Shown: positions 1-64,000 of the stretch, piece by piece
Layout: every line of letters begins with the position of its first letter
How positions within the stretch are numbered: the first letter of the stretch is position 1
Source: Armatimonadetes bacterium Uphvl-Ar2
GTDB taxonomy: Bacteria > Armatimonadota > Fimbriimonadia > Fimbriimonadales > Fimbriimonadaceae
DNA length: 64,000 nt
Assembly: GCA_002162095.1 (NCBI GenBank)
Contig: CP021424.1
Span: 620,001-684,000, forward strand
Direction of reading: 5' to 3'
Notes under the pieces: model-generated
Database searches by the model: none
What the model was told of the DNA's origin: nothing
Seen by the model: the letters and a program-made list of their open reading frames with translations, nothing else
Made by a program: the position numbers and the translations under genes

Positions 1-384
1 GCTGGCCACGGCGTAGCCGATGCGCAGCTGGCCGAACGGCGTGTTGAACTTCGGTCGCTGGTCCTGCGTGGACACGAAGATCTGATAGTTCTTCATGTAC
101 GGCTGGATGATCTTGTCGAAGGACATGGATTGCGTGGGGTCCGGACCACCTTGGGCGGGGCCGAAGCCTTGGCGAACCTTGGGCGCGAACATGTCATCGT
201 AGTCGGCCGAGTACATGATCTGGGCCAAGTTCATCTGCTTCATGTTCGAGACCGCTTGGGTCTTCTTGGCGGCTTCCTTCGCCTTGGCGAAGACCGGGAA
301 GAGAATGGCGGCCAGGATCGCGATAATCGCGATCACGACGAGGAGTTCAATGAGCGTAAAGCCCATCTTTCGGTTTTGAGTCAT
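1..384 (-). CDS. DUF1559-type prepilin-like protein, N-terminal part (truncated by window edge)
   Basis: The reading frame runs from an ATG at 384 to base 1 without a stop (128 codons), so the C-terminus lies outside the window. It opens with [17 protein letters not shown], a class III prepilin leader cut at G|FTLIE, followed by a hydrophobic helix ending [15 protein letters not shown]. This is the N-terminus shared by PulG-like and DUF1559 pseudopilins of Armatimonadota and Planctomycetota. Residues after 50 ([11 protein letters not shown]) match the prepilin-like protein at 31404 in layout. It follows the GH13 amylase gene by about 50 bp on the same strand and probably belongs to that operon. 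Its role on the surface is inferred; it is not proven to form a pilus. Confidence 0.85.
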
Positions 385-436
385 TTGGATCACCTTGAAT
401 GAGAGCGGTTGCGAAACTCGCAGACGCATGGATAAA

Positions 437-2524
437 TCACGGGAGCGACACCTCACCAGTGCGTGCCCGATGGACATGGCTTCGGATCTGACGAGATTCG
501 GCAGTATCGTCCGCAAGGACGGCGAGGCTGAGCGGCGGCATCTTGATGGAGAGCGATTGCTCTTCGATGCTCACCACTCGGTTAGAAAGCAGATCAATTT
601 GGGTGCCCTTGGCCCCCGGTGCGCCAAACGCCACGTTGCGTTCCACGTTGGAGCGATTGACGACAACAAAGACTTGTTCGTTCTCATGAGCGCGACGGAA
701 GACCAGGGTGCGGTCCGCGTCGTTGGCTTCAATTAAGCTCGGATCGCCGCTCTGTAGCGCGGGGGACAAACGACGCAGAGTCGCGAGGGCTCGGTACTCC
801 TGCAGGAACGGGTTTTCGTTGGTGGCCGCACTCCACACCATGCCGCGACGGTTGTCTGGGTCGCGCCCGCCTTCCATTCCGATCTCTTCGCCGTAATAGA
901 TGCTCGGCGCGCCGACCCAGGTGAACTGGAGCCCCGCCCCCAGGAGCGCGAGCTTGGCGTCACCTTCGCAGAGCGTGACGAAACGCGGAGTGTCGTGGCT
1001 GCTCAGCAAGTTGAGCATGTTGCGCGACACCGCCGGGCCATAGCCGAAGTGCACCCGCATCAGGCTGCCCCAAAACTCCGTAGAGGTCGTGCGGCCGTTA
1101 GCCACATACTGCACCACGGCATCGCGGAACGGGTAGTTCATCGCCGAATCCCACTGGTCGCCGCCCAGCCACGGGCTGGCATCGGTCCACACTTCCCCCA
1201 GAATCCAGCGGTCCTCGTCCTGAGTCTTGACGACCTTGCGGAAGGCACGCCAGAAATCCATTTCGACTTCATTCGCGACATCGAGGCGCCAGCCAGCGAT
1301 GTCGGCCTTGACCTGCCAATCGCGCACCACTTGCAGCATGTAATCACGAGCGGCGGGGTGCTTTAGGTTCACCTTGGGCATGGAGCGGAAGCCCGCCCAA
1401 GCCTCGTAATTCGGGTTCTCCTCGACGCGGATCGGCCAGGACTTGACGAAGTACCAATCCTTGTAAGCCGAAGCCGGGCCATTCTGGCGGAGGTCAGCGA
1501 ACGCCTTAAAATCTGTGCTGGTGTGGTTGAACACGCCATCCAATACCGTGCGAATGCCTTGGTTGCGCAGGCTGTGCGTCAGGTCAATCAGTTCTTGGTT
1601 GGTGCCGTAGCGCGGGGCCACCAGCGCGTAGTCCGTCGTCTCGTAGCCGTGGTTACTCGGCCCGTCGAAGATCGGGTTGAGGTAGATCGCGTTGACACCC
1701 AGCTTCACCAAATGGTCACTGCGGTCGGCGATGCCCTTGAGGTCGCCGCCGTGGAACGACCAGTAGGTCGGCGGGGCATCCCAGGCGAGACTGTTTTCCG
1801 GGTCGTTCTTGGCGTTGCCGTTCTCAAAACGGTCGGGGAAAATTTGGTAGAAAACGCTCTGTTCCACCCATTTCGGCGGCGTGAGTGACATGAGGTTCTT
1901 GGGGGCCACAAACGGACCGTTCGCGGACTGGTAAGCATCCCGCTCCGCCCCGTCGGCAATCGCAAAGCTGTACTTGAGGTCGGCGCTCCGGTTCCACGGC
2001 GTGCTCCCCACCCAATAATCGTAAAGATCGTCGCGGCTGGCAAAGCTCATGCGGGCTTCGGGCTTCCCTTCGACCCTCAGGTAGACCACCTCGACATCCT
2101 GGCGACGCGTGCGCACTGTGAGATTCGCGCGCCCATCCGCCACGCTGAGGTACGGCAGCTTGGGCTCGTGCCGCACCGCCGAGAGCGTGATGGTGCCATC
2201 GTTGATGTCCGCCGGCACCTCGTACCCCTTGGGGAACACAAACAACAGCGAATTGATGTTGCCGTTGCCGTCGTCTTGGCTACGCACCTTGGGGTCAATC
2301 ACCCAATCGCGCCCATCGAGGACAAACTTATATTCGTGCCGCCCCGGGGCCACCGGGATAGTGACCCGCCAAGTGCGGCCATCCGCCGTCTTCAGCGGCG
2401 TGGCGCTGGCGTTCCAACCATTGAAAGTGCCGGCCACGGTGACGCTTGTCACGGCGCGTTCCGCCACGAATTCGAACGTGTGGTTCACCTGGTCCATCGC
2501 CAGGAGCAGGAAGCTGGAAATCAT
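437..2524 (-). CDS. GH13 alpha-amylase family enzyme (neopullulanase/cyclomaltodextrinase type)
   Basis: About 695 residues. Residues 15-80 form an AMPK/CBM48-like glycogen-binding fold ([20 protein letters not shown]), then a second beta domain, then the catalytic barrel. All four GH13 motifs are present: GVFNHTS (~330), [10 protein letters not shown] with the nucleophile Asp (~409), ILGEVW with the acid/base Glu (~439) and SSHDTPR with the third Asp (~507). DVANE is typical of the neopullulanase and maltogenic amylase subfamily, so maltodextrins, pullulan or cyclodextrins are likely substrates. I chose the ATG at 2524 because its ATGA overlaps the TGA of the upstream lacI gene; a longer frame from 2575 would overlap lacI. 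The N-terminus [12 protein letters not shown] is weakly hydrophobic and is not a clear signal peptide. Confidence 0.9.
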
Positions 2525-3555
2525 GCCAACCCTCCCTGATTGAAACGGCTGGAACCACGCACCCGCAATGTGCACGGCACAATCTCGCGGACCGGCTCTT
2601 TCAACGGCGATTCATCCAACAAGTTCAGCAAGCAAGTTACTGCCTTCTGCACCAAACGATCGAGGTTAAGGCTCACCGAGCTCAGGCCCGGAGTCGTCAG
2701 ATCGCACAGCCGCGAGTCGTTGAACGAGACAATCCCGACATCCTGCGGGCAGCGGAGGCCGGCCCGGTGGACGGCATTGATGACTCCCATTGCCATAAAG
2801 TCGTCCAGCACCACAAAGGCGTCCGGTCGGTGCTCGGCAAGGGCCATAGCGGCGGCGCAACGGGCATTTTCCGCCCCGAAGTCGGCGTGGAAAACCATCG
2901 GCGCGCATTCATGCGCCCGCATCACGCGGCGGTAGCCTTCTTCGCGGTCGTCGCTCACCGTCACGCCTTGGCGGCCGGCAATCAGCGCTACGCGCTGGTA
3001 GCCCATATCCACCAGGTGTTGGGTGGCAATTTGCGCGGCGTAAATATTGTCGTTATCCACCGACCACACCGGCTGCCCACCCGGGTTGCCAATAAGAACG
3101 AATGGAAACTGGTCTTCTTGCAACAGGTGGAGGCGGCGGTCGTTCAGCTCGCTTTCCACCAGGATCATCCCGTCTACCCGCCGCGAGCGCAACAGCTCGT
3201 CGTAAACGTCCACTTGGTCTTGGTGGTCGCTAATGACCTCGAGGGTGAGGCGGAACTCGGTATCCGTCAGGGCGTCCGCAATGTCGGCCACCAGGGCCGT
3301 GAAGAAGGGATCGTCCGCCAGGCCGCCGCTAGGGCGCTGCACGGCCAGCCCAATCAGGCCAGCGCGCTTCTTGCGCAGTGACCGGGCGCGAGCATCGGGG
3401 CGATAGTTGTGGCTCTCAATCGCGTTGATCACGCGATCGCGCATCGTCGTTTCCACGCGCTCATCTCCCGCCAGCACACGGCTAACCGTGGCTTGCGAGA
3501 CGTTTGCTGCCTTAGCAATATCGAGTTGCGTGACCCTCATCTGCGAGTGCCTCAT
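2521..3555 (-). CDS. LacI/PurR-family transcriptional regulator of the alpha-glucan cluster
   Basis: 344 residues. Residues 7-60 are a LacI helix-turn-helix and hinge (VTQLDIAKAANVSQATVSRV, ending NYRPDARARSLR), followed by a periplasmic-binding-protein-like sensor domain to the C-terminus. It lies between GH31 and GH13 genes on the same strand and its stop overlaps the GH13 start, so it very probably controls maltodextrin genes. A second in-frame ATG at 3540 has GAGG nine bases upstream; the ATG at 3555 has GGAAG upstream, and the two cannot be separated. A perfect inverted repeat at 3591-3608 lies in its upstream region and may be its own operator. Confidence 0.92.
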   Translation of the reverse strand: MRHSQMRVTQLDIAKAANVSQATVSRVLAGDERVETTMRDRVINAIESHNYRPDARARSLRKKRAGLIGLAVQRPSGGLADDPFFTALVADIADALTDTEFRLTLEVISDHQDQVDVYDELLRSRRVDGMILVESELNDRRLHLLQEDQFPFVLIGNPGGQPVWSVDNDNIYAAQIATQHLVDMGYQRVALIAGRQGVTVSDDREEGYRRVMRAHECAPMVFHADFGAENARCAAAMALAEHRPDAFVVLDDFMAMGVINAVHRAGLRCPQDVGIVSFNDSRLCDLTTPGLSSVSLNLDRLVQKAVTCLLNLLDESPLKEPVREIVPCTLRVRGSSRFNQGGLA

Positions 3556-3570
3556 CCGGCTTCCGTGCCA

Positions 3571-3582
3571 GAATTCGTATTC
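3571..3582. promoter_or_regulatory. Possible LacI-type operator GAATTCGTATTC upstream of lacI
   Basis: GAATTCGTATTC differs at only two positions from GAAAACGTATTC at 6110-6121, in the GH31/PEP-CTERM divergent promoter region. Both are short sites with the central CG usual for LacI-family operators. They may be targets of the regulator encoded at 2521-3555. Inference from two sites only. Confidence 0.3.
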
Positions 3583-3590
3583 CCATGATA

Positions 3591-3608
3591 TTCCGAGGAA
3601 TCTCGGAA
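3591..3608. promoter_or_regulatory. Perfect 7-bp inverted repeat between GH31 and lacI
   Basis: TTCCGAG-GAAT-CTCGGAA, two perfect 7-base arms around four bases, in the 97-bp gap between the GH31 stop (3653) and the lacI start (3555). No T-run follows the minus-strand copy, so an operator is more likely than a terminator for GH31. Confidence 0.45.
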
Positions 3609-3652
3609 TTGCAAGAATATTTTTTGAGTTATCCCCGGCAAGTGTTCTAGGT

Positions 3653-5977
3653 TTAGCGCGGGAGGTTAATCGGACCCGTTGAGAATACGATGAACTCAGA
3701 ACCCGTCAGCTTCACCCGATGCTCGTGCAATTTGAACTCAACGCCGTTCACTTTCACCTTCACGCGGCGGGCAAACCACAGGGTCGGCGTCACGCTTTCC
3801 CATCCGGATTCCGATTCTCGTATCGTGACCTCCGCGTGCTTGCCCGTTCCGTGGAATGAATACTCCACGCGGGTGGTCGCCCCAGATTGGTACGCCTCGG
3901 TCTCGGCATCATCGGCTTCATAAACGCCTTCTTGCGACCATTCCCCGGCCGGGTTGGCCACCAAGAAGCAAGGCGCAGCGAGGTCAACCACCGGTGTACG
4001 CGGAGCCTCGGCCTGAACCGGCACCACGTGCCCGCCCCGGACAAAGACCGGCGTATGCGAACGCGGGCAAGCCAGCTTCACCTCTCCACCGCCGTACCAT
4101 TCGCCGTCCGCTAGGTTCCACCATTGGGCATCCGGGAGGTCAATCGAGCGCTTCTTGGCTCCTTCCGTCAGCACCGGCGCCTGCAGCAAGCTGGCCCCCA
4201 CAAAGAAGGCGTCACTGGCCTCGAGATACTTCTCCTCATCGAACTCCGCCATCACCGGGCGCAGAATCGGCTCACCCAGCCGCTCCTGCCGCACAAAGCA
4301 CTGGTACAGGTACGGCAAGAACTGGTAGCGCAGGCGAATGAAGTGCGCAATGACTTCATTGGCGCGGCCAAATCGCCACGGCTCTTCGTCCGGCGCACTC
4401 TCGTTGCTGTGGTTGCGGAAGAACGGGAACAGGAAGTTCGCCTGCATCCACCGGGTCATCAGTTCGGGCGTGGAATCACCTCCGAAGCCCCCAATGTCCG
4501 GGCCGGTAAACGGCATCCCGCTGAGGCTCAAGCCAAGCGACGTGGGGATACTTTGGCGGAGGTAGTACCAGTTGCTGAGGTTATCCCCGGTCCAGATCGC
4601 TCCGTACCGGCTGGAGCCCACAAACCCGCTGCGGCTCAGCAGGAACGGACGCACCCCCGGCTTTGCCTGCCGGAACGCCTCCACCGTTGCCATCTGCATG
4701 CCCAGGGCGTACTGGTTGCGGTGCCGGGCATGCGCTTCGGTGCCCTGCCTAAACCGCATCCCCGCCGGATCCACCGGGCCGGTGCTGGGGTCGTTCATGT
4801 CCACCCAAGCGGCCGCAAATCCACGCTCAAAGAAGGCCCGGGCGTGCTTGGTCCACCATTCCCGCCCCGCTTGCATGGTGAAGTCAGGAAACACCGTCTC
4901 GCCGGGCCACACCAGTCCCACGTAGGGTTCACCGATGGGGTTCTGGCACCACACATCCGCCTTAGTGCCATGGTCGAAGATGCTGTAGCCCGCTTCCTTC
5001 TTCACGCCGGGGTCCAGGATCGGCACAATGCGTTGCCCGCTCTCTAGGAGCTTGGCGGCCACCGGGGCCACCCCGTTCGGGAACTGCTTGTCGTCCACCG
5101 TGAAGATGCGATAGCCCTCCATGTAGTCCAGGTCCAGCCACAGCCCGCTGCACGGGATCCCTTCTTTGGCAAACCTGCGGCTCAGCTTCTCCAGGTCCTT
5201 TTCGCCGCCGTAACCCCAACGGCTTTGGTGGTAGCCCAGCGCCCACATGGGCGGGCGCGGCGTCACGCCGACGAGCTTTTGCAACTTCGCCGTGAGGGCA
5301 TTGAGATCTGTATCCACCAGCACCCATAGGTTCGGCGGGCCGCATTCGGCCCCCAGTAACAGGTTCGGGTACGTCTCCTGCCACGCCACAAAAACGCGGG
5401 TACGGTCGTGCCCCGGAGTCTCCATATAGGTCACGCCCGGGTTGTGGATGAGGAACCCAACGTAGCCCCGCTCGGTGCGTACGATGAGGTACGGCGTGGT
5501 GAAGTAAGGCGGGTCGACCGGGTTTGAACCCCACTGCGCCCAGTGGAAGTCGCTCCACACGTCGGTGTTCCAATACTTGGTCCGCAGGCCACTCAGTTCA
5601 ATGCGATCCAGCCACTTTTCGCCCATGCCGTAGTAGCGGGCTTCCGAGGACACGACGAACTGAAACATGTGGGCTTCCTCGCTCACGCCGAGGGCCATGC
5701 CCGGGGCAGATTCGAGCCAGGTTTCACCATCCGGACCCACGATCACAAAGCGATCCTCTTGCCATCTCACACAGCCTTCGCCCGCCTCGCCTGGGTTTAG
5801 ACTGAGCAAGTTCGGGTCGGTGCCCCATCGCGCCTCGTCCGGGCTGACAATCTGGCTGAGACCCCGCTCGTAGGACCGGATTTCGAGGCAGAAGGAGCCC
5901 CCATGTGCTTTGGCCCATTGGCCGTCGTATTTCGCCCAGCTGAAGTTCGCGGGGTGCGGAAACTTGGTGAAGAACAT
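3653..5977 (-). CDS. GH31 alpha-glucosidase
   Basis: 774 residues from the ATG at 5977 (an in-frame TTG at 6004 would add nine). The GH31 nucleophile motif is WVDMNDPS (~390) and the acid/base motif SRSGFVGSSRYGAIWTGDN (~450-465). The N-terminal beta-sandwich and the C-terminal DUF5110-like region are also present, and length is normal for the family. It releases glucose or transfers glucosyl units from alpha-glucosides, here probably maltodextrins made by the GH13 enzymes. No signal peptide is visible (MFFTKFPHPANFSW), so it should be cytoplasmic. It is first in the minus-strand group GH31-lacI-GH13-prepilin and is divergent from the PEP-CTERM gene at 6172. Confidence 0.93.
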   Translation of the reverse strand: MFFTKFPHPANFSWAKYDGQWAKAHGGSFCLEIRSYERGLSQIVSPDEARWGTDPNLLSLNPGEAGEGCVRWQEDRFVIVGPDGETWLESAPGMALGVSEEAHMFQFVVSSEARYYGMGEKWLDRIELSGLRTKYWNTDVWSDFHWAQWGSNPVDPPYFTTPYLIVRTERGYVGFLIHNPGVTYMETPGHDRTRVFVAWQETYPNLLLGAECGPPNLWVLVDTDLNALTAKLQKLVGVTPRPPMWALGYHQSRWGYGGEKDLEKLSRRFAKEGIPCSGLWLDLDYMEGYRIFTVDDKQFPNGVAPVAAKLLESGQRIVPILDPGVKKEAGYSIFDHGTKADVWCQNPIGEPYVGLVWPGETVFPDFTMQAGREWWTKHARAFFERGFAAAWVDMNDPSTGPVDPAGMRFRQGTEAHARHRNQYALGMQMATVEAFRQAKPGVRPFLLSRSGFVGSSRYGAIWTGDNLSNWYYLRQSIPTSLGLSLSGMPFTGPDIGGFGGDSTPELMTRWMQANFLFPFFRNHSNESAPDEEPWRFGRANEVIAHFIRLRYQFLPYLYQCFVRQERLGEPILRPVMAEFDEEKYLEASDAFFVGASLLQAPVLTEGAKKRSIDLPDAQWWNLADGEWYGGGEVKLACPRSHTPVFVRGGHVVPVQAEAPRTPVVDLAAPCFLVANPAGEWSQEGVYEADDAETEAYQSGATTRVEYSFHGTGKHAEVTIRESESGWESVTPTLWFARRVKVKVNGVEFKLHEHRVKLTGSEFIVFSTGPINLPR

Positions 5978-6103
5978 GGATTCAGCGGAAGATATCCGAA
6001 CCAATCCGGCCGGCCGGGGGACCGCATCAATTACCGGGTTTGCCGTTGCTCGTACTTTTACCGGTCCCAGAACAGCTTTTCTTGTGCTAACATGCCTTTA
6101 CGG

Positions 6104-6121
6104 ATACGTGAAAACGTATTC
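6104..6121. promoter_or_regulatory. Inverted repeat and LacI-like operator candidate in GH31/PEP-CTERM divergent region
   Basis: ATACGT-GAAA-ACGTAT (6104-6119) is a perfect six-base inverted repeat. It overlaps GAAAACGTATTC (6110-6121), which resembles the site at 3571-3582. The 194 bases between the two divergent genes hold no other gene and should carry both promoters. It is a plausible binding site for the LacI protein of this cluster; no binding evidence. Confidence 0.4.
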
Positions 6122-6171
6122 TCAACTCGGGCTCGTCCGCTCAACGGACCAGCTTCTAGGTTCAACGGAGA

Positions 6172-7050
6172 ATGAATAAACTCGCGATTACCCTTCTCGC
6201 CCTGGGCGCAATTGCAGCAAATGCGGCCGCGGTTGTAGTGGATGGTACGGCCGAAGCTGCTTACGGCTCGGCTCTGTTCACGCAGCAGAACACCACCCAA
6301 TTCGGCAACAACAACGACAACTCGTTCAACACCGCCAACGGCTCGGAAATCGACCAAGCCTTCGGCCTGAACGATGGAACCAACTTCGCCTTCACTGTCG
6401 CTGGCAACCTCGAATCGAACTTCAATAAGTTCGTCGTGTTCATCGACAGCAAGGCTGGTGGATTCAACACCATTAGCAACTCCAACGCGTCGAGTGACGA
6501 CTTCGGCTGGCTCAACGGCAACGCCGCAGGCCTGACGTTCGACACCGGCTTTGATGCCGACTACGCCATCTGGATTCGCCACGACGGCACCAACTCCTTT
6601 ATGACCTTCGCCGAACTCGGTGCGGGCGGCGACCTTGAAACGGGTGGCTTTGCGACCGGTTCGCTCTTCACGGGCGCCCTGACCAGCATGCGCCTCAACA
6701 ACAGCAACGTGGGCGGCGTCGTGGGTGGCTCGGGTAACCAGTCCTCTCCGGACGGTAGCGGCGTGACCACGGGTTGGGAGTTCCAAATGGCGCTCTCCAC
6801 CATCGGTGCGACGGCGGGTAGCAACATCAAGGTGGCCGGCTTCGTCAACAGCGGCGGCAACTTCATGAGCAACCAAGTGATCGGCGGTCTCCCGCTGGGC
6901 ACCGGTAACCTCGCCACCACGGGCAACGTGAACTTCAACCAGTTCGCGGGCGACCAATTCGTCACCGTGCAAGGCGTGCCGGAGCCGGGCAGCATGATCG
7001 CGCTGGGTGCGGGCCTCCTCGCCCTCGCTCGCCGACGCCGCAGCAAGTAA
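6172..7050 (+). CDS. PEP-CTERM sorting-domain surface protein
   Basis: 292 residues. It has a signal peptide (MNKLAITLLALGAIAANAAA), then a long low-charge region rich in Asn, Gly and Ser, then the C-terminal sorting signal: VPEPGSM, a hydrophobic helix (IALGAGLLALA) and a basic tail RRRRSK. PEP-CTERM tails are recognised by exosortases, which move proteins to the outer surface. No exosortase is encoded in this window. The middle region (about 20-265) is not a family I recognise; a beta-sandwich carbohydrate-binding role is possible from context only. The protein at 37397 has nearly the same tail but an unrelated body. A hairpin follows the stop. Confidence 0.88.
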   Translation: MNKLAITLLALGAIAANAAAVVVDGTAEAAYGSALFTQQNTTQFGNNNDNSFNTANGSEIDQAFGLNDGTNFAFTVAGNLESNFNKFVVFIDSKAGGFNTISNSNASSDDFGWLNGNAAGLTFDTGFDADYAIWIRHDGTNSFMTFAELGAGGDLETGGFATGSLFTGALTSMRLNNSNVGGVVGGSGNQSSPDGSGVTTGWEFQMALSTIGATAGSNIKVAGFVNSGGNFMSNQVIGGLPLGTGNLATTGNVNFNQFAGDQFVTVQGVPEPGSMIALGAGLLALARRRRSK

Positions 7051-7059
7051 CTTCCTACT

Positions 7060-7099
7060 CGGAACCCCGAGTCTGAAATCCACGTGATTCGGGGTTCTG
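7060..7099 (+). terminator. Hairpin after the PEP-CTERM gene
   Basis: GAACCCCGA (7062-7070) and TCGGGGTTC (7089-7097) pair perfectly, with an 18-base loop; flanking bases add a G-T and a C-G pair. No T-run follows, so it may slow or partly stop transcription, or protect the mRNA 3' end, ahead of the GH13 gene at 7146. Confidence 0.4.
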
Positions 7100-7145
7100 G
7101 CATCCGCCAGGACCCCGATTGCGTCTTACCTACCGCACTCCTCCC

Positions 7146-9284
7146 ATGAAAAAGGCACTCTTCGTCCTCGTCGGCATGCTACTGGCCTCGTTGGTCGTGG
7201 CCCAGGATTACTTCCAGGGCAACATATCAAGTCGTTCTGGCGCCTTCCGGTACTTCCCGGTGGACATCGAAGATCCGGAGAGTGTTCTCACCGTCACCAT
7301 GGACGAATATGGCCAAGGCGATGCAGATCTCTATGTTCGGTACAACGCCCAGCCAACTTTGACTCAGTGGGATGTGCGACCGTTCTTACGGCGGGGTGAT
7401 GAAGTGGTCGTCCTCAACGACTCGACAACCCCAAAACTGAGAACCGGACGTTACTGGATTGGAGTCGCGGGCAAGAAAGATTTCTCCGTGATTCTCACCA
7501 TCCAGAGCGAACGCAAGGCCAGTGCCCGCCCAGGGATGGGCAGCATCCCCTATAGCGGCGGCACCACCTTCCGCGTATGGGCGCCCAACGCCCAGCGCGT
7601 CCACGTGGCGGGCTCGTTCAACAGCTGGAATGGCAACGCCGCCGAATTGGTGAGCGAAGGCAACGGCCACTGGTCGCTGGACGTGCGGAATGCCACGCCC
7701 GGGCAGGAATACAAGTACGTCATCCGCAACGGCAACCAGACCCTGTGGCAGAACGACCCGCGTGCCAAGTGGCTGACCAACTCGGTGGGCAACAGCAAGA
7801 TTCACAACCCCGCCTTTAACTGGCAGAACACCATCACCATGCCCGGCTGGAGCGACATTGTGATCTACCAAATGCATATCGGCACGTTCAACGATGTGCC
7901 CGGTGGCCGCCCTGGCACCTTCGATTCCGCCATCAGCCGGCTGAATTCCCTCCAAGACCTCGGCGTCAACGCCATCAAGATTCTGCCACCGCACGAGTTC
8001 CCGGGCGACTTCTCCTGGGGTTACAACCCCTCCTATCCCTTCAGTGTCGAGGAAGCCTACGGCGGCCCCGACGCCCTCAAGCGCTTTGTGGATGCCGCCG
8101 CCGCCCGGGGCATGGTGGTGCTCATTGACTTGGTGCACAACCACTGGGGCCCGGGCGACATGAACCTCTGGCGGTTCGATGGCTGGAGCCAAGGTAACTG
8201 GGGTGGCATCTACTTTTACAACGACACCCGCGCCATCACGGCCTGGGGCGACACCCGCCCCGACTACGGCCGCCCGGAAGTGCGCCAGTACATCCGCGAT
8301 AACGTGCTGCAGTGGCTGGAAGAGTTCCGTATCTCCGGCGTGCGCTGGGATAGTGCGCTCAGCACCCGCACCACGAACTGGGGCGACAACGGCGACGGCT
8401 GGAGCCTGATGCAGTGGATCAACAACGAGGTCAATGCCCGCCAGCCCTGGAAGCTGATGGTGGCCGAAGACCTCCAAAACAATCCGTGGGTGACCAAAGC
8501 CACCGGCACCGGCGGGGCCGGCTTCGACTCGCAATGGAGCCCGGGATTTGTCCACCCTCTGCGCCCCCTCATGACCACCCCTAGTGATAGCGGGCGTAAC
8601 ATGAACGACCTCGTGGGCGCCGTTACGGGCAATTACAACGGCAATCCGTTTGAGCGGGTGATTTATACCGAATCCCACGATGAGGTGGCCAACGGCCGCA
8701 GCCGCGTCCCGCAAGAAATTGATCCGGGCAACCCGGGCAGCTACTGGGCACGCAAGCGATCCACCCTCGGGGCCGTCACCACGCTCACCGCACCCGGCAT
8801 CCCCATGCTCTTCCAGGGCCAAGAACTCTTGGAAGACGAATACTTCCGCGATACCGACCCGATCGACTGGAATAAGGCCAACACTTACGCCGGCATCCGC
8901 CTGATGTACAAGGATTTGGTGGCGCTACGCCGCAATTTGGGTGGCAAAACTGCGGGCCTGGGCGGCCCGCATATCAATGTTTTCCACGTGAATCACGGGG
9001 CCAAAGTGGCGGCTTATCACCGGTGGAAGAATGGCGGCGTGGGCGACGACGTGATCGTCATCATGAATTGGTCCAATACTCCGTTCAACCAGTACCAAAT
9101 TGGTCTCCCGCACGGAGGAAACTGGAAGGTAGCGTTCAACAGCGACTGGAACGGCTATAGCAGCGATTTCGGGAATACCTTTTCTCCAGATATCGTCGCC
9201 AGCTCCTCGCCCCGGGACGGTTTGGCCTATAGCGGTGGGTTCAACCTAGGTCCGTATTCGGCATTAGTCATTGTGCGACCCTAG
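7146..9284 (+). CDS. Secreted GH13 alpha-glucan enzyme with N-terminal PPC and CBM48 domains
   Basis: 712 residues from the ATG at 7146 (a TTG at 7119 would add nine before the signal peptide). Signal peptide [20 protein letters not shown]. Residues ~25-120 resemble a pre-peptidase C-terminal (PPC) beta domain ([20 protein letters not shown]). Residues ~130-215 are CBM48-like ([19 protein letters not shown]). The barrel has the GH13 motifs DLVHNHWG (~327), GVRWDS (~397), VAEDLQ (~438) and ESHDEVAN (~508), so all three catalytic acids are present. The motif set resembles GH13_8-type branching enzymes more than amylases, which is odd for a secreted protein; alpha-amylase or transferase activity is equally possible. 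It lies downstream of the PEP-CTERM gene on the same strand. Confidence 0.88.
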
Positions 9285-9307
9285 AAAAGGCGTATCCTTG
9301 CAATCTT

Positions 9308-10528
9308 ATGTCCGGGGACGCAGCCAGTTTTGATGCTTTTCGTCGGCGCCTGATCACGTCCTCGCGTCCGGTGGGTGGTCCCGCGCGCCAAGCGTGGTTC
9401 CAACAGTTTATGGCGTTTGTTCGTGCCAACTTCGGGGGTGCGGATATGCGCATCACCAAGCCGGGAGTGGCCGAGCGCATGTTCGGGGCGGAAATCGCCT
9501 TTCCTTTCGAAGCTCGTGCCATCTTGGTCGAGCAAATCACCGCCGCGGGTGGCAAGTGGTCCGAATCCGTGACCAACGAAGTCAAGGCCGTCGAAACCTT
9601 TGTCTACGCTGACCGCCTGGACGCGGTGTGCGAGTTCGCTCTCGAAACCGAAGAGGGCTACGTGACGGGGCGGATCAAGTTCCGCAACGCGCCGTTCTCG
9701 CCTGAAGCCGACCAGGATCGAGGCGATGAGCGCGAAGAGCGCGAACCGCGACCGAAGCCCGAAGCCCGTGAAGGCGAAGGCGAAGGCGAGGGCCGCGAAG
9801 ATCGGGGTGACCGAGGCGATCGGGGCGACCGAGGTGGCTACGGCGACCGACCGCGACGCGATTACGGTGACCGTGGTGGTGACCGTGGCCGTGGTGGCTA
9901 CGGCGACCGTCCGCCGCGCCGAGACTTTGGTGACCGCGACCGAGGTGGCTACGGCGATCGTCCGCGACGCGACTTTGGTGACCGAGGTGGCTACGGCGAC
10001 CGACCGCAACGCAGCTACGGTGATCGACCGAGCCGACCGTACGGCGACCGACCGCCGCGCCGCGACTTCAATGACCGTGGCGGCGACCGGGGTGGCTTTG
10101 GTGGCCCGCGACGCGACTTCGGTGACCGAGGTGGAGACCGCGGTGGCTATGGTGATCGACCGCGCCGAGATTTTGGTGACCGTGGTGGCGACCGGGGCGG
10201 CTTCGGCGGCCCGCGCCGCGACTTTGGTGATCGAGGCGGCGACCGTGGTGGAGATCGCGGTGGCTACGGCGACCGACCGCGCCGCGATTTCGGAGACCGT
10301 GGTGGCGACCGAGGCGGCTTTGGTGACCGCCCGCGACGCGACTTCAATGACCGAGGCGGAGACCGCGGTGGGGATCGTGGCGGAGACCGACCGGGTGGCG
10401 ATCGCCCGGGCAACGACCGACCGTTCTTCGACCGACGCCCCGGTGGGGGACGCCCGCCGTTCAAGGGTGGACGCCCAGGTGGTTCCGGCCGCCCGCCGTT
10501 CAAGAAGCGGTTCCGGGATAACGACTAA
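9308..10528 (+). CDS. Protein with small folded N-domain and long RGG/RGD-type disordered tail
   Basis: 406 residues. Residues 1-130 look folded ([39 protein letters not shown]) but I do not recognise a family. Residues ~135-160 are acidic and basic with a GEGEGEG run. From ~165 to the end the protein is made of units such as [19 protein letters not shown], rich in Arg, Gly, Asp and Tyr/Phe, ending GGRPPFKK. Such RGG/FGD tails are typical of RNA-binding and condensate-forming proteins. It has no signal peptide and should be cytoplasmic. An RNA-related role is inferred from composition only. The stop overlaps that of the convergent gene at 10525. Confidence 0.8.
9795..10500 (+). repeat. Low-complexity coding repeat (Arg-Gly-Asp units)
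   Basis: Degenerate in-frame repeats built on GGTGACCG and GGTGGCTACGGCGACCG-type units encode GDRGG, GYGDRP and RRDFGD. Codons vary at third positions between units, so selection appears to act on the protein rather than the DNA. The bias opens long spurious frames on both strands across this stretch. Confidence 0.8.
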
Positions 10529-10866
10529 CTCTTCCGGTACGTCGAGGCGTCCATCTCGCGTACCTCAACCGTGACGCCCACCCGGGCGTCGGGCCAAAGC
10601 GACCTCATGCATTCGTGCATGAGGTCGCCCATTTTTTGCCTGAGCTCAAGGGGGCGACCACTCAGCACCGCCACCTCGAGGTGCGCGAACTCGCCCGGAT
10701 GCCCAGCACCGGTGATATAAGTTTCGACCACGGTCAGGGCCGCCTTCACGGCCTCCGGGCGCACCGTCTCCACCTCACTGAATTGCAGCACCAGCGCCCC
10801 CAGCACCTCGTTGGGCGCCAGGGGCAAGGCCACGCCTGCGCTTAACCTAAGCAGCAGGTGCGGCAT
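10525..10866 (-). CDS. Tautomerase-superfamily protein (5-carboxymethyl-2-hydroxymuconate isomerase-like)
   Basis: 113 residues. Starts [11 protein letters not shown], so Pro-1, the catalytic base of the tautomerase superfamily, is available after Met removal. The C-terminus [14 protein letters not shown] matches the usual end of CHMI-type proteins, and the length fits. The family catalyses keto-enol isomerisation in homoprotocatechuate breakdown, but no other gene of that pathway is here, so the substrate is unknown. Its start lies 20 bases inside the end of the upstream AI-2E-type gene, so the two are probably translated together. Confidence 0.75.
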
Positions 10867-12007
10867 CTTCCAGTTCGGCGCGGCGGTTGCGCATGATCTC
10901 CGCCACCGAAAGCAGCACGCTCAGGAACATCGGACCAAGCATGACCCCGATCGGACCGAAGAACAGAACCCCTGTGATGAGCGCAAAGAACAAGCCCACC
11001 GGCGGCATGCTCGCCTGGATAAAGAACGGCCGCAGGAGATTGTCGATGTTGGAGAGAATCGCCATGCCAAAAATCAGCATCGCAATCGCACGCCCCGTGT
11101 CCCCTTGCAGAACGAGCGTGATCACCACCGGGATGTACACCGACGGCGGCCCGAGCAGAGGGATACACGCCATCACAAAGGTCAACAAGCCAATGAGCAC
11201 GGCCCCTTTGATGCCGATGATGCCGGCAAACAGCCCCGCCAGCAAACCCTGAATGAAGGCCACGGCCACAATCGCCTTGGCGACCTCCTTGATGGTCGTC
11301 ACCAGCCGGTCCAGAATCAGGTTGCCCTCCTCCCTCCGCACGGGCAACAGGTCTACTGCGGGCCCCCGCAGTTTGTGCCCGTCTCGCAGGGCATAGAACA
11401 AGGCCACCAAGCTCATGAGTGTGATGACAATGACGAACACCAGCTTGCCAAGGAACTCCGCCACCGGGCGCGCCGAATTTTGGGCGAGTCGCGTTCCGTT
11501 TTCTTGAATGACCGCCGCGAGGTCAAGGTCCTTGAAGCCTAAGGTGTTCAAAGTCGGCTGAAGCCGCTTTTGCGCCTCGTGGGCCAGGTTTTCCAGCGTC
11601 GTGCCCCGCGGTTCAGCTTCGGCATTAATTTCGGCCACCAGTTGCCGGGCTTCGGCCACGGCGATGATGCCTGCCGTCGAAAGCGGCCCCAAGACCACGA
11701 AAATCAGCCCCAGCACCGTGAAGAGCGGGCCAAGGGTGTTGCCGATTCCCTCCAGCGGGCGACGGCCCCACTTGATGGCCTTGTCATTCGGGTCGCGAGA
11801 TGGGGCAATGATTGAAATCTGCTTCCGGTTGAAGTACGCCGCAATTCGCTGTGACGTCGGGTAGAGCAGGACGCCCAGAATGGCCGGCCACAAAATCGCC
11901 TGAATGAAGGGGCCATAAACGAACCCGGCTAGTACGAGGAGCGCCAGCAGGATGACCCAAAACCAGGGGCGGAACGCCGATGATTGATCAGGGGCGGGGG
12001 ACTTCAT
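10847..12007 (-). CDS. AI-2E family transporter (PF01594-type membrane protein)
   Basis: 386 residues with about seven to eight hydrophobic segments. Two are near the N-terminus (FRPWFWVILLALLVLAGFVY), then a soluble loop of ~150 residues, then a C-terminal membrane block containing GIKGAVLIGLLTFVMACIPL and FFGPIGVMLGPMFLSVLLS, typical of the AI-2E/TqsA/PerM family. Members are proposed exporters or ion antiporters; the name does not prove autoinducer-2 transport. Its ATG overlaps the stop of the CCA-adding enzyme gene by four bases (ATGA). Confidence 0.9.
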   Translation of the reverse strand: MKSPAPDQSSAFRPWFWVILLALLVLAGFVYGPFIQAILWPAILGVLLYPTSQRIAAYFNRKQISIIAPSRDPNDKAIKWGRRPLEGIGNTLGPLFTVLGLIFVVLGPLSTAGIIAVAEARQLVAEINAEAEPRGTTLENLAHEAQKRLQPTLNTLGFKDLDLAAVIQENGTRLAQNSARPVAEFLGKLVFVIVITLMSLVALFYALRDGHKLRGPAVDLLPVRREEGNLILDRLVTTIKEVAKAIVAVAFIQGLLAGLFAGIIGIKGAVLIGLLTFVMACIPLLGPPSVYIPVVITLVLQGDTGRAIAMLIFGMAILSNIDNLLRPFFIQASMPPVGLFFALITGVLFFGPIGVMLGPMFLSVLLSVAEIMRNRRAELEDAAPAA

Positions 12008-13401
12008 ACCGTTCTTTCACCTAACGAGACCCGCGCAAACTCGGTTGCGTTGGCCCGTAATTCTTCCAGCATAGCGGTTGCCGCCGCCTCGTCGCCCGGC
12101 TCCACCTGACCTTCGACCACTAAATCGCTTAGCCACTGCTTCAGGTTCCCCACCGCCGGGCCGGGCTCGAGCCCGCACAAGGCAATGATCTGTTCGCCGG
12201 TGAGGGGCGATTCGTAAGGGTTCTTGGCTTCCACCGGGGGTGGCAACGTGGCCAGCACCGCCCGCACATTGTCCGAATAGAACGTGCGCACGCCCGCCTT
12301 TAGCGCCCCCGCGTCGGCGTCGCACAGGCGCAACAGCGGTTCCAAGTTGTCGCCCAGGTCGCGCACCAGGCGCCGCGCGGCCGCCGGAGACACCTTCGGC
12401 ATACCCATAAAGCGCATGTGGTGGCGGATGAGCGCACTGACCTGCAGCGCCTCACGGTGTGGGAACCTGAGCCTTGAGAGGATGGTCATGGCCATGCGCG
12501 CCCCTTCCATCTCGTGGCCGTAGAACGTGATGCGCCCATCCGGCTTGCTGCCCTTGGTGGCGGGCTTGGCGATATCGTGCAGCAGCGCCGCCCAGCGCAC
12601 TGCCGCCTCGTCCCCGGCGGTGTTGTCCAGCGCGGCCAGCGAGTGGTGCCACACATCCAAGTGGTGATAGTCGCCTTGCTCACAGCCTTGGAGCGGCAAG
12701 AGTTCCGGCAAGAATTCCACCAGCAACCCGAGGTCGCTCAGGTCCTGCCAGGCGCGGCTCGCCTGCGGGTTGCGCATCATCTTCACCAGTTCATCGCGGA
12801 TGCGCTCCTGGCTAATGATGCTCAGGCGACTGGCTTCGGCTTGGATGGCCACGGCCAGCCCCTCGGCGTACTGCAAGTCCAACTGCCATCGGAATCGTAC
12901 GGCCCGTAGCATCCGTAGCGGATCCTCCCGGAACGTATGCACCGGGTCCAGGGGCGTGCGCAGGACGCCCACAGCGAGGTCCTCCCGGGCCATGCCCAGG
13001 GGGTCCAACACCTCGCCGGTGTAAATGTCTTGCAACAACGTGTTGATCGTGAAGTCGCGGCGCTGGGCGTCTTCCAGAATCGTGGCGGGCTCCACTTGCG
13101 GCTTGCGGCTGTCGCCCCGGTAGCTCTCTCGCCGGGCCGTCACCAGCTCAATCTGCGCCCCCGACACCTGCACCATGGCCGTGCCAAACCGCTCGTATGT
13201 CACCGGCGGGATGTCGCTCACGCCGATGTCAAACAGATGCCGTGCCAGGGCCGGGGCGTCCTTCGTGGTCACCAGGTCGAGGTCCGCGCTCTCGCCCTTG
13301 CCCAGTAGGGCATCGCGCACCCCGCCGCCCACCAGAAAGAGGTGCCCCTGAAATTCAGGTACCGCTTGGGCGATGATTTGCGCCGGTCGCGGGATCTGCA
13401 T
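12004..13401 (-). CDS. CCA tRNA nucleotidyltransferase / poly(A) polymerase family with HD domain
   Basis: 465 residues. The class II nucleotidyltransferase core is at residues ~20-150 (LVGGGVRDALLG, then the metal-binding SADLDLVTT), followed by the RNA-binding neck (RMLRAVRFRWQL). An HD domain follows at ~245-330 (HHSLAAL, WAALLHDIAKPAT, RHHMRF). It adds or repairs the 3' CCA of tRNAs. The local tRNA-Ala already encodes CCA, so repair is the likelier need for that tRNA. It heads the minus-strand group CCA enzyme - AI-2E transporter - tautomerase. Confidence 0.92.
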   Translation of the reverse strand: MQIPRPAQIIAQAVPEFQGHLFLVGGGVRDALLGKGESADLDLVTTKDAPALARHLFDIGVSDIPPVTYERFGTAMVQVSGAQIELVTARRESYRGDSRKPQVEPATILEDAQRRDFTINTLLQDIYTGEVLDPLGMAREDLAVGVLRTPLDPVHTFREDPLRMLRAVRFRWQLDLQYAEGLAVAIQAEASRLSIISQERIRDELVKMMRNPQASRAWQDLSDLGLLVEFLPELLPLQGCEQGDYHHLDVWHHSLAALDNTAGDEAAVRWAALLHDIAKPATKGSKPDGRITFYGHEMEGARMAMTILSRLRFPHREALQVSALIRHHMRFMGMPKVSPAAARRLVRDLGDNLEPLLRLCDADAGALKAGVRTFYSDNVRAVLATLPPPVEAKNPYESPLTGEQIIALCGLEPGPAVGNLKQWLSDLVVEGQVEPGDEAAATAMLEELRANATEFARVSLGERTV

Positions 13402-13517
13402 GGCCCTATTGTAATCCCCTGTGGCTCCCCGCCAGGGTGCGCTGGCCTTAGGTCTGCTTGACCGATGCCCAGGGCGTGGGGTTTAATTGTCATTCCAGTG
13501 GCTTCGGCCATCCGAGT

Positions 13518-13593
13518 GGGGGATTAGCTCAGCTGGGAGAGCGCCTGCATGGCATGCAGGAGGTCAGGGGTTCGAGCCCCCTATCCTCCACCA
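13518..13593 (+). tRNA. tRNA-Ala (anticodon GGC)
   Basis: A 76-base cloverleaf. The acceptor stem GGGGGAT pairs with ATCCTCC and keeps the G3:U70 pair that identifies alanine tRNA. The D arm contains AGCTCAGCTGGGAGAGC, the anticodon stem CCTGC/GCAGG encloses ATGGCAT (anticodon GGC), and the T arm contains GGTTCGAGCC. The 3' CCA is encoded (13591-13593). A T-rich stretch follows. Confidence 0.97.
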
Positions 13594-13627
13594 CTCTTTT
13601 CTCTATCTTTTTTGCAGACGCCTGCTT

Positions 13628-13674
13628 ACGCGTGGCCGTCCTCATTTTGAATCTCTCCCTTGGCCCCCACGCGT
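13628..13674 (+). promoter_or_regulatory. Inverted repeat in the leader of the E1 operon
   Basis: ACGCGTGG (13628-13635) and CCACGCGT (13667-13674) are perfect complements 31 bases apart, between tRNA-Ala and the start of the nine-gene operon at 13692. It could be a two-half-site operator or a leader hairpin. No local regulator gene can be tied to it. Confidence 0.3.
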
Positions 13675-13691
13675 GTAAACTCGCGCCGCCC

Positions 13692-14630
13692 ATGGAGACA
13701 TCCCAACGGGACGAACAGTTCTACCGATCCATGGTCCGCATGCGGGCCGTGGAGACGGAGTTGCTCGCCCTCTCGTCCGCTGGCCAACTGCGCGGCTCAT
13801 TGCACCTCGCCCAAGGGCAGGAAGCACTCCCCGCCGGGGCCGGGGCCGCCCTCCGCAAGGACGACTACGTTACCGCCACCTATCGGGGCCACGGCTACGT
13901 GCTGGCCAAGGGGGGTCCGCTCCTCCCCATCATCGCGGAGATCCTGGGCAAAGCCGCCGGGCTGGGCGGGGGCAAGGGCGGCAAGATGCACCTCTTTGAT
14001 CTCGAATACGGCATCCTGGGCACCAATGGCATCGTCGGGGCCGCCGTGGGCACGGCCGCCGGGGCTGCCTGGGCCGCGCAATTGCAGAAGACCGACCGGG
14101 TCGCTCTCACCGTCTGCGGCGATGGTGCTCTCAACCAAGGCCACGTCTCCGAATGCATGAACATGGCCGTGCTCTATCAACTTCCGCTCATCATCCTGTG
14201 CGAAAACAACCTCTATTCCGAAATGACGCCCCTTTCTCGCAGCCACGGTGATGTGAATCTAGCGGGCCGCGCGGCCGGGTTCGGACTGAACACCGCCCAG
14301 ATCGATGGCAACGACCCGGAAGCGGTCTACCAAGTGATGAGCGAGGCCGTGAACCGCGCCCGCACGGGCGGCGGACCGACCTTCATTGAAGCCGCCACCT
14401 ATCGCACCATCGGCCACTACCAGGCCGACTCGGGCATTGGCTACCGCACTGCCGAAGAGGTGGAAGCCTGGCGCGCCAAATCCCCGCTCGACCACTGGGC
14501 CGCCAAGCTGGGCAAACGCGCCCCGGCCATAGCCGCCGAAGAGCAAGCCGCGGTCCGCGCGGTCTTTGAAGAAGCTTGGGCCCTCCCCGGCCCCGACCCG
14601 CTGGCCGCCGGCACGCAGGTGTTCGCATGA
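13692..14630 (+). CDS. Thiamine-diphosphate-dependent dehydrogenase E1 component, alpha subunit
   Basis: 312 residues. The ThDP/Mg motif is GDGALNQGHVSECMNMA (~142-158) with the closing residues CENN; GGGKGGKMHLFD is the usual E1-alpha substrate loop. Length and motifs fit the pyruvate/acetoin dehydrogenase E1 alpha family (PdhA/AcoA). I chose the ATG at 13692 because the longer open frame runs back through the tRNA gene. E2 and E3 genes are absent from this operon, so acetoin-type chemistry, a shared E2, or another 2-oxo or acyloin substrate is possible. Its TGA overlaps the ATG of the beta subunit. Confidence 0.9.
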   Translation: METSQRDEQFYRSMVRMRAVETELLALSSAGQLRGSLHLAQGQEALPAGAGAALRKDDYVTATYRGHGYVLAKGGPLLPIIAEILGKAAGLGGGKGGKMHLFDLEYGILGTNGIVGAAVGTAAGAAWAAQLQKTDRVALTVCGDGALNQGHVSECMNMAVLYQLPLIILCENNLYSEMTPLSRSHGDVNLAGRAAGFGLNTAQIDGNDPEAVYQVMSEAVNRARTGGGPTFIEAATYRTIGHYQADSGIGYRTAEEVEAWRAKSPLDHWAAKLGKRAPAIAAEEQAAVRAVFEEAWALPGPDPLAAGTQVFA

Positions 14631-15604
14631 GCCAGATGTCCGTGGTGGAAGCCACCAACGCTGCTCTGCGCCAAGAACTGACCCGCGACCCCAAGGTCTT
14701 CGTCTACGGCGAGGACGTCGCCCACTACGGCGGCATGTTCCGGGTTACGGATGGCCTTCTCCGCGACTTCGGCGCCGACCGGGTCATTGACACCCCGATC
14801 TCGGAATCCGGCTTCCTCGGCATGGGCCTCGGGGCGGCCATGGCGGGCATGCGCCCGGTGGCCGAGCTGATGTTCATTGATTTCAGCCTGGTGGCGATGG
14901 ACCAACTGCTGAACAACATCGCCAAAACGCACTACATGAGCGGAGGCAGCGTGCCCGTGCCGCTCACCATCATTACCCAGGGCGGAGGCTATCGCGGCGC
15001 GGCCGCCCAGCACAGCCAAATGCTGGAAGCCTTGCTCCTCCACCTGCCGGGGCTCAAGGTCGTTCTGCCCTCCAATGCCGCCGATGCCAAGGGGCTGCTG
15101 GCCGCCGCCATCCGCGACGACAACCCGGTGGTGTTCATCAATCACAAGCAGCTCTTCGGGGCCAAGAGCGAAGTCCCCGACGGCGAACATATCGTCCCGC
15201 TGGGGCAAGCGCGCACGGTGCGCGAAGGGACGGACGTGACCCTCTTCACCTACTCGTACTTGGTGGGGATGGGCATGCAGGTGGCCGAAGAAGCCGCCGC
15301 CCAGGGGGTTTCGGTGGAAGTCGTTGACCTGCGCACTCTGAACCCGCTCGACTGGGATACCATCGCCGCAAGCGTGACCAAAACCCACCGCGTGGTCATT
15401 GCGCACGAGGCGCACATGCGCTGCGGCGTGGGCGTGGATCTCTCGCACCAGATTCAGTCCCGGCTGTTCGATGAACTCGATGCGCCCATCCAAGTCGTGG
15501 CGGCTCTGGATGCCCCCATCCCCTTCGCCAAGGAGCTGGAAGACGTGGTACTCCCCTCCCCCGCCCGCCTATTGGAGGCTTGCCTCGGGGCCGTGCGTGG
15601 GTGA
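14627..15604 (+). CDS. Thiamine-diphosphate-dependent dehydrogenase E1 component, beta subunit
   Basis: 325 residues with the transketolase pyrimidine domain (residues 1-180; YGEDVAHYGG, then TPISESGFLGMGLGAAMAG) and the C-terminal domain (DVTLFTYSYLVGMGMQVAEE, VIAHEAHMRCG). It forms the alpha2-beta2 heterotetramer with the preceding subunit. The start ATG overlaps the alpha stop (ATGA), which supports strict coupling. It resembles PdhB/AcoB/BkdA2-type proteins; the substrate cannot be set from motifs. Confidence 0.92.
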   Translation: MSQMSVVEATNAALRQELTRDPKVFVYGEDVAHYGGMFRVTDGLLRDFGADRVIDTPISESGFLGMGLGAAMAGMRPVAELMFIDFSLVAMDQLLNNIAKTHYMSGGSVPVPLTIITQGGGYRGAAAQHSQMLEALLLHLPGLKVVLPSNAADAKGLLAAAIRDDNPVVFINHKQLFGAKSEVPDGEHIVPLGQARTVREGTDVTLFTYSYLVGMGMQVAEEAAAQGVSVEVVDLRTLNPLDWDTIAASVTKTHRVVIAHEAHMRCGVGVDLSHQIQSRLFDELDAPIQVVAALDAPIPFAKELEDVVLPSPARLLEACLGAVRG

Positions 15605-16325
15605 GTTCGCCGGGAAGGCCGTGCTCGTCACGGGGGCCGCGCAAGGGATTGGCCAGGCTATCGCGGAGGCATTCCGGACGGAAGGGGCCACGGTTCTCGG
15701 GTTGGATCGCCAGGCTGGAGCCACCGAGATCACTTTCGAACTGAGTGAAGTGTCGGGCATTAATGCGCTGATCGACGGCCTCGAAACCTGCCCCGATGTG
15801 CTCGTCAACGCGGCGGGCATCTGCCACACCCGGCGGATGTTGGACATTGATCTTCCCTCCTTCGAGCAGACCTTCCGCATCAATGTGACGGCGGCCTTTG
15901 CCCTCATGCAAGCCACCGCCGCCCGGCTGATCCGCGAGGGGCGCAGCGGCTGCGTCATCAACATTGCCTCCAATTCCGGGTTCGTCCCCAAGCTGGAGCA
16001 GGCCGACTACGGCGCCAGCAAAGCGGCCTTGGTGTCGCTCACGCGCTCGGCGGCGCTGTCCCTCGGTCCGAGTGGCATCCGCGTTAACGCCATCGCCCCC
16101 GGCATCATTGATACGCCGCTCACCCAATCCATCGCGGTGCAGCGCGGCGAGGTGCGGGGCGTAGCGCCCGAAGAGACCCTCCGCCCGGTCATCGCCAACC
16201 TGCCTCTTGGCCGTATGGGCCAACCCGAGGAAATCGCGCAGATGGCGGTGTTCCTGGCCTCCGCCCGCGCGGCCTACATCACCGGGCAAACGATTTTGGT
16301 CGATGGCGGCCAATGGATGAGATAA
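15597..16325 (+). CDS. Short-chain dehydrogenase/reductase (SDR)
   Basis: 242 residues from the GTG at 15597, which overlaps the E1-beta end by eight bases and has GGAGG about 11 bases upstream. It has the Rossmann motif VLVTGAAQGIG (~9-19), the NAAG motif (VLVNAAGIC), the catalytic Ser in NIASNSG and YGASK (Tyr ~137, Lys ~141), and ends with TGQTILVDGGQWMR. This is a classical SDR that reduces or oxidises a sugar, polyol or keto compound with NAD(P). Operon position suggests it works on the same substrate as the E1 enzyme and the Gfo/Idh/MocA oxidoreductase. Confidence 0.9.
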   Translation: MGEFAGKAVLVTGAAQGIGQAIAEAFRTEGATVLGLDRQAGATEITFELSEVSGINALIDGLETCPDVLVNAAGICHTRRMLDIDLPSFEQTFRINVTAAFALMQATAARLIREGRSGCVINIASNSGFVPKLEQADYGASKAALVSLTRSAALSLGPSGIRVNAIAPGIIDTPLTQSIAVQRGEVRGVAPEETLRPVIANLPLGRMGQPEEIAQMAVFLASARAAYITGQTILVDGGQWMR

Positions 16326-16331
16326 ACGAAC

Positions 16332-16841
16332 ATGGGATTTAACGGCGTTTGGCATGCGAGCTTCACGGTCAAGAACCTGGAAGCCAGCCTCGAGTTCTAC
16401 TGCGGCCTTTTGGGGCTGGAGATCTACCATCAGCAGGTGCAGCACAACGAGTACACGGCGAAGTTGGTGGGCTACCCCGATGCTCACCTCAAGGTGGCGA
16501 TGCTCCGCATCCCCAACGCCTTTGTGGGGCCGAGCGGCCACCACCTGGAGCTCGTGGAGTACGTCCACCCGGCGGGCGAACCCACCGATGTCTCCACCAA
16601 CCGCCCCGGCGCCCCGCACTTGGCGTTCATCACCGATGACATCCACGCCGATTACGCGCGCCTCGCCGCGGCGGGGGTCCGGTTCAAAGCGCCCGCCCCG
16701 GTGGCCATCGAGCAGGGGGTGAACCAGGGTGGCTTCACCGTCTACTTCCTGGACCCCGACGACATCACGCTGGAAATGCTGCAGCCGCCCGCCGGGCGAC
16801 CCTGGGGCAGCCTGAACGGGTTGGAAGTTCCCCGGCCATGA
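16332..16841 (+). CDS. VOC-family (glyoxalase/dioxygenase fold) protein
   Basis: 169 residues with paired VOC modules: WHASFTVKNLEASLEFYCGL (residues 6-25) and GAPHLAFITDDIHADYARL, ending in YFLDPDDITLEMLQPP. His-8, His in HHLELVEY, His in PHLAF and the final Glu in LEML are at the usual metal-ligand positions. The family includes lyases, isomerases, epimerases and dioxygenases; a lyase, dioxygenase or sugar-related role is possible here. It lies 6 bp after the SDR, and its stop overlaps the next ATG. Confidence 0.88.
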   Translation: MGFNGVWHASFTVKNLEASLEFYCGLLGLEIYHQQVQHNEYTAKLVGYPDAHLKVAMLRIPNAFVGPSGHHLELVEYVHPAGEPTDVSTNRPGAPHLAFITDDIHADYARLAAAGVRFKAPAPVAIEQGVNQGGFTVYFLDPDDITLEMLQPPAGRPWGSLNGLEVPRP

Positions 16842-18067
16842 TCGAGCTGGTCCTGACCACCCGCGAACAGGACACGTTCGAAGCGGCCCTGGCCTGGCAG
16901 ATTGAGGAGTTCCAGCGGCAGCACCCGGATGTGCGCATTACCGTCCAGCCCCGCCCGATTCACGACCATTACGTCGCGATGGTGGAGCAGGGCGGAGCGG
17001 CCGATGTGGACCTCTTTTTGTGTTGCACGGACTGGCTCCCGGACGCCGCCGCCCAGGGCCTTCTCACCCCTCTGGATGAACTGTTTGCCGCCGCGCCCCT
17101 GCCCGATTGGCCGAACGCCTGGCACCCCGCCATGCAGAAGCTGGTGGTCCAGCAAGGCCAGTGGGTGGGGCTGCCGTGGCACGACGGGCCGGAGGTATTT
17201 ATGGTGCGCACCGACCTCTTCGAAGACGCCAAAGAGCAGGCGGCCTTCGCCGAGCAGTACGGCCGGCCCTTGCGGGTGCCCGCCACCTGGAGCGAATTTG
17301 TGGAGGTGGCGCAGTTCTTCACCCGGCCCGAACAGGGCCAGTGGGGCGCGGTGTGCGCGGGGCTCACCGACGGGCATAACAACGTTTACGATTTCCTGAT
17401 TCAGCTTTGGAGCCGGGGCGGCACCCTGCTGGATGACCAACTCCGCCCCCAATTCCACGACGAGATCGGGGTGGAAGCCCTGACGTTCCTCTACGACCTC
17501 TTCCACCGGCACCGCGTGATCGCCCCCGAGTGCCTGGGGATGGGCAGCGTGGAATCGGGCGATTTCTACGCGCAAGGCCACGCCGCAATGATGTGGAACT
17601 GGTGCGGATTTGCCGCCGTGTGCGAGTTGCCCGAGCTCAGCCGGATTGTGGGCCGGAACCGCTGCACTCGGCTCCCCGCCGGCGACGGCCCCGCCGGTCG
17701 CTCGGTGTCCCTCAACATCTACTGGGCGCTCACCGCTGGACGCAACGGCCGCCACCCCGAGGTGGTGCGTGACTTCTTGGCGCATGTTTCCCGCCCGGCC
17801 TGCGACAAGGTGACCTCGATGGTGGGGGCCAACGGGACGCGACTAAGCACATGGCGCGACCCCGACGTGCAACAGAAGTATCCGCACTACGCCATCATCG
17901 AGGACGTCCACAGCCAAACGCTCACCCTCCCGGCCATCCCCGCCTATACGGCCATCAATGAGGCGATTTCCCGGGCCGTGCACCGGGTGGTGCATGAGCA
18001 TCAGCCCGTGGCCCCGAGCCTGGCGCAGGCCGCCCAGGAGACCACGGAGATCCTGGCCACGCCATGA
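16838..18067 (+). CDS. Extracellular-solute-binding-like protein (family 1 fold) without signal peptide
   Basis: 409 residues. The body looks like a family 1 sugar-binding protein (FQRQHPDVRITVQPRPI, VDLFLCCTDWLPDAAAQGLL, WVGLPWHDGPEVFMVRTDLF, GHAAMMWNWCGF). The N-terminus is MIELVLTTREQDTF, with no signal peptide or lipobox, and the ATG overlaps the VOC stop (ATGA), which leaves little room for another start. The protein should therefore stay in the cytoplasm unless the start is wrong. No matching MalF/MalG permeases are in this operon; the importer here is RbsBAC-type. It could be a cytoplasmic ligand-binding or chaperone-like protein derived from a transporter component. Confidence 0.82.
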   Translation: MIELVLTTREQDTFEAALAWQIEEFQRQHPDVRITVQPRPIHDHYVAMVEQGGAADVDLFLCCTDWLPDAAAQGLLTPLDELFAAAPLPDWPNAWHPAMQKLVVQQGQWVGLPWHDGPEVFMVRTDLFEDAKEQAAFAEQYGRPLRVPATWSEFVEVAQFFTRPEQGQWGAVCAGLTDGHNNVYDFLIQLWSRGGTLLDDQLRPQFHDEIGVEALTFLYDLFHRHRVIAPECLGMGSVESGDFYAQGHAAMMWNWCGFAAVCELPELSRIVGRNRCTRLPAGDGPAGRSVSLNIYWALTAGRNGRHPEVVRDFLAHVSRPACDKVTSMVGANGTRLSTWRDPDVQQKYPHYAIIEDVHSQTLTLPAIPAYTAINEAISRAVHRVVHEHQPVAPSLAQAAQETTEILATP

Positions 18068-19125
18068 TTTCGCTGCGGCAAACCCCGGACCTGCCGGAGC
18101 GCGTGATCCCCATCCTCAGCGTCGGGGCGGGAGGAATCGTGGAGAACGCCCACTACCCCGCTTACCTCATGGCCGGCTTCCCGGTCGCGGGGGTCTTTGA
18201 CCCCGTGCGGGAGCGGGCCGAACGCGCCGCGCAGATCGTCGGGGCACCGGTGGTGGATTCGCTCGCCGAGCTTGTCCGCCAAGCCCCAGCCGAGGTCATT
18301 TACGACGTGGCCGTACCCGGAGCGGTGGTGGAAGATGTCCTCGCCGAACTCCCTGATGGTGCGTACGTGCTCATCCAAAAACCACTGGGCGAAACCTATT
18401 CCCAGGCGCAGCGCATCGTCGCCCAGTGCGACGCCAAAGGGCTGCGGGCGGCCGTCAATTTTCAGCTTCGCTGGGCGCCCTACATGCTGGCCCTGCAGGA
18501 CGCCGTGGCCCAAGGGCTGCTGGGCGAGGTCTACGAACTTGAGTTCAAGATTAACGTCCTCACGCCGTGGGCGAACTGGAAATTCCTGGAATCCGCCCTG
18601 CGCATGGAGATGGTCTACCACTCCATCCACTATCTCGATTTGATCCGCCACCTGTGGGGCGAACCCACGGGCGTGATGGCTCTCTCGCTCAACGATCCCT
18701 CGTCCCCGCGCCTGGAATCCACCCGCAGCACCATTAGCCTGAACTACGACCGCACCCGGCGGGCCACCGTGCAGACGTTCCACAACCACCAAGCCCCGCC
18801 CGGCCACGCCGAATCCTACTGCCGCCTGGACGGCACCCAGGGCTCGATGTGGGTGCAAATGGGGCTCAACCTCAACTACCCGGAGGGCGGCCCCGACCGG
18901 ATTGAAATCTGGCGGCAAGGCGATGCCGCGTGGACGGAAATCCCTTGCGAAGGGGGGTGGTTCCCGCATGCCTTCATTGGCCCGATGGCCGCGATGATGC
19001 GCTGGCACGCGGGCGGCCCCGCGCCCTGGACCGAGGTGCACGATAGCCTGGGCACCATGCGCCTGGTGGAGACCGCGTATCGGTGCTCCGATGAAGGTGG
19101 TCGAAACCCGAACCTCGAAAGGTAA
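18064..19125 (+). CDS. Gfo/Idh/MocA-family oxidoreductase
   Basis: 353 residues. Residues 1-125 form an NAD(P)-binding Rossmann domain (PILSVGAGGIVENAHYPAYL, VFDPVRERAERAAQIVG, then VLIQKPLGETYSQA, whose KP is the family hallmark). Residues 130-340 form the alpha/beta substrate domain (NFQLRWAPYM, YHSIHYLDLIRHLWGEP). Members oxidise or reduce sugars, inositols and related compounds. It is coupled to the preceding gene by ATGA and lies 9 bp before the RbsB-like gene, so its substrate is probably the imported sugar. Confidence 0.9.
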   Translation: MISLRQTPDLPERVIPILSVGAGGIVENAHYPAYLMAGFPVAGVFDPVRERAERAAQIVGAPVVDSLAELVRQAPAEVIYDVAVPGAVVEDVLAELPDGAYVLIQKPLGETYSQAQRIVAQCDAKGLRAAVNFQLRWAPYMLALQDAVAQGLLGEVYELEFKINVLTPWANWKFLESALRMEMVYHSIHYLDLIRHLWGEPTGVMALSLNDPSSPRLESTRSTISLNYDRTRRATVQTFHNHQAPPGHAESYCRLDGTQGSMWVQMGLNLNYPEGGPDRIEIWRQGDAAWTEIPCEGGWFPHAFIGPMAAMMRWHAGGPAPWTEVHDSLGTMRLVETAYRCSDEGGRNPNLER

Positions 19126-19134
19126 ATTGCGGCC

Positions 19135-20133
19135 ATGTGGAAATTTGGTTTGGTTGGTGCTCTCTTGTTGGCGACCCTGGCGGGATGTTCCGGGGGTGGT
19201 CAAGCGGCGTCCGGCGAGGCGCCCACGGGCGGAAATGCGCCCACCGCCGCGAAGAAGCGTATTGCCTTCATCCCCAAGGGCGCGACCCACGAGTTTTGGA
19301 AGACCATGCAGGCCGGGGCCGAGAAGGCCGCCAGTGAAAAGGGCGTCGAGCTGATCTGGAAAGCCCCGCTGAAGGAAGACGACCGCGCCGAGCAGATCAA
19401 GGTGGTGGAGAACTTCACCGTGGACAAGGTGGACGGCATCGTGCTAGCCCCGCTGGACGAAAACGCCCTGGCTGTACCCGGGAATGAAGCCATCGCCGCC
19501 GGCATCTCGGTCCTGATCGTCGATAGCGGCATCAAGGGCCTGGAGCCCATCAGCTTCATCGCCACCGACAACTACGCGGCGGGCAAGACCAGCGCTGAGC
19601 GCCTGGCCAAGGCCATGGGCGGCAAGGGCAAGGTCATTGTGCTGCGCTACCTGGAGGGATCGGCCAGCACCATGGCCCGCGAGCAAGGCTTCCTGGACGG
19701 CGCCAAGGAGTTTGGCCTCGAAGTTGTCAGCTCCGAGCAGTACGGCGGCGCCACCCGCGAGAGTGCGCAAACCGCCAGCGAGAACCTGATTTCCCGATTC
19801 AAGGAAGGCGATGCGCTCTCGATGCAGGGCATCTTTGCCCCGAATGAATCCACCACCTTTGGCATGATGCGCGCGCTGGAAGGCGCGGGCCTGCTGGGCA
19901 AGGTGAAGCTGGTCGGGTTTGACTCTTCCCAAGAGCTGCTAGCCGCCGTGCGCGAAGGCAAGATCGAAGGTCTGCTGCTGCAAGACCCCTTCAAGATGGG
20001 TTACCTGGGTGTGACCAAGATGCTGGAGCACCTGAACGGCACCAAGCCTGAACCCAAGATTGACTCCGGCGCGGTGTTCGTGGACAAGACGAACATCGAT
20101 TCCGAAGAAGTCAAGGCGCTGCTGCCCAAGTAA
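19135..20133 (+). CDS. RbsB-type sugar ABC transporter substrate-binding lipoprotein
   Basis: 332 residues. It has a lipoprotein signal MWKFGLVGALLLATLAGC with lipid-modifiable Cys-18, then a Gly/Ala-rich linker, then a family 2 periplasmic-binding fold (RIAFIPKGATHEFWKTMQAG, VDGIVLAPLDENAL, LVGFDSSQELLAAVREGKI). This is the binding component of the importer completed by the next two genes and probably takes a monosaccharide or polyol. The TAA shares one base with the ATG of the ATPase gene (TAATG). Confidence 0.93.
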   Translation: MWKFGLVGALLLATLAGCSGGGQAASGEAPTGGNAPTAAKKRIAFIPKGATHEFWKTMQAGAEKAASEKGVELIWKAPLKEDDRAEQIKVVENFTVDKVDGIVLAPLDENALAVPGNEAIAAGISVLIVDSGIKGLEPISFIATDNYAAGKTSAERLAKAMGGKGKVIVLRYLEGSASTMAREQGFLDGAKEFGLEVVSSEQYGGATRESAQTASENLISRFKEGDALSMQGIFAPNESTTFGMMRALEGAGLLGKVKLVGFDSSQELLAAVREGKIEGLLLQDPFKMGYLGVTKMLEHLNGTKPEPKIDSGAVFVDKTNIDSEEVKALLPK

Positions 20134-21566
20134 TGCTGCGCGCGCACGGCCTGTCCCTTGCGTTCGGCGCGACCCTTGCCCTGCAAGACGTCAGTTTCTC
20201 GGCCCCGGCGGGCCGAGTGCTGGCGGTGATCGGGGAGAACGGCAGCGGCAAAAGCACGCTCCTCAAGATCCTGGCCGGTGAACTGCGACCGCAGGCCGGC
20301 CAGGTGGAGTGGAACGACCAGCCCCTGCGCCCCGGTGACGACCAAGTGCTGCTGGTCCACCAAGAGCTGGCCCTGTGCCCGGACCTGACAGCGGCGGAGA
20401 ACATCTTCCTCGGCCGTATCCCCGGCCCGCGCTACTCTCCCGCTCAGTTGCAAGACCGCGCCCACGCCCTGCTGAGCGGCATGGGCTTCCCCGAGATCCC
20501 CGCCGCCGGACCCACGCGCACATTGCCCATCTCGCAGCGGCAGATTCTGGAGATCGCCCGGGCGGAGGCCCGCGATGCCCCCGTCATCCTGCTCGACGAA
20601 CCCACCAGTTCCCTCACCCAGGCCGATAAGCAGAAGCTTTACGACCTCATCCGCACGCTCAAGGCGCGGGGCCGGACCATCCTCTTCGTCTCGCATTTCT
20701 TGGAGGAAATCCGCGAAGTAGCCGACGACGTGGTCATCTTGCGGGACGGCGTGAAAGTAGCCGAGGGCCAAATCGGGGACTTCACCGACGCGGACATCGT
20801 GCGCCACATGGTGGGGCGCAACGTGGATGACTTCTTCCCCCGCTCCGACCGCACGCGGGGTGAATGCCTCCTCACCATCGAGAACCTGACCGGCACCGAC
20901 GACATGCCCCACCAAGCCTCGCTCCAGGTGCATCGCGGCGAAATTGTGGGCGTGGCGGGCCTCAACGGGGCGGGCCGCACCGAGCTTCTGCGCACCATCT
21001 TTGGCCTGCGCGAAATCAAGTCCGGCCAAGTGCAAGTCAAGAATCTCGCGTCGCTCTCCCCCCGGGCGCACTGGCGCACCCAAACCGGGTTCGTGAGTGA
21101 AGAGCGCAAGCTCGACGGGGTGGCCACCGATCTCAGCGTGGCCGAAAACATCACCCTGCCCCGCCGCCAAGGCTTTCTCAATCGCCCCGCCGAAGGGCGC
21201 AGCGTGGCCCAGCGCTGGATTGATGAGCTGGGCGTGAAGTGCAAAGACCCCGACCAACCCCTGCAAGACCTGAGCGGCGGCAACCAGCAGAAGGTCGCCT
21301 TCGCCCGGCTGTTGCACGCCGAGTGCGACCTGTTCTTGCTAGATGAACCCACGCGCGGCATTGATGTCGGCTCCAAGATTGAACTCTACGCGCAGATGGA
21401 CGCCGCCGCCCAGCGGGGTTGCGCCATCCTAATGACCAGCTCCTACCTCCCCGAACTGCAGGGCATCTGCGATCGCATTGCGGTGATGAATCGCGGGCGA
21501 TTGGTGGCGATTCACGACGGCCGGACGGTGGATTCGGCGACCCTCATGGCGGACAGCATTCAATGA
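20133..21566 (+). CDS. RbsA-type sugar ABC transporter ATP-binding protein (double ATPase)
   Basis: 477 residues with two fused ATPase domains. In the first, Walker A is GENGSGKST (34-42) and Walker B VILLDEPTSS. In the second, the P-loop is the degenerate GLNGAGRTE usual in RbsA/MglA, with signature LSGGNQQKVAFAR and Walker B LFLLDEPTRGID. Only the first nucleotide site is likely to be fully active, as in the family. The CDS overlaps the RbsC start by four bases. Confidence 0.95.
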   Translation: MLRAHGLSLAFGATLALQDVSFSAPAGRVLAVIGENGSGKSTLLKILAGELRPQAGQVEWNDQPLRPGDDQVLLVHQELALCPDLTAAENIFLGRIPGPRYSPAQLQDRAHALLSGMGFPEIPAAGPTRTLPISQRQILEIARAEARDAPVILLDEPTSSLTQADKQKLYDLIRTLKARGRTILFVSHFLEEIREVADDVVILRDGVKVAEGQIGDFTDADIVRHMVGRNVDDFFPRSDRTRGECLLTIENLTGTDDMPHQASLQVHRGEIVGVAGLNGAGRTELLRTIFGLREIKSGQVQVKNLASLSPRAHWRTQTGFVSEERKLDGVATDLSVAENITLPRRQGFLNRPAEGRSVAQRWIDELGVKCKDPDQPLQDLSGGNQQKVAFARLLHAECDLFLLDEPTRGIDVGSKIELYAQMDAAAQRGCAILMTSSYLPELQGICDRIAVMNRGRLVAIHDGRTVDSATLMADSIQ

Positions 21567-22522
21567 AGAAAGACCACTCCTTGCCGATTCTCATCGGGGC
21601 CTGGATCCTCATCTACCTCGCGTTTGCCGTGGCCAAGCCGGGCGTGTTTTTCTCCCTTAGCAACGTGGAGCAGCTGGTGCGCCAATCGCTCGTCATCGGG
21701 CTCGGCGCGCTGGGCATCACCTACATCATCGTGGCGGGGGGCATTGACCTCAGCGCGGGGTCGGTGGTGGCGCTGGCCACCGTCACCGGGGCCATGACCC
21801 TGGACCAAACCGGCAGTGTGGGGGCGGCCATCGGCGCGTGCTTGCTCACGGGGCTAGTGTGCGGCCTGCTCAATGGCGTGCTCATCACCCGGCTCGGGGC
21901 GGGGCCATTCATCGTCACTTTGGTGTCCATGCTGGCCCTGCGGGGCGTAGCCAAAGGCATCTCGGGCGAGAAGCCGGTCTATCCCGAAGCCCCGCAGTGG
22001 ATCGGGCAGTTGACGGGGGCGCTGACCGCCGAGAACCGCTGGATGATCATCCCGCCGGGCGGCTGGATCTGGGTGGTGTGCACCGCCGCTTTTGCCTGGG
22101 CGCTGCGCTACACCACCTTTGGCCGCAACGTGGTGGCGATTGGCAGCAATGAAGCCGCCGCCCGCGTGTGCGGGGTGCAGGTGAACCGCGTGAAGGTGGC
22201 CACCTACGCCCTGGGCGGCGCGATGTTCGGGCTGGCGGGGTTGATGCTTCTATCGCGGACGCGCACCGGGGATATGAGCTCGGCGATGGGGGCCGAACTG
22301 AGCATGATTGCGGCGGCGGTGATCGGTGGGGCCAGCCTCAGCGGCGGCCAGGGCAACCTGGTGGGGGCCTCCGTGGGGGCGCTGGTGATGGCGACGATCA
22401 ATATGGGGTGCAACACGGTGGGGCTCTCCAATTGGGTGCAAGAGATCCTCACCGGGGTGATTATCTTGGTAGCGGTGGCGGTGGACCGGCTGCGGGCGCG
22501 GCAGTTGTCGGTGGCGGGGTAG
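21563..22522 (+). CDS. RbsC-type sugar ABC transporter permease
   Basis: 319 residues with about eight to ten membrane segments. It has the conserved GITYIIVAGGIDLSAGSVVAL and the C-terminal GAELSMIAAAVIGGASLSGGQG typical of the RbsC/AraH/XylH family. The ATG at 21563 overlaps the RbsA TGA; a longer open frame lies inside rbsA and is rejected. It is the last gene of the operon; 128 bases without a gene follow. Confidence 0.94.
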   Translation: MKKDHSLPILIGAWILIYLAFAVAKPGVFFSLSNVEQLVRQSLVIGLGALGITYIIVAGGIDLSAGSVVALATVTGAMTLDQTGSVGAAIGACLLTGLVCGLLNGVLITRLGAGPFIVTLVSMLALRGVAKGISGEKPVYPEAPQWIGQLTGALTAENRWMIIPPGGWIWVVCTAAFAWALRYTTFGRNVVAIGSNEAAARVCGVQVNRVKVATYALGGAMFGLAGLMLLSRTRTGDMSSAMGAELSMIAAAVIGGASLSGGQGNLVGASVGALVMATINMGCNTVGLSNWVQEILTGVIILVAVAVDRLRARQLSVAG

Positions 22523-22650
22523 TTCGGGGCAGGCAGCCCAAAGGTCATCCCCCCAGTTCGTTCGCAAAAGCTCGCTCGGTTTGTAGACTTCTCGCAGCGC
22601 AACCCTGGTACGCTTCGGCCCGTTAGGGTCGATAGAGGAGGGTTTTTGAA

Positions 22651-23019
22651 TTGAAATTACATTTGCTGGCGGCGGGATTCTCCATGGTCACGTACTTGCT
22701 GATGGATATTCCTACGATGCAGAGAGTGGGATTTGGCCTCGTCTTTGCCTCGTCCGTGATCTTTGGACTCCTCACATTCTTCGCATCCCTCGGGCTCGCC
22801 AAGTGGGGATCGCGTCTTCACGGTGCCTTCGGCGTAATCCTTCTCGTCATTTCGCTCATCAACGTTTACACCTTCCATTTCAGCCTTGCGTACGTGATGG
22901 GAGCCGATGCTCTCATGATGGCGGAGACCCCCATTCGCTACGTTTTGTCGGCGATCCTGACGGCCGTCGCCATCTCATCGCTCTGTTCGCAATGGTGGCC
23001 CGAGGGGCGCCGCGCATGA
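22651..23019 (+). CDS. Small integral membrane protein, function unknown
   Basis: 122 residues with four predicted membrane helices (around 5-22, 27-52, 60-83 and 92-115). The start is a TTG preceded by a good ribosome-binding site (GAGGAGGG about eight bases upstream). I recognise no family; the four-helix layout resembles DoxX or DUF4149-like proteins only loosely. Its stop overlaps the ATG of the pseudopilin-like gene (ATGA), so the two are coupled. Confidence 0.6.
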   Translation: MKLHLLAAGFSMVTYLLMDIPTMQRVGFGLVFASSVIFGLLTFFASLGLAKWGSRLHGAFGVILLVISLINVYTFHFSLAYVMGADALMMAETPIRYVLSAILTAVAISSLCSQWWPEGRRA

Positions 23020-23645
23020 AATCTCGCGCGTTCACCCTGGTAGAGCTATTGGTCTCGTTGGGCATCATTGCGGCGTTGGCCGGGCTGACCTTTGGTGCGA
23101 CCGTCACGGCGAAGCGGAACGCTCATCTTTCCAGCAATGCCGTCCGGCTTCGACAGATTGGTGTGGCCCTGGAACTCTATGCGCAGGATCACGGAGCCAT
23201 GCCGCTCCGCTCACTGCAAGTCATCGCGGATGAAAAGTATCTTAAAGATGACCGGCTCTTGAAGTCGCCGCTGGAGACGTACCCCGAGGGCTATGCCAAT
23301 CAGTTTGATAAGTGCATCGGAGTAGGGACTATTGTTGGTGGTCCGCGCGTGCAGTCAGACTTTCATCCCTTCATAGCCAGGTCAGGTGCTCCTTCTATGT
23401 ACGAGCACATGAAGGAGTGGAACGATAGCCCCGGTTTGGCAGTGGACTTCTCCATTGGAAAGAGGGTGGGTACGGGATGTTTCTACGAGTACTCAGGCAA
23501 GTACCATCGGCTCCAAGGCGATCTTTCGGTTGTCGTTCGCGAGCGCCGGATTCGCCACTTTCCCCTAAACTCATACGGCACGGACCCGAGAACGGTTTTC
23601 ATTGACGAGTTGCCTGACGACCAATGGGGTCCGATCTTACGATAG
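23016..23645 (+). CDS. Pseudopilin-like protein with prepilin leader
   Basis: 209 residues. MKSRAFTLVELLVSLGIIAALA is a class III prepilin signal with cleavage after Ala-5 (A|FTLVE), a less usual -1 residue than Gly. The rest has short PulG-like alpha/beta stretches (NAVRLRQIGVALELYAQDHG) and a C-terminal part I do not recognise. It lacks the H-x9-DG-like end of the DUF1559 proteins elsewhere in this window. It is coupled to a four-helix membrane protein, so it may be a membrane or surface scaffold rather than a pilus subunit. Confidence 0.8.
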   Translation: MKSRAFTLVELLVSLGIIAALAGLTFGATVTAKRNAHLSSNAVRLRQIGVALELYAQDHGAMPLRSLQVIADEKYLKDDRLLKSPLETYPEGYANQFDKCIGVGTIVGGPRVQSDFHPFIARSGAPSMYEHMKEWNDSPGLAVDFSIGKRVGTGCFYEYSGKYHRLQGDLSVVVRERRIRHFPLNSYGTDPRTVFIDELPDDQWGPILR

Positions 23646-23669
23646 GGCTCGACAACTGATTTCTAATCC

Positions 23670-24218
23670 TTGAGAGAATCCCAACCCGTCTCGAGCCTGA
23701 GGGCGAACAAATGGGCCACCATGCCGGATGGAGCGGGGGTTTACCGTTGGTACTTCCCTCCCGAGGCCATCCACCAGCTGAAGATTGACGCTTACGCACC
23801 GGTGGAGCATCTGAAGTTCCGCACCGCCCCCCACGGCCACGTTTGCCTCTATCACGGCATGGCCAACAGCCTAGCCCAGCGCATCCAATGGCACGCCGCC
23901 CAGCGGCTGGCCCGGTCCAGCATGGCCTCGGGGTTCCTCTCCACCTTTCGCTTCACCCTCCTGGCGCTCAACCAGTTCGACTACTGGCAAGACGAAGCGA
24001 AACTCAACGCCTACTTCGATCAACTCTGGGTGGACTGGCAGCCGGCGGAATCCCGCCCCCACGCCCTGGAACTGGAACACCAAGAGTTCCGGAGCGGCTT
24101 TCATTACCCGCTCAACATCCAAGGCAACCCCGCGCCGGAGCTGGCGGCGTATCTCAAATTCGTCAAGCAGACCCGCAAGTCGTATAAGATTCTCACCCTG
24201 GGACAAAACCATGAGTGA
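23670..24218 (+). CDS. GIY-YIG-like nuclease-fold protein
   Basis: 182 residues from a TTG; an ATG at 23721 would remove 17. GAGVYRWYFP (22-31) and HVCLYHGMANSLAQRIQWHAAQ (split here at the natural strand-helix break, from ~57) match the GIY and YIG halves of the fold, with Arg in the helix. YIG reads YHG. The downstream Glu (ELEHQEF) could be the metal ligand. DNA cleavage is plausible but not certain. It overlaps the DUF6884-like gene by eight bases, so the two probably act together. Confidence 0.6.
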   Translation: MRESQPVSSLRANKWATMPDGAGVYRWYFPPEAIHQLKIDAYAPVEHLKFRTAPHGHVCLYHGMANSLAQRIQWHAAQRLARSSMASGFLSTFRFTLLALNQFDYWQDEAKLNAYFDQLWVDWQPAESRPHALELEHQEFRSGFHYPLNIQGNPAPELAAYLKFVKQTRKSYKILTLGQNHE

Positions 24219-24630
24219 GCGAGTCCTCTTCGTGTCTTGCGTTGGGAAGAAGCGCGCCCGCGCGTGCCCCGCCAAGGATATCTACGAATCGGCCTGGTTT
24301 CTTAAGGCCCGCGTGTTCGCCGAGCGAACGGGGCTCCCGTGGTACATCCTTTCCGCCGAGCACGGGCTACTACACCCGGACACCGTCATCGCGCCCTACG
24401 AAAAGACCCTGAACACCATGGGCGTGCGCGACCGCCGGGCCTGGGCGGAGCGAGTGGCGGCCGAGATCGCGGCGGAACTACCGGTCCTTAAGCACGCCAC
24501 CATCCTGGCCGGGGACCGCTACCGCGATTTCCTTACCCCCATGCTCCAAGCCCAGGGAGTGCAAGTGGACGTGCCGATGCAGGGCCTCCGCATCGGCGAG
24601 CAACTCCGCTGGCTCGACCGACACCACTAA
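24211..24630 (+). CDS. DUF6884-like protein
   Basis: 139 residues. It starts VLFVSCVGKKRARACPAKDIY and continues with LPWYILSAEHGLLHPDTVIAPYEKTLNTM and LAGDRYRDFLTPML (quoted in parts). This is the pattern of DUF6884 proteins, related by fold to a domain seen in archaeosine and 7-deazaguanine enzymes. Members are common in phages and mobile regions; the biochemical role is unknown. Overlap with the GIY-YIG-like gene suggests a two-gene cassette. It is convergent with the membrane gene at 24627, sharing three stop-codon bases. Confidence 0.65.
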   Translation: MSERVLFVSCVGKKRARACPAKDIYESAWFLKARVFAERTGLPWYILSAEHGLLHPDTVIAPYEKTLNTMGVRDRRAWAERVAAEIAAELPVLKHATILAGDRYRDFLTPMLQAQGVQVDVPMQGLRIGEQLRWLDRHH

Positions 24631-25322
24631 GCGCGTTGATCTCTCGCGGACCGGATCGCTGACGTCACGAGAACGATCAATCCAATGATCAAGAGGGGCC
24701 AGGCCAGGATGAAAAGGCCACTGATGATCTCATCCACGCCCGTGTTCACGTTCTGTGGCCGATTGTTGCCCCCCATAATCTCAATGACGTACCCCGCCCG
24801 GCCGGTCAGAACTAGCCCAATGATAATCCCGCACAAGGGCGTCATCAGGATCGCCGTGGCCGTACCACCGTCATTCCCGGCCGCCCGAATGAAGATGTAG
24901 TACGCCAGCGCCACTCGCCAGATGGCAACAATCAGCAGGAACCACATGTTGATGTTTTGCGCCACGGGTAACGGGAACATCATTTCGACAGGGATGGCGT
25001 AAACCAACCCAGGTCCGCTGGTCATGGCGACTAGGGTGAGTATCTTCCAGTAGTTCAGCCGCTCATAACTTGCCAGCCACGACGTGCAGAACAAAATGAA
25101 CGACAAAACGAAGATGTAAGCGACGGAGGGCAAGCCAGTCTTGGCAAACAGGGGTGCCTCGGGGAAATCCCAGTTCCTACCGATCCCCACCAACCAGGTC
25201 ACGGCGAAGCCGATGAGAAAGTGCGGCAAACCCAAGCGATCCCACAGCTTATCGTCCGCCCGGAACGTGAGAAAGCGCAGGCAGTCCGTGAAGGCTTCTC
25301 GGTAGCGTTGCTTCTCAGTCAT
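24627..25322 (-). CDS. Multi-pass membrane protein, Yip1-like, function unknown
   Basis: 231 residues with about five to six membrane helices. The N-terminal cytoplasmic stretch (REAFTDCLRFLTFRADDKLW) and the helix pattern recall Yip1-family membrane proteins, but I cannot assign it firmly. Its ATG lies eight bases inside the end of the radical SAM gene, so it is coupled to it and may anchor it or act on the same lipid or surface product. Confidence 0.55.
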   Translation of the reverse strand: MTEKQRYREAFTDCLRFLTFRADDKLWDRLGLPHFLIGFAVTWLVGIGRNWDFPEAPLFAKTGLPSVAYIFVLSFILFCTSWLASYERLNYWKILTLVAMTSGPGLVYAIPVEMMFPLPVAQNINMWFLLIVAIWRVALAYYIFIRAAGNDGGTATAILMTPLCGIIIGLVLTGRAGYVIEIMGGNNRPQNVNTGVDEIISGLFILAWPLLIIGLIVLVTSAIRSARDQRA

Positions 25323-26643
25323 GGCGAGGTCGATTCCTATAGATTCGGGTTCGAATGGCGCGGCGGTGCTCGGTCGCTCGCACCGAATATACCGAACTGA
25401 TCAGTTCTGCAAATTGATCTCGCAATTCAGTCGGAGAGAAGTTCTTGGGTTGGAAATTGACATCAAACAAGGTGCATTTTTCGTACGCCAAGGGATCAAG
25501 AAGCCGGCCCTGCTTCCCTAGTTCTTGATGCAATTGCGTACCTGGGAAAGGCGTGAGAATCGTGAGCTGAACCTCGGAGAGTCCGGACTCTTCGATGAAA
25601 TCTCTCGTTGCGGCAAAGGTATCCGGGGTGTCTTGATCGAACCCGAATACGAAGCATCCGTTGACACTAATCCCATTCTCTTGAATCGTGTGGATTTGCC
25701 GAAGGTAGCGCTCTCGCTGACGTTTCTTCCACTTGCCGCTATCGGTGCCGTGGTCCAAGCTCTCGGGAGAGATGGACTCCAGCCCCATCAGAACTTGGGT
25801 GCAGCCAGCCCGCGCCAGAGTTTGGACCAACTCAGGATCATCCCCCAGCGAGACATCGGTTTCGGTGAACCACTTGAGGCCAGGAAACTCGCTCATCACG
25901 GCCGCCAGCTCTCGCCCCCAACCCTTATTGACGAACGTATTGTCGTCTGCCAATTCGATGAAGGGCGCAGGCCACCGCGTGGTCACCGCCGAGAGTTCTT
26001 GACGGATGCGTTCTGCACTCTTTCGCTTGTAGGGGCTGATGAGCCGGCTCGCAGCGCAAAACGAGCAATCCAAGGGGCAGCCCCGGGTGGTCTGCACGGG
26101 AATGCGATTGTATCGGTCAAGGTCCAACAAGTCGAACCGAGGCAGGGGGGCGCTATCAAGAGGCTCGGTAGTGTGTAGTGTTCCGTACCTCGGTTGTAAC
26201 TCACCCCGTTCGAAGTCGGCAATCACTTGGGGCCAAATCCATTCCCCCTGCCCGACCACAATCGCCGAGGCGTGGCGTTGGGCTTCATCGGGGCGCGCCG
26301 AAACGTGGAGTCCGCCCAGGATAACTGAGATTCCTTCGGCTCGCAACTGATCGGCAAGTTGATAAGACTCCTTTGCGCGAGCCGTGAGAAAAGAGAGAGC
26401 GACTAGCTCGGGCTTGGCTGCCCGAATGGCTTCAATGGCTGCTTCGACTTCGCCATCGGCTTCCTGATAAGCCACCGTCCAAGAGGAAGGCGTGGCTCCG
26501 GCCAGCGTCAATAGCCCGAGACTGGGCATGGAGGCAATGACATTGCCGCGTTCAACAAACCCCGGAAGGGTCAGTCCGAGGCGCAGGATATCCGTATCGT
26601 AGATACGGACCCCACTAAGTGCCACGAACAGGGCCAGCGGCAT
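25315..26643 (-). CDS. B12-binding-domain radical SAM protein
   Basis: 442 residues from the ATG at 26643. The N-terminal 150 residues form a cobalamin-binding-like domain (PELVALSFLTARAKESYQ, GISVILGGLHVSARPDEA). The radical SAM cluster motif CPLDCSFC (CxxxCxxC) is at ~189-196 and the TIM-barrel half follows (GCTQVLMGLESISPESL, GISVNGCFVFGFDQDTPDTF). Such proteins usually catalyse methylation or hopanoid, lipid or antibiotic modification. The only neighbour is the coupled membrane protein, so the substrate is unknown. Upstream lies the decayed repeat copy that borders the hipBA insertion. Confidence 0.88.
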   Translation of the reverse strand: MPLALFVALSGVRIYDTDILRLGLTLPGFVERGNVIASMPSLGLLTLAGATPSSWTVAYQEADGEVEAAIEAIRAAKPELVALSFLTARAKESYQLADQLRAEGISVILGGLHVSARPDEAQRHASAIVVGQGEWIWPQVIADFERGELQPRYGTLHTTEPLDSAPLPRFDLLDLDRYNRIPVQTTRGCPLDCSFCAASRLISPYKRKSAERIRQELSAVTTRWPAPFIELADDNTFVNKGWGRELAAVMSEFPGLKWFTETDVSLGDDPELVQTLARAGCTQVLMGLESISPESLDHGTDSGKWKKRQRERYLRQIHTIQENGISVNGCFVFGFDQDTPDTFAATRDFIEESGLSEVQLTILTPFPGTQLHQELGKQGRLLDPLAYEKCTLFDVNFQPKNFSPTELRDQFAELISSVYSVRATEHRRAIRTRIYRNRPRHD

Positions 26644-26724
26644 CAACAGAGTCTACCAGTGCCCCAGGCAGTGGTCGATTTGGATTGCGAACAAACTCAC
26701 TATGTGGATGAAGTGAACTGCGAC

Positions 26725-26784
26725 GCTCACTCAAGCCGAACTTAATCAAGGAAGAACGTCACCGGGCGACCCGCCCCCGCCACC
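26725..26784. repeat. 60-bp direct repeat, decayed copy (distal border of hipBA insertion)
   Basis: Matches 28389-28448 at 56 of 60 positions; the last 34 bases are identical. The partner is the true 3' end of the GH2/GH5-like gene. Here the equivalent frame ends early at a TAA (coding VTFFLD then stop), so this is a remnant. The surrounding 205 bases, 26647-26851, hold no gene. Confidence 0.85.
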
Positions 26785-26851
26785 AACCTGGCCGGGGGCC
26801 GCTTCTCCGAGTTCCATACCCTGATTCGCTAAGCGCGTGCCAGCTAAGCCT

Positions 26852-28009
26852 CTACCGTCGCAGTTTGGCCAGACGCCGGGCCATCTCGGACTGCAGAGAC
26901 TCGGTGACTCGCGGATCAAAGCCGATCTCCGCCACCCGGCCCAGCCAAGGCTCGGCCAAGTCACATAGCTCCTCAATCATCCGCCTTGTCGCCGTCTCGG
27001 TGAGGCCGTAGATGCGGCCAAAGTCAATGAAATCACCACCGCGCAGATTGTCATTCTTGCCCTGAAGGAACAGGGCCATGTGTTGGTCCAACTGCTTGTA
27101 TGGCAGGGTGCTCAAGAGGTCATAACCTGGGCTCAAACGCACAACTTCATCCCACAGCACGCTGACGTTTTTGGCGTGCAGGTCGCCGTTGCCAATGATA
27201 TAGCTGAAGGCCGTCAGTCGCATGAGACGCTCAACTTCCACCAGGGCAGATGAACAATTGTCGGCCACGCGGTCGGCAATTGCGCGCATCGAGGGCTGAT
27301 ACTTGTGTGCGGGCGGGCTATTAAGCAGTTGGCACCCATCTTCCATGTGCAGCTTCGTGACCCCTCGGTCTTTGCGGTCGAACCGTTGCACCAGCAAGCC
27401 GGGCTCGCCATCTCGGTCATGCACGACTTTCGCGCGATTGACCTCCAGGCGGCACCCTTTGGCCATCCGCAGGAAGAACTCCTCGTTCTGGACGAGCCGA
27501 GGAAACTGAGGCGGATTGAGCTTCAAAATCGCCGAAGGAACCCCTTTGGCTCTCACTCCAAAGGCCACCGTCGCCGCCGAGACCTTCTCTTGGGCGCCCG
27601 GAATTGCGCTGTCGGCGTTGTCGGAAGCGCCAGCCCGGAAGAGCTCCCAGAAGCTCACCTGGCCAAGATCCTTAACCGCCACGCGGGCGCGTCGGGTACC
27701 CGGTTTCTCCCCGCTCGGCAAGACGGCGATGTCTCCAATGGTGTCCCACCCCACCCTCAGCAAGAGTTCCAAGGCATCATCCCGCGAGCGAGCACTATCG
27801 AGGAGCAATTGCAGACGCGCGCCCTCGGGCAGCAGGTTGAGGAAGAAGTTCGGGAGTTCCGCGAAATCGGCCGTCTCATGCGGCAACGTTGTGGCCACCC
27901 ATCCATGCGGCAAAGTCGCACCCTCGATGGCGGAGAACCGGATGCCACGGGCATGCCTCTCCAAGCGGCCAATCAGCTGCTGGCCTTGATAGACATCACC
28001 GGCGGTCAT
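26852..28009 (-). CDS. hipA: HipA-family serine/threonine kinase toxin
   Basis: 385 residues. It has the HipA N-terminal domain (residues ~5-100; FFLNLLPEGARLQLLL) and a kinase core with the Gly-rich loop IPGAQEKVS (~135), the catalytic loop GNGDLHAKN (~270; Asp and Asn present) and the metal site GYDLLST. HipA kinases inactivate glutamyl-tRNA synthetase or related targets and cause growth arrest; the target here is unknown. Its ATG overlaps the hipB stop (ATGA). The pair lies between 60-bp direct repeats and appears inserted. Confidence 0.92.
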   Translation of the reverse strand: MTAGDVYQGQQLIGRLERHARGIRFSAIEGATLPHGWVATTLPHETADFAELPNFFLNLLPEGARLQLLLDSARSRDDALELLLRVGWDTIGDIAVLPSGEKPGTRRARVAVKDLGQVSFWELFRAGASDNADSAIPGAQEKVSAATVAFGVRAKGVPSAILKLNPPQFPRLVQNEEFFLRMAKGCRLEVNRAKVVHDRDGEPGLLVQRFDRKDRGVTKLHMEDGCQLLNSPPAHKYQPSMRAIADRVADNCSSALVEVERLMRLTAFSYIIGNGDLHAKNVSVLWDEVVRLSPGYDLLSTLPYKQLDQHMALFLQGKNDNLRGGDFIDFGRIYGLTETATRRMIEELCDLAEPWLGRVAEIGFDPRVTESLQSEMARRLAKLRR

Positions 28010-28224
28010 CGTAGATCGCCATTCCCTTGCTCGGCGAGTTCAATCGTCAATCCTAGGACACGGAGGATCGATAACAGGATCTCAAGCCGGAGGGTGGGCT
28101 TCCCCTTCTCGGCGGCCACCACTGAAGGCACCGAGCATGAGGCTAAACGAGCCACATCCGCTTGCGTGATGCGGAGCAGTTTCCGGCGCTGCTCAATCCT
28201 GACACCAAGTTCTTTTGCGTTCAT
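28006..28224 (-). CDS. hipB: HipB-family antitoxin / Xre-type repressor
   Basis: 72 residues, with a Cro/C1-type helix-turn-helix at ~8-60 (LGVRIEQRRKLLRITQADVA, then SVPSVVAAEKGKPTLRLEIL). It should bind HipA and repress the operon. Upstream are a -10 box TATAAT (28249 to 28244, minus strand) and the AACGATCGTT palindrome only six bases before the ATG, so bound HipB would block RNA polymerase or the ribosome. Confidence 0.92.
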   Translation of the reverse strand: MNAKELGVRIEQRRKLLRITQADVARLASCSVPSVVAAEKGKPTLRLEILLSILRVLGLTIELAEQGNGDLR

Positions 28225-28230
28225 TTTGGC

Positions 28231-28240
28231 AACGATCGTT
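28231..28240. promoter_or_regulatory. HipB operator O1 (AACGATCGTT)
   Basis: A perfect 10-base palindrome between the hipB -10 box and its ATG. It shares its GATC-centred core with O2 and O3. Its centre lies 62 bases from that of O2. Confidence 0.65.
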
Positions 28241-28243
28241 TAT

Positions 28244-28249
28244 ATTATA
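28244..28249 (-). promoter_or_regulatory. hipBA promoter -10 box
   Basis: TATAAT on the minus strand, 20 bases before the hipB ATG and next to operator O1. The -35 box is not clear. Confidence 0.55.
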
Positions 28250-28290
28250 CGACGACCCCTGCCCAAACGCGAGGGGAATTCACACTTTTT

Positions 28291-28310
28291 TAAATGATCG
28301 TTGAAATTTA
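28291..28310. promoter_or_regulatory. HipB operator O2 (imperfect)
   Basis: AAATGATCGTTGAAATTT shares GATCGTTGAA exactly with the 24-base palindrome O3; its left arm is degenerate. The centre is 62 bases from O1 and 61 from O3. Confidence 0.5.
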
Positions 28311-28346
28311 TTGGGCATTCCCGCTGAATCCGGTGCTCCCGGCCCA

Positions 28347-28370
28347 GAACTTCAACGATCGTTGAAGTTC
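28347..28370. promoter_or_regulatory. HipB operator O3: perfect 24-bp palindrome
   Basis: The left half GAACTTCAACGA is followed by its exact reverse complement. It lies between the hipBA promoter and the 3' end of the glycosidase gene. It is the longest perfect palindrome I noticed in the window and extends the O1 core. Confidence 0.65.
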
Positions 28371-28388
28371 CGGACCATCTTCAGCCCG

Positions 28389-28448
28389 GCTCACTTAAAC
28401 CGAACTTCATCAAAGAAGAACGTCACCGGGCGACCCGCCCCCGCCACC
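28389..28448. repeat. 60-bp direct repeat, intact copy (3' end of glycosidase gene)
   Basis: This copy holds the glycosidase stop and the codons for VTFFFDEVRFK. It is the partner of 26725-26784, and the two enclose the hipBA module and its operators. Confidence 0.85.
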
Positions 28449-28666
28449 GTGAACACGAACCCGGTCTTCACCCGGCTGAGATCCTTGCCGCGCAGGTCGA
28501 TGGTGTAGCGCTTCCACTCCCGGGTGAGGGTGACTTCCATCTGCCCCCGGCCTGTGTCGGGGTACTTCTTGTCGTTCCCGAGAATCCCGAACTCCACCTT
28601 CAGTTTCTCGCCCCCGGCCTCGCCGCGCATCCAGAACTCCAGCTCCTTCGCCCCGGTCAGGTTCAA
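28391..28666 (-). pseudogene. C-terminal carbohydrate-binding-like segment of the glycosidase, out of frame with the main ORF
   Basis: This frame encodes LNLTGAKELEFWMRGEAGG up to VTFFFDEVRFK, a beta-sandwich end that fits directly after ...QFPPNDWG of the larger frame. One extra base in the run of five C (plus strand 28681-28685) would join them as NDWG-DQPQG-LNLTG, the expected sequence for this kind of domain. It is therefore part of the gene at 28663-30213, separated by a real mutation or a sequencing error, and not an independent gene. Confidence 0.75.
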
Positions 28667-30213
28667 CCCCTGCGGCTGGTCCCCCAGTCGTTCGGCGGGA
28701 ACTGGCAGGCCACCCCCGCCCAGCCCCCGGCATTGGTGTAGGTCACCTTAGCGCAGGCGGCCCCGGCTTGCGGGCGATCCTTCCACTCCCAGTCCACGGT
28801 CAGGCCACCGGCGTTGCCCATCCAGCCGGAGGGCGCAAACGCCATGTCCGCCGCGCTGTTGGCATAGACCACCAGCGGGAGGTCGGCCTTCACGCCCGTT
28901 TCCACGCGCACCGGCCCTTCCACAAAGATCGGCACGTTGGCCACCGCCGCCCCGCCCGCTTCATCAAAGACGTAAGCAAAGATGCGGTAGCCGCCCCCCG
29001 AATCGGGCATTCGGAACGTCGCCGTCGTGTTCGTCGAGTTCACCAGCGCCCCCGGGTAGCTCTCGGGCACGGCTTCGTCGCGCCCGGCTGTCAGGCGTTC
29101 GCGGCCCTCGGCCGTCAATATCCACTGCACCTTCAGCGGGCGGCCCTCGGGGTCACTTGCCGCCAGCATGGCCCGCACAGTTTGGCCTTGGCGAAGGCGG
29201 TCGGCCTGGTCCACTTCCAGCTTGGTGATGCGCGGCACCAGATTGGGCCGGGCCTTGCCGGTGTAGAACTCGGCCATCACTTGCGCGGATTCCAGAGGCG
29301 CCCCGTTGGGCAGAATCATGCCGAACCAAGTGCCCGTGCCCTCCTGCTTCGTCCCCCACAGGAAGGCATAGGCGCCCAGGCACATGCCGGGGTTCTTCAC
29401 CACCGCGTTCTCATAAGACTTGCGGTAGTGCTCAGCCTTCTCGGTGCTGGTGGCCTCAATCGGCGCATCCCAGCGGGTCTTGGTCACCTCCCACTGCCCC
29501 AGGGGGCCGAATTCGGTGAGAACGTACGGCTTGGTGCCGCCAAGGTCGGCGTAGCGCTGGGCCAGCGAAGGCGCGCCGCCGTAGCTATTGATGCCGATGA
29601 TGTCAATGCTCTTGCAGATGGCGTGGATGTTCTTCACCTTCTCCGGGCTGATGTCGGCAATCACCGTCATCGTGGGGTGGTTCGGGTCCAGCCGCTTGCT
29701 CATCGCGGCGATGTCTTCAATCGCGCGCCACACCGCCGGGTCATCCGGGTGGGCTTCCATCTCGTTGCCAAACGCCCACATCAGCAGCGCGGGGTGGTCT
29801 TTGTATTTCTCCACCACCTCGCGGCACATCTCAAACTGCTTCTTCACCTCGGCGGCGTTGTGGTAGTCGAACCCGCCCGCGTGTTGCAGCCAAATGCCAA
29901 CGGTCACGGACAGGCCGTCGCGGTGGGCTTCGTCCAGGATCGGGCCGAGGTTGTCCGCGCCCCAGGTGCGGAACGAGTTCACCCCGGATTCCAGCATCAG
30001 TTGCCGATTGCCATTGCCGCCCACGCCCCGGATGACGAACGGCTGCCCATTCTTGAGCAGTTGATACCTGCCCGGTCCGCCGACCAGCTCGACCTTGCTG
30101 GGGGCAGCGGAGGCGGTGGGCGCGTCGCTCGCGGCCACGCAACTGGTGGGCAACGCCAGCACGCACAGGCCAAGCACCCCCGTTAACCATCGCGAAACGT
30201 TTCTCAGCAACAT
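28663..30213 (-). CDS. Secreted GH2/GH5-like (clan GH-A) glycosidase, frameshifted near the C-terminus
   Basis: 516 residues before a premature stop. The N-terminal signal (MLLRNVSRWLTGVLGLCVLALPTSCVA, quoted in parts: ends CVLALPTSCVA) implies export. The TIM barrel starts RYQLLKNGQPFVIRGVGGNG. The acid/base Glu is in AFGNEME (~148) and the nucleophile Glu in VLTEFGPLG (~230), as in GH2-TIM and GH5 enzymes. Residues ~355-450 form an immunoglobulin-like domain, then a CBM-like domain cut off by the frameshift. Catalytic residues are intact, so the shortened product might still work. Codons 3-7 contain GAAACGTTTC, the proposed operator of the divergent LacI protein. Confidence 0.8.
   Translation of the reverse strand: MLLRNVSRWLTGVLGLCVLALPTSCVAASDAPTASAAPSKVELVGGPGRYQLLKNGQPFVIRGVGGNGNRQLMLESGVNSFRTWGADNLGPILDEAHRDGLSVTVGIWLQHAGGFDYHNAAEVKKQFEMCREVVEKYKDHPALLMWAFGNEMEAHPDDPAVWRAIEDIAAMSKRLDPNHPTMTVIADISPEKVKNIHAICKSIDIIGINSYGGAPSLAQRYADLGGTKPYVLTEFGPLGQWEVTKTRWDAPIEATSTEKAEHYRKSYENAVVKNPGMCLGAYAFLWGTKQEGTGTWFGMILPNGAPLESAQVMAEFYTGKARPNLVPRITKLEVDQADRLRQGQTVRAMLAASDPEGRPLKVQWILTAEGRERLTAGRDEAVPESYPGALVNSTNTTATFRMPDSGGGYRIFAYVFDEAGGAAVANVPIFVEGPVRVETGVKADLPLVVYANSAADMAFAPSGWMGNAGGLTVDWEWKDRPQAGAACAKVTYTNAGGWAGVACQFPPNDWGTSRRG
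30193..30204. promoter_or_regulatory. LacI operator inside the first codons of the glycosidase gene
   Basis: CGAAACGTTTCT with the perfect core GAAACGTTTC (30194-30203). The same core occurs at 30360-30369 and 37345-37354. Its centre is 166 bases from the site before lacI, which would permit looping across the divergent promoter. Confidence 0.65.
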
Positions 30214-30233
30214 GGCGGCACCTTACCCGGCCT

Positions 30234-30247
30234 ATAGCTAGAGCTAT
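30234..30247. promoter_or_regulatory. Perfect inverted repeat in the glycosidase/lacI divergent region
   Basis: ATAGCT-AG-AGCTAT. It sits 21 bases upstream of the glycosidase ATG, between two copies of ACATGGCGGCAC (30210-30221 and 30263-30274). It may be a second regulator's site or part of the promoter. Confidence 0.4.
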
Positions 30248-30358
30248 CAAGTCCAAATCGCTACATGGCGGCACTTTCCCCGAGTATCTTTCGCCCCGGA
30301 AAAAAAAGTGTGGCAATTTGCGGAGACCTCCTGCAATAATCAGCGCCACGAAGGGTTG

Positions 30359-30370
30359 AGAAACGTTTCG
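30359..30370. promoter_or_regulatory. LacI operator upstream of lacI (autoregulation)
   Basis: AGAAACGTTTCG with core GAAACGTTTC (30360-30369), ending 11 bases before the GTG start of the LacI gene and touching its ribosome-binding site GGAG. Confidence 0.7.
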
Positions 30371-30381
30371 GAGAACCAGCA

Positions 30382-31407
30382 GTGGCCGCCACCATCAAGG
30401 ATATCGCCAAGCAACTGAACATTTCGGTCAGTACGGTCAGCTATGCGCTGAACGGCGGGCCGCGTTCGGTGCCGGATGATATCCGCGAGAGCGTGCTGCG
30501 CGTCGCCAAGGAACTCAATTACCGCCCCAACCGCGTGGCGCGGTCCATGGTCACGGGCAAGAGCGACACCATTGGCGTCGTCCCGCCCGAAGTCACGGAC
30601 AACGTCTTCCTCAGCCCCTATCTCCACCTGGCCCTCAACGGCATCATCAACGAAGCCGGCCGCCAGCACCAAGACGTTCTCCTCTTTACGCGCTGCAGCG
30701 AAGTGGACCGCGATGAGCTCGCCTCCATTCTCGTAGACGGACGCGTGGACGGCGTGATCTTCATTGCCCCGCACTTCAGTGAGAAGTCGGTGGAACTCGC
30801 CGCTTCCCTGCACTCTCCGTGCGCCACCGTCTCCGGGGTGCCGCTGGATGGCGTGCTGTCGTTCTCGGTGGATAACGAATCGGGCGTGGCCAGCGCGATG
30901 GGCCACCTCTATGGGCTCGGCCACCGCAAGATCGCCCACATCGCGGGCCGCCTGGACATGCAGGACGCCCTCGTTCGCTTGCAGGCGTACCAGGCGTTTC
31001 TGCGCAATCACCACATCTCGTACCGCGAGGAGTGGGTGGGCATGGGACAGTTCACTATTGATGGGGGCCGCCGCGCCATGGCGCAGTTGCTTACGCTCCC
31101 CGAACCGCCGACTGCCGTCTTCTGCGCCAATGACGAAATGGCCCTGGGCGCCTTGTTCGAAGCCCACAGCCGCCAAGTGCGAGTGCCAGAAGATATCAGC
31201 ATCGTCGGCTTCGACATGACGCCCGGGAGCGAGAACGTCTATCCCGGCCTCACTACCGTCCGCCAACCCATCGGCGAACTCAGCGCCGCCGCCGTCCGTG
31301 CCCTCAAGGCCCTCATTGACGGCAAAGAGCCGCAAGAACCCACCGTTTTCCAGACCGAACTTATCATTCGCCAATCGACTACTTGTCCAAAGGAGCACAA
31401 ATCATGA
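30382..31407 (+). CDS. LacI-family transcriptional regulator of the second sugar cluster
   Basis: 341 residues from the GTG at 30382. Residues 3-57 are a LacI DNA-binding domain ([30 protein letters not shown]), followed by a sugar-sensing domain ([47 protein letters not shown]). The matching CG-centred palindromes lie at its own start, at the divergent glycosidase start and before the PEP-CTERM gene at 37397. Its TGA overlaps the ATG of the prepilin-like gene, so regulator and surface protein are translated together. Confidence 0.93.
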
Positions 31408-32258
31408 TCAATAAACGTTCAGCCTTTACGCTGATTGAACTACTTGTTGTCATCGCGATCATCGCGATCTTGGCCGCGATCCTGTTCCCGGTTTTTGCCC
31501 GGGCCAAGACGGCGGCGAAGAAGATCCAATCGACTTCGAACATGAAGCAGATCCTCACGGCCTTCCAGCTGTACGTGGGTGACTACGACGACATGTATCC
31601 GAAGCGCGGCACCATGAACGGCAATGGCCAATCCTGGGCGACCGGTAGCTGCAGCGTGGAGCAATGGGGATGCCCGACCTGGGACAAGGTGCTCTACCCG
31701 TATCAGAAGAATTACCAACTGTTCGAATCGTCCCTCGACCGCTCCCCCAAGAAGCCGTCGAACCTTGGCGAAGTCAAGCGCTCCTACCGCGTGGCCAGCA
31801 ACCTGATCCGCGGCGTGGGCGGCGTGAACACCTGGGGTGGCACGACCGAAACCCCGGTGACGGTCTACTCCACCACCTCGATCTCCGTGCCCGCCGAGAG
31901 CATCATGCTGACCGAGCAACGCAATGAAGGCCAGTTCTACACCTGGGATTCGTGGATTTGGTCCACGTTCTGGGAGCACTGGGTATGGGGCGCCGGTTCC
32001 AGCAACACGCTTTCCTACAAGGACGTGAACCCGAACCAACTCTGGTCTGGCATTGACTACGATTCCGGCAACGGCACCGCCAACTTTGGCTTCGCCGACA
32101 CGCACGTCAAGTCCGTACCGCGCGGCTTCCTGTTCCGCGGTTACCGCCAGTCCACGGGTGTAGGCCAGCCGGAAAACCCGGCCCTGAAGGGCGTCTGCCT
32201 CGATGCGGATGACTTTGGCGGCGGCACGCCGGACAACGACTGCCCGCTGCCGCAGTAA
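31404..32258 (+). CDS. DUF1559-type prepilin-like protein
   Basis: 284 residues. Prepilin leader [20 protein letters not shown], cut before FTLIE (the -1 residue is Ala rather than Gly), then [15 protein letters not shown]. The middle has [20 protein letters not shown] and the C-terminus [18 protein letters not shown], resembling the H-x9-DG end of DUF1559 proteins. The ATG has AAAGGAG upstream and overlaps the lacI stop. The place between a LacI regulator and a sugar ABC transporter suggests a surface or periplasmic role in sugar capture, which is inference. Confidence 0.9.
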
Positions 32259-32275
32259 GGCAGCCCTATCCCTCT

Positions 32276-32302
32276 GGAGCCATACCCACTCGGTATGGCT
32301 CC
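32276..32302 (+). terminator. Strong hairpin after the prepilin-like gene
   Basis: GGAGCCATACC-CACTC-GGTATGGCTCC is a perfect 11-bp stem with a five-base loop. Only a weak pyrimidine tail follows, so it may partly terminate, or stabilise the 3' end of the prepilin mRNA and raise its level over the transporter genes. Confidence 0.6.
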
Positions 32303-32323
32303 GTTCCCTTCTGCGCAATTCCC

Positions 32324-32596
32324 ATGAAAAAAGAGATTCCCTCCTGGGCTGTCATCTCCGCGATCGCAGTGGCCGCGATCATTGGCGTTTTCTTTGTCGT
32401 CCGGGCGGCCTCCGGCCCGCCGGAACTTCCGGCCCCCAAGATCAAGGTGAAGCAGGAAATCCCTGAACACCTCAAGGGCCACATGACGCCCGAAATGGAA
32501 AAGGAGATCCGCGAGCAGACGCAAAAGTACGGCGAGATTGACCCCAATGCGCCGGCCAATAGCGGCCCGCCCGCCGGTCCGCCGACCGGTCAGTAA
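32324..32596 (+). CDS. Small single-pass membrane protein, function unknown
   Basis: 90 residues. One N-terminal membrane helix (WAVISAIAVAAIIGVFFVV), a charged middle part (HMTPEMEKEIREQTQKYGE) and a Pro/Gly-rich end (PPAGPPTGQ). I recognise no family. It lies between the prepilin-like gene and the sugar transporter genes on the same strand and may be an assembly partner of the prepilin-like protein. Confidence 0.6.
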   Translation: MKKEIPSWAVISAIAVAAIIGVFFVVRAASGPPELPAPKIKVKQEIPEHLKGHMTPEMEKEIREQTQKYGEIDPNAPANSGPPAGPPTGQ

Positions 32597-32610
32597 CGCA
32601 AGAGGTTTCG

Positions 32611-33681
32611 GTGCGCGCGCTCCTGCGACTCTTCGGGGTAACCCTCGGGCTTGCCCTGGCCACGGGCATCGCCTTTGCCAAGCCCGTTGAACTCCGTCTC
32701 GTGGTATGGGAAGGAGACGAAGCGTTGCGCGTGCTCCGCGAGGTCACCAAGGACTTCGAGCGGGCCAACCCAGGTGTGAAGGTCAAGCTTGAGAACGTTG
32801 ACTATCGCTACTACTTCCAGCGGTTGCTCTCGCAGGTGGCGGGCAACACGGCCCCGGACGTGGCGATTCTTGACCCGCAGAACATGCAGATGTTCGCCAA
32901 GCGGGGGGCGCTCCGGCCGCTGGATCCGCTCATCGAATCCACCCCGGGCTTTGCTTTGGGCGACTACTATCCGCCCATCGTCGATATCTTCCGGTATCAG
33001 AAGAGTCTCTACGTTCTGCCTCGCGACATCGCCCCTATCGGGCTGATCTACTACAACAAGCGGCTGTTCAAAGAAGCCGGGCTGGAAGAACCTGACGGCA
33101 ACTGGACCTGGGATTTTGAGCCGCGCCCCGAACTGGGGAGCCAGTGCTTCACCTACTGCATGCAGCAGCTCACCGAGAAGGATGAGAAGGGCCGCACGCA
33201 GGTGTGGGGGTTTGCGCCCTCGTGGACGGGGGCCTGGACCGATACCGTCGCCTTCTCTTCCGGCGCGCGCTACGTGGACAACCCGGAGTCCTTCGACAAG
33301 CTCAATTTCACCGATCCCCGAGTCACCCGCGCCTTTGATTGGGTGGTGGAACTCGCCAACGAAAAGCGATGGCTCCCCAGCCAAAGCGAACTCACGTCGG
33401 TGGTGCAGTCCACCGCCGTGGACCTCTTCATCTCGCAGCGGGTAGCTATGTACCAGTGCGGAATCTGGGATGTCCCCCGCATCCGGCAGGCCCTGAAGCC
33501 CGGCAGCGAGAAGTTCTTCGAGTGGGATATCACCCTCGCCCCCGGCCACATCGACCCCGCCACCGGCAAGGTGGTGCGGGCGGCCCCCTCGGGCGGCTCC
33601 GGCTACGCCATTCTCAACTCCACCCCCACCCCGAGGAAGCCTGGAAGCTCGTCCAATGGATGTCCGGCGAACCCGGCATGA
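32611..33681 (+). CDS. Sugar-binding (family 1) part of an SBP-permease fusion, ended by a frameshift
   Basis: GTG start with GAGG upstream; signal peptide ending GIAFAKP. The body is a family 1 solute-binding protein (VVWEGDEALRVLREVTKDFE, APDVAILDPQNMQMFAK, DIAPIGLIYYNKRLFKEAG). The frame leaves homology after GSGYAILNST and ends at 33681. The lost continuation (PEEAWKLVQWMSGEPG) follows in the next frame. Inserting one C in the C5 run at 33623-33627 gives NSTPHPEEAWKLVQW and joins both into a protein of about 800 residues. Error, real mutation or recoding cannot be told apart here. Confidence 0.8.
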   Translation: MRALLRLFGVTLGLALATGIAFAKPVELRLVVWEGDEALRVLREVTKDFERANPGVKVKLENVDYRYYFQRLLSQVAGNTAPDVAILDPQNMQMFAKRGALRPLDPLIESTPGFALGDYYPPIVDIFRYQKSLYVLPRDIAPIGLIYYNKRLFKEAGLEEPDGNWTWDFEPRPELGSQCFTYCMQQLTEKDEKGRTQVWGFAPSWTGAWTDTVAFSSGARYVDNPESFDKLNFTDPRVTRAFDWVVELANEKRWLPSQSELTSVVQSTAVDLFISQRVAMYQCGIWDVPRIRQALKPGSEKFFEWDITLAPGHIDPATGKVVRAAPSGGSGYAILNSTPTPRKPGSSSNGCPANPA

Positions 33682-35009
33682 AGGCGATGGCTAAGGCGGG
33701 CCTTGCCCAGCCCGCCATCAAGTCGCTGGCGATGGGTCCGGACTGGATTCCCGGGCCGGACACCCCGATTGAGCAGCGCTACCCGGCCAACCGCATCGCG
33801 ACGGACCAAGCCGTGCCGTACGTGGTGCTGCCCCCCACCGCCGATTACTGGGGCGAAGTCAGCGGCCTCGTATTCTCCAAGACGGAATCCATCTATTCCG
33901 GCTCGGCGACGGCCGAACAGGCTCTCACCGAAGGCAACCGCATCGCCACCGCGCGCCTAGAGACCATTCTCAAAGAAGATCAACTACCCGCTTTCAATTG
34001 GAACATCGGCGGCGTGGTAGGGCTGGCCTTGTTTGCGGCGGCTCTCGCCTGGGTGTACTTCCCCGAGCGCGGCAAAACCCGCACCAAAGCGGAAAAAGCG
34101 GAAGGCCGCACCAGCCTGCTGTTCCTCGCGCCGTGGATCATCGGCACCCTGCTGTTCACCGTCGGGCCGATGATCTTCTCGCTCCTGATGAGCTTTGCCA
34201 ACTGGGACATCATCCAGCCCGCCGAGTGGCGCGGCATGGGCAACTATCAAGAAGCCGTGGCGCAGGATGCCCGGTTCTGGCAGACCGTCAAGGTCACGGC
34301 TGTTTACACCATCTTCTCGGTGCCGCTCGGCCTCGTCGTCTCGCTCCTCCTGGCCTTGCTACTGAATGTGAAGGTCAATGGGATGCCGGTCTACCGGACG
34401 TTCTTCTATCTCCCGGCCTTGGCCAGCGCCGTCGCGTCGTCACTCATTTGGCGCAAGGTGTTCCAGCCCGAGGGCGGGCTACTCAACGTCCTCCTGTTCG
34501 GCGCGGATGGGCAGCGCAACTTCCTGGGTCTGGCGTCGTGGCTCGGCACCGACGGGCAACTCCCCAACTGGCTCGGCAACGAGCAACTCGCCCTCCCGTC
34601 GCTCATCATCATGAGCCTGTGGGGCGTGGGCGGCGGCATGGTCATCCTTCTCGCCGGGCTCCAGGCCATCCCCGATTTCTATTACGAAGCCGCCACCCTC
34701 GACGGGGCGGGGCTGTGGCAGAAGTTCAAGGTCGTCACCCTGCCCATGGTGTCCCCGGCGCTGTTCTTCACCCTCATCACCGGGGTCATCGGTAGCTTCC
34801 AGGTGTTTACCCAGGGGTTCGTGATGACCCAGGGCGGCCCCAACGACGCCACCCGGTTCTACATGCTCCATCTGTACGACAACTCCTTTGGGAATCTGCG
34901 GATGGGCTACGCCTCAGCGCTCGCGTGGCTGCTTTTCGTGGTGGTGCTTCTCGTCACCCTGGTGCAGTGGCGCCTCAACAAGCTTGTGTACTACGAGGGG
35001 GCGGAATGA
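33660..35009 (+). CDS. MalF-type sugar ABC permease, C-terminal part of the SBP-permease fusion
   Basis: The open frame extends back beyond the frameshift; ATG 33660 is the first plausible independent start. The first ~110 residues are the end of the solute-binding domain (SGLVFSKTESIYSGSATAEQ). A membrane helix (GGVVGLALFAAALAWVYF) and a Lys/Arg linker follow, then a six-helix MalF-like permease with the ATPase-contact loop ALFDGA-type sequence EAATLDGAGLWQKFKVVTLP. Because the binding domain continues into this frame, the natural product is most likely one fused protein tethered to the membrane. It overlaps the MalG-like gene by four bases. Confidence 0.8.
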   Translation: MSGEPGMKAMAKAGLAQPAIKSLAMGPDWIPGPDTPIEQRYPANRIATDQAVPYVVLPPTADYWGEVSGLVFSKTESIYSGSATAEQALTEGNRIATARLETILKEDQLPAFNWNIGGVVGLALFAAALAWVYFPERGKTRTKAEKAEGRTSLLFLAPWIIGTLLFTVGPMIFSLLMSFANWDIIQPAEWRGMGNYQEAVAQDARFWQTVKVTAVYTIFSVPLGLVVSLLLALLLNVKVNGMPVYRTFFYLPALASAVASSLIWRKVFQPEGGLLNVLLFGADGQRNFLGLASWLGTDGQLPNWLGNEQLALPSLIIMSLWGVGGGMVILLAGLQAIPDFYYEAATLDGAGLWQKFKVVTLPMVSPALFFTLITGVIGSFQVFTQGFVMTQGGPNDATRFYMLHLYDNSFGNLRMGYASALAWLLFVVVLLVTLVQWRLNKLVYYEGAE

Positions 35010-35848
35010 ACCCGAAACTCGGCGTCCGGCTCGGCAAAATCGTGGTGGCCCTGTTGCTGGCCAGCGGGAGCATTGTGTTCCTGCTGCCGTTCTACACCTC
35101 GCTTTCCATGTCGCTCAAGACGCCCGAGGAACTGGCCACTACCTCCGCCTGGAGCTGGCCCCAGCAACCCACCTGGAGCAACTACAGCGAAGTCCTCACC
35201 AACCCCAACGTCAACTTCCTGCAGCTGTTCCTCAATACGGTCATCATCGCGGGTCTCGCCACGATTGGGGTCATCGCCAGCTCCAGTCTGGTGGCGTACG
35301 CCTTCGCGAAGATGAAGTTCATGGGCCGAGATCGGCTCTTCGTCATTTTGCTCAGCACCATGATGCTGCCCGCCATCGTGACGATGATCCCCACTTACTT
35401 CCTCTTCAAAGAGTTGCGGTGGATCAACACCATCCTGCCCCTCACAGTGCCGGCCTTCTTTGGCGGTGGGGCCTTCAACATTTTCCTCTTGCGGCAGTTC
35501 TTCTTGGGCATCCCCAAGGAACTGGACGAGGCCGCCAAGATCGAGGGAGCCGGTCACTGGACCATCTACTCCCGCATTGTCATGCCGCTGTCGGGTTCGG
35601 CTCTGGCCACCGTCGGCATTTTCTGCTTTATCTACAACTGGCGCGACTTTATGGGGCCGCTGATCTACCTCAACGAACCCGAAAAGCAGACCTTGGAGTT
35701 GGGTCTGGCCACCTACAACTCCCTGCGCGCCGAACAGTGGCATTTGCTGATGGCCGGGAGTGTGCTCGTCACGCTGCCGCTCATCGTGATGTTCCTGTTT
35801 GGGCAGCGCTATTTCGTCAAGGGCATGGCCCTCAGCGGACTCAAGTAA
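35006..35848 (+). CDS. MalG-type carbohydrate ABC transporter permease
   Basis: 280 residues with six membrane helices, the EAA loop DEAAKIEGAGHWTIYSRIVMP and the N-terminal PFYTSLSMSLKTPEEL pattern of MalG/UgpE permeases. The ATG overlaps the TGA of the fused permease. No ATPase gene is present nearby, so the importer probably shares an MsmK/MalK-like ATPase encoded elsewhere. Confidence 0.93.
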   Translation: MNPKLGVRLGKIVVALLLASGSIVFLLPFYTSLSMSLKTPEELATTSAWSWPQQPTWSNYSEVLTNPNVNFLQLFLNTVIIAGLATIGVIASSSLVAYAFAKMKFMGRDRLFVILLSTMMLPAIVTMIPTYFLFKELRWINTILPLTVPAFFGGGAFNIFLLRQFFLGIPKELDEAAKIEGAGHWTIYSRIVMPLSGSALATVGIFCFIYNWRDFMGPLIYLNEPEKQTLELGLATYNSLRAEQWHLLMAGSVLVTLPLIVMFLFGQRYFVKGMALSGLK

Positions 35849-35863
35849 TCGAGCGTTATCAAG

Positions 35864-37273
35864 ATGACATTTGGAAAGAACTTTGTGTGGGGGGCGGCGA
35901 CGGCCGCGTATCAGGTGGAAGGCGCGGCGGCGCAGGACGGGCGCGGCCCCTCCGTGTGGGATGCGTTCTGCCGCAAGGCGGGCAAGGTCGCCGAAGGCGA
36001 CACCGGCGACACCGCCTGCGACCACTACCACCGCTATCGAGAAGACATCGCCATGATGCGCGCCCTCGGGGTGCAGGCGTATCGGTTTTCCATCTCTTGG
36101 TCGCGCGTGTTGCCGGAAGGCACGGGCCGCGTCAACCACCAGGGATTGGACTTCTACCACCGGCTGGTGGATGAGCTTCTGCGCAACGGGATCGAGCCGT
36201 ACCCCACCCTGTTCCACTGGGATTATCCGCAGGAGCTTTACCTTCAGGGTGGCTGGCTGAACCGCGACACGGTGGAGTGGTTTGGCGAGTACGCCGAACT
36301 CGTCGGGCGGCAACTAGGCGACCGCGTGAAGAACTGGTGGACCCTGAACGAGCCCCCATGCTTCCTCGGCCTTGGTCACGTCAACGGCATCCACGCCCCG
36401 GGCTTGCAACTCGATTGGCCGGACTTCTTCCTGGCCACCAAGCATGCACTGATGGCGCACGGTCGCTCGGTGCAGGCGCTGCGCGCTACCGCCCGGCAAC
36501 CGATCGGCATCGGCTACGTCCCCATCAGCCACATCGGCATCCCGGCTGACGAGTCGCCCGAGAATATTGAAGCGGCTCGCGAGTTCACCTTCGGCGTGCC
36601 GACGGCGGACCGAACGTTCTGGTACAGCCGTCTCTACCTGGACCCCGTCGTGCTGGGTGAATGGCCGGAGGAGTGCGTGCGCGTGCTGACCGATCGCGGG
36701 CCGGAAGTGACGACCGAAGACCTGGCCCTGATGAGCCAGCCTATCGAGCGGCTCGGCCTCAATTTCTACGCCGCGCCCTACATCCGCCGGGGTGCCGATG
36801 GCCGGCCTGAGACCGTGGCGCTGCCGCCGGGGCATCCGCGCTCGGCTTTCGACTGGCCCGTGACGCCCGAAGGCCTCTATTGGTCGGTGCGATTCCACGA
36901 GGAGCGGTACGGCCTGCCGACCATGATCGCCGAAAACGGCCTCAGCTGCCGCGATTGGGTCTCCGAAGACGGTGCCGTGCACGATCCGCAACGTATTGAC
37001 TATCTTTCGCGGCACCTCAAAGGGCTGCACCGGGCGGATGACGAGGGGTACCAGATTCAGGGTTACTTCCATTGGTCGCTGATGGACAACTTCGAGTGGG
37101 CGGAAGGCTACCGGCACCGTTTTGGGCTGATCCACGTGGACTTCCAAACTCTTCGGCGGACCCCGAAGGATTCGGCCGCGTGGTACGCGCAGGTCATTGC
37201 CAACAACGGCCTGTCGGCCCCCAAGGCAACGAGCACCCATGCGCTCGTCGGCACGAGGCCAACCCTCAGCTAA
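35864..37273 (+). CDS. GH1 beta-glucosidase
   Basis: 469 residues, full GH1 length. N-terminal signature FVWGAATAAYQVEGA (residues 5-19), acid/base Glu in TLNEPP (~161), nucleophile Glu in IAENGLS (~356), and the C-terminal aglycone-site motif FEWAEGY. No signal peptide, so it acts in the cytoplasm on imported beta-glucosides such as cellobiose or other beta-linked oligosaccharides. It follows the permease gene by 15 bp, which links the importer to beta-glucoside use. Confidence 0.95.
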   Translation: MTFGKNFVWGAATAAYQVEGAAAQDGRGPSVWDAFCRKAGKVAEGDTGDTACDHYHRYREDIAMMRALGVQAYRFSISWSRVLPEGTGRVNHQGLDFYHRLVDELLRNGIEPYPTLFHWDYPQELYLQGGWLNRDTVEWFGEYAELVGRQLGDRVKNWWTLNEPPCFLGLGHVNGIHAPGLQLDWPDFFLATKHALMAHGRSVQALRATARQPIGIGYVPISHIGIPADESPENIEAAREFTFGVPTADRTFWYSRLYLDPVVLGEWPEECVRVLTDRGPEVTTEDLALMSQPIERLGLNFYAAPYIRRGADGRPETVALPPGHPRSAFDWPVTPEGLYWSVRFHEERYGLPTMIAENGLSCRDWVSEDGAVHDPQRIDYLSRHLKGLHRADDEGYQIQGYFHWSLMDNFEWAEGYRHRFGLIHVDFQTLRRTPKDSAAWYAQVIANNGLSAPKATSTHALVGTRPTLS

Positions 37274-37277
37274 GCCG

Positions 37278-37299
37278 CCCCGTAACTTTGCGGGTTTTT
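37278..37299 (+). terminator. Weak terminator after the GH1 gene
   Basis: CCCG, a nine-base loop and CGGG followed by TTTTT. The short stem suggests partial termination before the separately regulated PEP-CTERM gene. Confidence 0.4.
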
Positions 37300-37343
37300 G
37301 CTAACGATGGACTTTTGGTGGTGTAGAATATCCACAGGTGATC

Positions 37344-37367
37344 CGAAACGTTTCGCGAATCGTTTCG
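37344..37367. promoter_or_regulatory. Tandem LacI operators before the PEP-CTERM gene
   Basis: CGAAACGTTTCG (37344-37355, perfect palindrome) is followed at once by CGAATCGTTTCG (37356-37367, one mismatch). The core equals the sites at 30194 and 30360. The pair lies 30-53 bases before the ATG at 37397, a place fit for repression. Confidence 0.7.
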
Positions 37368-37396
37368 GTCACGCACTCTCTTAGAGGAAATTGAAC

Positions 37397-38146
37397 ATGT
37401 TCATGAAGAATTCACGAGTGGCGATGGTGGCACTTGGGGCAGTTATGGCCTCCAGCGCTTTCGCTAGCCTGACGACCTACAACCAAGACTTCGAAAGTCT
37501 GGCCGCGGGCAATGGTGGTGCCTTGTCCGGTGACGGTTGGAAGATTTTCGCCAACGTCTTTGACTCCGCCGACAACTATCTGTACGGCTACGGTCCGTTC
37601 GGCGCGCCGAACGGCGGTGCGGGCTTCTCGGCCATCGCTACTGGCGAAGCCGGGCCGAACCAGGGTCAGCAGTACATCAACACGTACAGCGACTACAACA
37701 ACGGCGACCACGGCAACAACCGAAAGATTGAGGCCAACATCTTCCAAGAGCAGATCATCAGTGCGGCCGACCTCGGTCAAACCTTTACGTTCGGCTTCGA
37801 TTACAAGGCGTCTTCGGGCTTCGGTCCGGGCGGCGCTTCCCGCACGTGGGCGTTCATCAAGGTTCTCGACCCGGCCAACGGATTCAACCTGGTCGCCTTC
37901 CCGCGAATTGAAACCACGGCGGCTTCCACCTCCACTTGGTCGGAAGGCAACACGATCAACATCACGATCGACCCGTCCTGGACGAACAACATCCTCCAGT
38001 TCGGCTTCATGAACACGGCCACGGCCTACGAGCCGACCGGTATGTACTACGACAACGTGTCGTTCAGCGCGGTGCCGGAACCGGCTTCGATGATCGCCCT
38101 CGGCGCGGGCCTGCTGGCTCTCGCCCGCCGGCGACGCAAGGCGTAA
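37397..38146 (+). CDS. PEP-CTERM sorting-domain surface protein of the second sugar cluster
   Basis: 249 residues from the ATG at 37397, with AGAGGAAA upstream (a TTG at 37391 would add two). Signal peptide (VAMVALGAVMASSAFA), a central domain (LTTYNQDFESLAAGNGGALS, then TFTFGFDYKASSGFGPGG) that looks like a jelly-roll domain, and the tail VPEPASM-IALGAGLLALA-RRRRKA. The tail is nearly identical to that of the protein at 6172. Tandem LacI operators precede it, so it is probably induced with the beta-glucoside genes and may help hold the substrate at the surface. Confidence 0.9.
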   Translation: MFMKNSRVAMVALGAVMASSAFASLTTYNQDFESLAAGNGGALSGDGWKIFANVFDSADNYLYGYGPFGAPNGGAGFSAIATGEAGPNQGQQYINTYSDYNNGDHGNNRKIEANIFQEQIISAADLGQTFTFGFDYKASSGFGPGGASRTWAFIKVLDPANGFNLVAFPRIETTAASTSTWSEGNTINITIDPSWTNNILQFGFMNTATAYEPTGMYYDNVSFSAVPEPASMIALGAGLLALARRRRKA

Positions 38147-38170
38147 GCCCCTCTACGCGTAAGAGATCAC

Positions 38171-38207
38171 TTGGCCGCTTCTCTCCACCGTGGAGGGAGG
38201 CGGCCAA
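38171..38207 (+). terminator. Rho-independent terminator after the PEP-CTERM gene
   Basis: TTGGCCGC and GCGGCCAA pair over a loop that itself contains CTCCACCGTGGAG; TCTTCTTCTT follows. This is the end of the second sugar cluster. Confidence 0.8.
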
Positions 38208-38272
38208 TCTTCTTCTTAACTTAAGGTCAGGTAGATTCCCCCTACCTCCCCGAGGCATTCGCCGAGAATCCC

Positions 38273-39169
38273 ATGCTCAACCTCATCCTCGCCTCGATCG
38301 TCCTATCCGGATGGCCGCAAACGGCACCGCCGGCCGAGCTGAAGGCCTTTGACGGCGAATGGATTTGGCAGGAAGACCGCACGCCGGGCCGGGCGCCAGA
38401 GAACTTCAACCCGCCAATGTCGACCCGCTTGTCCCTGCGCGCCGAATCCGACGCGATGATCCTGGTGAGTGGCCACGGATCGGGGCACACCAATGTGCGC
38501 ATCACCTTCGATGGCCGCATGACCGAAGTTGCGAATACCACTCCCGGTAGCCTCGCCCGCTATCGAGGCAGTTGGAAGGACGGCACCTTCACGTACGAAG
38601 TGGACTTCATCCGCGAAGCCGGGGGCACCCCGCAAAACCTGATTCGGCGCGCATTTACCCTCACCCCAGATGGCCTCATCGTCCGCTCGAATTTGATGGA
38701 CGAAACGGTCGGGCTCTATAAGCAGGCCAAGGACGTTCCTTTGCCCGCCATGGCCAAGGCCACCATCAACGACCTCAGCTGGATGCAAGGGAACTGGTCC
38801 GGCATTCGGGGCACCGAAAATCAGATCTACTTCGAAGAACTTTGGAGCCCGCCCCGCGGGGGCTCCATGTTCGCCACGGCACGCACGGTCAACCGCGATC
38901 GACTCTCTGCGTTTGAATACTTGCGCATCCTGGAACGCGATGGCAGTCTCGTTTACATCGCCCAACCCGGAGGCGCCGCCCCCACCGAGTTCTATCTCAC
39001 CGAGTTCTCGGCGTCGCGCGCGGTCTTCCAAAACCCGCGCCACGACTACCCCAAGCAGATCGTCTATGAGCGTAGCGGTGATGCCCTTACGGCCACCATT
39101 GGCTACCTGGTGGGTGGCTCTCCGCGCCGGTTTGAATTCAAGCGCCAAGCCTCGGCAGGGATTCAATAA
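38273..39169 (+). CDS. Exported protein with C-terminal DUF6265-like domain
   Basis: 298 residues. A short N-terminal signal (MLNLILASIVLSGWPQTAPP) suggests export. The first half (FDGEWIWQEDRTPGR onwards) is a lipocalin-like beta region. The second half, from LSWMQGNWSG through EELWSPPRGGSMFATARTV and FQNPRHDYPKQIVYER, matches DUF6265 proteins. Function is unknown; members are small exported beta-rich proteins. It stands alone after a terminator. Confidence 0.7.
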   Translation: MLNLILASIVLSGWPQTAPPAELKAFDGEWIWQEDRTPGRAPENFNPPMSTRLSLRAESDAMILVSGHGSGHTNVRITFDGRMTEVANTTPGSLARYRGSWKDGTFTYEVDFIREAGGTPQNLIRRAFTLTPDGLIVRSNLMDETVGLYKQAKDVPLPAMAKATINDLSWMQGNWSGIRGTENQIYFEELWSPPRGGSMFATARTVNRDRLSAFEYLRILERDGSLVYIAQPGGAAPTEFYLTEFSASRAVFQNPRHDYPKQIVYERSGDALTATIGYLVGGSPRRFEFKRQASAGIQ

Positions 39170-39202
39170 GCGGGCGTCCAACCTTAAGCAACGAGAATCA
39201 AA

Positions 39203-39697
39203 ATGAACTACAGAATCACCGAACTGCCTCAATTTCACTTAACGGGGCCGATGTTGCGAACTTCGGTCGCCGACAACGAAGGAGAAAAGAGCATCCCCAA
39301 GTTCTGGCAAAGCTTGATGGCCTCGGGGGAGTTCAAGACGATTTGTGCTCTCGCCCAACCGCAGGTCTTCCCCGACGGAACCACGTTCGGCGTCAATGCA
39401 CCTGATTCTGAGAACGAAGACGGGTTCTTGTATTACGTCGCTGTGGAATTGGCACCGCTCACGGCTAGCGACTACTCCGTCGTCACGGTCGCACCTGGTC
39501 AGTGGGCCGTCTTCTCGGCCGTCGGCGAGCCGAGCATTGCCATTCCGGCTGTCTTCAAATTTGTGAACTCCGAGTTCTTTGCGAACTCGGATTTTGCTTC
39601 CCGCCGTGAGGAACCCGAACTCGAGGTCTATTCCGATGCGCCTATGGACGACAACTACGTCACCGAAGTGTGGTTCCCCATCCAACCGAAGACGTAG
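39203..39697 (+). CDS. GyrI-like / AraC effector-binding-domain protein
   Basis: 164 residues. YRITELPQFHLTGPMLRTSV at the N-terminus, a central GFLYYVAVELA, the AWAVF-type motif here as PGQWAVFSAVG, and the end DDNYVTEVWFPIQPKT with the final acidic-hydrophobic strand. These are typical of stand-alone GyrI-like small-molecule-binding proteins (SHS2 fold). Such proteins bind drugs or hydrophobic cations. No DNA-binding domain is attached. Confidence 0.8.
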   Translation: MNYRITELPQFHLTGPMLRTSVADNEGEKSIPKFWQSLMASGEFKTICALAQPQVFPDGTTFGVNAPDSENEDGFLYYVAVELAPLTASDYSVVTVAPGQWAVFSAVGEPSIAIPAVFKFVNSEFFANSDFASRREEPELEVYSDAPMDDNYVTEVWFPIQPKT

Positions 39698-39780
39698 AGA
39701 TGAGGTAGAGGTCACGAGGACGGTGGAAAGCCTCCTTCGCTACCTCCCCGAGTACCATGCAATTAGGTAGAACGCAACGA

Positions 39781-40206
39781 ATGACCACTTTGCACCACTC
39801 TCTCGTCTTGGTCGCCGTCGGCGGCTTGGCTGTGGCCGGCCTGAGTGGTTGCCAGCCCACACTCACGGGCCCCAAGAGCTTCGCGATTGACGCCACCTCC
39901 CGTGCTCCCGACCGCGTCGTCATTCAGTCCCCCTACCGGTTCTATCACTTCGAGTTCCCCGGAGAGAAGGCGGAGGAGTTCTGCCCTCGCCTCAATCCCC
40001 AAGTCGCTAAGCTCACGCCGCCCTGGCCCACCTTTGAGTACGAGCAGAACCAGGCGGCCTGGGTTTCCCGTAACCCAGCGGGCGAAAAGAACAAGGGCCA
40101 GGCATCGCTCGCGGTGTGCGTGGCGGGACAGCTGACCCCGGACGGTGGCTTTATCCCCGGCACCGACAAGTGGGGCGTCACCCTGCTGGTGCTTGAGAAC
40201 CTTTAA
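39781..40206 (+). CDS. Small putative lipoprotein, function unknown
   Basis: 141 residues from the ATG at 39781 (another in-frame ATG at 39757). The lipoprotein signal ends GLAVAGLSGC with a lipid-modifiable Cys about 24 residues in. The mature part has a short beta-rich domain (VIQSPYRFYHFEFPGEKAEE). I recognise no family. Confidence 0.6.
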   Translation: MTTLHHSLVLVAVGGLAVAGLSGCQPTLTGPKSFAIDATSRAPDRVVIQSPYRFYHFEFPGEKAEEFCPRLNPQVAKLTPPWPTFEYEQNQAAWVSRNPAGEKNKGQASLAVCVAGQLTPDGGFIPGTDKWGVTLLVLENL

Positions 40207-40218
40207 GCAACGGGAAAG

Positions 40219-41409
40219 CTAGTCGGCGAGCCGCTGGTCCATCCATTCGTAGCTGGCCTCCAGCGCGTCGGCCACGATCATCAGGTGCTCCGAATTCGGC
40301 ACCATCATAAACTTGCTGTCGCTACGGTCCTTGAGCAGGGCGCCCATCCGCTCAGAGACAGTCTTGAGCGCGGCCATCTCCTGCTCGCCCACCGCCAGGA
40401 ATGTCGGCACACCCTGGGCGGCCGGGGGCAAGGCGGCACCAGTAGCCGGAGCGAACAGCACCATCCCGGTCGGCGGCACGGTCAGCCGGGCCAGCGAGCT
40501 CACCGTGGCCCCCCCGCCGGCACTGTGACCCATGATGAAGACGTTCTCGGGGGCCAGACCCCGCGCCTCCTGCAGCCACTTCAGGCAGTTGGCGGGCGCG
40601 GTCGGAGAGGACCGCGGGGTCATGAAAATCCACCCTCGCTTCTGCGCCAGCTCCCGGGCCAGCCCCGCCCCGTAGCCCTCGTAGAACATGTTCTCGCTGC
40701 CGCCCGCACCGTGCAGGGCAATCACCACCGGGGTCTTGGCGGTGGCCTCCTTCGGAATCCAAGCCCGGAAGACCGTGTTCTCCGCCTGCACCAGGGGCAA
40801 TTCTTCATGGTTCTTCCACCCCTCCTTGCGGCCTCGCTCCCCGCTCACCAGCCAGGCGTGGGCGGGGGCATTCCATTCGTATTGGCCTTCCCGGATTTGG
40901 GTGAGAGCCCGGGCGAGGGCCAGCGTATCGCCCTGCTCCAGGGCCGCTCGTCGGGATTCAAAATCGCGCACCACACTCAGGGTGAGGGCGCGGCCCAGGG
41001 TCTCGGGGCCGTCCAACGTGATATCCCCTTCCCGATCCGGAGCCACCCCGGCCTTAGGGGTTGGGGGCGCGGGATCTCCCGAGCCGTACGCCCACGAATA
41101 CACCAACTGATACGGCTCCCCGGGGGCCACCACTGGCGGCACCACCCGCACCCGCCAGCCAGCGCTGGGGCTCACGGTTTCGTTGCGCAGCGCGGCTTCG
41201 GCCTGGTCCAGCAACTGGCACACCTGTCCGGTTTGATTAGCAAAAAACGCCCCCACCGCCCGCGAGAGAACGTCCACCGCGGCCCGCCGGCGGGCCGGAT
41301 CTTGCACCTGCCGCCAGGTGCGCTCCATGCGCAGCGTGCGCTCCGCCATGTCCGCACGGGTGGCCGGGGCGGCCGGCTGCGCCAAAACCAACGAAAGGAC
41401 CAAAACCAT
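40219..41409 (-). CDS. Exported alpha/beta-hydrolase (esterase/depolymerase-like)
   Basis: 396 residues with a short signal peptide (MVLVLSLVLAQPAAPA). The first 190 residues are helical and unassigned. Residues ~195-396 form an alpha/beta-hydrolase with the oxyanion loop ALHGAGGSENMF, nucleophile elbow GHSAGGG (Ser ~292), a possible acid in AVGEQEM and the His in NSEHLM (~371). It resembles PHB-depolymerase or feruloyl-esterase-like hydrolases. The substrate is unknown; cleavage of polysaccharide esters would fit the surroundings. It is convergent with the lipoprotein gene. Confidence 0.82.
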   Translation of the reverse strand: MVLVLSLVLAQPAAPATRADMAERTLRMERTWRQVQDPARRRAAVDVLSRAVGAFFANQTGQVCQLLDQAEAALRNETVSPSAGWRVRVVPPVVAPGEPYQLVYSWAYGSGDPAPPTPKAGVAPDREGDITLDGPETLGRALTLSVVRDFESRRAALEQGDTLALARALTQIREGQYEWNAPAHAWLVSGERGRKEGWKNHEELPLVQAENTVFRAWIPKEATAKTPVVIALHGAGGSENMFYEGYGAGLARELAQKRGWIFMTPRSSPTAPANCLKWLQEARGLAPENVFIMGHSAGGGATVSSLARLTVPPTGMVLFAPATGAALPPAAQGVPTFLAVGEQEMAALKTVSERMGALLKDRSDSKFMMVPNSEHLMIVADALEASYEWMDQRLAD

Positions 41410-41493
41410 TACTCCATCATACGCAGTCGGCCCCCACGGTTACACCCCCGTGTGTTGCGGTCCAATCAGTGACACAATAACCATGTGGAATCG

Positions 41494-42417
41494 ATGAATC
41501 ACGAGGTGCAAGAAGAGCAAGCCCGGGACGCCATGCGCGCCTGGCTGGCCGAGTTTGCCCCCCTCGTGATGGATCAATCTCAGCGTACGGCCACCGAAAT
41601 CCGGCAAGAACTTGACCTCATCGAACGGCTCCAGGGCCGCACGTCCGATCTCGACCAGGGCAAGGGGCTCCTCACCCGCATGGATGACGGCGAGCTCATC
41701 CGTACCTACAACCAAGCTCGGGAGCAGATCCGCACCATCGAGCGCGATCTCCGTCGTCGCCTCGCCACCCTCGCTCCGGGCGACCCGAACAGCGAACCGG
41801 ACTACGACGCCCTGCAAGAGCGCCTGGCGGAGACTGCTGCTCAGATCGAAGTCGGGGTCCCCACCTTCTCGGCCAACCCGGACCGGTTAGAACTCGCAAG
41901 TTCCCCCGCGCAGGTCGCGGCGGGCATCGGCATGGGTATTTTTGGCCTCGGATGGACGGCTTTCACCACCCTCCATGCGTTCTTCATGATCGGCGGGATG
42001 ATGAAGGCGATGGGGCCGGTTGCCTTCGCCATGCTGGGCTTCTATGCGATTTTCTGGGCTGTAGGCGTGGGGATGTTTATGAGCGCCTTTAACATGGCCG
42101 CGCAGGAGACCATCGCACTGGAAGGTGACACCCTCACCATTACCAAGACCCTCGGCCCGATCCGAAGGGCCAAGCAGCACCGCATCAACCCCAAGTTGCA
42201 GGTCCGGATCGGCACCACCGAAAAGCAAGTGAGCCACGGGCGCGGCCGATCGGTCCCGATGAAGGTGGCCGCGATCATCTTCACCAGCGAAGACGGCCGC
42301 CCCATTGCGGTCGCCACCGGCACGACCGATGCCAACCGCGAGGTGATGCTACGGCAGATTCAAGCGCACCTGGGGCAAGAGGACACGTCCCCGGTGCCCC
42401 CGCCGATCCAGGACTAG
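41494..42417 (+). CDS. Membrane protein with coiled-coil N-terminus, function unknown
   Basis: 307 residues from the ATG at 41494 (GTG at 41485 is an alternative). Residues ~1-115 are charged and helical, probably coiled coil (ELDLIERLQGRTSDLDQGKG, RTIERDLRRRLATL). Two membrane helices follow (~140-205; GIGMGIFGLGWTAFTTLHAF, FAMLGFYAIFWAVGVGMFMS), then a beta-rich PH-like part (ETIALEGDTLTITKTLGPI). I recognise no family. It is convergent with the DUF1080 gene, overlapping by four bases. Confidence 0.6.
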   Translation: MNHEVQEEQARDAMRAWLAEFAPLVMDQSQRTATEIRQELDLIERLQGRTSDLDQGKGLLTRMDDGELIRTYNQAREQIRTIERDLRRRLATLAPGDPNSEPDYDALQERLAETAAQIEVGVPTFSANPDRLELASSPAQVAAGIGMGIFGLGWTAFTTLHAFFMIGGMMKAMGPVAFAMLGFYAIFWAVGVGMFMSAFNMAAQETIALEGDTLTITKTLGPIRRAKQHRINPKLQVRIGTTEKQVSHGRGRSVPMKVAAIIFTSEDGRPIAVATGTTDANREVMLRQIQAHLGQEDTSPVPPPIQD

Positions 42418-43193
42418 CGCTTCAGCTGCAGGGCAATGCGCCGGAACTCGACCGGGTGGCTCTCGGACTGCAAGCTAATGGAGCCGCTCCGGATCAAACT
42501 CTCCGCCCCCGAGGCCGCCCAGGCCTTGGCGTCCGCATCATTCGGGTCCAGCTGGACCTCGCGGTAGCGGAAAACTTCCTGCCCGTTGATGTAGTGGACC
42601 ACGTCCTCCGGGCCGTTCACATCCAGCTCCAGGCGCACCCACTCTTCCCCCCGGAAGGTCGGCGAGTTCGAGTTGGTGCAGTGCTGCCGCCACAGTTGCC
42701 CGTTGTACATCACGTTCGTGCCCGGCGTGCAGAGGTTGGCCGTCGGTCGGTCGCCCTCCTTGTCTCCGCCCAGTAACTGGACCTCGGCCGATACCGGAAA
42801 GTCTTGCCGCTCGCCCATCGTCTCGGGCGGCTGCCCGTGGATCATTACGCCGCTGTTCTTCCACGCCCAGCCCGGCCCTTCCGGCACCTGCTGCCCCACA
42901 AATCGGTACTCCAGGCGCAACTTATAGCGACTCGCCGGGGTGCGGTAGAAAAGGTGGCCAAAGCGGCCATCAAACTTCTCGTAGCCGTCGTAGCGCACCA
43001 CCAGGTTGCCGCCTTCCACGCGGAAAGTCCGCATCGGGTCCTCGCCCAGTTTGTGCCCCACAATCTTGGGCGTCCAGCCCTCCAGGTTCCGGCCATTGAA
43101 CAGGCTCACCCACGGCGCTGAAGGTGCCCCCTGCACCGGAGCCAAGGCCGCCCCCGCTGCCCCCAGGGCCACCACAAAAAGTGCGAATCGCAT
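42414..43193 (-). CDS. DUF1080 (3-keto-disaccharide hydrolase-like) secreted protein
   Basis: 259 residues from the ATG at 43193, which gives the signal peptide MRFALFVVALGAAGAALAPV. One DUF1080 jelly-roll domain: SLFNGRNLEGWTPK, FRVEGGNLVV, GHLFYRTPASRYKLRLEYRF, KNSGVMIHG, VSAEVQLLGG, VRLELDVNGPEDVVHYING. Members are laminin-G/glucanase-like; some hydrolyse 3-keto-glycosides. It lies 26 bp after the family-10-like glycosidase gene and is the last gene of that minus-strand operon. Confidence 0.88.
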   Translation of the reverse strand: MRFALFVVALGAAGAALAPVQGAPSAPWVSLFNGRNLEGWTPKIVGHKLGEDPMRTFRVEGGNLVVRYDGYEKFDGRFGHLFYRTPASRYKLRLEYRFVGQQVPEGPGWAWKNSGVMIHGQPPETMGERQDFPVSAEVQLLGGDKEGDRPTANLCTPGTNVMYNGQLWRQHCTNSNSPTFRGEEWVRLELDVNGPEDVVHYINGQEVFRYREVQLDPNDADAKAWAASGAESLIRSGSISLQSESHPVEFRRIALQLKR

Positions 43194-43219
43194 GGACGAA
43201 GGGTTTACCCGCTGCCGGT

Positions 43220-44194
43220 TCACGATTCGTCGCTCCATCGCGCGATCTCTTCCTTCAACACGGCCTGCATGGGCTCGCTCATGCCATCGAAAATGCTGAC
43301 GCCGCTCGCCCCCCGGTGCCGCGCCGCGCGCAATCCAGCCTGGAATTCTTCAGGCGACTTGAACGCCGGCATATAAAGCCCCGCCACCACCGGGAACCGC
43401 GCCGCCTGAATGCCTTCGCGCACGCAGTTGCCAATCCACTCTGTGTCTTCGTTGTAAAACGAGTGGTAGATCATCGGGGTCACAAAATCCAGCGGCCACT
43501 TATCCCAGTCTTGGCGGCATATCTTGCGGGCCATGCTGGGCGTCGGGAACACCGCTGCCGACACCTGCTTTCGTGCCTGATGCACCCGCTCGGTGACCTT
43601 GGTCACCAGGGCCGTGATCGCATCGTAGCGGAAGTGCAACCACCGCGCGTCCAAATCCGGCCGCTCCAGATTCAACGGGTCGTCCCCGTACCGCGCCCGG
43701 AACGCCTCGCGCGCCGCCTCGCTGTAATCAAAATCGTAGCGCGGCAGCTCTTCGGTCTGGTCCAGCTTGTAGGTGTCCCACAGCGCAGTGGGCAAGATCA
43801 CGTCCGGGTAGCGCACGTAGTCCAGGTGCACGCCGTCCACATCATCACGGAGAGCAATCTCCTCCGCCTTGCCGCAGATATGCTCCACCACTTCCGGGAT
43901 GTGCGGGCTCACCCAGCGGTAGTAGTCCACGTAAGGCGGCTGGTCCACGCAGCTTTCGCCGCTGCGGGCCACCATGTACCACTCCGGGTGCTCGGCCATC
44001 AGCTTGGCGTCGCGCTGGTTGGTCGTCCACATCCACACGTGCGGCGAGAGGCCGGCTTCGCGGATCGCCTTGAGATGCGCGGCGTTCACCCCGCCAAGAA
44101 AAACGCCCGTCACCCCCAGGGCGGCGAGCTTTTCGTACTTGTCACCAGGTTCGGCCGGGTCCGCCCCGGTCCACACCCAAAAGCTCGGCTTCAC
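43220..44194 (-). CDS. Family-10-like glycosyl hydrolase (GHL10/DUF187-type)
   Basis: 324 residues from a GTG at 44194 that overlaps the TGA of the upstream gene (GTGA). TIM-barrel protein with DDVDGVHLDYVRYPDV (~118-132), the hallmark of the DUF187/GHL10 group, plus KPSFWVWTGADP at the start and SGVSIFDGMSEPMQ at the end. No signal peptide is visible with this start. Such proteins are predicted to act on glycosaminoglycan-like or peptidoglycan sugars. The longer open frame upstream lies inside the preceding gene and is rejected. Confidence 0.82.
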   Translation of the reverse strand: MKPSFWVWTGADPAEPGDKYEKLAALGVTGVFLGGVNAAHLKAIREAGLSPHVWMWTTNQRDAKLMAEHPEWYMVARSGESCVDQPPYVDYYRWVSPHIPEVVEHICGKAEEIALRDDVDGVHLDYVRYPDVILPTALWDTYKLDQTEELPRYDFDYSEAAREAFRARYGDDPLNLERPDLDARWLHFRYDAITALVTKVTERVHQARKQVSAAVFPTPSMARKICRQDWDKWPLDFVTPMIYHSFYNEDTEWIGNCVREGIQAARFPVVAGLYMPAFKSPEEFQAGLRAARHRGASGVSIFDGMSEPMQAVLKEEIARWSDES

Positions 44195-47148
44195 CGCGCG
44201 AACTCCAAGTAGCCCCACATTTCGGGCTGGTGCATGTCCACCACGCCCTGCGGGCTCCACACCCAGTTGTCTTCCTTGGTGTCCGGCACTTTGCGGTACT
44301 TGCCGTTCTCCACCAGGAGCTGCCACTGCACGCGGCTGAAGTTGATGCGCCATCGGTCGCCCGGTTGCGGGGGCACGGCCACTTTGCTGATCTCCTTGAG
44401 ACTGCGCCAGGGAATGTGAATGGTGCAGCTCCACCCCTCGTCCTCGTCGCTCGGGTCGTTGAGGGTGCCGTTGATCTTCACCGCCGTGCGCAGGCCTTTG
44501 ATCTCCCAACTGTCCACGGCCGGGCCGCCTTCGCGGTAGGGGCGGGGCAGCAGCAGATCCCAGGTGGTGTTCAGCGCGTTCAGTTCCAGCTCGCCGTAGT
44601 TCAGGGCGTCGTCGTCCGGGTCGATGAACACTTCAAAGTCGTTGTCGTAAAAGATCACGCTGTCGTGCTCGGTCAGGGTGCCCCACACGTGGGGCTCCTC
44701 CATTTCCGCGCCGATCCAAAGCCCACTTTCACTCCACCCCATCTTGGCGCGGGTGCGAAATCGCGGCGCGGGGCGCTTATCGCCCTCGATGTCCACAAAG
44801 TCGTCCGTCCAGGGGCTCAACTGCCAGGATTCGTGGGAAAGATCCCCATCCATCGGCGGTTCTTGAAACCAAAAGGGGGCCACGTAAGCCTTCGGCGTAT
44901 TCACAACCGTCATCTTGGGATCAAGGCGGTACTGCGAGTCAAGGATCGCGGCCGCGCGGACCCCACTGATGCCGTCGCGGAGCATCTCCGGCCCCACCAC
45001 GAACACATCCGGGAACGCCGCCCCCGGCGTCCAGATCGGCAGTCGCGCCATCGTCAGCGCACCGGCACGGTCGGTGTAGCTCACCAACGCCTGCAGCCGA
45101 TCCGGTTCGCCCGGCACGGGCGCAATGCTCAGACCCGCTCCGGCGCCCGGCAGTGGATCCGAACCGATGCGCATTTCAGTTTCCGAGTTCGCGGCGGCGG
45201 CAAAGGATTCGCTCTCAAAGTCCGGCCCGCCGATGTAGATCGGGTTCACGTCGCTGTCATCGCCATCAAACATGACGTTCAGGTCGCCGTTACCCCGGTA
45301 ATAGAACGTCTCCGCCCAGAACCGTGCGATTTGGAAGGCGTAATCCCGTTGGTCACGGTCCAGGTTCACCACCGTCGGGCGGTGATAGAACACATCCTTA
45401 AAGCGGCCCCCCCGTACGGCACTCCGTTCGTCGGTCGGCACTTCGTCTAGGCGTTGCCACTGGCCCGCCCCGTCGCGTCGCCAGTGCCCGGAAGTTAAAG
45501 CCTGCCCGTCCACCTTCATCGTCTCTCCCAGGTCCAGCGAGATCAGCGTGATGTTGGCCGTGGTCGCTTCGCCCTTGGCCACCGTGATGGTGCTGGGCTG
45601 GTACGGCTCGGCCTGCTGGTGCACCGTGATCCACCCAAAGTTGCCGTTGATGCTGGGGTCAATCGTGGTCAGCGTGTAGTCATCCGGTCGGTTGAGCGCG
45701 TTCGCCCGCAAGAAATCCCACATCGGGGCGTGGTCCAGGCAGTTCGCGCCGGGGGCCGGGTCGGTGTCGTACCAGTGGCCCTGGCCGGCTTCTTCGTGGA
45801 AGCCTAACGCCGGGTGCCCTTCCAGCGCCTTGCGCATGTTGCGCGCCTCGCTCACCGGCACGGTTTCGTCGGCATCGCCGTGCAGCACGTACACCGGGTT
45901 GATGCGGAGGTTGTCCTTGAACAGCATCGTGTCGTGGATTTGGCTCACGCGGTTCAGCAGCGCGCCCATCGGGTCGGTGGCGTCCCATCGTCGTCCACCG
46001 CCGTAGGTGAAGAACGACGCCCACCCTGCGCACGGCCCCACGCCCGCGAACTCGAACGGGAACAGCGCCCCGTTGATCCAAGACCCGTGGCCGCCCATCG
46101 AGTGGCCACTGATGTAAACCTCGTCCGGGTTCACGCCGGGGATTTCCAGCGCCAGGTCGCGCACTTCCAGCAGGTCCAGCCGGCCAATCTCCTCCCAGTC
46201 AAAGCCGTAAGGTCGGCGGTTGGTCGGGGCCACCACGTGCGCCCACGGCTTTGCCCCATAGGCTTGCGCCTGGCCCAGCGCTTCCACGCTCGCCCCGTGT
46301 GGACTCAGGATCACGCTCGTGGCCTTGGGGTCGCTGGCCGGCAAGTACCCGTAGTACTGCACGCTCTGGTCAATGCGGCTGATGAAGGTCACCCGGCGGG
46401 CTTCCTCTGGCTTCACGACCCGCAGGTTCAGTTCGGCCCTATGCAGCACTTCTCCGCCCTTGCGGAGGGTCAGCACCACCTTGCCGTCGGCGTCTTTGGG
46501 GCGCGGCACATTCACAGGCACCTTGCGCACCCCCAGGGGCCACAGGTGCGGCACCTTGGTGGTGCGAGATTGCCCGCCGTGCTCGGCGGTGACTTCAACC
46601 CCCTCGCCCCATTCATCCTGGGCGTTGCGGATCACCACCCCGGCCCAGGCATCGCTGGCGGGGGCGCCCGTCACCACGTCGGGGAGGGTCGCATCTCGCG
46701 TATCGAAGCTTACGGGCGCGGGCGGTTTGATGAGCGAAGCCCGCATTTGGCCCCGCCCAACTTGGAAGTAAAACTCGTTGGTGCCCGCCTTCAATCGCAC
46801 CGGCAGGCTCAGGTAGCCATAGCCGTAGGGGTCGCCCGCGCGGGGCTCCTCGTTCACCCAGGTCTGCGACGTGCCGGTGGCCTCCAGCAGCATGATCTGC
46901 TCGCGATCCGAAGGCACGGTGGCGAACACGTAGCCGTTCCCTCGGAACCAACCATCCGCCGCCGCCTCCACGCGCCGCCAACCTGTGGCCTCGCTCGGCG
47001 TCTTCCGGTCAATCATCCCCGCGATCACGGGATCCACGGCCACCGGCGTCCGGCCATTGCCAGGAACCGTGATCTGCAGGCCTTCCTTCAGGACAATCGT
47101 TTCGTCTTGCGGTTGCGCCATGGCCATGGCAACTGCCCACACCATCAT
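44191..47148 (-). CDS. Large secreted esterase/peptidase-like hydrolase fused to a CBM9-like domain
   Basis: 985 residues from the ATG at 47148, giving the short signal MMVWAVAMAMAQ (an ATG at 47214 would add 22). Residues ~30-260 are beta-rich. Residues ~270-510 form an alpha/beta-hydrolase of the prolyl-oligopeptidase/esterase type, with GHSMGGHG (Ser ~345), an Asp in HGDADETVP and a His in GQGHWYD. Residues ~745-985 form a CBM9-like domain (PMDGDLSHESWQLSPWTDDF, VFIDPDDDALNYGELELNAL, CTIHIPWRSL). It probably removes ester groups from bound glycans. It leads the operon with the family-10-like and DUF1080 genes. Confidence 0.85.
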   Translation of the reverse strand: MMVWAVAMAMAQPQDETIVLKEGLQITVPGNGRTPVAVDPVIAGMIDRKTPSEATGWRRVEAAADGWFRGNGYVFATVPSDREQIMLLEATGTSQTWVNEEPRAGDPYGYGYLSLPVRLKAGTNEFYFQVGRGQMRASLIKPPAPVSFDTRDATLPDVVTGAPASDAWAGVVIRNAQDEWGEGVEVTAEHGGQSRTTKVPHLWPLGVRKVPVNVPRPKDADGKVVLTLRKGGEVLHRAELNLRVVKPEEARRVTFISRIDQSVQYYGYLPASDPKATSVILSPHGASVEALGQAQAYGAKPWAHVVAPTNRRPYGFDWEEIGRLDLLEVRDLALEIPGVNPDEVYISGHSMGGHGSWINGALFPFEFAGVGPCAGWASFFTYGGGRRWDATDPMGALLNRVSQIHDTMLFKDNLRINPVYVLHGDADETVPVSEARNMRKALEGHPALGFHEEAGQGHWYDTDPAPGANCLDHAPMWDFLRANALNRPDDYTLTTIDPSINGNFGWITVHQQAEPYQPSTITVAKGEATTANITLISLDLGETMKVDGQALTSGHWRRDGAGQWQRLDEVPTDERSAVRGGRFKDVFYHRPTVVNLDRDQRDYAFQIARFWAETFYYRGNGDLNVMFDGDDSDVNPIYIGGPDFESESFAAAANSETEMRIGSDPLPGAGAGLSIAPVPGEPDRLQALVSYTDRAGALTMARLPIWTPGAAFPDVFVVGPEMLRDGISGVRAAAILDSQYRLDPKMTVVNTPKAYVAPFWFQEPPMDGDLSHESWQLSPWTDDFVDIEGDKRPAPRFRTRAKMGWSESGLWIGAEMEEPHVWGTLTEHDSVIFYDNDFEVFIDPDDDALNYGELELNALNTTWDLLLPRPYREGGPAVDSWEIKGLRTAVKINGTLNDPSDEDEGWSCTIHIPWRSLKEISKVAVPPQPGDRWRINFSRVQWQLLVENGKYRKVPDTKEDNWVWSPQGVVDMHQPEMWGYLEFAR

Positions 47149-47307
47149 GCGCCCTATTATGGGGTGTTGGGACGCCCGGATACCGACATGGCGAATCCTC
47201 GTCCGAAAATGCATGATCGAAGCCTAAGTTTCCCAGGAGCACCGAGATGCATATGGACTCACCCCGAGCCCGCCGCTTGCACCCAAGTGCTAGTCAAAAG
47301 GAAGCGT

Positions 47308-48843
47308 TTAGCCGCTCACCAATCGCTTGCCGTCCACCAAACGGTGGAGGGCGAGCGGGTTCGCGTCTTGCAGTTCCGGCGGCAGCAGCGCCTCCGGCGC
47401 GTTTTGCCAGCACACCGGGCGGCTCCATCGCTCGATCGCGCCCGTGCCCACACTGGTGCTACGGCCGTCGCTAGTGGCCGGGAACGGCCCGCCGTGGACA
47501 ATGCTGTCGCACACTTCCACGCCCGTCGGCACTTGGTTAAAGAGCACCCGGCCCGCCTTGGTTGCGGCCACTTGCACCACCGGCTTGGCCGCCTCAAGGT
47601 CGGCACCAGTCCCGTGGAATGACATCGTCAGCTGCCCACCCATGGCCCGGGCCACCGCTTCCGCTTCGGCTAAGTCCTGCGCGCGCACCCACACCGCACT
47701 CGGGCCAAAAATCTCCTCGTGGAGGTCGGGTTCGGCCACAAATTGCGCCGCCGTCACCTCAAAAAGGTGCGCCGGGCCATCGACAACCAGATTGACTCCA
47801 TCCATTTGGTTACGTCGCTCCACGCCTTCGGAATAAGCCTGGGCAATCCCCTCCGTCAGCATCGGCGTCGGCACAAAGCCCGCCAGGCGCTGGGAAATCT
47901 CTTCCGCCCACACACTGGCTTCTCCCACCGTCACCAGCACGCCGGGGTTCGTGCAAAACTGCCCGACGCCCATCGTCAGGGCACCCGCCAGTCGCTCGGC
48001 CAGGCCCGCCGGATCACTCGCCAACAGTTCCGGGAGCAAGAATGACGGGTTCACCGAGCCCATCTCGGCAAACACCGGAATCGGCACCGGCCGCTCCGCC
48101 GCCCGCCGCATGAGGGCCGTGCCTCCACGGTAGCTACCCGTGAAGCCCACGCCCGCAATGGCCCGGTGGTCCACCAGCCACTCGCCCACCTCAATGCCCT
48201 GGTCAAACAGCATCGAAAACACGCCCGGATGCACGCCCACAGCCTCCGCCGCGCGCACGATCGCCGCCCCCACCAGCGCACTCACGCCGGGGTGCGCGGG
48301 GTGAACCTTCGTCACCACCGGGCAGCCCGCGGCCAAAGCCGAAGCGGTATCGCCCCCCGCCACGCTAAACGCGAGCGGGAAATTGCTGGCCCCGAACACC
48401 GCCACCGGCCCGATGGCCACCCGCATGCTGCGCAGGTCGGGCTTCGGCAGGGGTTGCCGGTCGGGAATGGCGTGGTCGATCCGAGCATCCACCCAGTGGC
48501 CTTCCCGGGCCACCCGCGCGAACATCCGCAGTTGGCCACAAGTCCGGCCCAGTTCGCCCCGGGCGCGGCCTTCGGGCAAGGCGGTTTCCGCTTGGTAGCG
48601 AGCCACAATCGCCTCGGCGTCGGCTTCCAGTTCGGTGGCAATCCGCTCCAAGAACTCCGCCCGCGCGGACGACGAAGCCAAAGAACTGACTGCCTCCAAA
48701 GCCCCCCGGCACGCCGCGTCCACATCCTCCCGGGTCGCGACGACGAACGCCCCTTCCAGGGCACTCCCGTCGCGTCGGTCCACCACCGAGAACGTCTTCT
48801 CCCCGCCACCCAGGCGGCCCGCCACCAAACTGCGCGTGTTCAT
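47308..48843 (-). CDS. 2-oxoglutarate semialdehyde (2,5-dioxovalerate) dehydrogenase
   Basis: 511 residues, ALDH superfamily. It has VAVFGASNFPLAFSVAGGDT, the catalytic Glu in EMGSVNPSF (~260), the nucleophile Cys in GQFCTNPG (~290) and the end HGGPFPATSDGRSTSVGTGA. These motifs, notably NFPLAFS and GQFCTNPG, are those of alpha-ketoglutarate semialdehyde dehydrogenases. It performs the last step of hydroxyproline breakdown, giving 2-oxoglutarate for the citric acid cycle. It lies 5 bp after the DapA-family gene, which performs the step before. Confidence 0.93.
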   Translation of the reverse strand: MNTRSLVAGRLGGGEKTFSVVDRRDGSALEGAFVVATREDVDAACRGALEAVSSLASSSARAEFLERIATELEADAEAIVARYQAETALPEGRARGELGRTCGQLRMFARVAREGHWVDARIDHAIPDRQPLPKPDLRSMRVAIGPVAVFGASNFPLAFSVAGGDTASALAAGCPVVTKVHPAHPGVSALVGAAIVRAAEAVGVHPGVFSMLFDQGIEVGEWLVDHRAIAGVGFTGSYRGGTALMRRAAERPVPIPVFAEMGSVNPSFLLPELLASDPAGLAERLAGALTMGVGQFCTNPGVLVTVGEASVWAEEISQRLAGFVPTPMLTEGIAQAYSEGVERRNQMDGVNLVVDGPAHLFEVTAAQFVAEPDLHEEIFGPSAVWVRAQDLAEAEAVARAMGGQLTMSFHGTGADLEAAKPVVQVAATKAGRVLFNQVPTGVEVCDSIVHGGPFPATSDGRSTSVGTGAIERWSRPVCWQNAPEALLPPELQDANPLALHRLVDGKRLVSG

Positions 48844-48848
48844 CTCCT

Positions 48849-49745
48849 TTAACCTACGTCAGGGCGGTTGGCCAGCGCGTGCTCAATCACGGCCACGGCC
48901 GCGGCTCGCTCCTCGCCCACCAGTTCCAGGCGCGGGGCGCGCACGGTTTCCGTGCCCATTCCCACCATGGCCTGCGTCAGCTTGATGAGCTGCACAAACT
49001 TGGGCACCGTGTCCAGGCGGAGCAACGGCAGGAACCAAGCGTAAAGGTCATCCACGCGCGGGTCGTTGGCCAGCGCCCACTCCCATAGGCGCACGGATTC
49101 GCGCGGGAAGGCGTTCACCAGGCCCGCAATCCAGCCTCGGGCGCCGTTGCGCACGGCTTCTACCAGCACATCGTCCACCCCCACCAGGATGGCGAGACGG
49201 TCCCCCATCAGGCGCTTGATCTCGGTTACGCGGCGCACGTCCGCACTCGATTCCTTGCAGCTCACGAGGTTGGTGTGGATCGAAGCCAATTCCGCCATTT
49301 GCTCCGGCACAAAGTCGGTCTTGTAGGCAATCGGGTTGTTATAAAGCATGCACGGCAGCGGGGTGGCGCGGATCACCGCTTCCACGTGATAGCGCATCTC
49401 GCGCCAGTCCGTGCTGTAAACGTAGGGGGGCAACACCATGAAGCCCGCACAACCCAGGTCGGCGGCATCCCGGGCCAGGGTCACGGCTTCATCCGTGCTG
49501 AGGGCGCTGATGCCCGGCACGATGGGGTAGTTCGGGAACGACTCCACCAGCGTCTTCAGAATCTGTCGCTTTTCTTCGCCGGTCAGGGTCGCGCCTTCAC
49601 CCAGCGAACCCAGCGGCACCACGCCGTGGCAGCCATTTTCCAGCTGCCACCCCACATGCTTGACCAAAAAGTCGTAGTCCACGTCACCCGACGCGGTGAA
49701 GGGGGTGGTGATGGCCGGAAGAACGCCTTGCCAGGGAATATTCAT
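48849..49745 (-). CDS. DapA-family deaminase (1-pyrroline-4-hydroxy-2-carboxylate deaminase)
   Basis: 298 residues with the DHDPS/NAL barrel: GVLPAITTPFTASGDVDYD, PLGSLGEGATLT, Tyr in MLYNNPIA (~133) and the Schiff-base Lys in SCKESSADV (~162). The DapA fold alone fits many lyases. The neighbours (hydroxyproline epimerase, FAD oxidase, KGSA dehydrogenase) make 1-pyrroline-4-hydroxy-2-carboxylate deaminase much the best call. Confidence 0.9.
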   Translation of the reverse strand: MNIPWQGVLPAITTPFTASGDVDYDFLVKHVGWQLENGCHGVVPLGSLGEGATLTGEEKRQILKTLVESFPNYPIVPGISALSTDEAVTLARDAADLGCAGFMVLPPYVYSTDWREMRYHVEAVIRATPLPCMLYNNPIAYKTDFVPEQMAELASIHTNLVSCKESSADVRRVTEIKRLMGDRLAILVGVDDVLVEAVRNGARGWIAGLVNAFPRESVRLWEWALANDPRVDDLYAWFLPLLRLDTVPKFVQLIKLTQAMVGMGTETVRAPRLELVGEERAAAVAVIEHALANRPDVG

Positions 49746-49784
49746 CGCCGACTATCTTACTCAGCCCCCACCCTCTAAGGGCCG

Positions 49785-51017
49785 CTAGCGGTCTAGTCGG
49801 AAGGGTTCCGGGTCCAAACTAGGCCAATGCCCGCCCATGAGGTCAGCCAGTATGCGCCCGGTGCCCGCCGCCAGGCTGATTCCCATCATCCCATGCCCGG
49901 TGGCCACCCAGGCATTGCCCAGGTTCGGCACTCGCCCGATGTAAGGCAAGCCGTCGGCGCTCAGCGGCCGCCATCCCGTCCACAGGGATTGATCCCAGTC
50001 CGCCGAGGCCAAGCTGGGGAACACCCGCTCCGCCCCCGCCCGGATGTGGGCCACCCGCGCCGGGTCCGGGGCCTGGTGCGTCGCGCCGATCTCCATGCCG
50101 CTGGTCACGCGCAGCGTCTCGCCCATCGGGGTCAGGCTCACGCGGTCTTCCACGAGGAGTGAAGGCGTTGTCAGGCGCGCCCCACCGGGCAGGGTGTAAC
50201 CGTAGCCTCGCCCGGGCTGAATGGCCATGTTTACGCCCAGGCTACGCGCCATCCGGGCGGATTCAAACCCCGAAGCCAGCACCACGTGGTCGGCGCTCAT
50301 CGCGCCGTGGTTGGTCTTCACGCCGGTCCAGCGGTCACCGCTCAGTTGCCAGCCCAGCACCTTTGTATCGGAGACTAAATTCGATCCCAAGGAGAGCCGC
50401 ATCGCCTGCACCCACTCGTGGGGTGCCACATGGGCATCGTTGCCGAACCACAACCCGCCCTCGCACTGCACGTCCAGCCCGGGTTGTCGCCGCCGCACGC
50501 CCTCGGCGTCCAAAATCTCCACGTCCAGGCCAAGCCGAGCGCCTTGGTGCCCGACTTCGGCTTCCTCTTCCAGTCCATGCGCGGTGCGGGCAATCATCAT
50601 CAGCCCCTGTCCGCCCGGACGGGCCAGGTGCGAAAAGTCGTCCGCCCACCGTTCCCACTGGTCGCGGCTGGCCAGGCTCAGCCGCAAGAGAGCCTGCGTA
50701 CGGGCCTGTTCATCCCCCGCAAGGCTGCTCAAGGTAAAGCGCGTCACCCACCCCAGCAGGTCGGCGTCGGGGCGCCACCGCACAGTCACCGGAGCCCCGC
50801 GCTTAAGCATCATGCGCAGGCCGGTTTTCAGGAACCCCATTGTCGCCAGCGGCACAAAGTGGCTCGGCACCAGCATGCCCGCGTTGCCGTGGCTCGTGCC
50901 CACCCCATCGGCGGGGCCCTGTTCCAGCACGGTCACTTGCCACCCGTCCCGCATCAGTTCGGCGGCCACGCCCAGGCCCACCAGCCCCGCGCCCACTACA
51001 ATCGCGGTGCGCTTCAC
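49785..51017 (-). CDS. FAD-dependent D-hydroxyproline dehydrogenase (D-amino-acid oxidase family)
   Basis: 410 residues from a GTG at 51017 that overlaps the epimerase TGA (GTGA). FAD-binding motif AIVVGAGLVGLGVAAEL (5-21), LEQG at the ribose site, and the C-terminal DAO signature (WTGWRPLSADGLPYIGRV, ATGHGMMGISLAAGTG). It oxidises cis-4-hydroxy-D-proline to 1-pyrroline-4-hydroxy-2-carboxylate. This is the single-chain DadA-like form rather than the three-subunit form found in pseudomonads. Confidence 0.9.
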   Translation of the reverse strand: MKRTAIVVGAGLVGLGVAAELMRDGWQVTVLEQGPADGVGTSHGNAGMLVPSHFVPLATMGFLKTGLRMMLKRGAPVTVRWRPDADLLGWVTRFTLSSLAGDEQARTQALLRLSLASRDQWERWADDFSHLARPGGQGLMMIARTAHGLEEEAEVGHQGARLGLDVEILDAEGVRRRQPGLDVQCEGGLWFGNDAHVAPHEWVQAMRLSLGSNLVSDTKVLGWQLSGDRWTGVKTNHGAMSADHVVLASGFESARMARSLGVNMAIQPGRGYGYTLPGGARLTTPSLLVEDRVSLTPMGETLRVTSGMEIGATHQAPDPARVAHIRAGAERVFPSLASADWDQSLWTGWRPLSADGLPYIGRVPNLGNAWVATGHGMMGISLAAGTGRILADLMGGHWPSLDPEPFRLDR

Positions 51018-51943
51018 TCGGGCAGCCCCGCCACGTAGGGGTCGTCCGCAGCAAAGTGGAGAGTGCTCTCCGCCGTCACCCAGGCGCGACCCCGGATGCG
51101 GGGCACCCACCCCTCCGGCGTGCGGCGCACGGTGGCCGAAAACAGGCCACCCGTCACGCTCTCTTGCACAAAGACCTGCCCTTCCGCGATCTGGCCATCT
51201 TCGGCCAGACACGCCAGGTGGGCGCTGGTACCGGTGCCACACGGCGAGCGATCATCCGCCCCGCTGGGGCACAGCACGAACTTGCGCACGTCAATGGCGG
51301 GGTCAGCATGCGGCACGCAGATCTCCACGTGGTCAATCTCGCCCCCGTCATCCCCGGCGATGCCCTGGCGGTGCAGTTCATCGCGGATGAGCGAGGTCAT
51401 CCGCAGTAGCTCGCGGCGGTTGCCCGAGATCAACTCCACCGGCGATTCGTGCAGGATGTAGAACCAGTTCCCCCCGTAGGCCACATCCCCGGTGAACTCG
51501 CCGTAACCCGGCACGGTGACTTTCACATCCTTCAGCGACCGCCGCGACGGGATGTTCTCAATCTCCACGCTGCCATCGGGGTGCCGCCACGCCGTGATGC
51601 GCCCCACCGGGGTCATCAAATGCCCTTCGCCGCTCTCCGGCCAGCGCCCCAGGTGCGCCAATGCCGTCACCACTCCAATGGTGCCGTGCCCGCACATCCC
51701 CAGCGGCCCGGCGGCATCAAAGTAGATCACGCCGGCCACCTCGTCGCCCTCGGCCGGCCGCAGCCACGCCCCCACAAAGGCGTCGTAGCCGCGCGGTTCG
51801 GCCACCACGCCGCGCACCCAATCCCACTGCTTCATGACCAAGCGCTGCTCGGCCAGCGTCCCCGTCAGGTCCGGGTGGTCATCCAGGACGATCCGAGTGG
51901 GCTCGCCTTCGGTGTGCGTATCGAGGACGCGAAGTGACCGCAT
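51014..51943 (-). CDS. 4-hydroxyproline 2-epimerase (proline racemase family)
   Basis: 309 residues. The two catalytic cysteines of the family are present: GPLGMCGHGTIG (~80) and RSPCGTGTSAH (~236). Both being Cys argues for an epimerase and against trans-3-hydroxyproline dehydratase, which has Thr at the second site. VLDTHTEGEPTRIV at the N-terminus is typical. It converts trans-4-hydroxy-L-proline to cis-4-hydroxy-D-proline, the first step of the operon 51943-47308. Confidence 0.93.
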   Translation of the reverse strand: MRSLRVLDTHTEGEPTRIVLDDHPDLTGTLAEQRLVMKQWDWVRGVVAEPRGYDAFVGAWLRPAEGDEVAGVIYFDAAGPLGMCGHGTIGVVTALAHLGRWPESGEGHLMTPVGRITAWRHPDGSVEIENIPSRRSLKDVKVTVPGYGEFTGDVAYGGNWFYILHESPVELISGNRRELLRMTSLIRDELHRQGIAGDDGGEIDHVEICVPHADPAIDVRKFVLCPSGADDRSPCGTGTSAHLACLAEDGQIAEGQVFVQESVTGGLFSATVRRTPEGWVPRIRGRAWVTAESTLHFAADDPYVAGLPE

Positions 51944-51962
51944 CGCGCGAGTTTACGCGAAC

Positions 51963-52550
51963 CTAAGGCACCAGCCACTGCCCTTCCCAGTCCGCGCCGG
52001 TCCAGGTCCAGCCCGCCCGCCGGTGTCCGCTCACGCGGGTGTCCAGCCGGTCCATGTGGTCAATCGTCGCCCGCAGCAGAGCAAAGTTCACCCGCCCTGT
52101 TTCGCTTTCTTCCATCGTGGGTTCTCGGTCTACTAAGTCCAGCGGGTAGCCCGGCCCGGGCACCGTCAGCACTGTCCCCGGCCCCGCCGCCGCCAGATAG
52201 CACCGCCGCGCCAGGGGCTTGGTGCGCGCCCAGGCGGCCTCCACCTCCGCACCATCGCTCAGCAACTCCACCGCCCCGTACATCCGCACCATGCACCCAC
52301 TCGCCGCACTGTAGAACACCCACACGCAGGGGCCGCCCGCCCGCGCTTGCTCCGCTTTGGGTGAGCGCGCATCCACGTGGCACTGCAGCCGGCGCCGCCC
52401 CCGATCCGCGTGCCGCAGTGTCACCACCCTCGCATCCACACCGGCCGCCCCCACCAGCGACAAGACGGGCAAGTGAAAAGGGTCGCGCCATTTGAGGACC
52501 CCACGTTCCACATCTCCCCAGGTTTCTTGGAGTAGCTCGGCCAGTTCCAC
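51963..52550 (-). CDS. Pyridoxamine 5'-phosphate oxidase-like (PNPOx fold) protein
   Basis: 195 residues from a GTG. PFHLPVLSLVGAAGVDARVV and LRHADRGRRRLQCHVDARSPK belong to the split-barrel FMN-binding fold of Alr4036/PNPOx-like proteins, and the end (GRVNFALLRATIDHMDRLDT) is typical of that group. It may bind FMN or haem. It lies 19 bp before the epimerase gene on the same strand, so it is probably transcribed with hydroxyproline catabolism. Its role there is unknown. Confidence 0.75.
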   Translation of the reverse strand: MELAELLQETWGDVERGVLKWRDPFHLPVLSLVGAAGVDARVVTLRHADRGRRRLQCHVDARSPKAEQARAGGPCVWVFYSAASGCMVRMYGAVELLSDGAEVEAAWARTKPLARRCYLAAAGPGTVLTVPGPGYPLDLVDREPTMEESETGRVNFALLRATIDHMDRLDTRVSGHRRAGWTWTGADWEGQWLVP

Positions 52551-52618
52551 GCCTCATTTTGCCAAAACCTAGTAAGTGTTCGGGAATCCCGCCGCCCAAG
52601 GGCTCCGACAACGGCAAT

Positions 52619-53716
52619 GTGAGAAGGATTCGATCGCGCAAGGCGGGTATTAGCCTCGTCGAGGTCGTGACGGCGACGGTGTGCGTGGGGATACTCGGCG
52701 TGGCCACCATCGGCGGCACTACCGCCGCGAGCGCACGCCTGGATGAATCTCTCCTCACCAAGCAGGGTGCAACAGCCATTCAGAACGAGCTGGAGACCCT
52801 CAAAACCGCCGGTCGCATGGCCACGCTCACGCCTGGGCTCACCACCAAAGACGTAAACCTTGGCCCGAACACGGTCGGCACGATGACGATCGACGTGCGA
52901 GGTGATGTTCCTCCGCAACTTGCGGCCTATCCGCTCGAAGCGCTTGACGGAAATCCCAACTCCGTTTCCGCAATGGATGTGAGCGAGGCCCGGATCATGA
53001 TCCTTCGGTGCTTTGGCAACAACGATCTCACGCAACGCTGGACTTCGCGCAAGCTGGATAACAACTCCGGCTTCGATCTGTACTTCGCGGAGCCCCTGAA
53101 CGACCAAAACGGCGGGGCCGACCTGGTACCTGAGATCATCCTTACGGGCGGTATCGGTAACGGTCGAGTTGAATTACAGGCCATTGACGAATCAGGACAA
53201 CTTCTGGGAAGTTCCTTCCAGGCCAAGAAAGGGTTTGTCGACTCCACGCCCCAGGGCTACTTGTCGGATGGTCGAAACAAAACCGTGAATATCGAGATCC
53301 TCGGAATTGACCTGTCTCGGGACTTCAACGTCACCCGGGTGGCGGGCGTGCGGGTCACCGTGCCCAAGCAGGAGACCTCCTTCAAAATCTTCGGATTCGA
53401 CGGCCAGGACATCCAGGCCACCGTGGCCCCCACCTACGAGGTCAGCGGCCCGGGAACTGTCACCAAGACCGCCGGGGCCCTCATGCTCAATGGGCTCAAG
53501 TTTGGGTCCGAGTCGAGCAGCCGATTTGTCTACCCCGCTCGGGTTGAAAACCTCACTCTCGACACCGCTAAAGGCGACCTCCGATTTCTGAACCGAGCTT
53601 CTACGGTGTACGACGTTCTCATCAAGCTGAACTTCGACGCCCGCACCATCGTGGGGGCCAAAACCCGCACCGTCACCGTCGAATCTGCCGTGCAGTACGG
53701 CTCTGTGTATTTCTAA
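52619..53716 (+). CDS. Prepilin-like minor pilin protein of the type IV pilus operon
   Basis: 365 residues from the GTG at 52619. This gives the leader MRRIRSRKAG and cleavage before ISLVEVVTATVCVGILGVAT, with Glu-5 present. A TTG at 52559 would add 20 residues but is only 9 bp from the divergent gene, leaving little space for a promoter. The rest is beta-rich (VEILGIDLSRDFNVTRVAGV, FKIFGFDGQDIQATVAPTYE) with no family I know. It is first in the pilus operon and probably a minor or tip-associated pilin. Confidence 0.75.
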   Translation: MRRIRSRKAGISLVEVVTATVCVGILGVATIGGTTAASARLDESLLTKQGATAIQNELETLKTAGRMATLTPGLTTKDVNLGPNTVGTMTIDVRGDVPPQLAAYPLEALDGNPNSVSAMDVSEARIMILRCFGNNDLTQRWTSRKLDNNSGFDLYFAEPLNDQNGGADLVPEIILTGGIGNGRVELQAIDESGQLLGSSFQAKKGFVDSTPQGYLSDGRNKTVNIEILGIDLSRDFNVTRVAGVRVTVPKQETSFKIFGFDGQDIQATVAPTYEVSGPGTVTKTAGALMLNGLKFGSESSSRFVYPARVENLTLDTAKGDLRFLNRASTVYDVLIKLNFDARTIVGAKTRTVTVESAVQYGSVYF

Positions 53717-53720
53717 GCTC

Positions 53721-54386
53721 ATGGCACACCGCAAGCGAAATCGAGGGTTCTCCCTCACCGAAACCGTCGTCACCGCCGCGCTCTCTACGGCCGTGATCGG
53801 TAGTTCCGCCGGGCTCTTTGCTTACACTGTCCGCCGGGTTCAGACCGAGTCGGTGGAGTTGGCCGTCGCCAGCCAAGCCCAAGAACTGGCCGACGAGATG
53901 AGTGCCCTGGTGCAAAATTGCGGCTACGTAAAGCTCGAATCGAGCAACGGCCAAGTCAGCCTGCTGGCCCTGGTGCCAAGCAACGATTTGGACACCGACG
54001 GAGACGGAGTGCCGGACACCGCCGCCCCCAGTTCCATCAGCCCGGCCGGGCACGAAATGTATAGCGCCACCTCCTACGAAGGCTTTATGTGGACGCTCCC
54101 CGCTGGCTCCACCCCCGGCAAGATCGAACGCCTGCGCAACAGCACGGAGGGCGGCAGCAAGAACATGTTGATCATTGACGAATCTTGGGCGAGCCGTGAC
54201 GGCAAGCCCCGCTGGAACATGATCCGCAACGTCGAGTTCACTAGTGACCCCCTGCGCCGAGAAACGACTTTCACCATCACGGCCAGCGCCAACCTCTCGA
54301 CGGGGGAAGCGGCCGATTCGCTGAACAACGGCAACGCCGCCGAATTCAAGGTCACGCGAGTTGTGAACTGGGGGTTGAGTAAGTGA
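53721..54386 (+). CDS. PilW/PilJ-like minor pilin with Ca-binding-like loop
   Basis: 221 residues. Prepilin leader MAHRKRNRG cut before FSLTETVVTAALSTAVIGSS. An Asp-rich loop LDTDGDGVPDT (~94-104) looks like a thrombospondin-type-3 or dockerin-like calcium site, as seen in some minor pilins. The last strand ends in VTRVVNWGLSK. The stop overlaps the GTG of the next gene (GTGA). Confidence 0.8.
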   Translation: MAHRKRNRGFSLTETVVTAALSTAVIGSSAGLFAYTVRRVQTESVELAVASQAQELADEMSALVQNCGYVKLESSNGQVSLLALVPSNDLDTDGDGVPDTAAPSSISPAGHEMYSATSYEGFMWTLPAGSTPGKIERLRNSTEGGSKNMLIIDESWASRDGKPRWNMIRNVEFTSDPLRRETTFTITASANLSTGEAADSLNNGNAAEFKVTRVVNWGLSK

Positions 54387-57010
54387 TTCGCAACCGTTCG
54401 CGACGCGGGGCGGCGCTGATTTACGTGGCCGCCACCGGCACCGGGATCACGCTGATGCTAGGGGGCCTGACCATGTTCACAGCCGAGGCTTCCCGCAAGG
54501 ACGAACTCACCACCGAATCCGTGGTGGCAGCCGCCGATACCCATGCGTTGTTCGAGAAGGGACGCCTCATCGTGCGAGAAACTAGGTACACCGTGAACCC
54601 GGTCGACAACATGAATCTCGAGTTCGAGGGGACCAATGAGGGGGTGGGGCCCAAGAGTTCTCCCACCGACTTGATCCTGTCCGACCGGCCCCTGACTTCG
54701 TTGGAGCTCGGCTTGCTCCCGTTCGAACTCACGAATCGTCAAGGAAAGACCGGGGTCATGATTGAACCGGTAGACGATGCCACGTACCGGGCGGTAGTCA
54801 AGGAACTTGTCCTCGGGTTGCCGCTCGGCGATGCAACTGCTTTTGATTTCCCTGCCCACGAATTGAGGACGGCCCAGCAGAATGGCTACGCCTGGGTTCG
54901 GGGCGGCAAGCTTGGCCACCTGCGCACGGGGGTAAACGGCACCGAGACCGCCACCTACCGGGGGTCACGTAAGTCCACCAAGTTCGCCTCGGATGCCGAA
55001 CCCGCCGTGAAGCGAGTGCACACCAAGACGGTGTTCAACGAGATGCCCGGGGGTGTGAATCTGGCGATCTCCATCAAGGGGCATCGCAGCACTTTCGCTC
55101 GCAATCGCGTGGTCGGCGTGCCGTGGAACTACTCGGCTTCAACTTCGCAGCTTGCGGTTCGCTCCAACACCTGGAGCGGAACTGGCCCCACGGCCGTGGC
55201 TCACATGGACCTGAGGCCAACCACCCCGCGACCTGCCGCGATCACGGAAGGTTTAGTGGAGAGCCGCTTGGGTCCGCAAGGCTTCCCCATTGCCACTGCG
55301 GAAGCTCGGTCCAGCGCGTCCCCTGTTTCCCTGGTCAGTGCATACGCCCCGACCACTTACGAACTCCTGTGGTGGCGAGCCGGCCAAACCGGCACCCGCC
55401 GCGTGGCCAATCCAACCCAAGGTCAGACTTCGGTTCCCTTTAGCTGGACCAACCAGAGTCTGCCCAACGATGCCGAGAACAACCCGCAGTTCCGGGCGGT
55501 CCACCTCTCGGGCGGATTTGAGATCACGTCCAGTGCGCAACGAAACGCCGTGACGATGAACCTCACCAGTCAGGACGACGCCTGGGTGTTCATCAATGGT
55601 CAACTGGCCATGGATATGGGCGGCCTGCACAGTTCCATGACCTCGACGCAGCTCAACCGAGCCCCCATCGTGGTGGGCAAGAACCGCATCGACATCTTCC
55701 ACGCCAATCGCGGCGGGACGAGCACTTTAGGGTTCTTGTCCAACGTGACCTTCACGCCGGAGGCGCCCTTCACTCTGAACTCGGACCACGCTTTTGGCAC
55801 CATGGGGGCCACGATCGTGGGGGGTGCGGTCAGCACCCACTCCGAGCTCGTGGACGGCGGCGAACTCGATGCCGATAACGTCGCCATCACGCTCAACCCC
55901 CCGGGGAACACGAGCGGGTCGTACTCGATGACCTACGATGCGGAGACAACCACTGGGATCGTGGGCAAGAAGTTTGGTCACGGAGCCCTCATGCTGTCCA
56001 TCCATAGCACGGGCTGGCCAGAGATTCAAGACCTGGTCAGCATTAGCACCGGCGAAGTGCGACCGGAAACGGTGCTCCAAGCTTTCCAACGCGATCGAGC
56101 AACGGACAGTTGGCGCCCGGTGCCCATGGTAGCGGGGCAAGTGGTAACCAACGGCCAATTCCGGCGCATTACCTTGATGACCCGTCCGGAAAGTCTCACC
56201 GACCGCTACGTCTCGTTTGTGTTCAATCCGGATCTTGCGAAGTACGAATCGGCCGTGAAAATCACTCAAGCCAGCTTTGGCTACCGTGAAGGAGACCGCA
56301 CGCTGCCGATTCTGCTCGCACCGCCGACGACCGGCACGACCGACTTCATCTTCTCGGTGGGCGGCGAGCTGCACGTCGAGAATCTGGGCAAGACCACGGG
56401 CGGCCTCTTTGCCTCCTCGCTCAAGATCACGGGCAATCCGTGGGAAGTGGTGGGTCACGTCAACATCAAACAGGGAGCCAATAAGTTCGCCAACAACCCC
56501 TTGCTGGTCATCTCGAACGGTCTCCTGAAAGCCGCCTCGCAGTCGCCGGTGCCCTTCGTGCTCAATGAGGCCTCCTTTGCGACGGTGGCAAACTCTCAGC
56601 TCAATGGGCCGGTCACTCTCTCGGGCGTTCTCAACCCGCCAGCGGGTGAACCCCTCGTCAATCTGTTGATCAATGGCGATGCGACGGTCAACGGCCTTTC
56701 GATCCCCACGGGCGGGACGATCTTTGTCACCGGGAATCTCACGATCAACAACAGCGTGACCACCGACGCCAACCGCAACATTCAATGGTTGGTGAAGGGG
56801 AACATCTTCGTGCCGGATACGGCTGTCTCGGGGTTATCCCTCCAGCAGCAGATCCTCTGTGCCGAAGGCAACATCGAGATCTACCGGCCCATCGTTTTCT
56901 CGGGGGCGATGAATACGAATCGAAATCTCAAGTGGATCGGAGCGGCCGGCCAAGGCATCAGTGCCTTTGCCCCGCTGCAGATGAATGGTGACGGTTTCTA
57001 CTTCGATTAG
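54383..57010 (+). CDS. PilX-like pilus-associated protein with fibro-slime domain
   Basis: 875 residues from a GTG. The N-terminus MIRNRSRRGAALIYVAATGT is the PilX type (basic stretch, RGAAL, then a membrane helix). Residues ~385-455 match the fibro-slime domain (LTSQDDAWVFINGQLAMDMG, VGKNRIDIFHANRGGTSTLG). The C-terminal ~300 residues form a repetitive beta structure (LINGDATVNGLSIPTGGTIF, VTGNLTINNSV) like polymer-forming or beta-helix proteins. It may be exposed at the pilus tip as an adhesin. Confidence 0.8.
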   Translation: MIRNRSRRGAALIYVAATGTGITLMLGGLTMFTAEASRKDELTTESVVAAADTHALFEKGRLIVRETRYTVNPVDNMNLEFEGTNEGVGPKSSPTDLILSDRPLTSLELGLLPFELTNRQGKTGVMIEPVDDATYRAVVKELVLGLPLGDATAFDFPAHELRTAQQNGYAWVRGGKLGHLRTGVNGTETATYRGSRKSTKFASDAEPAVKRVHTKTVFNEMPGGVNLAISIKGHRSTFARNRVVGVPWNYSASTSQLAVRSNTWSGTGPTAVAHMDLRPTTPRPAAITEGLVESRLGPQGFPIATAEARSSASPVSLVSAYAPTTYELLWWRAGQTGTRRVANPTQGQTSVPFSWTNQSLPNDAENNPQFRAVHLSGGFEITSSAQRNAVTMNLTSQDDAWVFINGQLAMDMGGLHSSMTSTQLNRAPIVVGKNRIDIFHANRGGTSTLGFLSNVTFTPEAPFTLNSDHAFGTMGATIVGGAVSTHSELVDGGELDADNVAITLNPPGNTSGSYSMTYDAETTTGIVGKKFGHGALMLSIHSTGWPEIQDLVSISTGEVRPETVLQAFQRDRATDSWRPVPMVAGQVVTNGQFRRITLMTRPESLTDRYVSFVFNPDLAKYESAVKITQASFGYREGDRTLPILLAPPTTGTTDFIFSVGGELHVENLGKTTGGLFASSLKITGNPWEVVGHVNIKQGANKFANNPLLVISNGLLKAASQSPVPFVLNEASFATVANSQLNGPVTLSGVLNPPAGEPLVNLLINGDATVNGLSIPTGGTIFVTGNLTINNSVTTDANRNIQWLVKGNIFVPDTAVSGLSLQQQILCAEGNIEIYRPIVFSGAMNTNRNLKWIGAAGQGISAFAPLQMNGDGFYFD

Positions 57011-57060
57011 GTGAAGGTTGCCCTGGTAACCCTACGGGGATAGACAAAATTCGCCGATAT

Positions 57061-57093
57061 CAATCCTGGAGCAGTCTCGCTGCTCTGGGATTG
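57061..57093 (+). terminator. Long hairpin between the PilX-like gene and the HD-GYP gene
   Basis: Two 14-base arms (57061-57074 and 57080-57093) pair around TCTCG, with two G-U pairs, followed by TCTATTT. It ends only seven bases before the ATG at 57101, so it could end or weaken transcription from the pilin genes or hinder translation of the next gene. Confidence 0.6.
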
Positions 57094-57100
57094 TCTATTT

Positions 57101-58351
57101 ATGGACTTGTTGGGCATGGCAGGTTGGGCAGCCGCGATCATCGGATCGGGGTGGGCCATCGCGTCTTCGGTACAGGGCAAACGCGCCCAAAACGAATACT
57201 CGCGCGAACGCCAAGCGAACGACACTTTCCTCCACGCGAGCCACGTCATTAGCGAATTCAATGCGAACGGCACCGCCCTGGCCGAAGCCCTGCGCGCCAT
57301 GGTCACCGCCGCCGGAGCCGACTCCGGCTACATCATGCTGTTCGACCGCAACCAGCCGAAAAAGCTCACCACCCAAGCGGTCTACTCCTTTGACGATAAC
57401 GACATCTTCCCCACCACCACGCTGATTGGCGAAGGCCTGGCGGGCACGGTGGCGCACTCGGGGCAACCTGCCCACTTCACGCGCACCGGGGGCACCGATG
57501 TGCTGCATGAACTGCCCAACGACACAACCGCCGCCATTGCCACGCCCATCCGCAACCGCCTGTTCCGCGACCAAGACCTGCGGACCAGCGATGTTGTAGG
57601 CGTTCTCGTGCTGATTTCCAAGAAGAAGAAGATGTCGTTCCAAGGGGAACGGCTGGACACCATCACGGCGTTGGGCGCTTTGCTTTCCATGGCTGTTTCC
57701 AGCCATTGGATCGGCACCCACCATCGCCTCACCCTGCTGGACACCCTGGTACTGATGGCCAGCACTCTGGAATCCCGCGACCGCTATATGTCGGGCCGCT
57801 CACAGCGCCTTTGTGACCTCGCCTTGCTGTTGGGCCGCAAGTTCGGGATGAGCGACGAAGCCCTGGAAGAGCTCCGGCTGGGCATGCTGCTCCAAGACAT
57901 CGGCAGCATCAAGGTGCCGGACGCGATTTTGCATAAGTCTGGGCGCCTTATGGCCGAGGAGTTTGAGCTTCTCAAGCAGCACACCACCTTTGGCTACGAA
58001 CTTTGCCGCCGCCTGATGATGCCGCGCGGGGTGTTGACGATTGTCCGCAACCACCACGAGCGCCTGGACGGCACCGGCTACCCCGACCAACTGAAGGGCG
58101 AGCAAATGCCCCTGGCCCTGCGAATTGCGGCTCTAGCGATTGCCTTTGATGCCATGGCCTCGCCGCGTGCCTTCCGCACTGCCTTGGACCTCGACGAAAT
58201 CCTGGCCCAATTGAACCTGGAAGCCGGCACGCACTTCGACGCTGTGGTGGTGCAAACCCTGCGCGAGAGCGTGAACGACGCAGAGTTCCAACGCATCTAC
58301 CCTGCGCTTTCGACCACCACCGAGAAGCGTATCTCGGACCTTGCCGCATGA
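57101..58351 (+). CDS. GAF plus degenerate HD-GYP domain signalling protein
   Basis: 416 residues. An N-terminal membrane helix (~5-22), a GAF domain (~45-200; ADSGYIMLFDRNQPK, IGEGLAGTVAHSGQPAHF) and an HD-GYP domain (~205-390). The canonical HDIGK reads QDIGS at ~265, so the metal-binding His is missing. The motif NHHERLDGTGYP is intact. VADVFDA reads LAIAFDA, a further loss. It should sense a ligand or c-di-GMP rather than cleave it. It is coupled to pilM by ATGA, so it probably controls pilus assembly. Confidence 0.85.
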   Translation: MDLLGMAGWAAAIIGSGWAIASSVQGKRAQNEYSRERQANDTFLHASHVISEFNANGTALAEALRAMVTAAGADSGYIMLFDRNQPKKLTTQAVYSFDDNDIFPTTTLIGEGLAGTVAHSGQPAHFTRTGGTDVLHELPNDTTAAIATPIRNRLFRDQDLRTSDVVGVLVLISKKKKMSFQGERLDTITALGALLSMAVSSHWIGTHHRLTLLDTLVLMASTLESRDRYMSGRSQRLCDLALLLGRKFGMSDEALEELRLGMLLQDIGSIKVPDAILHKSGRLMAEEFELLKQHTTFGYELCRRLMMPRGVLTIVRNHHERLDGTGYPDQLKGEQMPLALRIAALAIAFDAMASPRAFRTALDLDEILAQLNLEAGTHFDAVVVQTLRESVNDAEFQRIYPALSTTTEKRISDLAA

Positions 58352-59490
58352 AGCCGAGTCCTCACCTCATTGGATTGGAGATTGGGGCGCACGCCCTCAA
58401 AATGGTGCGCATCGATTCTCAACGGCGCAGCAACATCCTCACGGGTGCCTGGCGCATCCCCACGGAGGGTGCCATGGACTGGCGTCGCGTGGACCACAAG
58501 TCACCGGCCTTTCTCGATTTGAAAGCCGAAGTCGCTCGCCTGGGGTTGAAGGGCCAGGATGTTTGCTTTAGCCTGCCGCCCGAACACACCGTGCTGCGAT
58601 GGATGGACTTTGCCGGCATGGAGGAGGCGGACTGGAAGGACGCCGCCGCCCTGATGCTGCGCAAACAATTGGACGAAACCCAACCGTGGGAAATCGCCAT
58701 CGGCACCGAACCCGACCCCGTGACCAACGAACGACTGGTAACGGCCATGCCGCGCGATTTGATTTTCCGCTACGCCGACGCCGTGCAGGGACTGGGCTTG
58801 AACCCCGTGGCTGCCGAACCCGAATCCAACGCGATTTTGCGCATTGGTGGCAGTGTCCTGCGCCGCCGCAGTCCGCTGCTTCGTGACGGCGCGGCCGTGA
58901 TTCTCGATATTGGCTACCAGCGCACCCGTATCGACATGGTACGGGACGACAAGATCGAATTCACACGCGAATTCCGCTTTGGATCTCACCTTTTGATTAA
59001 ATCCATTGCCAAGGAGCTGGTGCTGACCGAAGAAGAAGCCGCGCAGACGCTGGAGCACTCCACGGCCTCCCTCAGTAATCGAGGCTGGCTGCAGATTCCC
59101 ACCCCGGGAGGCTTGGCGCAGATTGATGCCAACCCGCACCTGCAGATTCTGGTGCGAGAAACCGGTCGCCTGGTGCGCTACTTCCGCTCCATCTATCCCG
59201 AACGCAGCTACGCCGGTACGGTGGCCAGCTTGCTGGTGACAGGCGGCTTGGCAGGCCTGAACGGCATCTGCGAATACGTGGATCGCGCCCTGCAGATCGA
59301 ATCCTGCCTGGTGGACCCGCTCTCGGTGGTCCGCATTGACTTGCCGGAGGATCAATTCATTCTCATGTCACGCGCACCGTACGTGTTTACGGTCGCCACG
59401 GGGCTCGCTTTAGCGCTACGAAATCGAATGGGCTTTGAGGAGGAAAGCAAACCAAATGGTTCAAAACGTATTCTCGCGCGGGCCGCGTAA
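58348..59490 (+). CDS. pilM: Type IV pilus biogenesis protein PilM
   Basis: 380 residues, actin-like fold: LIGLEIGAHALKMVRID (phosphate-1 loop), GAAVILDIGYQRTRIDMVRD (phosphate-2) and LLVTGGLAGLNGICEYVD (adenosine loop). In pili PilM is cytoplasmic and recruits PilN, linking the inner-membrane platform to the motor. The start overlaps the HD-GYP stop, and the end overlaps the pilN start by 35 bases. Confidence 0.9.
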   Translation: MKPSPHLIGLEIGAHALKMVRIDSQRRSNILTGAWRIPTEGAMDWRRVDHKSPAFLDLKAEVARLGLKGQDVCFSLPPEHTVLRWMDFAGMEEADWKDAAALMLRKQLDETQPWEIAIGTEPDPVTNERLVTAMPRDLIFRYADAVQGLGLNPVAAEPESNAILRIGGSVLRRRSPLLRDGAAVILDIGYQRTRIDMVRDDKIEFTREFRFGSHLLIKSIAKELVLTEEEAAQTLEHSTASLSNRGWLQIPTPGGLAQIDANPHLQILVRETGRLVRYFRSIYPERSYAGTVASLLVTGGLAGLNGICEYVDRALQIESCLVDPLSVVRIDLPEDQFILMSRAPYVFTVATGLALALRNRMGFEEESKPNGSKRILARAA

Positions 59491-60064
59491 GACTGCCCGA
59501 TATTTGGCGCACACCAATGTGCTAGGTGGGTGGTTTGTATACTGCGCACAACGCGCGGCGCAGCGCCGCGCCCAGCAGCAACTCATGGCCGCCGGTGCCG
59601 TGTGCTTAGTGGCCGCGCTGGCTGCCTGCCTCTACGTCTTCACCGAGTCGGCCGCCGTGGCCCAAAAGCAGCAATGGGAGTTGCAACAGATCCAAAGCCA
59701 AATGCGCCTGCTCGGGGCAGGAGCCGAAGAAGCGACCGTGCAGCGCGAGTACCGCTCGATACTCTCGCAAAGTTTGGAAGCCAACGCGCAACTGCTTGAC
59801 CCGCTCGCCATGACGCTCAACGAAATGCCGATGAGCTGCTGGCCAGAGCAAGTTACCGCTAACTACCAAGACGACGAGCCCCAAATCTCGGGCCGCGTGC
59901 TGGCTGTGAACGGAGAATCGAAGTTTGAGTTCGTCCGCGTACTGGAAGCCAACGGAGTGGGATTGGAAGCCAAGATCGAGTCCTTTGGTATGGAAATCAA
60001 AGAAGGCAAGACGGTCGAACGCTTCTCCTTTATCGTGAAGAAGTCCACGGAGGCCGCGCCATGA
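59456..60064 (+). CDS. pilN: PilN-like inner-membrane pilus alignment protein
   Basis: 202 residues from the ATG at 59456, preceded by a clear GAGGAGGAAAG. A short cytoplasmic N-terminus (MVQNVFSRGP), one membrane helix (AAGAVCLVAALAACLYVF), a coiled coil and a small alpha/beta domain ending EFVRVLEANGVGLEAKIESF fit PilN. Sequence similarity is weak; position between pilM and pilO is the main support. It overlaps pilM and, by ATGA, pilO. Confidence 0.8.
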   Translation: MVQNVFSRGPRKTARYLAHTNVLGGWFVYCAQRAAQRRAQQQLMAAGAVCLVAALAACLYVFTESAAVAQKQQWELQQIQSQMRLLGAGAEEATVQREYRSILSQSLEANAQLLDPLAMTLNEMPMSCWPEQVTANYQDDEPQISGRVLAVNGESKFEFVRVLEANGVGLEAKIESFGMEIKEGKTVERFSFIVKKSTEAAP

Positions 60065-60714
60065 GCGCCAAAACCGCGCCCCATAAAGCCCCGGCCCGCA
60101 AGGGAAAGAAGCGCAATGCGCGCAAGCCTCTGCAGACCGGCCATGCCCTGCTTATCCTCTCCGGCTTCGCCTTTGCGTTTGCCGTCTATTGGGGTGTCAG
60201 TCAGTACCAAGCCTCGCAAAACATGGCCGCCCAGATCGAGAAGGAACGCAGCACCCTCGTGACGGCCAAATCCGACGCGGAAGCGATGGATGTGGAGGGC
60301 AAGTACCACCGCATTCTGGGCGACCGCATCGTGAAGGAATTCAACCGGCAACTCTCGTCGCTGGCCGTTAACCATTCGGTGCAAATTGTTCGTGGGGGCC
60401 AAGACGACAAGCTGGATCCTCGCATCACGCGCGCCGGCGGTCAGGGACCCGCCGAAGGCTGGGCCAACCTCACCTACGAGTTTGAAGTCGTCGGCGAAAC
60501 CCGCAATGTCCACCAGCTGCTGCGCACTCTTGCGGAAGGCCCGATGGCGTTCGAATTTGAAGACATCACCTATCGCCGACGCAGCGCCGACCCCTTGCTA
60601 AAAGGGATCAACGCGCGCGTTTCCGTGCGCCTGGTCACCCGCCAGGGGCTGAGCAAGGGACCGGCGGGCCCTGTGAACCCGGCCGCAACGCCGCCCACCG
60701 GAGGGAAAGCCTGA
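60061..60714 (+). CDS. pilO: PilO-like inner-membrane pilus alignment protein
   Basis: 217 residues: basic N-terminus, one membrane helix (ALLILSGFAFAFAVYWGVS), coiled coil (MAAQIEKERSTLVTAKSDAE) and a ferredoxin-like domain (LTYEFEVVGETRNVHQLLRT). Partner of PilN in the periplasm. The stop shares one base with the pilP start (TGATG). Confidence 0.8.
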   Translation: MSAKTAPHKAPARKGKKRNARKPLQTGHALLILSGFAFAFAVYWGVSQYQASQNMAAQIEKERSTLVTAKSDAEAMDVEGKYHRILGDRIVKEFNRQLSSLAVNHSVQIVRGGQDDKLDPRITRAGGQGPAEGWANLTYEFEVVGETRNVHQLLRTLAEGPMAFEFEDITYRRRSADPLLKGINARVSVRLVTRQGLSKGPAGPVNPAATPPTGGKA

Positions 60715-61379
60715 TGTCCGCCGGACGCGGCAAGGTGGGTCTCGTAATCGTCCTCGCGCTCGTCGCGATGGCGATGGCCAGCATGCTATTCCTGAGGAAT
60801 CAACTCTCGAACGCGGCAGCCGCCAAGAACGCGGACCGCAAGAACTCGTCGTCCAGCGCAACGCCCAAAGACGACCCGAAACTAAAGCCGGCCCCGAACA
60901 AGAACCGCTTAGCGGTCTTGATCGTAGACCCCTTTGCGCGTTCCGCCCCGTACCAAACGGCCATCGCCGAAGCTGTTTCGACCAGCGGCACCGCCAGCAA
61001 CACCGATGCGGGCCGTAATTTGCCCCCGCCGTCGTTCACCCCGATTGATCGGGGCGAATCGCCGGTGTTTCTCTCGCCGGTTGCCCTGCCGGGCTCCATC
61101 CCTACGGCCGTGCCCAGGGACAACACCCCGGTAGCTCCCGCCCAGGGCGAGGAAGACGATGCGCCCCCGGCTGCCCCCATCCAGGTGCAAGTGCGCGGCA
61201 TTGTCGGCGCGGATCGCCCGCGCGCATTTCTCACTGTCAACGGCTCCACCCGCACGGTGCAGGCCGGTTCAGATCTCGGTGATGGGGTGCGCATCCAGCG
61301 CGTCACCTCCACCCACGTTGTCATCGAACGAAATGGCAAGTCCATTTCTGTTCCCGTCGGAAAGGAAACAAACCTGTGA
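60714..61379 (+). CDS. pilP: PilP-like pilus lipoprotein-position protein
   Basis: 221 residues. An N-terminal membrane helix (LVIVLALVAMAMASMLFL) instead of the usual lipobox, a long Pro/Ala/Ser linker, and a C-terminal beta domain (VQVRGIVGADRPRAFLTVNG, then THVVIERNGKSISVPVG) typical of PilP, which binds the secretin N-domains. The missing lipid anchor is a small departure from the proteobacterial form. It overlaps the next gene by four bases. Confidence 0.8.
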   Translation: MSAGRGKVGLVIVLALVAMAMASMLFLRNQLSNAAAAKNADRKNSSSSATPKDDPKLKPAPNKNRLAVLIVDPFARSAPYQTAIAEAVSTSGTASNTDAGRNLPPPSFTPIDRGESPVFLSPVALPGSIPTAVPRDNTPVAPAQGEEDDAPPAAPIQVQVRGIVGADRPRAFLTVNGSTRTVQAGSDLGDGVRIQRVTSTHVVIERNGKSISVPVGKETNL

Positions 61380-63028
61380 TCACTACTCTCATCGCGATGA
61401 CCGCCTGGTGGCAAGCTTCCCCCGCTCGCGCGAGGATGCCCTATCAGCCCATGATCGTGGCTTCGGTGGCCGCTCCGCAAACCGTGGAACTGCCCCTGCC
61501 GCCGGTGGAAGAAAAGCCCTTCCCTTCGCTCAGCCAGATCGTGAGCGAAATCATGGCCACGCGTCAATCCAAGCCGGACGTGTCGCCCCCTACGGACATT
61601 GACAATAGCGAAGTCATCGCCCGGGCCCAAACGACCACGACGACGTCCACCACCACTTCCACCAACACGACCGATATCCCACACATCTCGTCGCCTCGCG
61701 ATTTGCCCGTTTTTGCCCCGGACCCGATGCGCAAGAAAGTCTCGGCGCAGGTGCAAGACATGGACGTGGCGACCGTTCTCTCCTCGCTGTGCGAGCAGGT
61801 AGGCATTAACTTGGTGCTGCAAAGCCCGAGCGACAAGAAGCTGACGCTGAACCTGAGCAACACGCCGTTCCGCGACATCTTGACCACCATTTGCAGCCTC
61901 AGCGACCTCTACTTTGTCGAGACCCCGAGCATGGTTGTCGTCGGCAGCAAGGATGCGCTGGTGGCCCGCTACGCCGAGGCTTTCTACAAGGCGTATCCGC
62001 AGTTCCGTCCGGCCGATAACGGGGCCATCGTGTCTCGCACCGTTAAGTTGGATTACGTGGACGCCGTGGCCGTGGCCCAAGTGCTACGCGAACAGTGGAA
62101 GGAAGAAGAGCTCAGCGTTTCCGTTGGCCCCTCGCACTGGACTCCGGAACTCATGGAAGCTTCCTCGGGCTCGGTGACTGGCATCAACGGCGCCGCCAAC
62201 TCCCGTCCCCCGGCCAACGGTGGCGGCGCGGGGAATGGCCCGACCGGCGATCCGGCCTCCAAGGTCGTCGTTCTGCGCGGCAGCCAAACCGTGATCAATC
62301 AGGCGCTCGAACTCGTGAAGACGATGGACTACGCTCGCCCGCAGGTGGTCATCAAGGTTCAGATTCTCGACATTAGCAACGATGCCCTGCAGAACCTTGG
62401 CCTCAAGTGGGATTTCGGCAGCACGGGCTTCACCGAAAACACCCCGCCGGGCATCGGCGTGATGCCGTTCCAACGCCAGGGCTTCAACTTCCAAGCGCAG
62501 ATTGCCGCCTTGATTGATAATGGCGCCGGCCGCGTGCTGGCTGAACCCAATGTAAGTGTGCTGGACGGACGACGAGGATTTGTCCTGATCGGCGACCGCC
62601 TGCGCTACCCCGTGGCCACCGGCCTGGACGCCAACGGCCGCCCGATCTTTACGACCGAAGAGCAACCGGTGGGGATTTACCTGCAGGTGGCCCCCACCGT
62701 TGCGGCGGACAACACCGTCTCGATGTCGATCTATCCGCAGGTCAGCGCGGTCACGGACTTCCTGGATGTGCCGAATGTGGGCCGCTTCCCGCAGATCAGC
62801 ACCCGCGAAACCCAGTCGTCCATTTCGGTCAAATCGGGCCAGACGATTGTCATCGGCGGCCTCATTCAAGAGCAGGACATAAAGAAGTGGCAAGAGGTGC
62901 CGGTGCTCAGCCGCATCCCCTTCTTTGGTGAGCTCTTCAAGTGGCGCAGCACTTCCAAGACAAGTTCGCAGGTGGTCATTAGCATCACACCGACCGTGGT
63001 CCGCCCCGAAGACAACCAACCCGAATGA
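61376..63028 (+). CDS. pilQ: Type IV pilus secretin PilQ
   Basis: 550 residues from a GTG overlapping the pilP stop. An export-like N-terminus (MITTLIAMTAWWQASPARA) and a Thr-rich linker (~80-100). An STN/N0-like domain (VQDMDVATVLSSLCEQVGIN), an N1 domain (VKLDYVDAVAVAQVLREQW) and the secretin beta-barrel (VSVLDGRRGFVLIGDRLRYP, VPVLSRIPFFGELFKW, SSQVVISITPTVVRP) follow. It is shorter than PilQ of model species and has no AMIN domains. It forms the outer-membrane gate, so the cell envelope is diderm. Confidence 0.93.
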   Translation: MITTLIAMTAWWQASPARARMPYQPMIVASVAAPQTVELPLPPVEEKPFPSLSQIVSEIMATRQSKPDVSPPTDIDNSEVIARAQTTTTTSTTTSTNTTDIPHISSPRDLPVFAPDPMRKKVSAQVQDMDVATVLSSLCEQVGINLVLQSPSDKKLTLNLSNTPFRDILTTICSLSDLYFVETPSMVVVGSKDALVARYAEAFYKAYPQFRPADNGAIVSRTVKLDYVDAVAVAQVLREQWKEEELSVSVGPSHWTPELMEASSGSVTGINGAANSRPPANGGGAGNGPTGDPASKVVVLRGSQTVINQALELVKTMDYARPQVVIKVQILDISNDALQNLGLKWDFGSTGFTENTPPGIGVMPFQRQGFNFQAQIAALIDNGAGRVLAEPNVSVLDGRRGFVLIGDRLRYPVATGLDANGRPIFTTEEQPVGIYLQVAPTVAADNTVSMSIYPQVSAVTDFLDVPNVGRFPQISTRETQSSISVKSGQTIVIGGLIQEQDIKKWQEVPVLSRIPFFGELFKWRSTSKTSSQVVISITPTVVRPEDNQPE

Positions 63029-63043
63029 CCCCCGATCGACCCC

Positions 63044-64000
63044 ATGATTGCTGAACGAACGATACGAGATATTGTTATCGAAGAAGGCTTTGTCACCGCT
63101 GAGCGGTTGAACGAAGTCCTGGCCTCGCGCACCGACTCGACAGAGAATGTGGGCGACCTGCTTCAGCGCATGGGTCTCATCACCGAGAAGCAACATCTCC
63201 AGTGCGTGGCCCTGCAGGCGGGGATCCCCTTTGTGGACCTCTCCAAGCTCGAAATTGAGCAGGATGTTGCCCGCAGCATCTCGCACCAGCTCGCTGTCAA
63301 GCACCTCGCCATCCCCATCGAAAAGACGGAGTACGCCGCCTCGGTGGCAATGTTCAACCCGCTGGACGTCGCCTCCATCGACGAAATCCGGGTCCAACTG
63401 GGCGTGGACGTGGACCCGATGTTCGCGACCGAATCCGACGTACGCGAGGCCATCTTCCGGGCATTTGGAAGCTTTGATAGCCTCTCCGTGCTCGCTGGTG
63501 AATTCGCGAAGGGCGTTGAGATCTCGACCAGCGACGCCGGGGCCGAAGACGACCAAACCACCATCAGTCTTAATGAGCGGGAGGATGGCGCGCCCATCAT
63601 CCGCCTGGCCAACGCCCTGCTCGCCCGCGCCATTCGCGGCCACGCGAGTGACGTGCACGTGGAGCCCGGCCCGAACGACACGCGCGTGCGGTTCCGCGTG
63701 GACGGCATCCTCAGCGAAGTAATGACCATCCCCAAGGCCGTGCAACGCCCGTTTGTGTCGCGCCTCAAGGTCATCGCCGGGCTCGACATTGGCGAGCGCC
63801 GCATCCCGCAGGACGGTCGCTTCTCCGTCAGCCTGAGCGAAGGCAGTTACGATTTGCGTGTTTCCACGTACCCCACCGTCCACGGCGAGAAGGTCGTGCT
63901 CCGCGTGCTGGATAAATCCTCCTTGGCTGTGAACCTCACCACCCTGGGCATCCCGCCGCTTTCGCTGGATCGCATCCTCAAGCGGGTGGAGGAAAGTCAG
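63044..64000 (+). CDS. pilB: PilB/GspE-type pilus assembly ATPase, N-terminal part (cut by window edge)
   Basis: 319 codons to the window end without a stop. The N-terminal GSPII_E domain (IRDIVIEEGFVTAERLNEVL, LLQRMGLITEKQHLQCVALQ) and the start of the ATPase core (RAIRGHASDVHVEPGPNDTR, VIAGLDIGERRIPQDGR) are present; Walker A lies beyond the edge. It should power pilus extension. The start is the ATG at 63044, 15 bp after pilQ. Confidence 0.92.
   Translation, partial: MIAERTIRDIVIEEGFVTAERLNEVLASRTDSTENVGDLLQRMGLITEKQHLQCVALQAGIPFVDLSKLEIEQDVARSISHQLAVKHLAIPIEKTEYAASVAMFNPLDVASIDEIRVQLGVDVDPMFATESDVREAIFRAFGSFDSLSVLAGEFAKGVEISTSDAGAEDDQTTISLNEREDGAPIIRLANALLARAIRGHASDVHVEPGPNDTRVRFRVDGILSEVMTIPKAVQRPFVSRLKVIAGLDIGERRIPQDGRFSVSLSEGSYDLRVSTYPTVHGEKVVLRVLDKSSLAVNLTTLGIPPLSLDRILKRVEESQ

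Follow-up and report, generated by a model that had tools for sequence, protein, structure and literature searches.

Why should sugar operons under LacI-family control carry a gene for a prepilin-like protein, with a gene for a PEP-CTERM protein close by? The window, the 64,000-nucleotide stretch of the Armatimonadetes bacterium Uphvl-Ar2 genome analysed here, holds two such loci. An initial annotation had described them as two clusters of one plan (LacI, glycosidases, prepilin-like protein and PEP-CTERM protein) and interpreted them as a sugar-inducible surface capture system; open reading frames and Pfam matches confirm the observation, and the interpretation as a whole is partly supported. 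The 2.63-Mb genome has two LacI matches, both inside the window, and in each regulator the helix-turn-helix (PF00356) and effector (PF13377) domains score above cut-off. Each LacI gene is joined in an operon-like row by a prepilin-like gene and a transporter in which a solute-binding protein (SBP) is fused to a permease. The initial annotation had the transporter of cluster 2 but not that of cluster 1, so that the two clusters share this feature too.

Two sugar clusters of one plan

Cluster 1, at the left edge of the window, is a locus of presumed alpha-glucan type:

1 to 384, minus strand: prepilin-like gene, N-terminal part (N_methyl 2.7e-8, scored on the whole protein, L008:13521-14432)
437 to 2539, minus strand: GH13, neopullulanase-like, with CBM48/AMPK1_CBM (Pfam PF00128, 4.3e-70)
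2521 to 3555, minus strand: LacI-family regulator (PF00356 9.4e-16, PF13377 5.8e-34)
3571 to 3582, no strand: operator-like site GAATTCGTATTC upstream of LacI 1, with equivalents in relatives
3653 to 6004, minus strand: GH31 alpha-glucosidase-type enzyme (PF01055 1.6e-108)
6110 to 6121, no strand: operator-like site GAAAACGTATTC between the GH31 and PEP-CTERM genes, also in same-genus L058 and L112
6172 to 7050, plus strand: PEP-CTERM protein 1 (PF07589 26.4 bits, cut-off 20.7)
7119 to 9284, plus strand: secreted GH13 with CBM48 (Pfam; leader visible in the ORF)

By the ORF list, the prepilin-like gene starts near 384 and runs past the left edge of the window for about 480 bases, to a stop at L008:13521. 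Beyond it the cluster goes on with an SBP::MalF fusion of the same type as in cluster 2 and a MalG-like permease, and SBP_bac_1 and BPD_transp_1 matches in L008 give this importer its SBP and two permeases. A 2.1-kb gene also separates LacI from prepilin in 17 relatives; PF00128 matched 17 of the 24 intervening genes scanned in relatives, out of 25 ORFs between LacI and prepilin.

Cluster 2 is a locus of presumed beta-glucoside type:

28663 to 30213, minus strand: GH2-barrel-type glycosidase with a lipoprotein-like leader (PF02836 4.3e-7)
30192 to 30205, no strand: operator-like site GCGAAACGTTTCTC at the start of the divergent glycosidase (pattern search)
30358 to 30371, no strand: operator-like site GAGAAACGTTTCGG upstream of LacI 2 (pattern search)
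30382 to 31407, plus strand: LacI-family regulator (PF00356 8.8e-13, PF13377 1.7e-36)
31404 to 32258, plus strand: prepilin-like protein (PF07963 2.3e-8; AlphaFold N-terminal helix 10-60)
32611 to 33681, plus strand: solute-binding part of the SBP::MalF fusion, frame broken near 33622 (homologues in relatives)
33339 to 35009, plus strand: MalF permease part of the fusion, in a second reading frame (homologues in relatives)
34925 to 35848, plus strand: MalG-type permease (homologues at the matching position in L111, L079 and L109)
35864 to 37273, plus strand: GH1 glycosidase (PF00232 1.6e-146)
37343 to 37368, no strand: two overlapping operator-like sites upstream of the PEP-CTERM gene, the second with one mismatch
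37391 to 38146, plus strand: PEP-CTERM protein 2, conserved cassette member (PF07589 30.0 bits)

LacI 2 and its prepilin had been called fused by ATGA; the stop of one and the start of the other do share these four letters, but this is an overlap of reading frames and the proteins are not fused. The glycosidase frame is broken near 28681, with a C-run that differs from L111, and the L111 counterpart of the SBP::MalF fusion is one unbroken frame of 815 amino acids. Homologues in relatives place a maltose-type importer (SBP plus two permeases) in this cluster too.

LacI-prepilin linkage in relatives and in the phylum

Vicinity within one genome is modest evidence, since this genome has 46 N_methyl matches (42 over cut-off, two of them adjoining LacI) and 38 PEP-CTERM matches (37 over cut-off). 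Relatives give the decisive test for LacI and prepilin. Outside this genome 113 LacI matches exceeded the cut-off; one in G029, an 886-aa frame, was set aside as spurious, and a further eight, which belonged to the weaker matches and in several cases lay close to contig ends, were left out. The 100 stretches used contained 106 LacI ORFs, 104 of them full-length with the helix-turn-helix. In these 25 related genomes, 69 of the 104 LacI genes have a prepilin gene on the same strand 0.9-4.5 kb downstream (68 distinct prepilins, as two LacI genes of L121 share one), compared with a mean of 0.67 per 104 random anchors and a largest value of 4 in 1000 draws. This rules out chance vicinity. The linkage is concentrated on one strand and one side, every one of the 25 relatives whose LacI genes were read has at least one such pair, and outside the family it recurs at 10 of 27 LacI loci in a sample of the phylum (7 genomes, 5 families). 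The many prepilin genes of this genome would suit a linkage that arose from gene density or hitch-hiking and reflects no shared function, a reading that is scarcely credible overall and, for LacI and prepilin, already refuted by the excess, its orientation and its spread over several families.

LacI regulation does not require a prepilin, because 35 of the 104 genes lack a same-strand one downstream; two of the 35 have one in divergent orientation, and 29 of the 35 had a next gene to scan. Where the two are linked, divergence of LacI and of the prepilin body is correlated (Spearman 0.145, as high in 0 of 2000 permutations; n = 67 after removing three truncated proteins and the L121 duplicate and adding the two window pairs). 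The pair shares its nearest neighbour in 28 of 67 cases and the bodies fall into 19 groups, so that pilins tend to go with their cassettes. Just after the prepilin, the next gene frequently encodes a glycosidase or sugar importer: among 49 scanned of 60 listed, 11 matched PF10091, 6 SBP_bac_1, and one each GH5, GH10, GH13, GH16, GH2 and apiosidase. Together with the conserved operator-like sites described below, these rows across the order and the phylum sample support the proposal of one inducible pseudopilin per sugar.

The prepilin-like proteins

Both window proteins have a class III leader, F-[TS]-L-x-E, followed by a hydrophobic helix (PF07963 33.7 and 33.5 bits, cut-off 21.2). The NCBIfam GspG model meets their N-terminus below its cut-off (30.8 and 39.9 versus 88.85 bits), and the genome has 11 matches to ATPases of T2SSE/PilB/PilT type. 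In the AlphaFold model of the cluster-2 protein, residues 10-60 form a helix, the mean pLDDT is 64 and much of the body is of low confidence; the globular body has no recognisable fold, and Foldseek hits were limited to pilins and to matches at chance level (best E 0.4). A D-[GST]-[HS] motif stands late in the body of 64 of the 67 linked prepilins, and body tryptophan is slightly more frequent in linked than in unlinked prepilins (4.2 versus 3.7 percent; 67 and 14 proteins).

The leader start and the late motif are shared with the DUF1559/H-X9-DG prepilins of Planctomycetes, Verrucomicrobia and Lentisphaerae, but both window proteins fall below the cut-off of PF07596 (DUF1559, SBP_bac_10; 14.1 and 21.7 versus 23.3 bits), neither being among the seven PF07596 matches of this genome, and neither matches TIGR04294, the H-X9-DG C-terminal domain, up to E 0.01. 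Approached from the prepilin side, a LacI rule for other phyla is unsupported: a full-length LacI lies directly upstream in 3 (L191, L199 and L254) among 80 named loci listed, mostly Verrucomicrobia, and the upstream genes are mixed, with the LacI helix-turn-helix in 3 of 52 scanned out of 63 ORFs. Genes of DUF1559 type number 74 in Rhodopirellula baltica (PMC2754498) and 68 in Planctopirus limnophila (PMC10632474), and the available portions of these two papers give no tested function for them.

Operator-like sites and two probable regulons

Palindromic, CG-centred sequences that resemble operators lie upstream of both LacI genes and both PEP-CTERM genes. Among loci picked as members of the two cassette types, all 17 cluster-1-type relatives have an equivalent site 16-64 bp upstream of LacI, and the site before the cluster-2 PEP-CTERM gene has counterparts upstream of its homologues in L079, L109 and L111. 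The cluster-2 pattern, which was derived from the window's own sites, occurs exactly at three places, one of them upstream of the PEP-CTERM gene, and has no exact match in the 2.63-Mb genome outside cluster 2; with one mismatch allowed it is no commoner in this genome than its reversed control (5 versus 6 per strand). Operator-like sites precede the LacI and PEP-CTERM genes, and exact matches of the cluster-2 pattern are confined to cluster 2, which makes it probable that the four kinds of gene belong to two LacI regulons.

The PEP-CTERM proteins

The two PEP-CTERM tails had been noted as almost identical, and they are (VPEPGSMIALGAGLLALARRRRSK versus VPEPASMIALGAGLLALARRRRKA); both proteins exceed the PF07589 cut-off, and the genome has one exosortase match (371795-372553). 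Of 20 loci compared, picked as members of the two cassette types, same-genus L058 alone has a homologue of protein 1; some of these loci (L112) stop short of that place. Protein 2 has homologues 97% identical in L111, 67% in L079 and 64% in L109, and is conserved in another genus. Its single-sequence structure model is poor (pLDDT 42.5), and a profile search gave no credible solved relative (best E 0.25).

The initial annotation had expected both kinds of protein near LacI genes more often than chance. In the 25 relatives this holds for prepilins, far above chance, and PEP-CTERM genes stay close to it within 5 kb (13 of 104 versus 8.7, sd 2.7; reached by 8.5% of draws). Widening the range to 8 kb brings an excess (24 of 104 versus 13.1, sd 3.3; reached by 0.2% of draws). 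Despite this, a general LacI-PEP-CTERM rule was dropped on tail density, which is 2.0 per 100 kb in LacI stretches and 1.75 in control stretches hand-picked away from LacI matches. PEP-CTERM genes near LacI are in general at most weakly enriched. The idea of one sorted protein per sugar fits these two cassettes, where a site precedes each gene and the cluster-2 protein recurs in another genus, and does not extend to a general rule; the PEP-CTERM part is specific to the two cassettes, conserved in cluster 2 and, for cluster 1, within the genus only.

Discussion

The make-up of the two regulons is read from gene order, conservation, operator-like sites and domains. That of cluster 1 would serve alpha-glucans (GH31 and two GH13 enzymes) and that of cluster 2 beta-glucosides (GH1 and a GH2-type enzyme), each with glycosidases predicted to be cytoplasmic or exported, an ABC importer of the inner membrane whose SBP is fused to a permease, and a prepilin-like protein of its own. 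In the presence of the sugar, LacI would leave its sites. The prepilin would lose its leader, and one of the cell's shared type IV pilus/type II secretion machines would assemble it or keep it in the membrane. Its variable, tryptophan-rich body might then bind or present the glycan at the envelope, glycosidases would trim the glycan and the ABC importer take up what they release. A PEP-CTERM protein, sorted by the exosortase, would be made alongside in these two regulons, probably as a surface binding or enzyme-holding partner. Our best guess for the prepilin is thus a dedicated, inducible pseudopilin that captures or presents the glycan of its locus. The whole model, one LacI regulon per glycan class with prepilin capture and ABC import, we put somewhat short of an even chance.

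Several other roles for the prepilin have to be weighed. A dedicated pseudopilin could join the type II machine when sugar is present and help to export the extracellular enzyme of its locus, as the secretion- and pilus-type ATPases, the GspG-like N-terminus and the exported glycosidases of both clusters would allow. Known type II machines, however, share one pseudopilin set across many substrates, the GH1 and GH31 ORFs lack an export leader as judged by eye, and bodies of about 250 residues in 19 groups suit variable binding better than a conserved piston, so we consider this export role unlikely. The importer that directly follows the prepilin in both clusters would also suit a protein that stays in the membrane, forms no fibre, and either binds the solute to load the importer or senses the sugar and reports it. 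Yet the operons already have an SBP fused to the permease, the SBP_bac_1 match is seen in just 6 of 49 next genes, and the window prepilins fall below the PF07596 cut-off; we regard such a protein as rather improbable. An adhesive role, in which a sugar-induced pilus ties the cell to a polysaccharide surface separately from uptake, draws on the same type IV pilin N-terminus and pilus-type ATPases, but sugar importers and intracellular-type glycosidases are linked to the prepilin and uptake fits at least equally well, which leaves adhesion a quite improbable account.

Parts of the glycan-capture model have precedents. LacI-controlled ABC-importer sugar operons of the maltose/cellobiose type likewise combine LacI, palindromic CG-centred operator-like sites, SBP, MalF, MalG and glycosidases; here, in contrast, SBP and MalF are one protein, a prepilin gene stands between regulator and importer, and a PEP-CTERM gene belongs to the presumed regulon. 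SusCD loci of Bacteroidota, to which the system may be comparable, resemble it as an idea: each glycan has a regulated locus of its own, which brings the enzymes and an envelope protein dedicated to it. They are under SusR-type control, whereas the loci here have LacI and would import through an ABC transporter. A SusC-type pore is unlikely, because the TonB plug (PF07715) has no match in this genome. Any such match occurs in 18 of 41 genomes, mostly one. Within the family, LacI and TonB-plug counts are negatively related (Spearman -0.46, Fisher p 0.058), a relation absent over the 41 genomes, and we base no conclusion on it; these counts omit weak LacI matches of G012, G017, G019 and G040 and one doubtful G029 match. 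Polysaccharide binding by a pilus-like structure has been described in two Planctomycetes, where gold-labelled dextran was found mainly on pili-like fibres (Boedeker 2017, PMC5394234); the available part of that paper names no fibre protein and describes no link to a regulator.

In this bacterium and its relatives, about two thirds of the LacI regulators thus come with a pilin-like gene downstream, a hint that capture of sugars here may rest on pilus-type proteins, not on the TonB/SusCD pores of other bacteria. The tight link of LacI, prepilin and glycosidases (one prepilin, one LacI with readable sites, one glycosidase set) predicts what should induce each prepilin and what it should bind, and so makes prepilin function directly testable. 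More broadly, and with a distinctly smaller chance of being right than the model for these two loci, Armatimonadota might possess a pilin-based, mostly TonB-independent polysaccharide utilisation locus. Most glycan regulons would then carry a pseudopilin of their own, to be exchanged into a common pilus/secretion machine as the subunit that captures that glycan, together with a LacI switch and an ABC importer and, in some cases, a partner sorted by exosortase. If true, this would suggest how diderm bacteria that lack SusCD collect polysaccharides.

Results

Make-up of the two clusters

The genome is a single contig of 2,633,441 bases (99.66% complete), of which the window covers 620001-684000. 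At E 0.001 it has two LacI matches, both within the window (cluster 1, 2521-3555, minus strand; cluster 2, 30382-31407, plus strand), as well as 46 N_methyl and 38 PEP-CTERM matches. The initial annotation described two LacI sugar clusters sharing glycosidases, a prepilin-like gene and a PEP-CTERM gene; all the genes that it named were found in the window, and the LacI, GH31, GH13, GH1, N_methyl and PEP-CTERM domains of both clusters, including the cluster-1 prepilin, pass Pfam cut-offs. The gene content given for cluster 1 stands, but not its end at the window edge: the cluster runs further left, into an adjoining stretch of the same genome (L008), where the rest of the prepilin gene lies, with two transporter genes behind it in the same orientation: one for a solute-binding protein (SBP) joined to a MalF-type permease, the other for a MalG-type permease.

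Features of L008, left of the window
L008:10768-13497, SBP fused to MalF permease in one polypeptide; the cluster-1 transporter
L008:7757-8680, strand opposite to the cluster-1 transporter and just beyond it, trypsin-like protease with a PEP-CTERM tail

Cluster 2 carries an SBP::MalF fusion of the same kind, its frame broken near 33622, plus MalG. Since a transporter was found in both clusters, the common core is LacI, prepilin, SBP::MalF and MalG, to which the glycosidases are additions. The frame break falls at a C-run (33620-33625) one base shorter than in a same-genus locus, L111; it is probably a sequencing error and possibly a real mutation. The divergent glycosidase frame, 610 aa in L111, is also broken at a C-run (28675-28685) one base shorter than that of L111. 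Frames with both SBP and MalF parts number 15 among the loci compared, counting that of L008 and one in a control stretch.

LacI genes are linked to prepilin genes

LacI matches were collected from 40 relatives; around them we read 100 stretches, each at most 20 kb long, alongside 40 control stretches. Measured from LacI start to prepilin motif, a same-strand prepilin lies 0.9-4.5 kb downstream of 69 of 104 full-length LacI genes, against a mean of 0.67 pairs for control anchors (maximum 4 in 1000 draws); for LacI and prepilin genes, the proposed co-occurrence in related genomes is thus above chance. Prepilin density upstream of LacI and on the opposite strand was close to background, and all 25 relatives with LacI genes read have at least one pair. 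In 44 of the 69 linked pairs the genes are adjacent, with 8-274 bases from LacI end to prepilin motif; the gap is about 1.0-1.3 kb in 8 and about 2.1 kb in 17, which agrees with the 17 intervening genes, out of 24 scanned, that match PF00128. With a view of ~600 bases past LacI, a prepilin follows within 400 bases in 11/28 LacI loci of a phylum sample, and a downstream prepilin was seen in 10/27 outside the organism's own family (7 genomes, 5 families).

In L064 and L115, where LacI has no prepilin downstream, a divergent prepilin gene lies at distances of about 127 and 599 bases from the start of LacI. The PEP-CTERM motif occurs in 2 of 29 genes adjoining unlinked LacI genes (loci L039-L138), which suggests that the regulon of some LacI genes may contain a sorted protein but no pilin.

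Conservation of the cassettes

Cluster 2 recurs gene for gene in L111, L079 and L109, from two other genomes of the same genus and one of another genus, in the order divergent glycosidase, LacI, prepilin, SBP::MalF, MalG, GH1, PEP-CTERM protein. The LacI-GH13-prepilin order of cluster 1 is kept in all 15 loci compared, four of which (L051, L070, L073, L080) have a prepilin body without a match to the window's; an SBP::MalF fusion adjoins the cluster-1-type cassette in five of the loci compared. Among the loci compared, the cluster-1 PEP-CTERM protein has a homologue in the same genus only (L058). The 49 genes scanned after prepilins include 11 PF10091 enzymes, 6 SBP_bac_1 proteins and one each of GH5, GH10, GH13, GH16, GH2 and apiosidase, the rest having other matches or none. 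In the other genus, the cluster-2 PEP-CTERM protein has an additional copy (L109:1058-2206), which, read by eye, seems to have a dockerin-like C-terminus instead of the PEP-CTERM tail.

Operator-like sites

All operator-like sites were predicted from sequence alone. A CG-centred palindrome lies within 200 bases upstream of 36/69 linked and 8/35 unlinked LacI genes, and of 16/436 control frames of at least 350 aa.

Operator-like sites in the window
3571, cluster-1 type
6110, cluster-1 type, between GH31 and the PEP-CTERM gene
30192, cluster-2 type
30358, cluster-2 type
37343, cluster-2 type, just before the PEP-CTERM gene

The cluster-1 type (GAATACGTATTC, up to one mismatch) stands 16-64 bases before LacI in 17/17 relatives and has 2 matches in 800 kb of control. 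Genome-wide, an extended cluster-1 pattern matches exactly at 6110 alone and, with one mismatch, at 3571 and five further places, one within the secreted GH13 (9171); its reversed control gives 0 and 1 matches. The cluster-2 type (GAGAAACGTTTC, up to one mismatch; 1 match in 800 kb of control) precedes LacI in 4/5 relatives, L079 being the exception, and also the PEP-CTERM homologue in L079, L109 and L111. The cluster-2 genome pattern, which matches the window's three sites exactly by construction, has no exact match elsewhere in the genome; one mismatch adds a fourth site overlapping that at 37343 and a fifth at 718000, and since the reversed control yields 6 matches against these 5, per strand, we give weight only to exact and conserved sites.

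The prepilin and its machinery

Both window prepilins have an N_methyl leader and fall below the DUF1559 and TIGR04294 cut-offs, so we assign them to neither. The genome probably belongs to the Armatimonadota, order Fimbriimonadales: among the matches listed, relatives of its prepilin occur in records named as Fimbriimonadaceae, Fimbriimonadales or other Armatimonadota. One Fimbriimonadaceae record, L191, is similar at 66-69%, across about 1 kb, to parts of genomes from the organism's own family; none of the named records was near-identical. A late D-[GST]-[HS] motif is present in 64/67 linked prepilins, in 12/14 unlinked ones from the same genomes and, among the matches listed, in 58/89 from a set of named loci, mostly Verrucomicrobia. 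The AlphaFold model of the cluster-2 prepilin (40 sequences) has a confident helix at 10-60 and a small alpha-beta core, confident in part, with confidence below 50 at 75-89, 122-151, 175-214, 247-256 and 261-284. Foldseek and HMMER matched pilins via the N-terminus only. Searches of the genome gave 11 ATPase matches of the T2SSE/PilB/PilT family, one exosortase match and no TonB plug match; the plug is present in 18/41 genomes, mostly once and at most seven times.

Discussion

Sequence comparison establishes the linkage of LacI to prepilin genes, its conservation, the domains and the operator-like sites as predicted. Because the genomes have common ancestry, the pair counts are non-independent events; the spread across families and the 19 prepilin body groups speak for a pairing that has been repeatedly retained. 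Among the matches listed, LacI is directly followed by a prepilin in L254:847-2631 and L199:192-2120, one a Lentisphaerae record and one another bacterium, and the pairing may therefore not be confined to Armatimonadota. We recognised no paper on it in a literature search that reached few subscription papers, and an earlier mention is possible.

Sugar would induce the cluster genes, a prepilin peptidase would process the leader, and a pilus- or secretion-type machine common to the cell would assemble the prepilin, whose body would bind glycan. The prepilin might instead help secretion, have a solute-binding role or serve plain adhesion, each of which is possible. We prefer glycan capture or presentation on two grounds: the pilin varies and is specific to its cassette, whereas the machine would be shared, and dextran has been observed bound to pili-like fibres in Planctomycetes (PMC5394234).
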